The notes under the pieces: model-generated
Seen by the model: only the letters and a program-made list of their open reading frames with translations
The model's database searches: none
Told to the model about the DNA's origin: nothing
Position numbers and translations under genes: made by a program
Source: Lepidurus packardi
Lineage: Eukaryota; Arthropoda; Branchiopoda; Notostraca; Triopsidae
Assembly: GCA_023053545.1 (NCBI GenBank)
Contig: JAKZAN010000001.1
Coordinates: 1,136,565-1,200,564, forward strand
Direction: 5' to 3'
DNA length: 64,000 nucleotides
In this document: in pieces, positions 1 through 64,000 of the stretch
Numbering within the stretch: the stretch's first letter is position 1
Layout of the letters: every line of letters starts with the position of its first letter

Positions 1-319
1 ATGGCATTCGGTAAGCCCCGAAACTTCTGATACAGAAAAGAAAAACGGACTTGACTGATAGCCTAAAAGACGGTGAGTAAAAATCTATCAAATGCTATCA
101 AGTATATCAACTTCTATCAAGTTGTATCAAAATTTCTCCGAAATGCGAAGCAAACGCGAAAAGTGCTGTCCCACATCAACAGAGCTGCGCTGGTGTTCCT
201 CTTCAATGTGAAACGAATGTATTTCCTACTTTAAATTTTCTTCGAAATCGATAAAAGTCATAACCATTTTTTTTTTTCATTTTTTTAGTGTTTCAAACTA
301 CGGTAGCAATAATGTGTGA
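1..319. other. Left flank of the giant palindrome, no gene seen
   Basis: This stretch lies outside the left palindrome arm. Around 86-130 it holds a few degenerate copies of a short tatcaa-type motif, and it has a T-rich run near 269-288. No convincing exon or RNA gene is visible. Nothing here is matched by the sequence beyond 27,896, which is why the arm boundary is placed near 320. Confidence 0.5.
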
Positions 320-1249
320 GAATTTGAATAGCGCGCGTTATTGGAATGGCTGCAAGGGGTGCTTTGCCCAACTGTGCGGCTTTTGCAAGTTGCCCAACTT
401 TGTCCAACTGGCAGTCGCGCTCGCAAAGCCGAACAAGTTACAGTTCAGAAAGAACCTGTTGTTGTGCATAACTTACAGAATAGTTGTTGTTTTTTTTAGC
501 TGAATTTACGTAACTTAGTCTGTCAGCAGTTACGAACACTATTCCTGTTCATTTGCAAGCATTAATTCAGCTTGATTTGTGGATTTTGTGCGTGTTTTCA
601 GTGCAAAGTTTCATTCAAACGTTTGGGCGTGTAGGCCTTTTTTTTATTTAAATTTTTTAACGGCGAAAACGGACGATTTTCTGAAATTTGGGCTGGACAA
701 GCTCAAACAAGATGTCGCTGGGTTATTATTTTCCACCTTTTGCCTGCTCCAGTTGGTAATTATTATTTGAATTTTTTAGGAGAGACATCCTTATTCCTTC
801 GCCTGTTATTCAAATGAAGCTGATTGAAAACATAGCATGCCACGTGGGACAGTCATGTGTGAGATTAAGGAAAGATATTTTTAAATGTACTTAACAGTTT
901 AATTTAGTGCAATAGATCAGTAATAATAAAAGGAATAAAATAGGTCCGTCCTCTTTACGTCGCAGCTCTCGTTCTTATGAATTCGGCTTATTAGTTAGTT
1001 ATTTATGCATATAAACAAATGTTTATATTTCTCCATTCATACATCGTCGTAAGCAATTGTAAGCTTTTTTGCTTAATCTCCAATTGTGGCTAGGAGACGT
1101 GGACTTTCCACAATTTTCATTCCTATCCATTTCTTGTGTACAGTTACTTGTTATTTGTACAGTTATTTATTGCCATTTTCCTTAATTTCTTGGAGGGGGA
1201 ATAGTATTGCTAGAACGCAGAATGCCAGAATACGGAATTAAAAAAAAAA

Positions 1250-4200
1250 ACTACCCAACGCAGTGCCCAATCACGTTGCTCATTGCTAACGTTGCCATAG
1301 CCTATGGCGAAATGGATACAGCCCTCTGTAGGCACTCGCCGCCACTTTGCTTAGCAGACGGAATTAATCCCGTCAGCCATTTTGTGAACAGACGCCAAGC
1401 CGACTCCACGTCAGGTAATTTGCTCCCGTTTTATTCAAATTTTTCGACTCCCATCCGACTTTTAAAACTGAAAGGCAAACTGACTTAAGTGTTATGCAAT
1501 CAGCTTGCAAATTATCACATTTTCTTAATAAAAAGTAACAATATTGATAATGTTCGACATTATTCCCAGGGGTAAGCGTCAGTAGATTTCGAACGTTTTC
1601 AAGTTTATTCGCTCCCACTGGCTACATATTGCCATTAATTCAATTAACAACTACTAGGAAGTTACCATATTCTGTCTTCCGTTTCCTCTAGTTGGGCGAA
1701 GATTTTGTTTATCCTATTTTTTCACGAAAATGTTCAAAATCCGATTTGAGCAATTTCCAGATTTCTTTTAATTCCTCAATCCTCATGACTACCAACAAAG
1801 ATATACACCCCGGAGTGTAGTCCCGTTTTTGGATTTAAAAAATATCAATGCAAACAAATTTAGCATTTTTCCGGCTAAAAAACGTAATATTAAAAATTCC
1901 CGCATGGCCGCCATTGTCGGTCCCGGTCAAAGCTCCAGCGAACGTTTTTGTCCCCGCCCTGTTCCGCCATCTTGATTTGTGTAGTCGGGTGGGATGACGT
2001 ACTTTTTTCGAGACTCAAATTCAACTTGTCAAAGCGTACAACCGTGTTAAGTTGTGTTGAAAGATGAACAGTATTACTAAGAGTTGTCCCTTTTCTATGT
2101 CTTAGGTGGTGACAAATTTCACAAACAGTTCTATTGTTACAACGTGTTAAGTGTGTGGTCCTTTCCCTCCTCCCGTTCCACTCAGCCAACTTTATCCCCC
2201 TGCCTTTTGCCATCCTTTTGGAGAAGAAAAACAGAACAGCAACGTTTTTGTCTGCTAAGCTGAGGATGCGTGGAGACAGCTATTATTTCATCTTCTGTGG
2301 GAGCCGCCAGGAGAACCAGAAGAAAAGGTATGCCAGGAGTTCAAAAGTGTTGTGGTCGGTTAGGTCTTTAGCTGCAACATTTCAACTTCCTGGGGGGACA
2401 GAAAAGTCTTCGCTGTGCCATACAATAGGTCTTAAATGGCAAAAACAGCGAAAACTTTTCTGGGGTCAGGGGTCAAACGGAAGGTGGAAGCCTCGACTGA
2501 AGAACGCGTAGACGCCGCCAGGCAGGGGGAAAGAGTTTCGTCTGTGGACATTTCTGGCTGAGTACATTCTTTTCTATTGAATTTAAATATCGGTAACATT
2601 GTTAGTAACTAACTTCCATCTCGTTTACAGGCTTTCACTCCGTTTGGGTCCCTTAGTGCTCCGGCTGGGATTTTGCCGTGTTTTCAAGATTGTTGCTGTT
2701 TTGGGGGGGATCCACGTGTTCGCTCAGTCGAAGTAAGAACTTGTTTGGATTTTTTCCAAAGTGGCTTTCTGGTTTCTTTCCCTAATCGAAGAGTCCATTT
2801 TATGTTTGAACATGTTGGTTAACATGGCCATAGAAGAAGAAGATAGAATGCTTGGAAAGTTTTTAAAATGGCTCAGTTTTACAGTTTTTATTCATATTTT
2901 ATAGTTTTTATTCTTGTTCTTTTTTCCTAGGACGTTCACGAGACCGCGAGAAAAGGGAGGGCGAAGTCTCGGAAGGCTATTGGTCGTAGGAAAGCAAAGC
3001 AAAAAAAAAAAGGGGAGCAGAACCTGCACCTGGTCGACTTTGGGCAAAATCTCCGCCTTTCCCACACTTGCTATGTCTCCAGCCGGGGAAAATGGATACA
3101 TTTGAGTCTTCTGAAAAAGGGAAGCACATTTTGTGTATTATTCTCTGCTTTCGTCTGCGTTCGTCTTTGTTGGGCAATTCAAACTTTTTTTTTTTTTAAT
3201 GTGGTAGTTTCTTGAGTTTGTGCAGAGAAACCTTCGCTAATGCTAGCCACGCCAAGCTTTTGGGTTTGGAAGAATGAAACAGTTCTTGGCCAGAAGTGTT
3301 TTGTTTCGGTCAAACTTTGCCGCATTGAGTCATTTTTGAGTTAGTTTTCATCCCAGTGAGGGTTTATTTCTTGCCCATTTCTGAGAACGCGCCCGGAAGA
3401 GAACGTAACTTGTTCATTGGAATTCTATTGATGCTTTTCTCGTTTATTTTCGTTTTTCCTTCCGAGTGGACGTGGGACACCTTGATAGATTTGATCCTCT
3501 GCCATTCTTACATAAAGTTTATGGCCTTTTTGGTGCTAACTTTCCCTAATCGGGTTTGGAAAGATTAGCGCTTTGTGTTGGACGGTGCGTAATCCCTGTG
3601 ATCCGGTCCCTTGGTGAACTTTCTTCAATTCCGCGGTGTTTTCAAGACGTTTTCGGTGTTTTCAAGAAGAAGTCGAGGTAACCTTTTCGTTTTCCCGTGG
3701 AAATTTTTTTTAAATGTATTCTTGTTTTTCTCACCCCTCTTTGCTCTAGGCTTCCTCTTTTGAGCCCCTAGTGCTCTTTCCTCGCTGATTAGTAGCGCAG
3801 GCATTCCTAAAGAAGATTATCCGTGCATTAATGGCGATTCCTCCAGCTGCAATACCAAAGATCATCGTCATCATCAGCTCTTCCCTCAACCCTTGCCTTG
3901 CCTTTAAGCGCCGCCGTAGCTGATCCCGTTGATGTTCTTCACGTCGCCTTTGATTCGGATTTCGGATTCGCCCTTTCTTGTGATGGAACTGGAGACCCAG
4001 AGGGCATAAGGTATGCTAGGAGGTTTGGCTGCGGTAAATCGCTTAAAGATTTGCTGCAATCCAACTTTCTGGGGGGCAGAAAAGTTTCCGTTGCTGCATG
4101 ATTCGTTAGGTCTTTAATGGTAGCAACGGAGCTTCTCTGTTTTTTCGAGGGGGGCGTGGTTTAGGTGGATTTTGGATTCAGTTGGAAATCAGGCAGGCCA

Positions 4201-6748
4201 GGGTTGAGTTCATCTGTGGATTGAAGAAGTGGAGTAAGTTTTTCCCTTATTTTTTGTTTATTGAATATTAATAGTTTTATTTGTAATTCAACAAGGCTTC
4301 TCAACCGGATTCCCTGCGTTACTACCCGAGATTATCTTCATTTGAAGCCTTTGTGAGGCTAAACTCCGTGTAGCCTCACATTTTCAGTGTGTTAAGTCTG
4401 AAACGGTTGCAACGGAGCTTCTCTGGGTGCATCGCTCTCTGGGAGGGCGCGATTCGGGTGCATTGTGGGGCCTATGGAGGACCAGCAGGAAAGGGGCGTT
4501 ATATTCGGGTGTGGTGATGAAGAGGCGGAGTAAGTTTTGACTTGTTATTTTTTTTTATTCTCTATACTAGTGTTGTTGTTTTTATTCAAATAGGCTACCC
4601 ATTGGATCTCCTGCGTTATTACTTAACATCTCAATGACATTGTGCCTTTATGTTGTTAAATGCCGTCCATTAGAAGAAAGCAAAGACATAAGAAGTGGCT
4701 CGATTCTGGCCCTCGACCCACGTCGTAGTAGAATTCGCCAGAAGTTTCGGTTTGGCAAGCCGTTCTCTGATTCGCTACCATGGATTGACGAACCCGAACC
4801 AAAGCTGCGCAGTACTTTCGTTGCTGTGAAAGCTGTGCTTTCGTATCAACATCAAACCGTGTCCGGATAGGTTCAAGAGAACGAATCCACAAGTGTGTTG
4901 CCTTTGAACGGATGTGCATCCTGAAGAACTCCCATAACATCAGTTGCTCCCTAGCAAGCAGTTAGTGCTTTTCTCCAGAGATGTTGTGAAAGCTAGTAGT
5001 GAGTTTATAGTTAAACATTACCAAGCATGTTGTACATTAACAATCCGCTTCAGCGTTATTTTCGAAAACATTACCAATTGGATCTTCGAAAACCCTGAAG
5101 AACCCGTATAACGTCAGTTGCTCCCTAGCAAGCAGTTAGTGCAGACTTGCTTTTCTCCAGCGATGTTGTGAAAGCTAGTAGTGAAGCTAATAGTGAGTTT
5201 ATAGTTGAAACATTACCAAGCATGTTGAACATTAACAATCCGATTAAGCGTTATCGTCGAAAACATTACCAATTGGATCTTCGAAAATCTGGAGACAATT
5301 CAAGTGTCAAGTGTGGTGTTTGGCAAAAGGCTGGCCAGGCCTATGCCAGTAAAACAAAATGTGTTGGTGTTAAGTGTGCTCTCATCCCTCCCATTCATCC
5401 CTCCTGTCTACTTCATCCCTGCCTTACATCATCCTTCGCAGTCGACACAATTTACAACTTTAATCTGCTAAGCTGATACTTCTGCTACTTGGAGGTAGCT
5501 ACTTACCTTCTGTGGGAACTAGGAGAACCAGAAGGAACAGGTATGCCAGGAGTTAAAGTGTTGTTGGCCGATTAGGTCTTTTGCCGCAACTTTTAATTTC
5601 CTGGGCGGCGAAAAGTCTTGGTTGTTGCCATTCATTAGGTCTTTAATGGTAACAACGAAGCTTTTCTATGTTAACGCGTGGTCAACGGATTTGGGGAGCC
5701 TCTACTGAAGAACGCAGCCCTGGCAGGGATGGAAGTTTCGCCCATTTGTCTGATCCTTGGGATGCCTTCATTCCCCTTTCTTCAAATCCCGGTGTATTCA
5801 AGAGCGAAAAGTGCAGATGGAAGTTTCGCCCATTTGCCTGATCTTCGGGATTCCTTCATGCCCCTTCTTCAAATCCCCGTGTTTCCAAGAGTGAAAAGTG
5901 CCGCGATAAACCGTTCTTCGGGTTGGTCCCTTGGTGAGCTTTCTTCACATTCAGCGGTGTTCCCAAGATTGCCTGCTAAGCCAAAGTCAACTTTTGCAAG
6001 TCGGAGTGTTCGCGAGGTCGAGGTAAAAGATAATCTTTGTCGTTCCCATGTCATTTAGATTTTGATTCGTTTGTAAACATTTGGAACTTACTTTTTCCTA
6101 CTTTACGTTTCGTTGCAGGATCTTTGGTAACGTTAATCGACTAAAGTGGGTGGAAGGTGGCAAAAGGGGGAGGACAACTGGGTGTTACGACGTTCATACG
6201 ATGTCCTGAACCGGAAATGCAGAAGTGAAGTCGACTTGACGAACGTCTCAAACGTGTGCAACTTGTGTTGTTGTTTTTTATTTGTCCATCGAAAGTCTAC
6301 AAACACAAAACTCGGCAAGTTTTCTACTTCTCCAAAGTCCTTCTCCTTTTCACATATTTTATGCAACTTGTGTTGTTGTTTTTTATGTGTTACCGGAAGT
6401 CTACAAACGCGAATCAGGACAAGTTTGATCCTTTTCATACGTTTTGCATTTTCACTCGTTTTGGGAGCCTTCCTCTGCGGATGTGTTTGTTCACACGTAT
6501 TTGTAAGTTTTAGACATTTTGTTTATGAATTGATTTCATGCGTACTGATATTTTTCTCTTCTTCTAGTTTTCGGTGACGAAATGAAGGGGAAGAGGAAGT
6601 AATCCTGTGCCAAGAGGTCAACATCTAACGAATCCGATTTCAGTTTAAAGGTCATGGGAAGCTTCGGAGTGATTGTTGTAACACGTTAATTTACATTTAT
6701 AAGTTTTTACTACTCATTGTTTCTTTCAGGCGAGCATCGCTGAGGTCT
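1250..6748 (+). repeat. Internal module, copy 1 (left arm), exon/intron-like
   Basis: The segment is collinear with 9,615-12,445 of the same arm. Matching blocks include 1,260-1,600 with 9,625-9,980, 2,670-2,815 with 10,440-10,590, 4,390-5,260 with 11,050-11,880, and 6,190-6,740 with 12,010-12,440. Several blocks end at intron-like sequences: a gtaagt-type donor, 60-80 bases, then a pyrimidine-rich stretch ending in tag or cag. Examples are about 4,531-4,592 and 6,505-6,568. Frames within the blocks are short and not conserved between copies, which argues against a protein gene. A spliced non-coding transcript, or the remains of a duplicated gene, would both fit. Confidence 0.6.
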
Positions 6749-9424
6749 TCACTATGGCGGTGGCTAACCATAGACAGCAGTGGCGGTCTTTGGCGGGCAA
6801 TTCCTTTTGGAAACATCGTTGGAGGTTTTCATTAGGGCGGTGGCTAACCATAGACAGCAGTGGCGGTCTTTGGCGGGCAATTCCTATTGAAAACATCGTT
6901 GGAGGTTTTCATTAGGGCGGTGGCTAACCTTTGACAGCTGTGGCGGTCTTTGGCGGGCAATTCATGATGAAAACATCGTTGGAGGTTCTCATTGTGATGG
7001 TGGCTAACCACAGACAGCAGTGGCGGTCTTTGGCGGGCAATTCCTATTGGAAACATCGTTGGAGGTTTTCATTAGGGCGGTGGCTAACCATAGACAGCTG
7101 TGGCGGTCTTTGGCGGGCAATTCATGATGAAAACATCGTTGGAGGTTCTCATTGTGATGGTGGCTAACCATAGACAGCAGTGGCGGTCTTTGGCGGGCAA
7201 TTCATGATGAAAACATCGTTGGAGGTTCTCATTGTGATGGTGGCTAACCATAGACAGCAGTGGCGGTCTTTGGCGGGCAATTCCTATTGAAAACATCGTT
7301 GGAGGTTTTCATTAGGGCGGTGGCTAACTTAAGACAGTTGTGGCGGTCTTTGGCGGGCAATTCCTTGTGAAAACATCGTTGGAGGTTTTCATTAGGGCGG
7401 TGGCTAACCATAGACAGTTGTGGCGGTCTTTGGCGGGCAATTCCTTTTGAAAACATCGTTGGAGGTTTTCATTAGGGCGGTGGCTAACTTAAGACAGTTG
7501 TGGCGGTCTTTGGCGGGCAATTCCTTGTGAAAACATCGTTGGAGGTTTTCATTAGGGCGGTGGCTAACCATAGACAGTTGTGGCGGTCTTTGGCGGGCAA
7601 TTCCTTTTGAAAACATCGTTGGAGGTTTTCATTAGGGCGGTGGCTAACTTAAGACAGTTGTGGCGGTCTTTGGCGGGCAATTCCTTGTGAAAACATCGTT
7701 GGAGGTTTTCATTAGGGCGGTGGCTAACCATAGACAGTTGTGGCGGTCTTTGGCGGGCAATTCCTTTTGAAAACATCGTTGGAGGTTTTCATTAGGGCGG
7801 TGGCTAACTTAAGACAGTTGTGGCGGTCTTTGGCGGGCAATTCATGATGAAAACATCGTTGGAGGTTCTCATTGTGATGGTGGCTAACCACAGACAGCAG
7901 TGGCGGTCTTTGGCGGGCAATTCCTATTGGAAACATCGTTGGAGGTTTTCATTAGGGCGGTGGCTAACCATAGACAGCTGTGGCGGTCTTTGGCGGGCAA
8001 TTCATGATGAAAACATCGTTGGAGGTTCTCATTGTGATGGTGGCTAACCATAGACAGCAGTGGCGGTCTTTGGCGGGCAATTCATGATGAAAACATCGTT
8101 GGAGGTTCTCATTGTGATGGTGGCTAACCATAGACAGCAGTGGCGGTCTTTGGCGGGCAATTCCTATTGAAAACATCGTTGGAGGTTTTCATTAGGGCGG
8201 TGGCTAACTTAAGACAGTTGTGGCGGTCTTTGGCGGGCAATTCCTTGTGAAAACATCGTTGGAGGTTTTCATTAGGGCGGTGGCTAACCATAGACAGTTG
8301 TGGCGGTCTTTGGCGGGCAATTCCTTTTGAAAACATCGTTGGAGGTTTTCATTAGGGCGGTGGCTAACTTAAGACAGTTGTGGCGGTCTTTGGCGGGCAA
8401 TTCCTTGTGAAAACATCGTTGGAGGTTTTCATTAGGGCGGTGGCTAACCATAGACAGTTGTGGCGGTCTTTGGCGGGCAATTCCTTTTGAAAACATCGTT
8501 GGAGGTTTTCATTAGGGCGGTGGCTAACTTAAGACAGTTGTGGCGGTCTTTGGCGGGCAATTCCTTGTGAAAACATCGTTGGAGGTTTTCATTAGGGCGG
8601 TGGCTAACCATAGACAGTTGTGGCGGTCTTTGGCGGGCAATTCCTTTTGAAAACATCGTTGGAGGTTTTCATTAGGGCGGTGGCTAACTTAAGACAGTTG
8701 TGGCGGTCTTTGGCGGGCAATTCCTTGTGAAAACATCGTTGGAGGTTTTCATTAGGGCGGTGGCTAACCATAGACAGCTGTGGCGGTCTTTGGCGGGCAA
8801 TTCATGATGAAAACATCGTTGGAGGTTCTCATTGTGATGGTGGCTAACCATAGACAGCAGTGGCGGTCTTTGGCGGGCAATTCCTATTGAAAACATCGTT
8901 GGAGGTTTTCATTAGGGCAGTGGCTAACCATAGACAGCTGTGGCGGTCTTTGGCGGGCAATTCATGATGAAAACATCGTTGGAGGTTCTCATTGTGATGG
9001 TGGCTAACCATAGACAGCAGTGGCGGTCTTTGGCGGGCAATTCCTATTGAAAACATCGTTGGAGGTTTTCATTAGGGCAGTGGCTAACCATAGACAGCTG
9101 TGGCGGTCTTTGGCGGGCAATTCATGATGAAAACATCGTTGGAGGTTCTCATTGTGATGGTGGCTAACCATAGACAGCAGTGGCGGTCTTTGGCGGGCAA
9201 TTCCTTTTGAAAACATCGTGGGAGGTTTTCGTTAGGGCGGTGGCTAACCATAGACAGCAGTGGCGGTCTTTGGCGGGCAATTCCTATTGAAAACATCGTT
9301 GGAGGTTTTCATTAGGGCAGTGGCTAACCATAGACAGCAGTGGCGGTCTTTGGCGGGCAGTTCGAACGTTAATTATGGCGGTGGCTAACCTTAGACAGCA
9401 GTGGCGGTCTTTGGCGGGCAATTC
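6749..9424 (+). repeat. 80-bp tandem array, left arm (about 33 copies)
   Basis: Tandem units of exactly 80 bases, each containing tggcggtctttggcgggcaa, an aaacatcgttggagg segment and ggcggtggctaac. Variants differ at a few sites: the residues after the gcaattc core (ccttttga, ccttgtga, cctattga, catgatga) and the bases before gacag. The block at about 6,960-7,840 recurs 880 bases (11 units) later at about 7,840-8,720 with the same order of variants, which is a higher-order repeat. The array starts directly after an acceptor-like ttctttcagg and a degenerate first unit. It ends with a truncated unit near 9,361 and one last copy. The many 70-residue frames over it are by-products of the period and are not genes. 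Confidence 0.97.
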
Positions 9425-9614
9425 ACGGAATCCAAGGACGCAAGACTCAAAATCACGGAATTCAAGAACGTAATGCAAATTTAAGAAAAAAATGCTATTC
9501 TTTTAATGTTTTGTGTAATTTTTTGTAGATTACGCGGCTGTCGGTTTGGGAGAACTACTCTGTATTTTGAAGCCTGTGATAGGTAGTTCGCAGGATTCGT
9601 AATTTAAACACACT

Positions 9615-12445
9615 CACCCAGCGCAGTGCCCAATCAGGATGCTCGTAATGTTGCCATGGTTTCTGGCGAATGGGTACAGCCCTCTGTCGGCGCTTGTCGG
9701 TGCTTGTCGATGACGACGGAATTAATCTCGTCTGCGAACAAAACTAGAACCTTCTACACGTCAGGTATTTTGCTCCCGTTTTATTTCAAGTTTATCGACG
9801 CCCATCCGACTTGTATCAAAGTGAAAGCATCCAACACTTGTATAGTATGCAAGCAGCATGCATATTCTCACAGTTTGCTCATTAAAAGTAGCAATATTGA
9901 GCATTTTCGACATAATTCCCGAGGGTTAGCGTCAGTAGGCTTCGAACAATTTTTCGAACGTTTTCAAGTGTCTTCGCTCCCCGTTGGCTACATATTGCCA
10001 TTAGTGTCAAGTTCCCGCAGTGCCTTCCATTTCCTCTAGTCAGACAACGATTCGTTCTTTCCATTTTTCGCGAAATCCGATTTTCTTTTTAGCAATTTTC
10101 CAGTGGCTTTTTTGATGTGTCAAGTCGGGTGGGGTGACTGTTTTAGTGACTCAACTTAAACTGGACAAAGCTTACAAAGTTGTGCTTAAACCTTACAAAG
10201 TTTACCCTTACAAAGTTGTGCTTAAACCTGAACGGTATTTACTAAGAGTTCCTTTTCTATTTATTAGACGGTGCCACATTTCACAGTGAGTGATAGTATG
10301 ACAACGTGTTAAGCGTGTGGTGCTCATCCATTCCCTCTTCCTGTTCTGCTAAGCTGAGGCTGTGGGGAGACAGCTATTGTTTCAAGTGCTGTGTGAGCCG
10401 CCAGGAGAACCAGATATGCCCGGAGTTGAAGAGTGTGGTGGAATCCGGCTGCGATTTTGCCGTGTTTTCAAGATTGTTGCTGTTTTGGGGGAGCATCCAC
10501 GTGTTCGCTCAGTCGGGTAAGAACTTATTGGAATTTTTTGTGTGGCTTTCTGGTTTCTTTCCCCAATCGAAGAGTCCATTTTATGTTTGCAAGCTGCGCT
10601 ATCTACAAGCTGCGCTAAACACTACAAGCTGCAATAAACCCTACAAACTGCGACATCTAGTATCAACTAGTAGAGACTCACTGAACACCCCAAGACACGA
10701 ACGAGCCAGCAGAAGGGTGTTTTTCTCCTAATACTTTTGACATAATACTGATGCTTGTCTCTTTTGTTCTAGAATTCTCGGAGTGAAAACGAAGGGAAGG
10801 CTTTCAACTGGATTCACTTCGTGACTACCCAAGATTAGAGCCATTTGAAGCCTTTCTGACGCTGAACTCCGCCCACTTTTGAAGAAGACGAGGAAACTTG
10901 TGAGCCGCAGTTACCAGATTCGTCTTTGATGTTCGTTACGCAAGGTCAATTTTTTAGTTTTAATGAACTCGATCTTTTTGTATTAATATCGGCTTTTGTC
11001 ATTGTCCAATAGGCTTGAGGTAGAGCTCCGTTGTGCTAATATTTCGCATTGGGAAATACCACGAGTGTGTTAAGTCTTCAACGGTAGCAACGGAGCTTCT
11101 CTGGGTTTTGGAGGGCGTGGTTCGGGTGCATTGTGGGGCCTGTGGAGGACCAGCAGGAAAGGGGCGTTATATTCTGGTGTGGTGATGAAGAGGCGGAGTA
11201 AGTTTTGACTTGTTGTTTTATTTTATTCTGTGTACTAGTGTTGTTGTTTTTATTCAAATAGGCTATCCATTGGAACTCCTGCGTTACTACTTAACAACAT
11301 CTCAATGACATTATGAATGTATGTTGTTAAATGCCGTCCATTAGAAGAAAGCGAAGACATAAGAAGTGGCTCGGTTCTGGCCCTCGAATCTTCCTCTGCG
11401 GATGTGTTTGTTCACACTTATTTGTAAGTTTTAAACATTTTCTTTATGAATTTGTACCGATATTTTTCTCTTTTCTTCTAGTTTTCGGTGGCAAAATGAA
11501 GGGGAAGAGGAAGTAATCCTGTGCCAAGAGGTCAGCATCTCCTAACGAATCAGATTTCGGTTTGGTTTGGCAAGCCGTTCTCTGATTCGCTACCATGGAT
11601 GGACGAACCCGAACCGAAGCTGCGTAGCACTGCATGTGTTTTCGTATAAACACCAAACCGTGTCCGGATAGTTTCAAGAGTTTGTTGCCTTTGAACGGAT
11701 GTCCCCCCTGAAGAACCCTATAACGTCAGTTGCTCCCTAGCAAGCAGTCAGTGCTCACCTGCTTCTCTCCAGCGATGTTGTGAAAGCTAGTAGTGAGTTT
11801 ATAGTTAAACATTCCCAAGCATGTTGAACATTAACAATCGGATTAAGCGTTATCTTCGAAAACATTACCAATTGGATCTTCGAAAACCTGGAATCAATTC
11901 AAGTGCGCGTTTAAAGTGTTACGTGTGGTGTTTGGCAAAAGGCTTGTCAGGCCTATGCCAGTACAAAAATATGTGTTGGTGTTAAGTGTGCTCTCTACTT
12001 CATCCCTGCATTACACCGGAAATGCAAAAGTGAGGACGAACGTCTCAAACGTGTGTTGTTGTGTTTTAGTTGTGTGTCGGGAGTCTACAAACACAAAATT
12101 CGGCAAGTTTTCTCCTCCTCCAAAGTCCTCCTCCTTTTCATACGTTTTCTGTTTTCACTCGTTTTGGGAGCCTTCCTCTGCGGATGTGTTCACACTTATT
12201 TGTAAGTTTTAAACATTTTGTTAATGAATTGATTTCATGCGTGCTAATATTTTTCTATTTTCTTCTAGTTTTCGGTGGCAAAATGAAGGGGAAGAGGAAG
12301 TAATCCTGTGCCAAGAGGTCAGCATCTCCTAACGAATCAGATTTCAGTGTAAACGTCATGGGGACCTTCGGAGTGATGGTAGTAACGCTTTAAATTTACA
12401 TTTGTAAGTTTTTACTACTCGTTGTTTCTTTCAGGCTAGCAAATA
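9615..12445 (+). repeat. Internal module, copy 2 (left arm), shortened and diverged
   Basis: Second, shorter copy of the module at 1,250-6,748, in the same orientation and order. It repeats the intron-like units at about 11,200-11,260, 11,424-11,480 and 12,200-12,268. Where copy 1 runs into the 80-bp array after a ttctttcagg acceptor-like sequence, copy 2 has the same acceptor-like sequence at about 12,427-12,436 followed by unrelated DNA. Its mirror in the right arm is about 15,150-17,990. Confidence 0.6.
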
Positions 12446-13215
12446 GAAGGCTATTTGGATCGAATATTTGGATTGAAGTCGAATATGGATGACAAGATTT
12501 CGAAGCGGGTAGCAAAAAGCCGACTTACATGCAGTTTGTATTGTTGAGATTTCTTTTAAATTTTAATTTTCTTCACTTTTCCCCAAGTCACGCTTTAGAT
12601 TCGCCGCTTCATTCGCCGTTCTCCTAGTACTTCAGGATTTCAGTTGAGTTTCAACTGACTTGACTTTTAATTTTTTTTCTTAGTTTTAAGTTTTATTTAT
12701 TTGTTTGTTTTGTTTATTTGTTCGTTTTGTTTATTTGTTCGCCTTATTTGTTGTACCAAAAAGTTCCCCGTAAAATCTAGTTTCCAAAAATGTCCTTTTT
12801 GTATTATTTGCCACATTTTGCAATAAAAATTAAAATTTTAAATATTTTTGCGTGAATTTTCAAAAAATCCGCTAAAAAAGGGGGCGTGGTTTCCGAAATG
12901 GACGAATCCTATTGGTGGATTGGACCAAAAAGGGGGCGTGGCTCCTTTTCGAGATTTCGAAGCGTTTTCTGGGCTATTTTCCATAAGGATCCCTGCACGA
13001 TCAAGGGGGTCCCCTTGAAAAATCGTCAAAAATTGAAGCCTCGCCCCTTTCCCTGTACCCAACTCCCCTGCTCGGTTTCCTATCCACGATATTCGAGCTC
13101 GTAATGCCGAAGCATCACAATTTCGAATATGCGAATAGGAACCTTGCCGGGAATTTGGTATATGGTACAGGGAAAGGGAGCCAATTAATATTTCGTTTAT
13201 TCGACGAAATAAAGT

Positions 13216-13285
13216 GCCACGACCGGGAATCGAACCGAGGACCTTTGGGTCCCCAGTCATGCGTGGTATCCACGCGGTCATGGGC
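13216..13285 (-). repeat. tRNA-derived SINE-like head (left copy)
   Basis: Mirror of 14,314-14,382, read on the minus strand. It contains an intact B-box (GGTTCGATTCC), an acceptor-like 7-base pairing with one G-T wobble, and a short GCGTGG/CCACGC stem in the D-arm position. The anticodon arm does not fold normally. A translated frame over it reads like known tRNA-SINE frames (GSIPGRG), so this is judged a SINE head rather than a working tRNA gene. Confidence 0.6.
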
Positions 13286-13335
13286 TTATATATAATAGGC
13301 GTTGAGGCAGGTATATAAGCAACATAGGAACCAAA

Positions 13336-13432
13336 GTGTATGTGTATGTATATATGTGTGTATGTATGTATGTATGTATGTATGTATGTATGTATGTATG
13401 TGTATGTATGTATGTATGTATGTATGTATACA
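13336..13432 (+). repeat. TATG microsatellite (left copy)
   Basis: A run of tatg/tgta tetranucleotides with a few interruptions. The right arm carries its complement at about 14,178-14,265. The two runs differ slightly in length, which shifts the mirror positions between the arms. Confidence 0.9.
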
Positions 13433-13439
13433 TGGAGTA

Positions 13440-14160
13440 CGTGGAGTCAATGGTGTACGTGCAAGGTTGCCTGAAGGTTATTTGAATGTCATTGAGGTCA
13501 TTTGAAGGTTATTTGAAGTCCGGGTAGCTAAAGGTGTACGTGCAAGGTTGCCTGAAGGTTATTTGAAGGTCATTGAAGTCATTTGAAGGTTATTTGAAGT
13601 CCGGGTACCTAAAGGTGTACGTGCAAGGTTGCATGAAGGTTATTTGAAGGTTATTTGAAGGTCATTGAGGTCATTTGAAGGTTATTTGAAGTCCGGGTAG
13701 CTAAAGGTGTACGTGCAAGGTTGCATGAAGGTTATTTGAAGGTTATTTGAAGGTCATTGAGGTCATTTGAAGGTTATTTGAAGTCCGGGTAGCTAAAGGT
13801 GTACGTGCAAGGTTGCATGAAGGTTATTTGAAGGTTATTTGAAGGTCATTGAAATCCAATTCAATGACCTTCGAATAACCTTGAAGTAACCTTCAGGCTT
13901 CAAGGTTATTTGAAGGTCACTGAATTGGATTTCAATGACCTTCAAATAACCTTGAATGACCTTCAAATAACCTTCATGCAACCTTGCACGTACACCTTTA
14001 GGTACCCGGACTTCAAATAACCTTCAAATGACCTCAATGACCTTCAAATAACCTTCAGGCAACCTTGCACGTACACCTTTAGCTACCCGGACTTCAAATA
14101 ACCTTCAAATGACCTCAATGACATTCAAATAACCTTCAGGCAACCTTGCACGTACACCAT
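13440..14160. repeat. Palindrome centre: GAAGGTTATTT minisatellite in opposing orientations
   Basis: The left side holds irregular tandem units of about 90-105 bases built from aaggttatttgaaggtcatt and ccgggtagctaaaggtgtacgt. The right side holds the same in reverse complement. The pairing axis is near 13,892: the sequence from 13,841 pairs with that ending at 13,943, with a loop of about 14 bases. Copy number differs between sides, as expected for slippage at a hairpin tip. Confidence 0.9.
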
Positions 14161-14177
14161 TGACTCCACGTACTCCA

Positions 14178-14265
14178 TGTATACATACATACATACATAC
14201 ATACATACACATACATACATACATACATACATACATACACACATATATACATACACATACACTTT
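14178..14265 (-). repeat. TATG microsatellite (right copy)
   Basis: Complement of the run at 13,336-13,432, written here as acatacat, slightly shorter. No function is implied. Confidence 0.9.
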
Positions 14266-14313
14266 GGTTCCTATGTTGCTTATATACCTGCCTCAACGCC
14301 TATTATATATAAG

Positions 14314-14382
14314 CCCATGACCGCGTGGATACCACGCATGACTGGGGACCCAAAGGTCCTCGGTTCGATTCCCGGTCGTGGC
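14314..14382 (+). repeat. tRNA-derived SINE-like head (right copy)
   Basis: Begins ccatgac, which pairs with gtcgtgg at the end. It has a D-arm-like hairpin and a perfect B-box at about 14,361-14,371 that would suit RNA polymerase III. The T-stem has one mismatch and the anticodon stem is broken, so decoding is unlikely. The body probably continues through the unique-looking sequence to about 14,760. Whether the SINE inserted before the palindrome formed cannot be told, but both arms carry it at the mirror position. Confidence 0.6.
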
Positions 14383-17300
14383 ACTTTATTTCGTCGAATA
14401 AACGAAATATTAATTGGCTCCCTTTCCCTGTACCATATACCAAATTCCCGGCAAGGTTCCTATTCGCATATTCGAAATTGTGATGCTTCGGCATTACGAG
14501 CTCGAATATCGTGGATAGGAAACCGAGCAGGGGAGTTGGGTACAGGGAAAGGGGCGAGGCTTCAATTTTTGACGATTTTTCAAGGGGACCCCCTTGATCG
14601 TGCAGGGATCCTTATGGAAAATAGCCCAGAAAACGCTTCGAAATCTCGAAAAGGAGCCACGCCCCCTTTTTGGTCCAATCCACCAATAGGATTCGTCCAT
14701 TTCGGAAACCACGCCCCCTTTTTTAGCGGATTTTTTGAAAATTCACGCAAAAATATTTAAAATTTTAATTTTTATTGCAAAATGTGGCAAATAATACAAA
14801 AAGGACATTTTTGGAAACTAGATTTTACGGGGAACTTTTTGGTACAACAAATAAGGCGAACAAATAAACAAAACGAACAAATAAACAAAACAAACAAATA
14901 AATAAAACTTAAAACTAAGAAAAAAAATTAAAAGTCAAGTCAGTTGAAACTCAACTGAAATCCTGAAGTACTAGGAGAACGGCGAATGAAGCGGCGAATC
15001 TAAAGCGTGACTTGGGGAAAAGTGAAGAAAATTAAAATTTAAAAGAAATCTCAACAATACAAACTGCATGTAAGTCGGCTTTTTGCTACCCGCTTCGAAA
15101 TCTTGTCATCCATATTCGACTTCAATCCAAATATTCGATCCAAATAGCCTTCTATTTGCTAGCCTGAAAGAAACAACGAGTAGTAAAAACTTACAAATGT
15201 AAATTTAAAGCGTTACTACCATCACTCCGAAGGTCCCCATGACGTTTACACTGAAATCTGATTCGTTAGGAGATGCTGACCTCTTGGCACAGGATTACTT
15301 CCTCTTCCCCTTCATTTTGCCACCGAAAACTAGAAGAAAATAGAAAAATATTAGCACGCATGAAATCAATTCATTAACAAAATGTTTAAAACTTACAAAT
15401 AAGTGTGAACACATCCGCAGAGGAAGGCTCCCAAAACGAGTGAAAACAGAAAACGTATGAAAAGGAGGAGGACTTTGGAGGAGGAGAAAACTTGCCGAAT
15501 TTTGTGTTTGTAGACTCCCGACACACAACTAAAACACAACAACACACGTTTGAGACGTTCGTCCTCACTTTTGCATTTCCGGTGTAATGCAGGGATGAAG
15601 TAGAGAGCACACTTAACACCAACACATATTTTTGTACTGGCATAGGCCTGACAAGCCTTTTGCCAAACACCACACGTAACACTTTAAACGCGCACTTGAA
15701 TTGATTCCAGGTTTTCGAAGATCCAATTGGTAATGTTTTCGAAGATAACGCTTAATCCGATTGTTAATGTTCAACATGCTTGGGAATGTTTAACTATAAA
15801 CTCACTACTAGCTTTCACAACATCGCTGGAGAGAAGCAGGTGAGCACTGACTGCTTGCTAGGGAGCAACTGACGTTATAGGGTTCTTCAGGGGGGACATC
15901 CGTTCAAAGGCAACAAACTCTTGAAACTATCCGGACACGGTTTGGTGTTTATACGAAAACACATGCAGTGCTACGCAGCTTCGGTTCGGGTTCGTCCATC
16001 CATGGTAGCGAATCAGAGAACGGCTTGCCAAACCAAACCGAAATCTGATTCGTTAGGAGATGCTGACCTCTTGGCACAGGATTACTTCCTCTTCCCCTTC
16101 ATTTTGCCACCGAAAACTAGAAGAAAAGAGAAAAATATCGGTACAAATTCATAAAGAAAATGTTTAAAACTTACAAATAAGTGTGAACAAACACATCCGC
16201 AGAGGAAGATTCGAGGGCCAGAACCGAGCCACTTCTTATGTCTTCGCTTTCTTCTAATGGACGGCATTTAACAACATACATTCATAATGTCATTGAGATG
16301 TTGTTAAGTAGTAACGCAGGAGTTCCAATGGATAGCCTATTTGAATAAAAACAACAACACTAGTACACAGAATAAAATAAAACAACAAGTCAAAACTTAC
16401 TCCGCCTCTTCATCACCACACCAGAATATAACGCCCCTTTCCTGCTGGTCCTCCACAGGCCCCACAATGCACCCGAACCACGCCCTCCAAAACCCAGAGA
16501 AGCTCCGTTGCTACCGTTGAAGACTTAACACACTCGTGGTATTTCCCAATGCGAAATATTAGCACAACGGAGCTCTACCTCAAGCCTATTGGACAATGAC
16601 AAAAGCCGATATTAATACAAAAAGATCGAGTTCATTAAAACTAAAAAATTGACCTTGCGTAACGAACATCAAAGACGAATCTGGTAACTGCGGCTCACAA
16701 GTTTCCTCGTCTTCTTCAAAAGTGGGCGGAGTTCAGCGTCAGAAAGGCTTCAAATGGCTCTAATCTTGGGTAGTCACGAAGTGAATCCAGTTGAAAGCCT
16801 TCCCTTCGTTTTCACTCCGAGAATTCTAGAACAAAAGAGACAAGCATCAGTATTATGTCAAAAGTATTAGGAGAAAAACACCCTTCTGCTGGCTCGTTCG
16901 TGTCTTGGGGTGTTCAGTGAGTCTCTACTAGTTGATACTAGATGTCGCAGTTTGTAGGGTTTATTGCAGCTTGTAGTGTTTAGCGCAGCTTGTAGATAGC
17001 GCAGCTTGCAAACATAAAATGGACTCTTCGATTGGGGAAAGAAACCAGAAAGCCACACAAAAAATTCCAATAAGTTCTTACCCGACTGAGCGAACACGTG
17101 GATGCTCCCCCAAAACAGCAACAATCTTGAAAACACGGCAAAATCGCAGCCGGATTCCACCACACTCTTCAACTCCGGGCATATCTGGTTCTCCTGGCGG
17201 CTCACACAGCACTTGAAACAATAGCTGTCTCCCCACAGCCTCAGCTTAGCAGAACAGGAAGAGGGAATGGATGAGCACCACACGCTTAACACGTTGTCAT

Positions 17301-17993
17301 ACTATCACTCACTGTGAAATGTGGCACCGTCTAATAAATAGAAAAGGAACTCTTAGTAAATACCGTTCAGGTTTAAGCACAACTTTGTAAGGGTAAACTT
17401 TGTAAGGTTTAAGCACAACTTTGTAAGCTTTGTCCAGTTTAAGTTGAGTCACTAAAACAGTCACCCCACCCGACTTGACACATCAAAAAAGCCACTGGAA
17501 AATTGCTAAAAAGAAAATCGGATTTCGCGAAAAATGGAAAGAACGAATCGTTGTCTGACTAGAGGAAATGGAAGGCACTGCGGGAACTTGACACTAATGG
17601 CAATATGTAGCCAACGGGGAGCGAAGACACTTGAAAACGTTCGAAAAATTGTTCGAAGCCTACTGACGCTAACCCTCGGGAATTATGTCGAAAATGCTCA
17701 ATATTGCTACTTTTAATGAGCAAACTGTGAGAATATGCATGCTGCTTGCATACTATACAAGTGTTGGATGCTTTCACTTTGATACAAGTCGGATGGGCGT
17801 CGATAAACTTGAAATAAAACGGGAGCAAAATACCTGACGTGTAGAAGGTTCTAGTTTTGTTCGCAGACGAGATTAATTCCGTCGTCATCGACAAGCACCG
17901 ACAAGCGCCGACAGAGGGCTGTACCCATTCGCCAGAAACCATGGCAACATTACGAGCATCCTGATTGGGCACTGCGCTGGGTGAGTGTGTTTA

Positions 17994-19545
17994 AACTCCA
18001 TATTCTGACATTCTAAAATGAAGGATAATACGCATAAAAATGAAGGAAAATACAAATAATTTGAAGGAAAATACAAATAAAAATGAAGGAAAATACAAAT
18101 ACAAAAATCACTTACCAAAAAATTAACAAATCGGAGGAGGGAAAGCATCGCACAACTCCAGTTGTGAACGCCAAAGACGAAACTGGGTGATTTGATAACT
18201 GCAGCTCACAAGACTCTTCGCTTTCTTCTTATTGACGGAACTGAACGACACAATAAAGGCACAATGTCATGGAGATGTTGTTAAGTAATAATGGATAAAT
18301 GGATAGCCTATTGGAATAAAAGCAACAACATTAGTAGAGAGAATTAAAAAAAAAACAATAAGAAATCCAAACTTACTCCGCCCTCTTCAACACCACACAC
18401 GCAATACCGTCCCTTGCCTGCTGGTCCTCCACCGGCCCCACAACCACGCCCACCAAAACCCAGACGACCATGAAGACTGAACGGGCCTGTTCGCGGTATT
18501 TCCCAATACGGAATAGTAGCCAAACGGAGCTCTATCTCAAGCCTATTAGACAATGACAAGGCAGATATTAATACAAAAGATCGAGTTCATTCAAATCAAA
18601 AATTTACTTTGCGTAATGAACACCAAAGACGAATCTGGTAACCGCGGCTCACAAGTATCCTCGGCTTCTCGAAAGTGGGTGTTTTATTTCGCATCCAAAT
18701 GGTTTTCTGAACCTTTCCAAAAGCTTTCCTGTTGGCATAAATTGAAACCATGAATTCAGCATTTTTCCTTTTAGCGCTCCTTAAAAAGAATGCCTACAGA
18801 GACTCAAATGAGAAGGAAAATTTCCTCAAAATAAAAGTTTGAGAATTTGGGGAAAACGAAAAATTACCTCGACTTCGTCTTGAAAACACCGCGGAATTGA
18901 ACAAAGAAGGCCGCCGGATTCTGACATAAAGCCGACGAGTCCATAATCTTGTAAGGGACCAAATTAAATTACGAAAATGACGATCAAATTGATCCGATCC
19001 TGGACGTTGATTTCAAATTGAGAATCACAATAATTTCCTGCTTGATCAGGTCTTCTGCCTAACAAAAATTGTGTCATCTACTGTTTGTCGTTCTTCCGTT
19101 GTAATTCACCATTATTGCATCCTTATGTATATGTGAAATTAATTCACCTTCCTTGGAAGCTAGACGATGGAGGATCTGCGGTGCTCTGACACGCTGCGGA
19201 CAAATTCGCATCATGGCAATACCGCGATGGATCACTTGAGATTATTTCTTCATTTTCACTTGAACTATAATAAGATAAAGATAAGACCAATTAATCAAAT
19301 TGTAAAACGCATTCAAAAGAAAACTTACATTTCGCTTTCCTTCCGGTCCTGGCAAAGAACTAAACCTCTGCAGAAGATTCGCATCCCTGGCCATCAGTCA
19401 GCGAGCAACGCTGGCGTCCCTCACCCCGTTGATGTTGATACTCAGCCAATCCCTCCAGACAGGGTTCCAGGCTTTGTAGGCACAACACTGGACACCACTG
19501 ATATCGCAGGACTTCCAGCGCCTCTCTCGAAAGGGATTACGAATC
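17994..19545 (-). repeat. Right-arm-only block of about 1.55 kb
   Basis: The left arm joins directly at about 9,594-9,606, where cacactcaccc abuts the sequence equivalent to 19,545 onward. In the right arm this block intervenes. It opens with repeated gaaggaaaatacaaata-like units (about 18,020-18,110) and continues with diverged copies of arm modules (18,190-18,760) and a stretch at 18,850-18,905 resembling 24,560-24,620. The end near 19,540 matches the left-arm sequence again. The 163-residue frame at 19,167-19,658 crosses into the shared sequence and shows no recognisable domain. Confidence 0.7.
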
Positions 19546-19716
19546 CTGCGAACTACCTATCACAGGCTTCAAAATACAGAGTAGTTCTCCCAAACCGACA
19601 GCCGCGTAATCTACAAAAAATTACACAAAACATTAAAAGAATAGCATTTTTTTCTTAAATTTGCATTACGTTCTTGAATTCCGTGATTTTGAGTCTTGCG
19701 TCCTTGGATTCCGTGA

Positions 19717-21505
19717 ATTGCCCGCCAAAGACCGCCACTGCTGTCTAAGGTTAGCCACCGCCATAATTAACGTTCGAACGGCCCGCCAAAGACCGCCACT
19801 GCTGTCTATGGTTAGCCACCGCCCTAATGAAAACCTCCAACGATGTTTTCAATAGGAATTGCCCGCCAAAGACCGCCACAACTGTCCATGGTTAGCCACC
19901 GCCCTAATGAAAACCTCCAACGATGTTTTCAAAAGGAATTGCCCGCCAAAGACCGCCCTAAGTTAGCCACCGCCCTAATGAAAACCTCCAACGATGTTTT
20001 CAAAAGGAATTGCCCGCCAAAGACCGCCACAACTGTCTAAGGTTAGCCACCGCCCTAATGAAAACCTCCAACGATGTTTTCACAAGGAATTGCCCGCCAA
20101 AGACCGCCACAACTGTCTTAAGTTAGCCACCGCCCTAATGAAAACCTCCAACGATGTTTTCAAAAGGAATTGCCCGCCAAAGACCGCCACTGCTGTCTTA
20201 AGTTAGCCACCGCCCTAATGAAAACCTCCAACGATGTTTTCAAAAGGAATTGCCCGCCAAAGACCGCCACTGCTGTCTTAAGTTAGCCACCGCCCTAATG
20301 AAAACCTCCAACGATGTTTTCAAAAGGAATTGCCCGCCAAAGACCGCCACAACTGTCTATGGTTAGCCACCGCCCTAATGAAAACCTCCAACGATGTTTT
20401 CAATAGGAATTGCCCGCCAAAGACCGCCACTGCTGTCTTAAGTTAGCCACCGCCCTATGAAAACCTCCAACGATGTTTTCAAAAGGAATTGCCCGCCAAA
20501 GACCGCCACAACTGTCTATGGTTAGCCACCGCCCTAATGAAAACCTCCAACGATGTTTTCAATAGGAATTGCCCGCCAAAGACCGCCACTGCTGTCTTAA
20601 GTTAGCCACCGCCCTAATGAAAACCTCCAACGATGTTTTCAATAGGAATTGCCCGCCAAAGACCGCCACAACTGTCTATGGTTAGCCACCGCCCTAATGA
20701 AAACCTCCAACGATGTTTTCAATAGGAATTGCCCGCCAAAGACCGCCACTGCTGTCTTAAGTTAGCCACCGCCCTAATGAAAACCTCCAACGATGTTTTC
20801 AAAAGGAATTGCCCGCCAAAGACCGCCACAACTGTCTATGGTTAGCCACCGCCCTAATGAAAACCTCCAACGATGTTTTCAATAGGAATTGCCCGCCAAA
20901 GACCGCCACAACTGTCTTAAGTTAGCCACCGCCCTAATGAAAACCTCCAACGATGTTTTCAATAGGAATTGCCCGCCAAAGACCGCCACTGCTGTCTATG
21001 GTTAGCCACCGCCCTAATGAAAACCTCCAACGATGTTTTCAATAGGAATTGCCCGCCAAAGACCGCCACTGCTGTCTATGGTTAGCCACCGCCCTAATGA
21101 AAACCTCCAACGATGTTTTCAAAAGGAATTGCCCGCCAAAGACCGCCACAACTGTCTATGGTTAGCCACCGCCCTAATGAAAACCTCCAACGATGTTTTC
21201 AATAGGAATTGCCCGCCAAAGACCGCCACTGCTGTCTTAAGTTAGCCACCGCCCTATGAAAACCTCCAACGATGTTTTCAAAAGGAATTGCCCGCCAAAG
21301 ACCGCCACAACTGTCTATGGTTAGCCACCGCCCTAATGAAAACCTCCAACGATGTTTTCAATAGGAATTGCCCGCCAAAGACCGCCACTGCTGTCTTAAG
21401 TTAGCCACCGCCCTAATGAAAACCTCCAACGATGTTTTCAATAGGAATTGCCCGCCAAAGACCGCCACTGCTGTCTATGGTTAGCCACCGCCATAGTGAA
21501 GACCT
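19717..21505 (-). repeat. 80-bp tandem array, right arm (about 22 copies)
   Basis: Inverted counterpart of the left array, with the same unit read on the minus strand. It is about 900 bases shorter. It lacks the catgatga variant that is common on the left, and it has units with one-base or longer deletions (near 19,955, 20,455 and 21,256). The 11-unit higher-order pattern is not evident here. The sequences around both arrays are nearly identical, so array length and variant order have changed while the flanks stayed alike. Confidence 0.96.
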
Positions 21506-24500
21506 CAGCGATGCTCGCCTGAAAGAAACAATGAGTAGTAAAAACTTATAAATGTAAATTAACGTGTTACAACAATCACTCCGAAGCTCCCCATGACCTT
21601 TAAACTGAAATCGGATTCGTTAGATGTTGACCTCTTGGCACAGGATTACTTCCTCTTCCCCTTCATTTCGACACCGAAAACTAGAAGAAGAGAAAAATAT
21701 CAGTACGCATGAAATCAATTCATAAACAAAATGTCTAAAACTTACAAATACGTGTGAACAAACACATCCGCAGAGGAAGGCTCCCGAAACGAGTGAAAAT
21801 GCAAAACGTATGAAAAGGATCAAACTTGTCCTGATTCGCGTTTGTAGACTTCCGGTAACACATAAAAAACAACAACACAAGTTGCATAAAATATGTGAAA
21901 AGGAGAAGGACTTTGGAGAAGTAGAAAACTTGCCGAGTTTTGTGTTTGTAGACTTTCGATGGACAAATAAAAAACAACAACACAAGTTGCACACGTTTGA
22001 GACGTTCGTCAAGTCGACTTCACTTCTGCATTTCCGGTTCAGGACATCGTATGAACGTCGTAACACCCAGTTGTCCTCCCCCTTTTGCCACCTTCCACCC
22101 ACTTTAGTCGATTAACGTTACCAAAGATCCTGCAACGAAACGTAAAGTAGAAAAAAGTAAGTTCCAAATGTTTACAAACGAATCAAAATCTAAATGACAT
22201 GGGAACGACAAAGATTATCTTTTACCTCGACCTCGCGAACACTCCGACTTGCAAAAGTTGACTTTGGCTTAGCAGGCAATCTTGGGAACACCGCTGAATG
22301 TGAAGAAAGCTCACCAAGGGACCAACCCGAAGAACGGTTTATCGCGGCACTTTTCACTCTTGGAAACACGGGGATTTGAAGAAGGGGCATGAAGGAATCC
22401 CGAAGATCAGGCAAATGGGCGAAACTTCCATCTGCACTTTTCGCTCTTGAATACACCGGGATTTGAAGAAAGGGGAATGAAGGCATCCCAAGGATCAGAC
22501 AAATGGGCGAAACTTCCATCCCTGCCAGGGCTGCGTTCTTCAGTAGAGGCTCCCCAAATCCGTTGACCACGCGTTAACATAGAAAAGCTTCGTTGTTACC
22601 ATTAAAGACCTAATGAATGGCAACAACCAAGACTTTTCGCCGCCCAGGAAATTAAAAGTTGCGGCAAAAGACCTAATCGGCCAACAACACTTTAACTCCT
22701 GGCATACCTGTTCCTTCTGGTTCTCCTAGTTCCCACAGAAGGTAAGTAGCTACCTCCAAGTAGCAGAAGTATCAGCTTAGCAGATTAAAGTTGTAAATTG
22801 TGTCGACTGCGAAGGATGATGTAAGGCAGGGATGAAGTAGACAGGAGGGATGAATGGGAGGGATGAGAGCACACTTAACACCAACACATTTTGTTTTACT
22901 GGCATAGGCCTGGCCAGCCTTTTGCCAAACACCACACTTGACACTTGAATTGTCTCCAGATTTTCGAAGATCCAATTGGTAATGTTTTCGACGATAACGC
23001 TTAATCGGATTGTTAATGTTCAACATGCTTGGTAATGTTTCAACTATAAACTCACTATTAGCTTCACTACTAGCTTTCACAACATCGCTGGAGAAAAGCA
23101 AGTCTGCACTAACTGCTTGCTAGGGAGCAACTGACGTTATACGGGTTCTTCAGGGTTTTCGAAGATCCAATTGGTAATGTTTTCGAAAATAACGCTGAAG
23201 CGGATTGTTAATGTACAACATGCTTGGTAATGTTTAACTATAAACTCACTACTAGCTTTCACAACATCTCTGGAGAAAAGCACTAACTGCTTGCTAGGGA
23301 GCAACTGATGTTATGGGAGTTCTTCAGGATGCACATCCGTTCAAAGGCAACACACTTGTGGATTCGTTCTCTTGAACCTATCCGGACACGGTTTGATGTT
23401 GATACGAAAGCACAGCTTTCACAGCAACGAAAGTACTGCGCAGCTTTGGTTCGGGTTCGTCAATCCATGGTAGCGAATCAGAGAACGGCTTGCCAAACCG
23501 AAACTTCTGGCGAATTCTACTACGACGTGGGTCGAGGGCCAGAATCGAGCCACTTCTTATGTCTTTGCTTTCTTCTAATGGACGGCATTTAACAACATAA
23601 AGGCACAATGTCATTGAGATGTTAAGTAATAACGCAGGAGATCCAATGGGTAGCCTATTTGAATAAAAACAACAACACTAGTATAGAGAATAAAAAAAAA
23701 TAACAAGTCAAAACTTACTCCGCCTCTTCATCACCACACCCGAATATAACGCCCCTTTCCTGCTGGTCCTCCATAGGCCCCACAATGCACCCGAATCGCG
23801 CCCTCCCAGAGAGCGATGCACCCAGAGAAGCTCCGTTGCAACCGTTTCAGACTTAACACACTGAAAATGTGAGGCTACACGGAGTTTAGCCTCACAAAGG
23901 CTTCAAATGAAGATAATCTCGGGTAGTAACGCAGGGAATCCGGTTGAGAAGCCTTGTTGAATTACAAATAAAACTATTAATATTCAATAAACAAAAAATA
24001 AGGGAAAAACTTACTCCACTTCTTCAATCCACAGATGAACTCAACCCTGGCCTGCCTGATTTCCATCGGTATCCAAAATCCACCTAAACCACGCCCCCCT
24101 CGAAAAAACAGAGAAGCTCCGTTGCTACCATTAAAGACCTAACGAATCATGCAGCAACGGAAACTTTTCTGCCCCCCAGAAAGTTGGATTGCAGCAAATC
24201 TTTAAGCGATTTACCGCAGCCAAACCTCCTAGCATACCTTATGCCCTCTGGGTCTCCAGTTCCATCACAAGAAAGGGCGAATCCGAAATCCGAATCAAAG
24301 GCGACGTGAAGAACATCAACGGGATCAGCTACGGCGGCGCTTAAAGGCAAGGCAAGGGTTGAGGGAAGAGCTGATGATGACGATGATCTTTGGTATTGCA
24401 GCTGGAGGAATCGCCATTAATGCACGGATAATCTTCTTTAGGAATGCCTGCGCTACTAATCAGCGAGGAAAGAGCACTAGGGGCTCAAAAGAGGAAGCCT

Positions 24501-27500
24501 AGAGCAAAGAGGGGTGAGAAAAACAAGAATACATTTAAAAAAAATTTCCACGGGAAAACGAAAAGGTTACCTCGACTTCTTCTTGAAAACACCGAAAACG
24601 TCTTGAAAACACCGCGGAATTGAAGAAAGTTCACCAAGGGACCGGATCACAGGGATTACGCACCGTCCAACACAAAGCGCTAATCTTTCCAAACCCGATT
24701 AGGGAAAGTTAGCACCAAAAAGGCCATAAACTTTATGTAAGAATGGCAGAGGATCAAATCTATCAAGGTGTCCCACGTCCACTCGGAAGGAAAAACGAAA
24801 ATAAACGAGAAAAGCATCAATAGAATTCCAATGAACAAGTTACGTTCTCTTCCGGGCGCGTTCTCAGAAATGGGCAAGAAATAAACCCTCACTGGGATGA
24901 AAACTAACTCAAAAATGACTCAATGCGGCAAAGTTTGACCGAAACAAAACACTTCTGGCCAAGAACTGTTTCATTCTTCCAAACCCAAAAGCTTGGCGTG
25001 GCTAGCATTAGCGAAGGTTTCTCTGCACAAACTCAAGAAACTACCACATTAAAAAAAAAAAAAGTTTGAATTGCCCAACAAAGACGAACGCAGACGAAAG
25101 CAGAGAATAATACACAAAATGTGCTTCCCTTTTTCAGAAGACTCAAATGTATCCATTTTCCCCGGCTGGAGACATAGCAAGTGTGGGAAAGGCGGAGATT
25201 TTGCCCAAAGTCGACCAGGTGCAGGTTCTGCTCCCCTTTTTTTTTTTGCTTTGCTTTCCTACGACCAATAGCCTTCCGAGACTTCGCCCTCCCTTTTCTC
25301 GCGGTCTCGTGAACGTCCTAGGAAAAAAGAACAAGAATAAAAACTATAAAATATGAATAAAAACTGTAAAACTGAGCCATTTTAAAAACTTTCCAAGCAT
25401 TCTATCTTCTTCTTCTATGGCCATGTTAACCAACATGTTCAAACATAAAATGGACTCTTCGATTAGGGAAAGAAACCAGAAAGCCACTTTGGAAAAAATC
25501 CAAACAAGTTCTTACTTCGACTGAGCGAACACGTGGATCCCCCCCAAAACAGCAACAATCTTGAAAACACGGCAAAATCCCAGCCGGAGCACTAAGGGAC
25601 CCAAACGGAGTGAAAGCCTGTAAACGAGATGGAAGTTAGTTACTAACAATGTTACCGATATTTAAATTCAATAGAAAAGAATGTACTCAGCCAGAAATGT
25701 CCACAGACGAAACTCTTTCCCCCTGCCTGGCGGCGTCTACGCGTTCTTCAGTCGAGGCTTCCACCTTCCGTTTGACCCCTGACCCCAGAAAAGTTTTCGC
25801 TGTTTTTGCCATTTAAGACCTATTGTATGGCACAGCGAAGACTTTTCTGTCCCCCCAGGAAGTTGAAATGTTGCAGCTAAAGACCTAACCGACCACAACA
25901 CTTTTGAACTCCTGGCATACCTTTTCTTCTGGTTCTCCTGGCGGCTCCCACAGAAGATGAAATAATAGCTGTCTCCACGCATCCTCAGCTTAGCAGACAA
26001 AAACGTTGCTGTTCTGTTTTTCTTCTCCAAAAGGATGGCAAAAGGCAGGGGGATAAAGTTGGCTGAGTGGAACGGGAGGAGGGAAAGGACCACACACTTA
26101 ACACGTTGTAACAATAGAACTGTTTGTGAAATTTGTCACCACCTAAGACATAGAAAAGGGACAACTCTTAGTAATACTGTTCATCTTTCAACACAACTTA
26201 ACACGGTTGTACGCTTTGACAAGTTGAATTTGAGTCTCGAAAAAAGTACGTCATCCCACCCGACTACACAAATCAAGATGGCGGAACAGGGCGGGGACAA
26301 AAACGTTCGCTGGAGCTTTGACCGGGACCGACAATGGCGGCCATGCGGGAATTTTTAATATTACGTTTTTTAGCCGGAAAAATGCTAAATTTGTTTGCAT
26401 TGATATTTTTTAAATCCAAAAACGGGACTACACTCCGGGGTGTATATCTTTGTTGGTAGTCATGAGGATTGAGGAATTAAAAGAAATCTGGAAATTGCTC
26501 AAATCGGATTTTGAACATTTTCGTGAAAAAATAGGATAAACAAAATCTTCGCCCAACTAGAGGAAACGGAAGACAGAATATGGTAACTTCCTAGTAGTTG
26601 TTAATTGAATTAATGGCAATATGTAGCCAGTGGGAGCGAATAAACTTGAAAACGTTCGAAATCTACTGACGCTTACCCCTGGGAATAATGTCGAACATTA
26701 TCAATATTGTTACTTTTTATTAAGAAAATGTGATAATTTGCAAGCTGATTGCATAACACTTAAGTCAGTTTGCCTTTCAGTTTTAAAAGTCGGATGGGAG
26801 TCGAAAAATTTGAATAAAACGGGAGCAAATTACCTGACGTGGAGTCGGCTTGGCGTCTGTTCACAAAATGGCTGACGGGATTAATTCCGTCTGCTAAGCA
26901 AAGTGGCGGCGAGTGCCTACAGAGGGCTGTATCCATTTCGCCATAGGCTATGGCAACGTTAGCAATGAGCAACGTGATTGGGCACTGCGTTGGGTAGTTT
27001 TTTTTTATTCCGTATTCTGGCATTCTGCGTTCTAGCCATACTATTCCCCCCAAAAAAAGAAAAATTAAGGAAAATGGCATTGAATACCTGTACACAACAA
27101 ATAGATAGGAACGAAACTTGTGGAAAGTCCACGTCTCCTAGCCACACTTGGGGATTAAACACAAAAGCTTACAATTGCTTACGACGACGTATGAATGGAG
27201 AAGTATAAACATTTGTTTATATGCATAAATAACTAACTAATAAGCCGAATTCATAAGAACGAGAGCTGCGACGAAAAGAGGACGGACCTATTTTATTCCT
27301 TTTATTATTACTGATCTATTGCACTAAATTAAACTGTTAAGTACATTTAAAAATATCTTTCCTTAATCTCACACATGACTGTCCCACGTGGCATGCTATG
27401 TTTTCAATCAGCTTCATTTGAATAACAGGCGAAGGAATAAGGATGTCTCTCCTAAAAAATTCAAATAATAATTACCAACTGGAGCAGGCAAAAGGTGGAA

Positions 27501-27896
27501 AATAATAACCCAGCGACATCTTGTTTGAGCTTGTCCAGCCCAAATTTCAGAAAATCGTCCGTTTTCGCCGTTAAAAAATTTAAATAAAAAAAAGGCCTAC
27601 ACGCCCAAACGTTTGAATGAAACTTTGCACTGAAAACACGCACAAAATCCACAAATCAAGCTGAATTAATGCTTGCAAATGAACAGGAATAGTGTTCGTA
27701 ACTGCTGACAGACTAAGTTACGTAAATTCAGCTAAAAACACAACTATTCCATATAAAAAGTTATGCATAACTATAGTTTCTGTCTGAACATGTAGCTTGT
27801 TCGACTTTGCGAGCGCGACTGAGACTGCAAGTTGGACAAAAGACTGCAAGTTGGCGCCGGTTGCGGCCGTTCCAGTAACGCGCACTATTCAAATTC

Positions 27897-28850
27897 AATG
27901 GAATTCAGCCCCATTGGAAAGCTTCCGATTCTTCTGTGTACTGAAGCAGGTTAGGGCTGAGAATCTTGTTTTTGGCAGTCACTCGCAATCCGGATTCCTT
28001 ATCTCCATTGTAGTAGACAACATTCTGAAAACTGGGTACATGTCAGAAAAAAAACCAAACCCATGGTAATTCTGGCGTTTTTGTTTATTTTCGCAAAGAT
28101 AATATGAACTTATGCTGAGGGTAGCTTCTACATTTTCCTGCATCCGTCCAACACTGAAATCTAATAGTTTCGTAGCTCGACTCTTCTGAAAGAGGCGTTT
28201 ATATATATGTATATACCCGGGAATTTTGCAAGACAAAATGCGAGGATCTGATTTGTATCCGTTATTGTCTTGCTTTTAGCCAAATGCGCAGTTCGTCTCA
28301 CGTAATTCTTATAAAAACCTGTAATGATTTCAACATTAATGTGTTGGATTATAATACCCAGATTTACAAAAAAATCTAAGTTGTAGTAACGCAGTTTGAG
28401 GGGGCTAGGAAGGCTGTAAACTGAACCGGTGGGGAGGGGCCAGGAAGAAAACGGTGTCTTTTCTACTGACGAAATTACCAGCTTTGGCAATTTGGACTCG
28501 GGGGAGTTTTTCCCCAAAAAAGGAAAAAGAGCCGGTATAGAATCTTACATTATGGAGACTTTTTAACTACAAATAATCTGCCTAAGAAAAAAATAAACAA
28601 GAAAGAGAGAAAGTGAAACACAAATTGGCTGGAGAATTGGGAGAATGCACAATTGTGAGTTATCAGTGTTCTACAAAGGATTCGCAAACAAATACGGCTC
28701 ACCCAACAAGGAATGCTCGTGCTTTTTTTTCCCCAAAATCTTGTCCAGGAATAGAAAAATAACCCAATATCAACCAGCAACGAACGGGTTAAAGGGGGAG
28801 GGAGGCTTCGCACGCCAAGGCTGATGTTTTTTGTCGTATATATAAAAAGG

Positions 28851-28882
<32 letters not shown>

Positions 28883-28924
28883 CACGGGCAGACAAGCCAA
28901 TATGAAACAAACCCTTTACACAAT
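27897..28924. other. Right flank of the palindrome and ANP32 3' side, no gene seen
   Basis: Unique sequence between the end of the inverted repeat and the ANP32 stop codon. It has a (ta)-rich spot near 28,200-28,215 and an A tract of about 27 bases at 28,853-28,879. The part next to 28,924 should contain the ANP32 3' untranslated region. No clear AATAAA on the minus strand was found close by. Open frames here are low-complexity and lack known domains. Confidence 0.5.
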
Positions 28925-30750
<1,826 letters not shown>

Positions 30751-31134
30751 TGTGGAACGAAATTTCCGAGCACAACGAACAACACGAACCAACAAGCACA
30801 AGACCAACTACCACGAGCTCCTCATGGACGCAGCACGAGCGCCAAAATAGCCTGTCACAGGCCCGAAGGGCCCCGTTCAGAACAGCGGACTTAACGCCAT
30901 CTAGCCCAAGCCGAGCTTGGAACGGGCCAAATTAATCCAACGTCCGCCGGACCAGACTCTCTCAGAGCGCCATTTTCAAACCGCCCAACCTTCGAATGCT
31001 TTCAAATTCGAAGCACGCTAGAAAGAAGAACCGCCCAAAATCACCTTACAAAAGAATGGGGTCCCTATTTAGCAAAATTTACCAAACCAAGCCTCACTCT
31101 AGGAAACAAATTAAAAAAGCTTAATTCATAGAAC

Positions 31135-31140
31135 TTTATT
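31135..31140 (-). terminator. Candidate poly(A) signal of the synphilin-like gene
   Basis: The plus strand reads tttatt, which is AATAAA on the minus strand, about 600 bases after the stop codon at 31,736. It sits at a sensible distance for a 3' untranslated region and before the ANP32 start. It is the only such hexamer noted in this gap. The assignment is an inference. Confidence 0.4.
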
Positions 31141-31735
31141 ACGAATTCTCCTGGAAAGAGTTGAAATCATATACCAGAAAAGACATTCCAATATTTCCCT
31201 GCCATGACAATACCAGTCCCAGAACTCTTCTCAAAGTCCGTTTGGTACCCAAAGTGTTCCCCACATAGAAAATCCCAATTCCTTGAAAAACGTGACCCTC
31301 TAAAGTTTATAAACAATTTTACAAACAAAATGTGTACAAAAATGGCACCTGTTGGCAATTCGAGGTATATCAAGCCTTAATCCCCCTCATACTGTTTTCA
31401 ACTCTTGTTTTCAAAGTCTAAAATCAAATAAATAAATCATATCGATTTATGGCACTTTTCTTGTGTTATATCGATTCAAAACTGGCCTCGTGAGCAATTG
31501 TCGCTACGCGGCTTCATTTCTTTCGTTTTTCTTTCTTTTCTAGTCAATTCAATATGCCAAACAACCATCAATCCAATTCCAATTGTTTTCTGTCTCAGCC
31601 AAACCTAACTTGAGCAGACAAAGCAGGTGCGATAAAAGGACGCCAAAAATTCCGGACGGATAATACGCGAAAAAAAAACAAAAATTTCTTCGATTCTCCC
31701 TGAGTCAACGTCTCCCAAACTACTTCTTTCCAAGG

Positions 31736-34700
31736 TCAAACTTGCAGTCCTATGTCATCGTCACTACTAGACCGTGCCGTTAACTGCGTGAGGCGTTCCG
31801 GCGTCAGCAAATCCGACTCGTCATCCGACACATCATACCACGGGCGTTCACTGTGCCTGCTCCGCAAGCTTCGTCCCCCGCCGCTGTTTCGATGGTACTC
31901 TTCCAGGCGTACTCGCTGGATCTTCAACAATGAACTGTGCTGGTGGCTCATAACGGCCGGGTTCAACTGTTCCCTCAGTTTCGCCTCCCGCCACGTGGTT
32001 TCGGTCTTCTCCGCTTCCGCGGTTAACGTCTTCCCACCTTCTTTAAGCAGCGATTTCGGCTTCACTGGGGGAGGGGGCGGAGCTTTCCCATGGCTGTTAC
32101 TTAAATTCGAGCCGTTACTCGCCGCCGCTTCCTCAATACGCGCTAGATGTCGCATGTGTCGCGCGGAATCGCTTTTGGACATCTCCGAAGGCGGCGAGCT
32201 GACGGATTCTGCTTTGGAGAGCTCGGAGGGAGCCGGTGAGAGTCTGTCGTTCAATTCTGGGGTCTTGTGATGCAGAATGCGGCCGTGAAAGGGTGGGAAC
32301 GCTGCCGAAGCCGAGGACGAGGATTCAGGTCGCGACGCCGCGGACATGGGTCGCATGACGACGATTCCCGAGTCTTCCGAGGTCCCGACACTCACGGATT
32401 CCATGCCGTGGGACGTGGAGGACGCGGAGGAGGATTTGATCTCCAATTTCTGCAAGAGCGTCTGCGTGTCCGCGTGACTAGAGGGTAAGGGCTCTCGCGG
32501 GGGTAAAGGGGGTGGGACATGGGAAGAAGACGCTGTATTGGTACCCAGGTCTTCAAACATCTGGCTCAGCCCAGCGACGCGACCTGGGGATGAATTTCCC
32601 GGTTCATCGGAAGCTTTGCATGGACTTGTCGGGTTCGGGGGCGAACTTGGGTCCAATTTGGGTTTCCGCTTGGAAGGCCAACGCGATTTCAAGGCGAACT
32701 TGGTCAGGAACCCGGTCTTTTTCTTGTGGGAATGGGTACTCAGGAAACTCGTCGGCGATTCTGGGCGCACGCTCAACTGCGACTCGGTTACGGTCGCCGA
32801 CTGGTACCCGCCGTCGCTATAGATCTCGTGAGCCGCCATTTCAGCTTCGCTGTCTTCTTCCTCGTGAGCTGGTTCATGAGCGATGTCCGCGGCGTCGACA
32901 ACGACGTTTTCCTCGAGGCTGGACGGTTCCGCTTGCGCCTCGCGAACCGTTCCGGCGAGCAGGTCGGGTTCCGCTAGCCGACTAGGGACTTCCTCGGGTT
33001 CATTTGTCGGCAAAGTGGACTCTCTAGGGATGGGTAACATGGCAACCACGCTGGCGATCGCAACTGCTTTGGCTTTCGGGGTCGATTGGTGTTCAGGTAA
33101 AAGGGGCGCGGCTAGTTCTTCTTCGTCACAGCAGCTACTGCTGCTACTGGTTGGTTCAATGACCTCCAAGACGGAGGCGTTGCCGCTTTCGGATACGAGC
33201 TTCACTTCTTGTAACTTCTGCCGCATTTCCGCCTTGCTCTGACGTGACTCACGCGTCGAGCTGCGGAGTGTGTTCATGTTCCCGGTGACGCGGACGTTCT
33301 CCACGTGGCGATTGGGCGTGGCGGAAGGAGTGGACGCGTGCATGGCAGCGTGGAAAGAGCCGTACAAGTTTTCGCTGAACAGGACCGTTTCTTTGGCGGA
33401 TTTGTCCTTAAGGAGAGGCAAGGATTGGGAGAGGGGAGGACTTTCGTCGGATTCTGACTCGGAATCGCGCGAAGGATTATCCGAAGGTGAAGAGAAGTCG
33501 ACGACTTCATAGGACTGCATGCTCGACCCTCCCAACGACGCCAGTCGATTCCTATAAAGGTCGGCATTACTTTGGAACCATTTTTTTTACAATACTTTTT
33601 ATAAACAAACATATGGACAAGAAAGTACTAGAAATAGAAATAGACTAGAAATAAAATAAAAATAGACTAAAATAGAATAAAATAGACTAGAATAAAATAA
33701 TAAATAAAATAATAAATAATAATAAATAATATATAAATAATAAATAATAATAATAAATAATAATAATATAATAATAATATAATAATAATAATAATAATAA
33801 ATAATAATAATAAATAATAATAAAATAATAGAATAAAATAGACTAGAAATAGGTAGAAAATACGTAAGTAACTAAGAGAATACAGTAAAATACAGTAGTA
33901 CAGTACAGTAATACAGTAAGACTAAGTATATTATTACATATTATATATAATTTTATATATAATTTTATATATAATATTATATATTATATTATATATTATT
34001 ATTATTTATTATATATTATTATATATTATTGTATATTATATATATATTAGTAATAGTAATAATAATAAAATAAATAATAAGTAAAAGAGATTTGTAGAGT
34101 AAAACTTGCCTGAGTAATTCTTGAGCTGCAGAAGCTGACTGGCGCGATTTAGAGTGTCCAACTCGTAATCTCTTCCAGCCTTCTTCTACCAAAAGCAGTC
34201 GGTGCTCGTATTCAGCTAATGATCCGGAAAACCACGCTCGGCTTTGCGTTTGCCATCTTTCATGCAACGCTTCTATCAACGCTTCACCTTCCCCACGATT
34301 ATCCCTACAAGAAACCCATTCATTAGAATTGGAAAGTCCATTTTTGATGAATTATATCGACAGAGAAAGTTGTAAATTGCAAAAAATGAAACAGATGTCG
34401 CGTTCTATGAGCTCTGAATCTTGAAGTCATGTCTTGGGACTGCTTTGTCAGGCTTAAGGATCCCTTCTATCTTAGCTTATTGGTACGAAACATTTGCAGA
34501 TGGCGCTGATGTTGTTATTGTTTTGCAAAAAATAAAACGGATGTCGCGTTCTATGAGCTCTGAATCTTGAAGTCATGTCCTGGGACTGCTTTGTCAGGAT
34601 TAAGGATATCTTCTATCTTAGCTTATTGGTATGAAACATTTGCAGATGGCGCTGACGTTTGTTATTGTTTTGGGGGCAAATTGCGTAAGAAAGTAAAGAA

Positions 34701-37700
34701 TGAAACATACAGCTAACTGTCGGCAAAGTTTACGCTTGTTTCGCTAACGAAAAGTACAACTTGTCACCACAGTTTGCTGTACAGCACAATGCCCGAATTC
34801 CGAACAAGATTGCTCGAAAACGGGTTGCCAAACAAAACATCTTGCAGATGGCGCTGACGTTTGCTATTGTTTTGGTGGCAAATTGCGTAAGAAAGTAAAG
34901 AATGAAACATACAGCTAACTGTCGGCAAAGTTTACGCTTGTTTCGCTAATGAAAAAGCACAACTTGTCATCACAGTTTGCTGTGCAGCACAATGCCCGAA
35001 TTTCGGAACAAGTTTTCTCGAAAACGGCTTGTCAAACAAAACATCTTGCAGATGGCGCTGATGTTTGTTATTGTCTTGGGGTCAAATTGCGTAAGAAAGT
35101 AAAGAATGAAACATACAGCTAACTGTCGGCAAAGTTTACGCTTGTTTCGCTAACGAAAAGTACAACTTGTCACCACAGTTTGCTGTACAGCACAATGCCC
35201 GAATTTCGGAACAAGATTTCTCGAAAACGGCTTGTCACTCTAAACAAAGCCATCTAAAGAAAAATATTCTTTTTTAGTAGCTAGTGCACAACCAACGGAC
35301 ACATACTTAAACAACGTATTTCCCCTAGCCACAAACTTCATTTGCATGTTTCTAATTGATTCTTCATTGGGCAAAACGATGACTGGTTGTGCATTAGTAT
35401 GCTAAAGCTTACTGTCTTACTGTTTTTTATTAAATGTACTGGTTTCAACGACAACTTGTTCCCAAATTCCCCACTTATACCGCTTATACCGAGTTAAGAT
35501 AAACGTGAGCCTTAAGTAATACTTTAATTTCAAGATTCATTCTTCCTCATTAGAAGATCTGCAAACACTTACTCAGGAGTTCCACGTCGCTCATTTGCCC
35601 TCATTTCTAACAAAATCGCTTGGTGACTCGAGGTCAAATCATCGTAAAAATGGCTCCATTCCCTGCACATGTCATCGCGTTCTTTCGACATTCGCTTAGC
35701 CACGCCCAGCACATCCCTAGGAATAAAAAAGCTATCAATCTCCCCTTCTAAACCAACCCAACACTATCTTATTAATTTGATAACAATTTCGTAGCAACTC
35801 AATTTACCTAAAATAGGACTTTAGTTCTGCATGGTCAGCGCGTAAAGAATCCAATTCATGCGAAACGTTGGTAAAATCCCCTGCTAAAGCCAACGCAGTT
35901 TCCTGTAGACGCAACAGCTGAGCCACGCCTACATGACCCTGTTTGGTCGCTACATCCATGGGACGATGACCCATATCATTCTAGAAATTCCCCAAATAAT
36001 GTTTGTTAATCCCTTCTCAGAAAAGTAATAAAACCCAACTCCAAATCCAATCAAAAAGAAAAGAAATTCAAAATTCCAAACTCTTCAAGAGGATTTATGA
36101 ACCGAAATCCAAAGCCTCTTGTGTGTGCATGGCAGGTTCTTTTCGTGGCTTTTACCTTGGCGGTGACATCAGCTCCGTGCGCCACTAACAAAGCAGCCGC
36201 GGAGGCGTGTCCGTTCTTGGCCGCCAAATGCAAGGCCGTGTGTCCACATCGATCTCGTGGTTCCAATTCCAAGCCTTTGGCTGTCATCGCTTCTAACAAC
36301 CACTGCAGGATCTCCACCTGTATGCAACCAAAAACACATTTGAAACCAGGAACCCAAACACCCAAACACAAAAAAACAACATCACCCAAACAAAGTCATT
36401 AACGCGCTATTCAAAAACTCCCAACTGGGAAACTTTTCAAATCGACCAGTCAAGTGGACAATACTGGATACATAAACCACTCGCCCAACCTGTCAACGCA
36501 CTTTCCACCCTTTTTTTTTTACACGTCTCCTCATTCTACATCATCCCCAAACGTTTCCTCTCACCCACCAAAAAAAGATTTCAAATCTCTCCCCTCCCCT
36601 CCTGATTTCTCATTAAGAAGCAAAAGCGGCTGGTGGAATGCGCCTGTCATTGTGGAGCAGCAGGAGACCGAAGCGTTGGGCTTTTGGGGAGAGCAAAAAG
36701 GGTCGCCAATGGCAACATTCTTCTACATGCTGCGCTCACTCGCTGCGATTCAAACATTCAAAAACCCCGAGCCCAAAAAGGAATATGTGGTAACATGAAA
36801 AGGCTAGCGCTACAAAAAAAAAACAAAAAAAAAACGTCAGAGTCCTTACGGTCCTAACAAGTCATTTGCATATGCAATGAAGCTTTTTCCCTTCTTACTT
36901 TTCAAGCAACTTTTTCGTCTTTTTCTCCCTTTTTACCTTCCCTGGAAAGTTCACCTTCACCCCCCTAAAAATTTTGGCAAGAATGGAATGCAGGGAAAAA
37001 AAAAAAATTGCCATTTTTGAAAAGGGCCCAGTCCATAAATCACCCCAGGTGTCTTGGGTTTTTCAAAGGGGGTTGGGGGGAATTCTTAAAAGGATTTGAG
37101 CAGCAGGGGGCGGAGTCTTCAAGAAGGTGGGAGGGGTTATGGGAGGGGTTACTGATATTTAACTGACAAGGATTAAGATTCTGGTTAAGGACAAAAATGT
37201 CTCCGACTGGGGCTGAGGCCATAAGTTGTTGGCCATTAACCATCATTCTCAAGTCTTTTGCTCGTACTCTTGGACGTCAGGCAAGATAAATCGGTGGTGG
37301 AAATGTAGTCAAAAGAGTTCCAACAGAGAGACATATGATTCCCCCTTATTCGCTGACTTGCAGCGGGCTCCTCCGGGGTGGGAACGAGCAAAAGAAAAGA
37401 GATTAAGAAAAAAGCAGCCGAGGAAAAAAGGAAAAATAAAAGTAAATAAATAAAGGAAAAAAAAAATAGAATTACCTGACCGTATTTGGCAGCAACATGG
37501 AGGAGACAACGCTCGCCTTCTTGAGGGGCCAGCAATTCGTGGACGCCCATCGCAGTTTGACTCACCAAGAACTGGACCACGCCTACATGCCCCGCCTACT
37601 CCGACACCCGAAAAATGATGAATTAATTCATAGGCGATAAATATGTTTTTGTAATAATTGTAAATAAAGTGTTTGATTGGTTAGCATGTAGATTAGTTTC

Positions 37701-40700
37701 AGTGATGTCGTTTTCTTATTATTATCTATATATTAAACTTTGGTTTAATTTCTGAAATAAGACATGATTTAATAACACATTATTTAATAACTTAACACAA
37801 CTAACGAATAATACTAACGCCTTATTAAATATAAAAACAAACAAACGAATAATACTTTTAAAGCATGCAATAAGTTAGTAAAGAAGAAATTAAGGGTAGA
37901 AGGAAATAGGGAATAAATGATATTCTAAGCATTTACTAAGTTTCACAATTACATATATAAAGACACAATTTTTAGGGCTTAAGGCTCCCGTATAACTTTG
38001 CCTATTGATGCGAAAGAGTCACAGATGGCACTGATGTTTGTTATTGTTTTTCCAGTTTCGGAACTCGGAGTTAAAAATGACACTAGTGTGTATTCTTGTT
38101 GCAAAACGTTCTCCAGAAACCGAATGACAAACTGGTTGAAAATTGGTAGTTGGATTGGAAATGCATTAGGTTAGGATAGGATTAGGCTAGCTTAGGTTAA
38201 CGATTCTCCTCAACTTTCGCTGATAAGAATCGCTAAAACTTGCACTTTCTTTCACTCCACTAGCTGAAAAAAGAAAAAAAATTGTTAGACAGTGACACAG
38301 ATGGCACTGATGTTTGTTATTGTTTTTGCAACAGGTTCTCCAGTTTCGGAACTCGGAGATAACAATGACACTGGTGTGTATTCTTGTTGCAAAACGTTCT
38401 CCAGAAACCGAATGACAAATGGGTGTCATTCGAGTTGAAAATTGGTAGTTTTATTAGAAATGCATTAGTTAGGTTAGGATTAGGCTAGCTTAGGTTAAGT
38501 TAACGATTCTCATCAACTTTCGCTGATGAGAATCGTTAAAACTTTCACTTTCTTTCACTCCACTAGCTGAAAAAAGAATGCAATAAGTTAGTAAAGAAGA
38601 AATTAAGGGTAGAAGGAAATAGGGAATAAATGATATTCTAATCATTTACTGTTTCACAGCTACAAACATAAAGACACAATTTTTACGGCTTAAGGCTCCC
38701 GTATAACTTTGCCTATTGATGCGAAAGAGTCACAGATGGCACTGATGTTTGTTATTGTTTTTCCAGTTTCGGAACTCGGAGTTAACAATGACACTAGTGT
38801 GTATTCTTGTTGCAAAACGTTCTCTAGAAGCCGAATGACACACGGGTGTCACTCGACTTGAAAATTGGTAGTTGGATTGGAAATGCATTAGGTTAGGTTA
38901 GGATTAGGCTAGCTTAGGTTAAGTTACCGATTCTCATCAACTTTTGATGAGAATCGCTACAACTTGCACTTTCTTTCACTCCACTAGCTGATAAAAGAAA
39001 AAAACTACTTGTTAGACAGTGACACGCTGGTGTCATTGTTGACTCCGGGAGAACGTTAGCATAGCTTCAGTAATTTGTTTCTTACGTATTTATTTTCTAC
39101 TACAAGGAAATACTTGAGAACCTAAGACAGACAGGCTTACAATGTAAGTATCCTTACTATGCTCATATTTGCATTTTTAATCACATAAAGTACACATAAA
39201 GCTTCCTTCCAAGACTGCCTACCAGGAAATTGAAAGCGAAAAGTTCTTGGAACCTCAACACCCACAAATACACTTTTTTCTTTTTGAAATGCATACAAAT
39301 TTTACCTTAATGGCAAGGACGACAGGTGTTAAGCCGCGTTTGTTTTGGTCCAATAAAGCAGGTTTACTCTGCTGCGCCCCAACGTGACTACACAACCACG
39401 CTAAAGCCGCTTCGTGACCATAGTTGCTCAACACGTGCCACAAATTGTTGCCGGTATGGTCAGACAAGTTCCGGACCAACGTCGATTCCATCCCTTCCAC
39501 CGCCAAACGCTAATAAACCAATGAAGAACAACAAAAACAAAACACGCCCATTAGCACTCTTTCCCTTCTCCTCAAATCAATCCAAACTCCCAAATAAAAA
39601 GAAACTTCTGCGCTCTCCCCTTTCGTTTTTTCATTTCGTTGCTTTGCATTTCAACTGCTTTTAACTGTCAATTCAAATTCAAATGGAATTTACCAGCGAT
39701 TCCACATCTCCCAGCCGGACCACTTGGAAGACTTGCCGAATCCAATCCGGCGTTTGTCCTCGCTCTCTCAATTTCTTGTCGGCACTCGCCCAGCGCAACG
39801 ACTTGCTCTCCATGACTGGCAAATCTTCCTCGTTTTCCTCTTCGTCAGGTTCCCGCTCCCAATCCGTTTCGCCTCGTCGCCGAGCCGACACGTAGCTGCT
39901 TTTCCTCCGACACTGCCGCTCCAACGATCCGTACCTAAAGCCTTCGGACAAGGCCGCCGCGCTAATTGACGTCCCTGCGAGGCCGTAGCTCCCACTCGTC
40001 GCGCTGTGATCTGCGACAGCAAGAATGTCTTCCGCACTCCGGCCGCGACGACCTGCCCACTGCAGCCCCATGGTTTGTCCGTTCATTCGCGTCGTCGACG
40101 TCACAGACGTTGCAGGAGTAGTCAGAGGAGTGTCTCTGTCTCGGCTGATCCGCGAACTGGCAGACGTGGACGGTACTCGTAACGCTGAGACGTTCTCCAC
40201 TCCCGTGCACGTGTTATGGCCCAGCTTCCGCGCCACGTTCACATGAGACACTTTGGGCCGCGTCCAATGGTTCGCGTCGTAATTCACTTGACTGCGAACT
40301 AACTGATCCTGCGTGGACGACTTGACACTGGATAGAGATGGATCGGGGACTCCGAGACGCCTCATTTGTCGCTGAACACTGCCCGAGCTCGAGCCGGCCA
40401 ACTCGCTTAATGTTTCCATGATGGAAACCGTTTTGAGGGCTAGTTTGCTGGTACTGTTCACGAATCTCCGAGAGGAAGTAGAGCTGGAAGAGCCGCCGCT
40501 GTTATTGGAAGAATAATAAGGCGCCAAATCCAGCGCTCCGTCATCTAAACAATACTCCTCCGCCATGGTCGTGTCCAAATCCAAGGACCGCCCCCTTGCT
40601 GCAGCCTGTGAACCAGAAATATAGTTATAGCTATTACATAAGCACCTAGGTTATCCTAAAATGAAATCTTGATGCTAGATTTCAACACGAAAACACAAAA

Positions 40701-43564
40701 CGATGCAGTTTATTCAAATTTGACATGTTTACTAGGATGCTGTTCAAACTTTTGATAAATGATCGATGATCAAGCTTGTTTTTCGTATTATTACTTTGTT
40801 TTCTTAGGTCTTCTAGCCGTTCACTTTGTAAGTGCAACACGCACATCTCCCCAAAATAACCTTCGTCTTAAGAAATGAAGCAAAAAAGCTAATTGCTGGT
40901 GGTATTTCCCTTTCCATCGGGCGTGAAGTAGTAATTAAGCCTATTGAAGCAAGATCGTGTAGTAATTAAGGCTATTGAAGCAGGATCGCGTAGCTTTATG
41001 ACGCCACGAAACATCAGTATCCATAGTTACCAGAAAGCTTTGTTTACGTATTTTAAAACGTGAAGTAAACTCTAACCACAATAACAAGCACAAGCCACGC
41101 CTCGGGAATGCCGTGACGTCACAACCCAAACTTTGAATGCCAAACACTCGTGAACGGCTATTAGTGGAAGATTTAAACAATTTGCTTCATTCATAGTACA
41201 GTACATGGCTTTTGCAACTCATTTCTGACTTGGTACACCCTGACTAGTTGGTTAAAATTTGTATACGTATAAACTTAGCCTTATGCATAAACTCTATAAC
41301 TGACGAACAGTTAAGTAACGGTGGAACTCGGTACACCAAAGAACTAAGCTACGAACTGCTTGCTATTAACACAGACTACGCGCACCTATCAAAATCTCAT
41401 CACATAGTATATGGGTTTATACTGTAGGATAATAAGGGTATCTTCCAATGTAAAGTTTACTAGGATGCTGTTCAAACTTTTGATAAATGATCGATGATCA
41501 AGCTTGTTTTTCGTCTTATTACTTTGTTTTCTTAGGTCTTCTAGCCGTTCACTTTGTAAGTGCAAACACGCACATCTCCCCAAAATAACCTTCGTCTTAG
41601 GAAATGAAGCAAAAAAGCTAATTGCTAGTGGTATTTCCCTTTCCATCGGGCGTGAAGTAGTAATTAAGGCTATTGAAGCAAGAGATTTGGAGGAGAGGAT
41701 TGCCTAGCTTTATGACGCCACGAATTATTAGTATCCATAGTTACCAGAGAGCTTTGTTTACGTATTTTGAAACGTGAAGTAAACTCTAACCACAATAACA
41801 AGCACAAGCCACGCCTCGGGAATGCCGTGACGTCACAACCCAAAGTTTGAATGCCAAAAACTCGTGAACGGCTACTAATGGAAGATTTAAACAATTTGCT
41901 TCATGCATAGTACAGTACATGGCTTTTGCAACTCATTTCTGACTTGGTACACCCTGACTAGTTGGTTAAAATTTGTATGCGTATAACCTTAGCCTTATGC
42001 ATAAACTCTACAACTGACGAACACAGTTTAGTAACGGTGGAACTCAGTACACCAAAGAACCGAGCTACGAACTGCTTGCTATTAACACAGACTACGCGCA
42101 CCTATCAATTATTCATCACACAGTATATGGGTTTACACTGTAGGATAATAAGGGTATCTTCCCATGTAAAGTTTTTGGGCCTCAAGAGGATCTGTGGGTA
42201 CTTAGGAACGTATGAGGGATCGATTCACAGAACTACCCATGTACCCCTAGAGTTAGGCATTCCTAATCTACTAGGTAAGGGTTCGCAAAGAGAACAAAAA
42301 CATTCACAAAATGGGGGAATGGCGGCCTTTCTCCCGGGTGTTCTAGGGAATCTTAGGCTGACCTAAGATCCGACCGACATTGCGCTCTGTAAACCGTCGT
42401 ACCCTTTTTTTTTTTTAGTTGGACTGGGAAGTTCGAGAACGTACCCTTTGGTATTCTGGCTTTTTACCTAAATCTCCTCTTGGGACTGAAAAAGTCGGTC
42501 CAAAACCCTATCGTTGGTTATCTTCATTAAAGGTCTTTTACATTTAGGTTTTTATATAGCTCTTTTAAGCTTATGATATAAATATAGATGAATTTTTTAA
42601 AATATCTATAAGAAAATCTAGTGCAGTCAGTTCGTTTCATTTTGATACATAATGTACCTAAATTTGACTCTAAATAAAAAGGAAATTATGGAAAAAGGTA
42701 TGAACAAAAGCGAACTACCATAGATAAAGCATTAGATAAATACATCCCATGCATTACTTTCGCAATCCAATTTCATTATATTGCACAGAAATTTCGAATT
42801 TTGGAATCAAAATCAAGGAGCTCCACTACACCGTGTCCTTTAACACTCTGGTATTTGCTCCTAAATAACTAGTATGAACAAGTATTAGCTAGTTAAATGA
42901 CCAAGCGGAAGGCAGGAATCGTTACACCAGGAGTTAACAGGAATTAACTAAACTACTTCTTTTTGCCAGACTTAAGACCTTTAAATTCCTTTTCAAATTC
43001 TAAAAATGGAATGTTTAGGAAATGCTTAATTAGAAAATAAGGAGCTCACTGTATTTGCCTGCATAGTGGGTTTTCGGTGGTACAAACGGCATGGACAATC
43101 GCAGGTAACGGGCTGCGTCTTCTCTCGTCCCAGGTACAGCACATCGGTGGGCGGGTCTTTGGAGGGGCGGGGTCGTCGAGCGCCTCGGCAGCGTACGTCA
43201 CTCAGCAAATAATCTCCTAAAGAGGAAAAAAATCAAGAAAACCTCTACAGTTTACTCTCTCTTTTTGAGCACGCTGGGGCAGGAACGTCCTGCAAGACCC
43301 CAACACGACAAAAAAAAAAGTCCAAATTAAAACCCTTCTCCTAAAAAAGGGTCGTGTGGACGGACAGAATGTTAATAAGTAAAAGCCTGTGGGGCACATC
43401 TCCCCCCCCCCCCCCCCCCCCCCAAAAGCTCCTCAAAAAATTTTGAGTTGGAAAGTGTCTGGCCCCCATTTTCTCATTCATTCTCAACTTTGGAACTTCG
43501 GGGCTCCCTTTTGTGCTACCGGCGCTACGCAGTTTGCAGCTGTGCATACGAAAGCAGGTCTCTC

Positions 43565-43598
<34 letters not shown>

Positions 43599-44245
43599 AA
43601 AAAAATCTGCATCCGCCGCCATGGCTGAGCGCAAACTTAACTTGGTTAAAAAAAAAAAAAAAAATAAAAAAAAAAAAAAAAAAAAAAATCACTCCCCCCC
43701 AAAATCCTAATGATCAAACCCCGAAATCTGAACCTTTTTCTGCCAAAGACGCTGGTTCTACGGCTCTCTAATCTCATTTTAAATACATATACTTTTTTCT
43801 TCAATTTCCCCCACGTAATAGCTAAGAAAAGAAAGATTGTGGAGGCTGCCTGAGAAGCCCGGGAGGGAAACTCGGAACAAAACTAGGAAAAAGAGCTACC
43901 GGGCATTTGCCGCACCCTTATTGTTGCATGCCGCGCAAACGTCCCTTTTTACCTTTCGTAATCTAACGCTATAAAATGAAAACTACCTTTAGATAATCTG
44001 CCATTACAACCTCACCCCCCTCCCTCCCCTCCCTCCAGAACAAAAAGAAGAGGGAAAAATAGTACTCCTCTCTTCATCAAATAGCAATTAAGAAAATAAT
44101 ACTAAAGTTTTGAAATATCCTTGAAAAAAAAAAGGAAAGCTGCAAAATTAGAAATAAAAATAGGATGCATAAGAAAAAGTAAATGACATGGCCTGTCACA
44201 TTCATGCTTTTTATTCCAACCTTATTTCATCGGGGCCACACACGG

Positions 44246-44290
<45 letters not shown>

Positions 44291-47200
44291 GTTGGGCCAA
44301 ACCGCGCTACTAATTGCATTGCGTGTACTCACATTTTTCGCTGTCGCTTCGACACCCTTTTCTGGTGTTGAGCCAGTTAGTCGAACCAGATTAAAAAAAG
44401 TGAAAAAAGCCGCGACAAAACTTCCCCCACCATCCCTTATTTCATCACGCCCCCCCTCCCAGTAAATAATAAATAATTATAATTAATTTCATAAAATAGT
44501 AGAAATGAACTTTAATAATAATAGTCGTCACAGTATCAATCAATAAGTCAATAGGATCACGGGTGACACACTATATAAATGAAGCATGCCTGCTAGGTGT
44601 GGAAAACTGGTTCAAGGGCTTTTCCTTTTTTTTTTTTTTTTTTTTTTTTTTTTGAGTTTTCAGGACTTTTTTTTTCCCAAAGAGTAAGTGTGTGTGTGCA
44701 TCGTCAAGTCGACTGTTGAGACAGATCGTAAAACTTGTTAGCTTCTTGGAGAAGTGAAACGTTTTCACGTTTTACATTGAGGAAAAAACCAAAGAAAATC
44801 ATCCAAGAGGCACCTTTTCACTTATGACCTTATGGGGGCTTTGGATGCTGGGTGAAAAAGAAACGAGTGACAACAACAAAAAAGAGAAAACAAGTTTTGG
44901 ACGTGTTTGGGTATAGCAAAAACGGCAAAGACGTGTGTTTACGTTGATAGAAGTGTACATGGGTCAGCGCGGACCCAAGCTTTCTCCTCTTAAAATTCCC
45001 GTGAATTTTAATACGATTCCTCTTTTTTTAAAAAAAGTAAAAAAAAAATCCGTTTTGAAAATCTTTTTTTGAAACATTTTTGTAAAAATTTTTTTAGATT
45101 TTTTTTGGGGGGAATAAAGTTGGTTTTCAAAAATACCGAGACAGAAGTGAATAACGAAGTTCAGAGGTGAAGGAGGGCTTTAATAAGATTTTATTATTTT
45201 TTTTTTGCAAAAAGAAGTAAAAAATCCGTTTTGAAAATCTGTTTTAATAATTTAAGAAATATTTTTAAAAAAAATTCTAGGGAAATACAATTGTTCTGAA
45301 AAAATACTGAGAAAGAAGCGAGGGCGTTAACAGGATTTTTTCTTTGCCAAAAAAAAAAAGTAAAAAAATACGTTTTGAAAATCTCTTTTTGAAACATTTT
45401 TGAAAAAACTTTTTAAAGATTTTTTTCTTTTAGGGAAATAAAGTTCGTTTTCAAAACTACCGAGAAAGAAGTGAATAACGAAGTTCAGAGGTGAAGGGGT
45501 GAGGAGGGCTTTACTAAGATTTTTTTTTTTTTTTTTTTTGCAAAAAGAAGTAAAAAATCCGTTTTCAAAATCTCTGTTTTAATAATTTAAGAAATATTTT
45601 TTAAAAAATTCTAGGGAAATACACTTGTTCTGAAAAATACTGAGAAAGAAGCGATGGCTTTAACAGGATTTTTTCTTTGCAACAACAGTAAAAAAAAAAA
45701 ATACGTTTTGAAAATCTCTTTTTGAATCATTTTTTAAAAAACTTTTTAAGATTTTTTTTTTGGGGGGAAAGAAAGTTGTTTTCAAAACTACCGAGAAAGA
45801 AGTGAATAACGAAGTTCAGAGGTGAAGGAGGGCTTTAATAAGATTTTTTTTTTTTTTTGGCAAAAGAAGTAAAAAATCCGTTTTGAAAATCTCTTTTTGA
45901 AACATTTTTAAAAAAAACTTTTAAAGATATTTTTGGGAAATAAAGTTGTTTTGAAAAATACTGACAAAGAAGCGAGGGCTTTAACAGGATTTTTTCTTTG
46001 CAAAAAAAAAAGTAAAAAAATCCGTTTTGAAAATCTCTTTTTGAAACCTATTTTAAAAAACTTTTTAAGATTTTTTTTTTGGGGGAAAGAAAGCTGTTTT
46101 TCAAAAATACCGAGAAAGAAGTGAATAACGAAGTTCAGAGGTGAAAGGGTGACGAGGGCTTTACTAAGATTTTTTTTTTTTTTGCAAAATGAAGTAAAAA
46201 ATCCGTTTTGAAAATCTGTTTTAATAATTTAAGAAATATTTTTAAAAAAAATTCTAGGGAAATACAATTGTTCTGAAAAATACTGAGAAAGAAGCGAGGG
46301 TTTTAACAGGATTTTTTCTTTGCAAAAAAAAAAGTAAAAAAACCGTTTTGAAAATCTCTTTTTGAAAACTTTTTTTTTAGATTTTTTTTTGGAGAATTAA
46401 AGTTGTTTTTCAAAAATACCGAGACAGAAGTGAATAACGAAGTTCAGAGGTGAAGGAGGGCTTTAATAAGATTTTATTATTTTTTTTTTTGCAAAAAGAA
46501 GTAAAAAATCCGTTTTGAAAATCTCTTTTAATAATTTAAGAAATATTCGTAAAAAAAATTCTAGGGAAATACAATTGTTCTGAAAAAATACTGAGAAAGA
46601 ATCGAGGGCGTTAACAGGATTTTTTCTTTGCAACCAAAAACTTAAAAATCTGTTTCAAAATTCTTGATTTTTTAGTCAAATAAAATTGTGACTGAAGAAC
46701 AGTGAGAAAGAAATGAATAATGGAGTTGAGGGGGTGAAGGGGTGATGGGGTGGGCAGGGCTTTAACAAGATTTTCCTTTGCCCAAAAAATGGTGAAAAAT
46801 CCTACAATTGGGGAACTACTTCCTTGGGGAACTACAATGTGTTATTGAAAAATACTCGGAAAGAAACGAGTCCGGAATGTGTAAAGGTGAGGGTGGTTGA
46901 AGGTGGGGCAGTTCGCAAGAACCCTGCGGAAATTGACAGGCGGGTGAAGTGTAAATAGGTACCCCACCACTGCACATTCCTCACCGGGTTTTCATGGTTA
47001 CTTATCATATGAGCGAGTGGACATTCCTAGGACCCACTTGGGCCTCCTCTTTTCTCTCCTCTCTTCCTCGGGTTAAAGGGATAGAAAAGGGAAAAGCATC
47101 CTCTCCCGACAAGTTCTAGGTAAGATGAGCTCGCAGGTATTGCAAGTTTTTTTCAGCCATAGGTCTTTCCTTCGGTTTTTCCCCATTCAATGCATCAACA

Positions 47201-47618
47201 ATCGCCGATGTCTTGTTTACAATTCACAAAGCGGATAACTCAAGAAAAGAAAATCCTGTTTGTGTGTGTTTCTGAAAGAAACTTTTTTTTTTGCGGCTAA
47301 GAAACTGACGGATGATAGGAACTTTTGGGGGCTCGAACGCGTTTAACGTTACAAAATGACAGCCACTGTGGCCAGAATGGTAAGGTACCCAAAAGGGAGG
47401 TGAGCGCAAGATTCTTCTAGCAAAACTGAAACTCATTTTTTCCTTTTTGGTTTCCGTCCCGAGTTTGGGAAACTTTTGAAGACGGGCCTGCATAACTCAA
47501 AGCTAACGGGACACACGCAGAAGAAATGAAAATACAGGATCCCCAAGGTTTGATTTTTACCTTTGACGGATTTAGCCAAGTCTCCCACCGTTGAGTTGCT
47601 GACGTCCGGAATTCGGGC
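31736..47618 (-). CDS. SNCAIP: Synphilin-1-like ankyrin-repeat protein, 3' ten coding exons
   Basis: Exons in order: 47618-47561, 43216-43050, 40605-39694, 39509-39306, 37595-37476, 36317-36156, 35980-35808, 35716-35573, 34304-34110, 33551-31736. All phases agree, giving at least 1,316 residues. The 5' end was not found. The N-terminal third is Ser/Thr-rich and probably disordered. The ankyrin region (about residues 365-580) is collinear with human synphilin-1: D-x-x-GNNL-x-H with a downstream LTP-x-x-LAIK, then YGQ-x-x-IL-x-WLL, then LV-x-x-GA-x-VT-x-x-N. A likely coiled coil (about 575-700) follows. The last exon encodes about 605 mostly disordered residues with proline stretches (PPPLPPREP, PPPPPVKPK) that could bind SH3 domains. 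Vertebrate synphilin-1 binds alpha-synuclein and ubiquitin ligases. Alpha-synuclein is a vertebrate protein, so the role here must differ. Caskin- or ankycorbin-type proteins are less good matches. Confidence 0.82.
33600..34100. repeat. AT-only low-complexity tract in an intron
   Basis: Long run of aata/taata, atag and tata repeats with almost no G or C, filling the intron between the last two exons of the synphilin-like gene. It shows the expected slippage pattern. No other signal is apparent. Confidence 0.9.
34108..34109 (-). promoter_or_regulatory. GC splice donor (GC-AG intron)
   Basis: On the minus strand the exon ends GAATTACTCAG and the intron begins GCAAGT. The exon ends in phase 2, and the next exon (from 33,551) starts with the single base that completes an Arg codon. 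The nearest GT, five bases further on, would break the frame. The site otherwise matches the strong donor consensus, as is usual for GC-AG introns. Confidence 0.8.
34420..35240 (+). repeat. Intronic direct repeats, about 190-bp and 125-bp units
   Basis: Two copies of a unit starting tcttgaagtcatgtc (about 34,422 and 34,568). They are followed by three copies of a 190-base unit with aacatacagctaactgtcgg and ctcgaaaac (about 34,670-34,835, 34,845-35,030 and 35,045-35,230). All include cagatggcgctga followed by tgttattg. The same core appears as cagatggcactgatgtttgt in a later intron (38,020-38,760), so one repeat family has spread within this gene. Confidence 0.85.
37870..39010 (+). repeat. Intronic direct repeats around a cagatggcactgatg core
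   Basis: Three copies of a block of roughly 200-270 bases start at about 38,022, 38,296 and 38,733. Each contains cagatggcactgatgtttgt, a cggaactcgga segment, gtgtgtattcttgttgcaaa and a ttaggttagg-like segment ending near ctttcactccactagctga. A flanking unit (aagaagaaattaagggtaga) is present at about 37,880 and 38,593. The sequence lies in an intron of the synphilin-like gene and has no coding signal. Confidence 0.85.
40727..42175 (+). repeat. Tandem duplication, two copies of about 729 bp
   Basis: Copy 1 starts at about 40,727 and copy 2 at about 41,456, both with tttactaggatgctgttcaa. They run in parallel through aagccacgcctcgggaatgc and tagttggttaaaatttgta to gggtatcttcc followed by atgtaaagttt. 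Small substitutions and indels separate them. The frames inside are short and disrupted. The duplication lies in the large intron between 40,605 and 43,050. Confidence 0.9.
43401..43690. repeat. Homopolymer cluster: poly-C and two poly-A tracts
   Basis: About 23 C bases at 43,401-43,423, an A run at about 43,568-43,596 and another, barely interrupted, at about 43,646-43,688. A further A run of about 37 bases lies at 44,249-44,286, and T runs at about 44,629-44,653. Length at such runs is unreliable in most assemblies. The frames reported over them encode only lysine, proline or phenylalanine runs. Confidence 0.9.
45000..46760 (+). repeat. Minisatellite of about 160 bp with a 320-bp higher-order period
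   Basis: Repeats of an aaaaatccgttttgaaaatc start, an A/T-rich middle, and either gaataacgaagttcagaggt (about 45,149, 45,473, 45,804, 46,124 and 46,431) or gagaaagaagcgagggc-like sequence (about 45,310, 45,640, 45,965, 46,285 and 46,595). The two unit types alternate, so the real period is about 320 bases. The array lies in the intron between 43,216 and 47,561 of the synphilin-like gene. Confidence 0.88.
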
Positions 47619-48926
47619 CTAGAGGGGAAGGAGCAAAATAGAAAAAGATGATTAAAACCGAAGCTCTACATCATAACGACTTGTGTATATGTTTGTGGCT
47701 CAAAACAAACCAACTCACTTCATAGGCAGTACAACGGCAATTGGAGGCTATGCGGGAGTCCATGTCACTTACGCCAAATCACTGGCATGTTTAAAAAACG
47801 GATGTCTTTTACTCTGTAGCAGCCCGGAAAACACAACTTTTGGGGGTCTGGCACTTTGGGGAACGCTTATCCTGTTACACTTTTAGAACCGTGTTGGCTC
47901 CATATTCCATTGTCGACCAGCTTCCGGGAAATCACTGTTCTTAGGCCGTAAAACCGAAAGATAATGGTAAGAATCTTGGGTAAAATGGAAGATAAACGTT
48001 TACTTTCTGAACGTGCTGTTTTTCCAGTCTAGGTAGCGCGGTACAAGAAGCCTGTTTCCAAACTGAACTTGGGTCTCAGGACTTGGGTACTGCGTTCTCG
48101 TTCGCCTTCTTCCCTCACGTCCCAAGGAACCCTCTAGGGCTCGGTTAACTGGCTTGGGTTGGCTCTCTCTTCCCGACTTCATTCCGTGGCTCAGATTTTC
48201 TTGGCAGGGACCCTCCGGCTCCCTGCCCTTCCCGTATTTTTCACCTGGCTGTTACTTATGCCATACCTGGGCATAGGCAAGAGCGCTTTTGGGAACCTTT
48301 GGAACGCAACGCAGATCATTTGCATGAAACGCAAGGGTCCATAGAACTGGAACCATAACACGACGGGCCCAGACGCTTATGCCATCTAGATATTTCATTG
48401 TTGGCTGTTCCGAATACGATCGAAGCAGCGTTTATTTACCTGCCAACGGCCAGACCATGCAGAATGCACCCAGACTCGTCTTTATTTAGCTTGCGTTTGG
48501 AACGTAATTAAATTGGTTTGTTTAAGAATTACTTGATCTTTCGGTGTTCACGAGTGGCAAGGAATTCACGTGAGATTAATGTGCCTTTCTCTAAGGAACT
48601 GAAGGGTGAGATTGCTTGACGTAGTGCAATCTTTCTTATGTTAAGTAAGACAAGTTATTAGAGAAGAAATACAAAGTGTACCTTGAGCTTTTACCTTTAA
48701 GAAGTCTCCGAGATGTAAATAAGTTGAAATATATACACCATTATACTATGGAACCTAAATAAGTTGAAAACAAACATCTACACACTTGAATTGAATAGAA
48801 AATCACGGCACCAGATGGCGACACTTATCAAGCCCTCGAATTGTCAATAATGAATAAAGAGCTTGAACTAACTTTTGGGGGGGACAGAAGGTGCCTGTAA
48901 GGATTCGTAATATAAGAAACATCAAC
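47619..48926. other. Gap between synphilin-like exon and PEX2
   Basis: No exon could be assigned with confidence. Earlier exons of the minus-strand synphilin-like gene may lie here or further right. A minus-strand frame at 48,000-48,182 ends in a donor-like AAA|GTAAAC, but its phase does not fit the next exon. The PEX2 promoter should lie in the last few hundred bases. No TATA box stands out. Confidence 0.4.
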
Positions 48927-50110
48927 ATGACAGAAGGTCATTATGTGCCCCGTGTCACTCAAGTATGTCCTTAATATTCTTGCAATAACAATGACGCCAT
49001 TTTCCTATTTAGTTGGACGCCTTGGAGTTCGACAAAGAATGTTTCACTATCTTGAAAAGCCAGTGGTCAGAAGCTACAGCATATTTTTCCGTAAAACTAA
49101 AACGAAACCAAGATAAAGAACCCCTTAAATTGCAGTACTAAACGAAATCTCATTAGCCCGCATTATTGGATCGTTTGCGACCTGAAATTATTGCTGCAAT
49201 CAAGACAGTCGTATGGCTCGTAAGACTTCCATTAACGCTAAATTAGAGTAATTATTTTTTACAAATATTATTATCCAGGTTCCTGTCTATAGAAACAGCG
49301 CTACCTTAGGTCAAAGGCTACTGGGTTTGGAATACGCCCCCAGGCGATCAATCGTATATGCATTGAGCGTGATCCTCCTCCCATATGCCTCGGAACGCTT
49401 ATCTAATCTCTGCAAATTATTCCACGTCCAAAACCTGGCTCACTGGGTAACGAAAGCTACTGCTCCTTTCCGAACACTTCATTATAAGACTAACCAAGTA
49501 TTAATTCAGGTCGACAACTGGAAAGATAAGCTTCATATATGGCTGGAAGCTGCCAGTTTGTGCAACTTGCTAATCTTCCTGCGAGACGGTCGATACCCCA
49601 CGCTCAGCCACCGATTGCTGCACTTAGAAATGCAAACCGTAAACCCTGATCTCGCCCGATCTTTAGATTACTCCCACATGACTCGGGAATTGCTCTGGCA
49701 CAGTTTCGCGGTAAGAGCCTCATCTTCCTCATCTTCAACTCACCTCATCTTGACGCTCTCTAGGAACTCTTAACGTTCGCCTTGCCCCTGATCAATATTC
49801 ACAAACTAAAACGAGCTGTCAAGCAATTCCTTCCGTCTGCCAAGTACACAATCGCTCGCACGGGCAACCTGACATGTGGCATTTGCGAACAAAGTCCCAT
49901 TCTTCCCCAAAGAATCGCTTGCAGTCATATCATGTGCTTCTATTGCATCCACGTACGTTCAAAAATGGATCAACCTAGCTGTTTACTAACGCGATTGGCT
50001 CTTTCTCTTACCCATTTTAGGCCCATCTCTTAGCAGACCCAGGCTTCTTATGTCCGTCTTGTAAAGAACCCGCCGTGTGTGCCACGCCCCTCAATTACGC
50101 CTCTTTGTGA
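48927..50110 (+). CDS. Pex2: PEX2 peroxisome biogenesis RING E3 ligase, complete
   Basis: Six exons, all in phase 0: 48927-48962, 49013-49090, 49157-49219, 49279-49710, 49764-49952, 50021-50110. Introns are only 50-68 bases. The product is 295 residues (human PEX2 has 305). It starts MTEGHYVPRVTQ-LDALEFDK, matching the family's RxxQLDALE start. The membrane-embedded Pex2/Pex12 core follows, with NLLIFLRDGRYPTLSHRLL, RELLWHSFAELL and LPLINIHKLK. The C-terminal RING finger has the full C3HC4 set at Cys241, Cys244, Cys256, His258, Cys261, Cys264, Cys277 and Cys280. The start was chosen because the ATG opens the conserved N-terminus with a good donor after codon 12. With PEX10 and PEX12, PEX2 forms the peroxisomal ligase that ubiquitinates the PEX5 receptor for recycling. 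No sign of inactivation is seen. Confidence 0.96.
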
Positions 50111-52752
50111 GACAGACAATAATACAAGACAAGATTTACCTCACAACAAAGCCCCTCTTTGGACACTAACAACTCCTAAGCTTTCCTGACTGGAATGAAA
50201 AGGGGGCAAAAGGGGGAAAAAGAAAGCATTGAGAAGCCTTCTTACAAGAATGCTCCAAAGCTTCTTACAAGAATGCTCCAAAGCTTTGGGCAAAGAAAAC
50301 ACTTGTAGTCTGCTTGGAGCAATCCCCATGCCACAAAGGAGCAGTGATTTGTGTGCTTATCCCAGTCAATCAAGCCAGATTTGCAGAGGGAAAAACTGGG
50401 GAAAAAAAAAGACTCAAATCGTGTAAAGCGGTTTTGGCCCCAATTAACCCCAATTAACTTTCATTGACAGATGAGGGTGTGCGGGTCTTGTATTGATAAA
50501 TATCGTGTTGGTAAAGTTCGATTTTTTGGGTAAACGTGGTAGGTTTGAAAATCTATTGAAAATTCATAAAGTTGATTTTAGCGCAGCCAAGCTTTGTGCT
50601 TGACTATCGAATGCAGCGGTTTGGGCGCCAAGTGATTCTTATTGCGGATCCGCGTGAAAAACTTGGGAGGCCACGACAATTCCGCGGACGCTCCATGAAA
50701 CGGGTGCCGAACCGTGTCCAACAATGGCGGGATACTGAACCGTTTCTTGCCATGGCCTTAATAGAGACAAATTGTATGTATTTCTGCAGTCACCAGTACT
50801 TTTTAATTGCCTTTTTTTTTTTTTTACCTCCTAGACACGAATGCCCATAATTCAAGCACGACGCTAAAGGGGGAAAAACGAGGACAATTTTGGGATTCTT
50901 TCGTTTTTTTTTGTGTTTTTTTTGGGGGGGGGGATTTTACCTGTGGCTAGGCATATGCAGCAACTTAGCACGAACCAACTCCACGCCAAACGCATTCTAG
51001 AAAAACCTCTTAATGGTATTCGCTTACAAATGTGAACACTGAAAGATCGCCCGCTGAGGTTAACCAACTTTGCAACTTTGTGAGTCACCGATGGTGACAA
51101 TTGCTGCGAATCACCTGGATGCAGAGGTGACTGGGAACGTCCTTTTATATACCCGGCCAGGGAATCTCAAGACGCACAGCGAGAAACTCCACAAGTTGGG
51201 GATGAGCAAAAGCTTTTTGCTTTTACCCCCCCTCCTCTACAGACCAAGTTTTCTCTTGAGCCATACAACATCTACGACGACGATTAAACAACTCTAGGAA
51301 TTCAAAGTGTAGACCGAATTGAAAACGCCTGTTTCTTACTAACCCAGTGCTCCAAATTGAAAGCACGGGACTGTTTTAGACGGTACGTGCCGTTTTCTTC
51401 AACGATTCGATCCCTCAGCCGCGAGTTGTATCACGGTTTACATCTGTTATTACACCTCGGAAACGCAATACGAAGGAATTGTTTGTAGAAACAACAAGAA
51501 AAATTCTTTAGCTTGTTACGTGAATCTGTTTTGACGTACAATCAATATTGACATAAAATAAATAGAATTAATGTTGACGTACAGTACACATGCTTTTTTT
51601 TTAAAAAAAAATTATTTATAAGGCGTAGGCTTATGCCTATTGCCTTTCTTTCTACAATCTACTGTATCAGATTGTATCTACAATCTGGATTTCGATCACC
51701 ATAACAGCATGAATAGGTTTGTGTTCCACTCTAACTTGGGTGAGCAAACCACGAGTAAGGAAAGTACGCATGATTATTTTTCATGTATAGTACATACAAT
51801 CAATTTGCATGTACAGTACGCGCAATCAAGTTTGAGCTATTCATATCAGTTTTAATCTCCATCGCAATACAAAGCGTGTTCTTGAAACTTTAGGTTTCTG
51901 GTTCCATTACGGTTTTGTATTTTTAAGCTATTTATGTTTCAATTTTAGTCATATAAAAATAAAATTTCAGAAATTAACATCAACTTCAGGAACAGGGAAG
52001 AAATAATGCATTTCCTCCACTTTAAAGCTAAACAAATACTATGACATTATTATCGTTCAAGAAATTGCATGTAATTTGATTAATGGACTTTCCGAAAAGT
52101 AAATCGATCTTTCTATCGCTTGGGTGAAGTCTCGGTAATACTCGATATCGTAAAAGTGTTGACAAATACAAAGGTCGAGAATATTCGTCAGAAAATGTTT
52201 GGTAAATATGAACCTTTTTGCGTTCTACTATTGTGTGCCATGTACCAAGTACCTCAAGTATATCAAGTACACTAAAGCTGTACGGGGTAATTTTGGTGAG
52301 ATTACTCGCCTTTTACGACGCGTTGGACAAAAAATGCCTAATACAATAAAAGAAAGGCCTCAAGTCTTGCTAAAATATAAATAAAATTGCAAGTTATACT
52401 ATTCACATTGTAGCGTCCATATCCAAAATACGTTGTGTACAAGTCCTTTCGCAGTTGAAAAGAATTACTCAAACTTACTGTAATTTTAGGCCAAAGAATT
52501 ACAAAAAAGTGACTTGTCGAACCCAAATCTATACAATGAATATCATCTAATCCAATCAAATACTTACAATATTGCTAAGAAGAAACCCAAACTTACTGTG
52601 ATTCTAAAGGATTCCAAGAAATAAAACTGCGATCGACCTTGAGGTACATTTGAATCAAATTACCATCTTTTGCACAAAACATCCGCTTCGGAATCACGAT
52701 TTCAGATTGGTTCCATGACCAGGCATTGATCCAAACTCAAACTGCCAGCTTC
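50111..52752. other. Intergenic stretch, no gene seen
   Basis: Contains two tandem copies of a 24-base unit (cttcttacaagaatgctcca) at about 50,238-50,285, a T run at 50,810-50,825 and a G run at 50,924-50,933. Around 51,600-51,850 there are short acagtacat-type motifs. Frames are short and show no domain. The PEX2 3' end should lie in the first hundred bases (aataatacaag near 50,118 could act as a weak signal). Confidence 0.5.
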
Positions 52753-52753
52753 A

Positions 52754-52860
52754 ATTTACATAACTCAAGTAATTCGGTACGGTATGTACGTACCCTGTTG
52801 TCCCTTTTTCAATATACTTAGGTCTGAGTACATACCGAATTACTTAAGTTGTGTAAATAG
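52754..52860. repeat. Short inverted repeat, about 35-bp arms
   Basis: The left arm, about 52,754-52,792, begins atttacataactcaagtaat. The right arm, about 52,824-52,859, is its near reverse complement, with a handful of mismatches and a loop of about 35 bases. It may be a tiny foldback element or a strong hairpin. No role is evident. Confidence 0.75.
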
Positions 52861-53220
52861 ACGAAGGGCGAGCCGTCAAGATTGGGTGAAGCAAAGAAGC
52901 GAAAAAAAGAAAGTTTCACAGCTTCTCGACAAGAATTTCCTCTCAAAACGCTGTCAAACTCCCAAATAACCAACGCGATCATCTCCTTTCCTCGGAATTT
53001 CAACTCTCAGCCTCCCATTTCCATGGTTCGTGACTCTTCCTTTATGCATTCAGAACATGCAGAATAACTTTCGTGAAAATCGTCTCAGGATTGCGCCATC
53101 TCGCTACTTCATGCACTTGACCATGCATTCAACATGCTATTTAACCTCGTGACTTCCTATCTCCCTCATCTTCCGTTCCTTCAACAACCCCCACAACCTG
53201 CCGAGTTTATGCTTGACAGG

Positions 53221-53230
53221 TACCCGGTCA
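53221..53230 (+). repeat. Left 10-bp target-site-duplication candidate
   Basis: TACCCGGTCA occurs here and again in the same orientation at 53,911-53,920, directly outside a pair of inverted termini. A 10-base direct repeat is within the 8-11 bases typical of Mutator-like insertions. Confidence 0.75.
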
Positions 53231-53909
53231 CATATAGCCAAAACCCAACCTGTACAAACCACAGCGTTGCCAGATCGTGTCAAAATAAGTTGAGGTCTAT
53301 GGAAAAAGCGGGGAAATTAAAAATGTTAGGTTAGGTTAGCTAGGTTAGGTGAAATTAAGTGAGGTTAGGTTATACTAGTTTTAGTAGTCAGAAAAGCATA
53401 ATGATCTTAGCACACTAAAGGCCTTACTCTTATAAGCACCAATTTTGTCATCAAGTGGCAACGCTGTAAGAACTTTCCCCATGCTATTTTAGGTTATACT
53501 AGTTTTAGTAGTCAGAAAAGCATAACTATCTTAGCACACTAAAGGCTTTACTCTTATAAACACCAATTGGTCATCAAGTGGCAACGCTGTAAGAACTTTC
53601 CCCATGCTATTTTAGGTTATACTAGTTTTAGTAGTCAGAAAAGCATAATTATCTTAGCACACTAAAGGCCTTACTCTTATAAGCACCAATTGGTCATCAA
53701 GTGGCAACGCTGTAAGAACTTTCCCCATTCTATTTTAGGTCATACTAGTTTTAGTAGTCAGAAAAGCATAATGATCTTAGTACACTAAAGGCCTTACTCT
53801 TATAAGCACCAATTGGTCATCAAATGGCAACGCTGTAAGAACTTTCCCCATGCTATTTCCCCTATCCTGTACATGTTATGTTTGTACAGGTTGGGGTTTT
53901 GGCTATATG
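53231..53909. mobile_element. Non-autonomous TIR element carrying a minisatellite
   Basis: The left end is CATATAGCCAAAACCC followed by AACCTGTACAAAC. The right end is its reverse complement with one extra base, ending GGCTATATG. The inverted termini are about 29-30 bases and are bordered by a perfect 10-base direct repeat. Inside are four tandem units of about 124 bases. There is no transposase, so it would depend on proteins made elsewhere. The terminus length and the size of the duplication suggest a Mutator-like group, but the superfamily is an inference. Confidence 0.75.
53322..53862 (+). repeat. Four 124-bp tandem units preceded by TTAGG-type repeats
   Basis: Units start with ttatactagttttagtagtc (about 53,370, 53,495, 53,617 and 53,741) and end with ggcaacgctgtaagaacttt and ccccatgctatttt. 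Just before them, about 53,322-53,368, is a run of ttaggttagg and related pieces. The motif acagcgttgcca next to the left terminus is the reverse complement of the unit's tggcaacgctgt, so the terminal repeats extend weakly into the array. Confidence 0.88.
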
Positions 53910-53910
53910 C

Positions 53911-53920
53911 TACCCGGTCA
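53911..53920 (+). repeat. Right 10-bp target-site-duplication candidate
   Basis: Second copy of TACCCGGTCA in the same orientation as the one at 53,221. It is separated from the inverted terminus by a single C, which may belong to either. Confidence 0.75.
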
Positions 53921-54394
53921 AATACAACCCACTCCTCTCTAATAAACTTGCCCCCAGTTTTTGTTTTCAAGCTAAACACACTCCAACCAGCCCGAAATCA
54001 AACAATACCTATCTCTGTACCCTCACTTTATCTTTGCGCTCACCTCCTCGCCGTCTGTTTAAAAAAAGCAATGTGAGCAGTCCAATAAATTGTAAGTCGT
54101 CAAAAAAAAACTTACGTGCGTCAATGCTAAAGTTCAATTGTGTCTCATACGAGCTTATCTCCCAAATCTCGATCCCGGTTTTTTCGAAACCTTCCACCCT
54201 CCCTCTCACCCCTCCAAGAAACCCTAAAGCGGTTCTAATAAAGTCGGCACCAAATCAAAGTTTATGATGTCTAGAGTTGATACTGTGACAAATCTGGACC
54301 GGCACTAATGGGCTTATTAGCAGTTTCTTCGCGTTCAACCCCTACAGGGAGGAGGGACGAGGTGGGTGATCACCTGATCACGTGGCTCACGAGG

Positions 54395-54404
54395 AATATA
54401 AGAA
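54395..54404 (+). promoter_or_regulatory. Candidate TATA-like element for the calexcitin gene
   Basis: AATATAAGAA lies about 30 bases before a pyrimidine-rich stretch (about 54,423-54,445) that could hold the transcription start. About 280 bases further on is a strong donor, CGCCAG|GTAAGT, at 54,708. The next plus-strand gene is calexcitin, so this is taken as its promoter and a non-coding first exon (about 54,425-54,707). No transcript evidence supports it. Confidence 0.4.
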
Positions 54405-55559
54405 GCTGCCGAAAGTGATGTGCCTGCGCCTGTTGCATTTATCCCATCAGCGTTGGACACGCGACGTGGCGAAAAGGAGGGGGGTCTTCATTCCGCTTCT
54501 ACTTTATACTCTCGCCCAGGACGGAAGAGAACACCTGGATTGCTCCGGTAGTCGATAGCCAACTCAAACCTAGCCCAGCCTTCCGCGCATAGGGTGTGTG
54601 TGTGTAACAAGGTCCAAGTGTATTTAGTCCACTTCCCCAATTTGGCTCAGCTTCCCTCGTCGAGGCATTCCACCGTTTTCGCTTCCAACAGTTGCGGGTG
54701 TCGCCAGGTAAGTCCAAACTTTTCCAACTGGTACAATTTCTTTGATTTACGGCGTCTTGGTGAGTACGTATGAGTACGATCCAATCTTGAGGATGAGTAC
54801 GATCCAAGTTTTCGTGAGTATGATCCAATGTCTGGGCTCCTCCTGTCTGGCCAAATAGAATTAAAGTTTCAAAAGTTCCACGGTATTGATTCCAATGCGT
54901 TTACTACACTAACCCCCAAATCCACGTAACACGCAAACGGGAAACAGAAACTATTTACCGGAGATTGAGGCCCCGGGAGCGGGAAAGAAAAGGGCAACAG
55001 GTGGGGATATATTGATCCCTTAAGAAAAAAAAAAAAAATTATCTCCATTTTTTTTTATTTTTATTTGGGAAAAGAGAGCAAATCTAGGTGGATAAATATG
55101 TTAAAATTCTTTCTTCTTTTTTTTTTTCTTAAGAAAAACTTTGGAAAAAAGAGAGAATAATAGGGTCAAGGGAAAGGAAAATTCGATAAGATTTAAAACC
55201 CCAAAGGAAATTGAATCTTGTCCCGATTTTCCGTCGTAAAAGAATAACTTTGGGTGTTATTACATGCGCTCTGCTCATATCGCGCCGGGGAAGCTTAAGG
55301 AGTTAGGACAGGGAGCAACGAGAAAAGCGATCAAAGTCAAGTCTTTCCGTAAAGTAGCTGCAGACAAGTCTCACTACAGTAGCATAGAGTACCTCATAAA
55401 AAGCTTATCACCAGCTCTTTTTTATGCCGTGCCACCATCAGGATTGGCGGTACTGCATTAATGTTATCGCCTAAAGTCAAGCAAGGCATAAATGATGGCT
55501 CCCACAAATGAAAACAAATTGAAAAAGAAAACAATCAATGTCTTCATAATAGAGAATAA

Positions 55560-56590
55560 CCTAATGCCTGCCATTCGGTGTATTTTTCTGACGTGGATCT
55601 TTGGCCTTAGTTAACCTGAATAAGAGAGAAAGGGTAGTTCGTAACGGAAATGAATTATGGGCACGCACAGCGTAACTTTTATTCATATTTGGCGTATAGC
55701 TCGTGCAGTAACGTTTATTTCGCAATATTTAGTTCGTCTGCCATTCTGGATAGTTTTCTTGCGTAGATCTTTGGCCTTAGTTAACCTTAAAAAGAGAGAA
55801 AGGGTAGTTCGTAATCGAAATGAATTATGGGCACGCATAGCGTAACTTTTATTCATATATGACGTGTACCTCGTGCAGTAACGTTAATTTCGAAATATTT
55901 AGTTCGCCTGCCATTCTGGATATTTTTCTTGCGTAGACCTTTGTCCTTAGTTAACCTTAAAAAGAGAGAAAGGGTAGTTCGTAACCGAAACGAATTATGG
56001 GCACGCACAGCGTAACTTTTATTCATATTTGACGTAACGCACGTGCAGTAACGTTTATTTCGAAATATTTAGTTCGACTGCCATTCGGTATAGTTTTCTT
56101 GCGTAGATCTTTGGCCTTAGTTAACCTTAAAAAGAGAGAAAGGGTAGTTCGTAATCGAAATGAATTATGGGCACGCACAGCGTAACATATATTCATATTT
56201 AACGTATAGCTCGTGCAGTAACGTTTATTTCGCCTGCCATTCTGGATATTTTTCTTACGTAGACCTTAGTTACGTAGGCCTTAGTTAACCTTAAAAAGAG
56301 AGAAGGGGTGGTTCGTAAGGGAAATGAATTATGGGCACGCACAGCGTAACTTTTATTCAGATCTGACGTAACGCTCGTGCAGTAACGTTTATTTCGCAAT
56401 ATTTAGTTCGCCTGCCATTCTGGATATTTTTCTTGCTTAGATCTTTGGCCTTAGTTAACCTTAAAAAGAGAGAAAGGGTAGTTCGTAACGGAAGTGAATT
56501 ATGGGCACGTACAGCGTAACTTTTATTCAGATTTGACGTAACGCTCGTGCAGTAACGTTTATTTCGCAATATTTAGTTCGACTTCGCCTT
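55560..56590 (+). repeat. Tandem array of about 160-bp units (about 6 copies)
   Basis: Units contain gagagaaagggtagttcgta, atgaattatgggcacgcaca, cagtaacgtttatttcgca and ctgccattctggata. They begin about every 160-165 bases, at roughly 55,625, 55,795, 55,967, 56,140, 56,302 and 56,468. One unit near 56,220-56,290 has an internal deletion. The array sits in the long first intron inferred for the calexcitin gene. The reverse-strand frames of about 66-70 residues are by-products. Confidence 0.9.
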
Positions 56591-57021
56591 AAGTAGTGTC
56601 AAACCTTTAAAGAAGTACTGGATACGAAGAAATTTTCAAAATAAAGACATTATTACTGAAATAAAATGTATACTAAAGCATAATTTTAATATTTAACTAT
56701 AATTATAGTATTACACTAATTCGTACAAATTTCAATAACTGGGCATTGCTAATTGTTTACATTATAAAGTAATAAATGGATGTTTATTTTATTAATAAAG
56801 TTTTATTATAAAACAAAAAAAAAATAAGACAAAAGTAACTTGGTCACATTCATTCCTTGCCGGCACATCCAAGGTTTGTCACTTATACGAGGATCTACTC
56901 AAGGCGTATTGCATACCGTGTTCCGCACTAGATATTTCATTGTTGCCAAAAATTCACTATTGTCCACTTTGAATGTTCTCGTCCTCGCTAACAACACCAC
57001 TCACGTCCCGTTCTCGCCAAC

Positions 57022-57318
57022 GGTTAGTCGATATAGATCAACTTTCCAAATTTCATTATTGCGTACCCACGATTAACGAAATAAAGTCCTGTTTTTTTGT
57101 GCTTCGAAAAGATAGTCGATATTGATCAAACGGTTAGTCGATATGGATCAACTTCCCAAATTTCATTATTGCGTACCCACGATTAACGAAATAAAGTCCT
57201 GTTTTTTTGTGCTTCGAAAAGATAGTCGATATTGATCAAACGGTTAGTCGATATGGATCAACTTCCCAAATTTCATTATTGCGTACCCACGATTAACGAA
57301 ATAAAATCCTGTTTTTTT
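57022..57318 (+). repeat. Tandem array of about 110-bp units (three copies)
   Basis: Each copy starts gttagtcgatat, continues atcaacttcccaaatttcat and ends aaataaagtcctgttttttt. The copies begin at about 57,023, 57,130 and 57,242, and the last two are almost identical. Each contains one aataaa, but no gene ending here was recognised. Confidence 0.9.
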
Positions 57319-58118
57319 CTGCTTACAACCACCGGAGTGAGTTCCTAACGTTTTCCCCCAGCCAGCCCAGGAAATTTGGGCCGTCCATACCCTTTTATCC
57401 TAGAAACTGATAGGTTTAGATCCATCCATCCTTCGACCCCAAGTTGGGATCCTTAAAGCTAGTTTAAGCACCCAAGCTAAAGGTAAAATCTTAGATCTAA
57501 TCCGAGAAAATCCTTAGTTAAAGGGCCCTCCCTTCCGCCTTGATGTGATGGAAATCAAGCGGAGATGAATTGCAATGAGGGGTTGAGCACATGGAACGGT
57601 AATCAATGCCACCATCGCTGCACCAGTAGGAGAGCAGCCGCTCACTTTCGACCTCCTTTCTGCATCCGAGCCCTTTTCTCTCTGCTTCAATCAATAAATT
57701 CCCTTTCCTATGAAAATTTCTGATAAATTGCAACCACTATTACAAGCCGTATACCTCCAACCTCGGCACTTAGCTCCCGTTCCCTCGTAAAAAAAAAAAA
57801 AAATCGAGCTAGTGTGTATACCACCTCAAACCGCCTATTTCTGCATCGCGATTCCCTTTTAAGAAATACTAGGGCGCGTGCTTAGCTCCACTACACGGCA
57901 GGCGTTTAGCATAAAAAATAAGCGTTAAGGATAAACTATCATTTTAAACCCCCTATTCTCTTCTAAGGCCTTCTTATTCTTCTTCCCCTCAGAAATGGGA
58001 GGAAATGGAATCTCACGCTATCAGATCTAAAAAGATAAATTTCTTCAGATCTAAAAAACACATTAGGACCAAGAAATACTCATTTGTTGTCTTTGATTTC
58101 TCCTGGGCAGTTCCCATA

Positions 58119-59485
58119 ATGACTCTCTCCGAATTCCGTAAGAAGAAGTTGCTCTTCGTGTTCCACACGTTTTTTGGTAAGTTCCTCAGCCTCAATTAAG
58201 AACCTAATTATGAGTTCCATTCCCGATCCTAGATGCTGACAAGAGCGGAAGTATCGACAAAAAAGACTTCCAAGTGGCAGCCGAAGTAAGCTTTCGTATT
58301 TCTTAAACGCCTCTCACACTCTAATCCGTTCAATCTCAACTGTATCTTCAATCTTAACGTAAATCTGATCTCGTCCATCGCCGTTTTTGTAAGGAAGGGA
58401 AGGAAGGACACAGTTCTCCTTGCACACTATAAACTTTGAGCTGAATTTGGACCACTGAGATTGAATTCATACAAATTGTATGACACTTTGAAGACGAGTT
58501 TTGCGCAATGCCAAGCTAATTATTGCTCTTAATATTTTCTGAATTGCTCCGAACGATAGCGTATTTGTCGCGTCAGTGGATGTTCTAATCCGTTCAATCT
58601 CAATTGTCCTAACGTAAATCTGATCTCGTCCATAGACGTTTTTTTAAGGAAGGGCCATCAGTTCTCCTTTCATACTATAAACTTTAAGATGAATAAACTT
58701 TAAGATGAATTTTGACGATTGAGATTGAATTCATACACATTTACGACAGCTTGAAGATGAGTTTTGCGCCATGCTAAGCTAATTATTGTCTGAATTGCTC
58801 CGAACGATAGCGTATTTGTCGCGTCCGTGGATGGGAGATTGGCAGTGCGCAAGGCATTGAGGTACTGGGCAAGCTAACCAAGATTTGGGAAGAATTGAGC
58901 ACTTCTGGTGTGGATGAGAATAACGACAATGAAGTAAAAGAATAATAAAAACCGAAATTTGAGTCTAGTCTAAATGGTAACTTCATTATGTAGATTAGCG
59001 AAGATGAATGGTGCCAAATGTGGGAGAAATACGGAGGCGGTCAAGGTCCAGACTGGCAACAAAAGTACCGGGACTTGGTTTTCAGCGTGCACGACACTTC
59101 TGGTAAGAAATCTAGTTCTAATATGTTAAAATATACTATACTACTTCTTGGAAATACTTTTAAATTACAATATTTAACAAGGGAAGTAGTGCTAATGCAC
59201 CTTTTCACATTGCAGGAGATGGAACTATGGATGAAGAAGAGTTCACTAAAGTCTGCACTCGTTATGGAGTAAGCCAAGAAGATTGCGTCAAGGCGTACGC
59301 CAAGTTCTCCCAAGTAAAGTTCAATCTAGGGTTATTAAGAAATCAGTTTAAAGAATAGGGTGTTCTTACAGAATAAGACCATCACTGTGAACAAGGACGT
59401 CTTTGCTAAACTGTGGCAAGAATATTTCACCTCAGAGGATGCCAACGCTCCTGGAAACTTCATCTTCGGGAAAACTTCGTTTTAA
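58119..59485 (+). CDS. Calexcitin-type EF-hand calcium-binding protein
   Basis: Coding exons: 58119-58176, 58233-58285, 58811-58933, 58994-59102, 59216-59313, 59372-59485. Phases match at every junction, giving 184 residues. The N-terminus MTLSEFRKKKLLFVFHTFF and the C-terminus GNFIFGKTSF are hallmarks of invertebrate calexcitins. Three EF loops look able to bind calcium: DADKSGSIDKKD (20-31), DENNDNEISEDE (72-83) and DTSGDGTMDEEE (112-123). A fourth near QNKTITVNKDVF is degenerate. Calexcitin is a calcium and GTP-binding neuronal protein that modulates potassium channels and ryanodine receptors in molluscs. The role in this organism is inferred. The ATG is preceded by an acceptor at 58,110, so the 5' leader is split. 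An upstream ATG at 57,996 stops after a few codons. A more general sarcoplasmic calcium-binding protein label is possible but fits the C-terminus less well. Confidence 0.93.
58319..58810 (+). repeat. Intronic tandem duplication including the start of an exon
   Basis: Two diverged copies (58,319-58,582 and 58,584 to about 58,840) start taatccgttcaatctcaa and end with the acceptor-like gaattgctccgaacgatag and a piece of coding sequence. In copy 1 a piece of about 23 bases matching the first codons of the third coding exon follows a decoy acceptor at 58,558-58,559, then is cut off. Copy 2 carries the real exon from 58,811. Confidence 0.88.
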
Positions 59486-60715
59486 AGCCTTGTTCAAGGG
59501 TACTTTGAAGGGGTGCAAAGGGGTACAGGACCAAGAACCACAAACATAACTACACTTGATGAGACTGAACCAAAGCTAAAAAAAACGGGGTCAAATTCAA
59601 CGTAAAAACAGAAAAATTACTTTATTAAGTGTGACAAAGATTATACTACTCTTCTCCCCGCAAGTTTTGTGTCTGAAAAGAGCCATTTTTCATTGACTGG
59701 TGATGGATTTCTAGAATTTTTTTTTACTATTTGGTCCTTTTTGTTAGTAGGAATAAGCTTTGCATTTGGTTAGGTCGTGTGTTGTTGTCTTCGTGACGCT
59801 TGTGTAGCATTTTAGAGCTTGGATAAACCAAAATCCTTAGTGCTTGTTGTTGTTGCAAGGGAAGTTACGCTTGGTAAGATGTTAGGCACCGATTACTTCA
59901 TTTAAATACACAATGGTTCAGTGACCATGGTTTACCCGCACCCTTTTCTTCAAAATTGAATCAATATTCTTATGAATCGTCTTCTGAAAGCTCAACGTCC
60001 TACAATAAGAAAGTGTATCCGTGAAGGTTAGACGCGGTACATACGATACAACCACTTGTAACGGCTCTAAAGGACAAAAGGCACCAAAAAAGAAACTTTT
60101 TTTTATTAATAAAAGAGCAAAAAATCTAGTTTCCATTAATATGTTTCTTTTTATCAAACGCCAAATAATACGTGAGATATTAAGAAAGTAAAAAGTCTAA
60201 AATTCAAAGTGGGCGCTTCTGTCATTGGCCCCAGCGCGTCACGTGGCCTGTGACGTAACATTGGGGAACCACCTTTCCTATGCGCTATTTCCTGTTTTTC
60301 GTGTATACAAAGTGTCGAAATGACACATCCCTAAAGCCAGCTTTACACTGTCCCTGTCAACTGTCTGTCTGACGGGCAAAACGCATGCGCAGTACCGTTG
60401 ACATGGCTAGAACTCTGTCAGAAAACTACCGTGTCAAGAGTCCAGCAGCGCTCAACTTTTTTGGCTGACAGGCCTGCTTCCACCAATTACAAAAGAGGTG
60501 GGTAGGGCCACATGTGTTTGTAAACATTGATTTTGATTTGAATGAAATGGTACTTGCCGCGGGAACACACGCATCATTATAGACAAAAAAGAAACGAAAT
60601 ACAACGGTTATAATAACGAAATAAATACGACGATAATAAATGGAAATACTTTTGAGAAAAATAAGTAACAAGCTGTATTTTGTAGACGTAGATATTCACA
60701 GTCTAAGTTCTTAAC
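59486..60715. other. Calexcitin 3' side and intergenic DNA, no gene seen
   Basis: The calexcitin 3' untranslated region should begin here; no canonical AATAAA was noticed nearby. Around 60,335-60,420 is aagccagctttacac with several tgtctgtctgac and ctgtcag motifs. These resemble the loop of the MITE-like repeat at 60,905-60,985 and may be a decayed relative. Confidence 0.4.
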
Positions 60716-60719
60716 AAGT

Positions 60720-61160
60720 ATGATTTTATAGATAGTTAAGAATTATTATTAACTATTGAATTCAATAGTAGTTGTATAGTTAATTATACATAGTCTTATA
60801 GCTATACCCGTTAAATATTTCATATACCATTTATATATAAACAACAACAGCCTTCACAAAGCAACGCCCCCATGTCCATCCCACATTCTAATGTAAATCA
60901 ATCGTAAAAGCTAGCTCTACACGGCACCTGTCAGCCTGGAATGACTGACATTTCAGCGTCATGTCATGGCGGCCATGACACTCGATTGTTTACATTGGAA
61001 TGTCGGAATGAACATGGGGGCGTTGCTTTGTGAAAGCTGCTGTTGTTTATAAGAATGGGTATATACAATATAGAATGGGTAAAGCTATAAGACTATGTAT
61101 ATAATTACCTGAAAAATACTATCTAATTAAAAAGTTAATAATAACTCATAGTTATCTTTA
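60720..61160. mobile_element. MITE-like imperfect inverted repeat, about 440 bp
   Basis: The arms are about 60,720-60,904 and 60,983-61,160. They pair through attattattaact, acatagtcttatagct and cacaaagcaacgcccccatg, with scattered mismatches. The loop of about 80 bases holds ctctacacggcacctgtcag and is itself locally palindromic (atggcggccatgac). It has no coding capacity. The outer ends are AT-rich and hard to define, so no target duplication could be assigned. Confidence 0.7.
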
Positions 61161-61651
61161 AAAACCACACTTGTCAAAGACTTCGACTCCGAATAACTAC
61201 TTTTGGAACAGAATTTTTAGTTGGTGCCGAGTACACGTCCGCAATGATATACTACACAAGCCAATCGTTCGCATCAGGCGAACGGCCTTCTTCGTGACAG
61301 ACCAGAAGAGAGGATACCGGCCATAACAGAATATTTCCTACTGCCTGTTTCCTTATGTAAGGCTGTGATTTCCAGATTTCCACTCCCTAATATATCAGTA
61401 GATTACTATATAAAAACATATGTACCAGGTAGTTCATAATCACGAGCGCAATCCAAGCATTTCTTTCAAACAGAAGACTTTCCTTTGACTTTTAAATTGA
61501 CCCGCGTGCTTTTGGCCCGGCAGTAGTACCAACGATCAAAGAGTTTGAGTTCGCACCTGACTCTCGAAAACTAGAAATTTGCGTTCTTTGTTTCTTTAAT
61601 CAAAAGGTGGAATTGGAGAAATAGCTTGTACCCTAGAAGTAAATCCTGTTT
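61161..61651. other. Intergenic, no gene seen
   Basis: No exon, repeat array or RNA gene is recognised here. The 3' end of the minus-strand THAP gene is expected close to 61,640. Confidence 0.4.
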
Positions 61652-62687
61652 TTAAAAGAACGCATTCCGGATCATTCTATCACACTCTTTCGTGAGTGAA
61701 ATGTCCTCGTATTCGTCGTCCGATTCCGATTCCGTGCCCTCACATTCGTCGTCCGGTTCAAAATCTTCATCTAAGTCGTTCGGTTCGTAATCTTCATCTC
61801 TGTCAGAGTAATAGTCCTGTTCAGTAAGGCTACTATTCAAGTTTTCTGAAGTAAAGGTAGCTGGTTATTTTCCTGCGTATTTAGGCCATTCTAGAAAATT
61901 GGAATGCCTAGGTATCCTCTTTACCGGCAAAAGCAGCCCGTCCTCTGGAAATTGACAAGAGAAGTCTTGCGTTGTCTTTCCGGAGTACTGGCAAGAGAAG
62001 TCTTCCATTCTAACTCCGGAAACTTGGCATGAGAAATCTTGCATATTAGTTTTGGTCAAATTCTCTTCTTCTTCAACGACTTCTAGCTTGACTTCGGCAA
62101 ACTCTGTCTTAATTTCGGGTTCCAGTTCCGACCAAAATAAGACAGGCTCAGAATCTGACGTAGAAAAAGTGCTTATGGGAACTGTTGGGATAGAATTATT
62201 TTGGCTTTGAAACAGCAATTCTTGGAAAATCTAGAATGTGTATATATTATCCTATTTCGTCTTCAAATATAGGAATTTACGTTCTGATGTTGTCTTTGCT
62301 CAATAGCGGAGGTTTTCCGACGTTTGGGTGGACTTTTCAGCCCAGACACAATTGCCGGCCTAACAAACTTCGTAGGGATAGCGGTTTTCAACCAACTCGG
62401 ACATTTGGTCCGAAATCCCATTCCAACTGTTGATCAAAACTACTGTCAAATTGATCTTCGGTGAAATGATCACCACAGAGAGTCACCCAATTTTCACTTC
62501 CACAAAGTCAGCCCTAGTCCTTTGAACTTATTGCCTTAGTCCTTACAACACATTGCCGTCTTTTAGCTGCGTCTTTTGGGAATCTGTACATCCCTACACC
62601 AGCACTAACACAATTGCTACAACCGTAAGCAACACACTGGCTATCGACACGTTTATTATTCGTCTTTGATGGCAGCTCACTTGCCAT
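61652..62687 (-). pseudogene. THAP-domain gene with interrupted frame
   Basis: The start at 62,687 gives MASELPSK and then the first half of a THAP zinc finger: Cys-x4-Cys in CVAYGC, and the RFPKD motif. The frame stops at 62,514. The second half is present further on in other frames: LCGDHFTEDQFD (with the C-x2-H ligands) around 62,455-62,490, then LKTAIPTKF near 62,365. At least two frame changes separate these parts and no splice arrangement found joins them. The last part reads on to 62,281, then a 50-base GT-AG intron leads in phase to an exon of about 122 codons (62,230-61,865) with three DFSCQ repeats. A separate acidic frame (61,840-61,652) may be a final exon, but its join is unclear. 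THAP fingers bind DNA and occur in regulators and P-element-type transposases. The breaks may be real decay or sequence errors. Confidence 0.6.
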
Positions 62688-62699
62688 TTTTTTCACTAA

Positions 62700-63679
62700 A
62701 ACTTACTAAGCACAGAACAAGTCTCACAGCGCCAGTGAATAACAAAGCGCTCGTAGGCCACGCCTGTGATCTTTCGCGCGTAACCTACGCCACAGCTTTC
62801 GTGTCGCCATGTCTTGCGGGCATTCATAGAACTAAAACTTGCCATTGCCCCGCGGGATGGCAGCTACGTCGATGGCGCAAAGATAAAGTCTCGGTTTTAT
62901 GATTGATTTTTTAAAATAAGCAAGGCATCTACAGACTTGTTTGCCATTCAAAATAAGGTAATTTTCCTATTTGCTAAGGTAATCTGTGAGAGTTAAATAG
63001 ATTCAGGCACATACTTAATTTAGAAGCGGTTAATTTCACGTTTCCTGTGAGGTTCAGCTTTAAGTTGTACAGTTCGCGATTCAACATTTCTGGTACCGCA
63101 AAACGGAATCAAAGCAACGTAAATAATAAACAAACAGTTGATACATCACAGCTCAAAAAAGAGCGACCATAATTTGAAATTTTTTTAATGTTTTTAAGAG
63201 CGGCTTCTATTAACCGGACGCCTGACCATGAGGAAGTATATTCGCCTTTGATGAGAAATGCGAGTTGTGAAGTAGAAAGTGACGGTAACCTATCTTTCAT
63301 TGTTACTTAGCTTGGATTTTAGTTTATTTATTTATTTTTTATTATTTTATTCAGTTGGTTTGGCCTTTTTTGCATTTTGGCTTAGATCTACACGTATTTC
63401 ATTTAGATTACAAGCTTACGGATTAGAAAATCACTTATTTTTCTTTAAGTACCTTTCTTCCTTATCTATATAACCTTGCTTTAAAATAACTTGATTTGTT
63501 ATTTTCAGTTTTACGTAAGAATACCTGCCTGGGGGGGTGGGTTATCTCTTTGACTTTGTGAAGCTTGTTATCTTTATAAAGTCGATAGAAAGGAGCATCT
63601 TCAAGTTTATCACCTGCACATAATGTGTTTACTTTCTACGTGTTCCACTAGCTTTCTGCTGTTCTAAGCGTTCAAAAGC
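62700..63679. other. Divergent intergenic region between THAP and SV2-like genes
   Basis: About 1 kb separates the minus-strand THAP start and the plus-strand SV2-like start. No exon is recognised. A G run lies at 63,531-63,537. Promoters of both genes should be here, but no clear core element was identified. Confidence 0.45.
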
Positions 63680-64000
63680 ATGGACGAAACCAGTGAAAAA
63701 TCGGGGGAATCCCCCGAGTCAAGTACTTTGAAACCATTCACGTAACTCTGTCTTCTTGTTTTCTCTCCCATCTAGAAGAGCGACGTATACGCAACGGGAA
63801 ATCCATCCGAGCAGATTATGAAACCGCCATATCCGCCACTGGTATTTCTTTAAAATCCTCCGCATTAACAAAAAACCTTCATAAATCATACAAAATTTAG
63901 GCTATGGAAAATTTCACTATTGGCTATTGTTAATTTGTGGCTGGGCCAACGCTGCCGACGCCGTCGAGGTTCTGTGCGTCTCTTTCCTCCTACCTTCTGC
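63680..64000 (+). CDS. SV2-like major facilitator transporter, 5' partial
   Basis: Three coding exons (63680-63722, 63776-63841, 63901 to the window edge) with GT-AG sites and phase-1 junctions. The start MDETSEKSGESPESK is polar and cytosolic. Then comes DYETAISATGYGKFHYW followed by the first membrane segment LLLICGWANAADAVEVLCVS. The [DE]-x-A-x-x-x-TG-[FY]-G-[KR]-F pattern followed by the DAVE motif is typical of the synaptic vesicle 2 / SVOP branch of sugar-porter-like transporters. SV2 proteins sit in synaptic vesicles; insect relatives are also found in other tissues. The substrate is unknown. The gene continues beyond 64,000. Confidence 0.85.

Follow-up and report, generated by a model that had tools for sequence, protein, structure and literature searches.

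What kind of sequence is the large palindrome in the left half of this window, and how have its two arms stayed alike? The window is the whole stretch of 64,000 nucleotides analysed here, C1:1136565-1200564, on a contig (C1) of 14.05 Mb in a genome of 108.6 Mb and 344 contigs. The initial annotation offered three readings of the palindrome: a giant non-autonomous foldback element, a gene-converted palindrome, or a recent inverted duplication. Each was weighed against the other copies of the sequence in the genome.

Layout of the window palindrome

Self-alignment agreed with the limits first given for the palindrome, 320-27896, with arms of 13.5-13.9 kb. The axis at 13,892 and the spacer of about 14 bases also stand, and the spacer is flanked by two complementary dyads (Table 1). 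The description of the arms as near-identical was true of long mirrored tracts, but not of the length of the 80-bp array, a 1.5-kb segment, the satellite count or the outer end. In the self-comparison, 320-8563 mirrors 19715-27896 at 97.0% identity, and the inner arms (from 9603 in the left arm, up to 17995 in the right) have 4 mismatches in 4,079 columns. Mismatches cluster in the outer 1.3 kb and in the 80-bp array, within which a global alignment of the arms is unreliable; the array has 32.9 units in the left arm (6735-9363) vs 21.8 in the right (19781-21513). The segment of about 1.5 kb is present only in the right arm, and a relative of it sits in the left arm of P3, one of the related palindromes described below. 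Beside the core the left arm carries about two more units of the 92-bp satellite than the right, and for that reason the unique inner arms mirror each other about position ~13,799 and not about the core at 13,892. The left arm runs beyond 320 to the element terminus, the first base of which, C1:1136564, directly precedes window position 1. On the other side, the right arm lacks the terminal 0.3 kb and the terminus, stopping at about 27896-27907, with the border at about C1:1164471. Long inverted-repeat arms that contain tandem repeats and leave a short middle or none are the structure of the foldback class.

Table 1. Parts of the palindrome, in window coordinates
Feature	Position	Strand
Tip of the left terminal inverted repeat, reads TATGGCATTCGGTAAGCCCC; first T at window position 0 = C1:1136564	1..20	+
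Left subterminal region, with TATCAA minisatellite at 86-131; missing at the right end	1..319	+
Left arm, running from its A side to its B side	320..13448	+
80-bp tandem array, left arm, ~33 units	6735..9425	+
92-bp satellite, left side, pointing inward	13449..13840	+
Core, a pair of complementary dyads of 32 bp each (13841-13872, 13912-13943)	13841..13943	
92-bp satellite, right side, pointing inward	13944..14161	-
Right arm, outer end truncated relative to the left arm	14162..27896	-
Segment of ~1.5 kb, right arm only	17995..19536	-
80-bp tandem array, right arm, ~22 units	19536..21513	-

The absence of a recognisable protein holds for the part of the arms that was scanned. Nine of ten arm ORFs had no Pfam match, and the tenth (1890-2279, minus strand) gave only a sub-threshold match to TBCC (tubulin binding cofactor C), at 22.4 bits against a cut-off of 24.8, which is possibly chance or a captured gene fragment. 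Profile searches and ORF scans of the arms did not find a transposase. A tRNA-like stretch lies at about 13216-13285 on the minus strand, containing GGTTCGATTCC, which we take to be B-box-like, and it occurs also in the B ends of other copies; no Rfam tRNA match was reported for it. Across the window Rfam gave nothing at gathering score, and eight permissive matches at 12.9-13.5 kb were all below it.

The remainder of the window has a different content. Three ORFs lie on the minus strand within 31736-40650, one of 616 aa (31736-33586), one with ankyrin repeats (36051-36395) and one of 323 aa (39679-40650), and together these may represent exons of a single ankyrin-repeat gene. For the 616-aa ORF there were 15 weak relatives, unnamed or hypothetical proteins of 30-60% identity. 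An ORF at 49252-49773 (plus strand) has a Pex2/Pex12 domain match of 54.3 bits, placing an ordinary peroxisome gene beside the palindrome. Tandem arrays occur in the right half of the window at 45042-46648 (319-bp units), 53365-53858 (123-bp) and 55566-56580 (170-bp), with an imperfect inverted repeat, 75% over about 0.5 kb, at 60688-61200. TTAGG, the arthropod telomere repeat, forms arrays elsewhere in the genome, one of them at the very end of contig C3.

A dispersed family with common termini

The search for other copies that the initial annotation had proposed uncovered a dispersed family; the palindrome is not unique, and it is not a duplicated gene either. Three pieces of the palindrome gave at least 108, 93 and 145 genome matches, on C1-C6 and C16; these are lower bounds, the best 40 of 261, 339 and 304 first-look candidates having been scored. 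A copy on C2 (4612507-4621630) consists of a single arm, with an A end, the 80-bp array and a B end, and has neither an inverted partner nor the 92-bp satellite. On C3, 12345649-12359005 is an inverted pair with 3.3-kb arms of 95.5% identity. Its junction differs from that on C1, and its arm map has no C1 satellite core. Two further pairs on C3 (4199723-4214998 and 11912775-11927410) are inverted by their coordinates. The idea that the palindromic arrangement is limited to C1 was dropped on account of these three pairs, one read and two known by coordinates.

The A ends of the family are ragged, and this, together with the many copies whose match is confined to the final ~500 bp of the B end, at first resembled 5' truncation. 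However, a non-LTR retrotransposon was ruled out by the relation between the flanks of the two ends and by a common terminus with target duplications. The B-end flanks are inverted relatives of the A-end flanks. The ten best rows align over 137-461 columns with 73-86% identity, and at least 40 rows have the expected sense vs 5 the opposite. A 111-base probe from the left end matched at least 41 places (best 40 of 111 candidates scored). Fifteen of the 41 matches begin exactly at probe base 8, the first T of TATGG, and the others at bases 1-15. With up to two mismatches TATGGCATTCGGTAAGCCCC occurs at 81 places (40 forward, 41 reverse; control 0), and its copies form 18 inward-facing neighbour pairs less than 40 kb apart, inverted at both ends. 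The terminal inverted repeats of the family are TATGG...CCATA. A 6-bp target duplication was exact in three of the five pairs whose flanks were read and had one mismatch in the other two, compared to 0-3 matching bases of 6 when different sites were combined. These duplications hold for the family; they were not seen at the window copy or at P4, another of the C1 palindromes. Helitron and Mutator/Foldback, judged by the general signatures of those families, were dropped on the same flank, terminus and duplication evidence.

In seven of the 18 terminus pairs the distance is 8,009-8,030 bp, and every one of the 14 termini is exact. These 8.01-kb elements, known here by the positions of their termini (C1:4541817, C1:10122417, C2:6625000, C3:812567, C5:12081418, C16:1131225 and C46:176012), are candidate autonomous copies. 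Among the matches listed for PF00665, PF13683, NF033577, PF05699 and NF033516 none lies inside the seven elements, and the same is true of the matches listed for the three arm probes. In the rve/IS3-like searches the best 150 of 544, 150 of 305, 63 of 635 and 79 of 478 candidates were scored. Also abundant in the genome are ORFs of about 404 aa that resemble one another and carry an rve integrase domain, with a large number of them on C16; among those listed, none is near the listed termini of the palindrome family.

Complete IS3EU families are described, in the sections consulted of one account, as having TA..TA termini and usually 6-bp duplications (PMC10045372), and fungal IS3EU families that carry a TET/JBP gene as ending in TAYGG..CCRTA (PMC12730594, likewise in part). 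The ends found here have the TA..TA form, in the TAYGG..CCRTA version, and the 6-bp duplication is present at the level of the family; judged by its ends and duplications, the family appears to fit the IS3EU superfamily closely. That the termini belong instead to some other superfamily with 6-bp duplications is rather unlikely. The point in its favour is that the rve/IS3-like matches listed include none in the 8.01-kb elements. Against it, TA..TA, TAYGG..CCRTA and the 6-bp length together agree with the IS3EU descriptions, and the transposase searches scored the best candidates only, mostly long ORFs of retrotransposon length. A hAT element with 6-bp duplications was rejected, as among the hAT matches listed (best 150 of 306 candidates) none lies in the seven elements either.

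Related palindromes on C1

Clusters of two-sided matches lie at eight places on C1, all within 0.30-1.45 Mb. Seven were read and are called P1-P7, the window copy being P7; the eighth (1412686-1450221) apparently has two axes, by coordinates only. In the C1 palindromes the two arms meet B side to B side across the 92-bp satellite, with one common 32-bp dyad core. The core, GAAGGTCATTGAA-ATCCAA-TTCAATGACCTTC, is exact at the axis of all seven palindromes read, in one or other orientation; in the window it is the dyad at 13841-13872. It is doubled in P5, P6 and P7, the P5 form being flipped vs those of P6 and P7. The dyad can fold into a 13-bp stem with a 6-base loop, and such a hairpin is a plausible start point for foldback priming. 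Both arms are long in P7 and short in P4-P6, and P3 combines a long left with a short right arm.

The flanks of the seven palindromes are mostly unrelated, and therefore the copies have reached new places. Apart from short repeats and outer parts of the element, the 14 flanks have in common only a 4.5-kb repeat, which is in the left flank of P1 and the right flank of P3 (86%), at a distance of 2-12 kb from the elements. This limited sharing ruled out segmental duplication of a genomic block. P4 is the sole palindrome read with both termini, which are 12,541 bp apart. Its flanks are inverted copies of each other over at least 26 bp, with no direct 6-bp duplication, and the genome has three copies of the 26-mer, one on each side of P4 and one to the right of P2. 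Either the founder duplication took in host flank, or conversion overran the end of an arm. Given the inverted flanks of P4 and a window copy without a right terminus, movement as a unit that leaves target duplications, as in a foldback element, was not observed for the palindromes.

Evidence for arm-to-arm conversion

Six arm segments were compared within and between palindromes. In five palindromes the segments are identical or nearly so within the palindrome and mostly 1-7% different between palindromes. In P7 five segments are 100.0% identical between the arms and the outermost is at 97.6%; the arms of P2 are at 100, 100, 99.9 and 99.6%, with 94.1% in the outermost; those of P5 are at 100% in three segments and 99.6, 98.2 and 99.2% in the others. 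The P1 arms are at 100% in both segments where they align, and the P6 arms at 100% in two segments and 95.6-99.3% in four. P3 (90.4-98.5%) and P4 (95.7-98.1%) are exceptions, not homogenised in the tested segments. Between palindromes identity is mostly 95-99% in the inner segments and 93-98% in the outer ones. Higher values for P5 left with P6 right (100%, one segment), P2 with P3 right (99.5%) and P3 left with P7 (99.4%) suggest exchange or recent common descent across palindromes too. Between the arms of P7, the 5,000 columns at about 1.5-6.5 kb contain 5 differences and the 3,488 at about 10-13.5 kb contain none, yet P7 differs from the other C1 arms by 0.6-6.4% in the five inner segments.

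P5 and P6 were compared site by site. At sites where the four arms divide two and two, 106 group the arms within a palindrome, 45 group the left arm of one with the right arm of the other, and none follow the third pattern. The patterns form four runs, and none of 20,000 shuffles had as few. We read this block pattern as the signature of arm-to-arm gene conversion. The 45 cross-palindrome sites mean that P5 and P6 descend from a palindrome whose arms already differed; after the two separated, a central tract of about 4 kb was made identical within each. That the arms are alike within palindromes and different between them, block by block, supports the gene-converted palindrome of the initial annotation. 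It is strongly supported that conversion has made long tracts identical within each of several palindromes; the tandem arrays and outer ends diverge. Conversion of a whole arm would explain the long and short arm combinations of P3, P7 and P4-P6.

Origin and spread

The initial proposal of a giant non-autonomous foldback element is supported in that the arm is one copy of a dispersed family marked by terminal inverted repeats and 6-bp duplications, and the evidence supports taking it together with the gene-converted palindrome. The palindrome is probably a giant foldback derivative of a non-autonomous, IS3EU-like DNA transposon family, its arms kept alike by arm-to-arm conversion. An ancestral copy would have lost its B-side terminal repeat and been duplicated in inverted orientation at the short core dyad, with the A ends left outside; foldback priming is the likely route for this step. 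The palindromes could then have been moved by a transposase acting in trans on their outer ends or, alternatively, spread by recombination that copied flanks.

A recent, one-off inverted duplication is not supported, given a core shared by seven of seven palindromes read and arm-specific differences common to P5 and P6 from before their separation. It could still be supposed that each palindrome arose separately and recently, when a single-arm copy was duplicated in inverted orientation at the same dyad, and that its arms are alike through youth and not conversion. The self-folding core would agree with this, as would the arms of P1, P2 and P7, which match completely or almost completely in most inner segments. 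It is disfavoured for P5 and P6, however, by the 45 common arm-specific sites, and the P6 arms are at 100% in two segments yet 95.6% in another, where a young duplication should be alike from end to end. We consider separate origins quite improbable. An artefact of assembly or library, by chimeric foldback reads or mis-joined arms, is less probable again, to the point of being very unlikely. Near-perfect arms with a tiny spacer are typical of foldback-read artefacts and are found here, the palindrome is known here from the assembly alone, and the P1 region contains a 100-N gap. But the arms differ in array length, in the 1.5-kb segment and in clustered mismatches, and the seven palindromes have one core yet different arms and flanks. 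On the sequence evidence, the structural arm differences and the core common to seven places make a pure assembly artefact appear unlikely, though not impossible.

That whole palindromes move as ordinary cut-and-paste transposons, the transposase working on the two outer termini, is possible but doubtful. P4 has both termini, the flanks of different palindromes are mostly unrelated, and the window copy is flush at its left terminus. However, the P4 flanks are inverted and without a direct 6-bp duplication, the same 26 bp recurs at P2 and nowhere else, and the remaining palindrome ends are ragged. The 26-bp flank common to P2 and both sides of P4 would fit a spread that drags flanks along: the transposon-derived palindrome as a self-homogenising unit, its arms kept alike by conversion, spreading within one chromosome region by recombination or break-copying and not by end-cutting. 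That region, 0.3-1.45 Mb of C1, may have suppressed crossing-over. We offer this as a speculation, and an unlikely one.

Comparison with known systems

The comparisons that follow hold for the portions consulted of the papers cited. With IS3EU/GingerRoot (PMC10045372, PMC12730594) the present family has in common the TA..TA termini, here TATGG..CCATA, and the 6-bp target duplications; unlike them, it is non-autonomous, no transposase was found and its palindromic derivatives reach 28 kb. Tetris (PMC4079207) and Galileo (PMC3573991) have long inverted repeats with internal tandem repeats, as here, and Tetris is apparently non-autonomous, with only its ends in common with another element. The inverted repeats of Galileo are about 0.3-1.2 kb, compared to arms of about 13.5 kb here, and Galileo is a P-superfamily element. 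Neither resembles the present case in having one satellite core common to seven palindromes, and the term gene conversion is absent from the Galileo paper. The willow W and the human Y (PMC7023750) have several large palindromes per region with arm identity through arm-to-arm conversion, as here. In contrast, the arms here are a non-coding transposon derivative with no recognisable genes, and the likeness drawn here is one of structure and arm identity. Foldback priming at double-strand breaks (PMC10622511) is a proposed route to inverted duplication from a short inverted repeat, comparable to the core dyad; it was demonstrated in yeast, and for the core dyad we only infer it. Among the titles and abstract openings surveyed on foldback elements, palindromes and IS3EU, none describes palindromes that derive from a transposon, reach this size and undergo arm conversion, which does not prove their absence.

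Giant palindromes are prone to breaking and rearranging chromosomes, and the present findings would link a little-studied transposon superfamily to their birth. Arm-to-arm conversion in large palindromes has mostly been discussed for gene-bearing sex chromosomes. With seven related palindromes that have no recognisable genes and are built on one core, it becomes possible to trace conversion tracts, and where they end, directly against sister copies, with no selection on genes.
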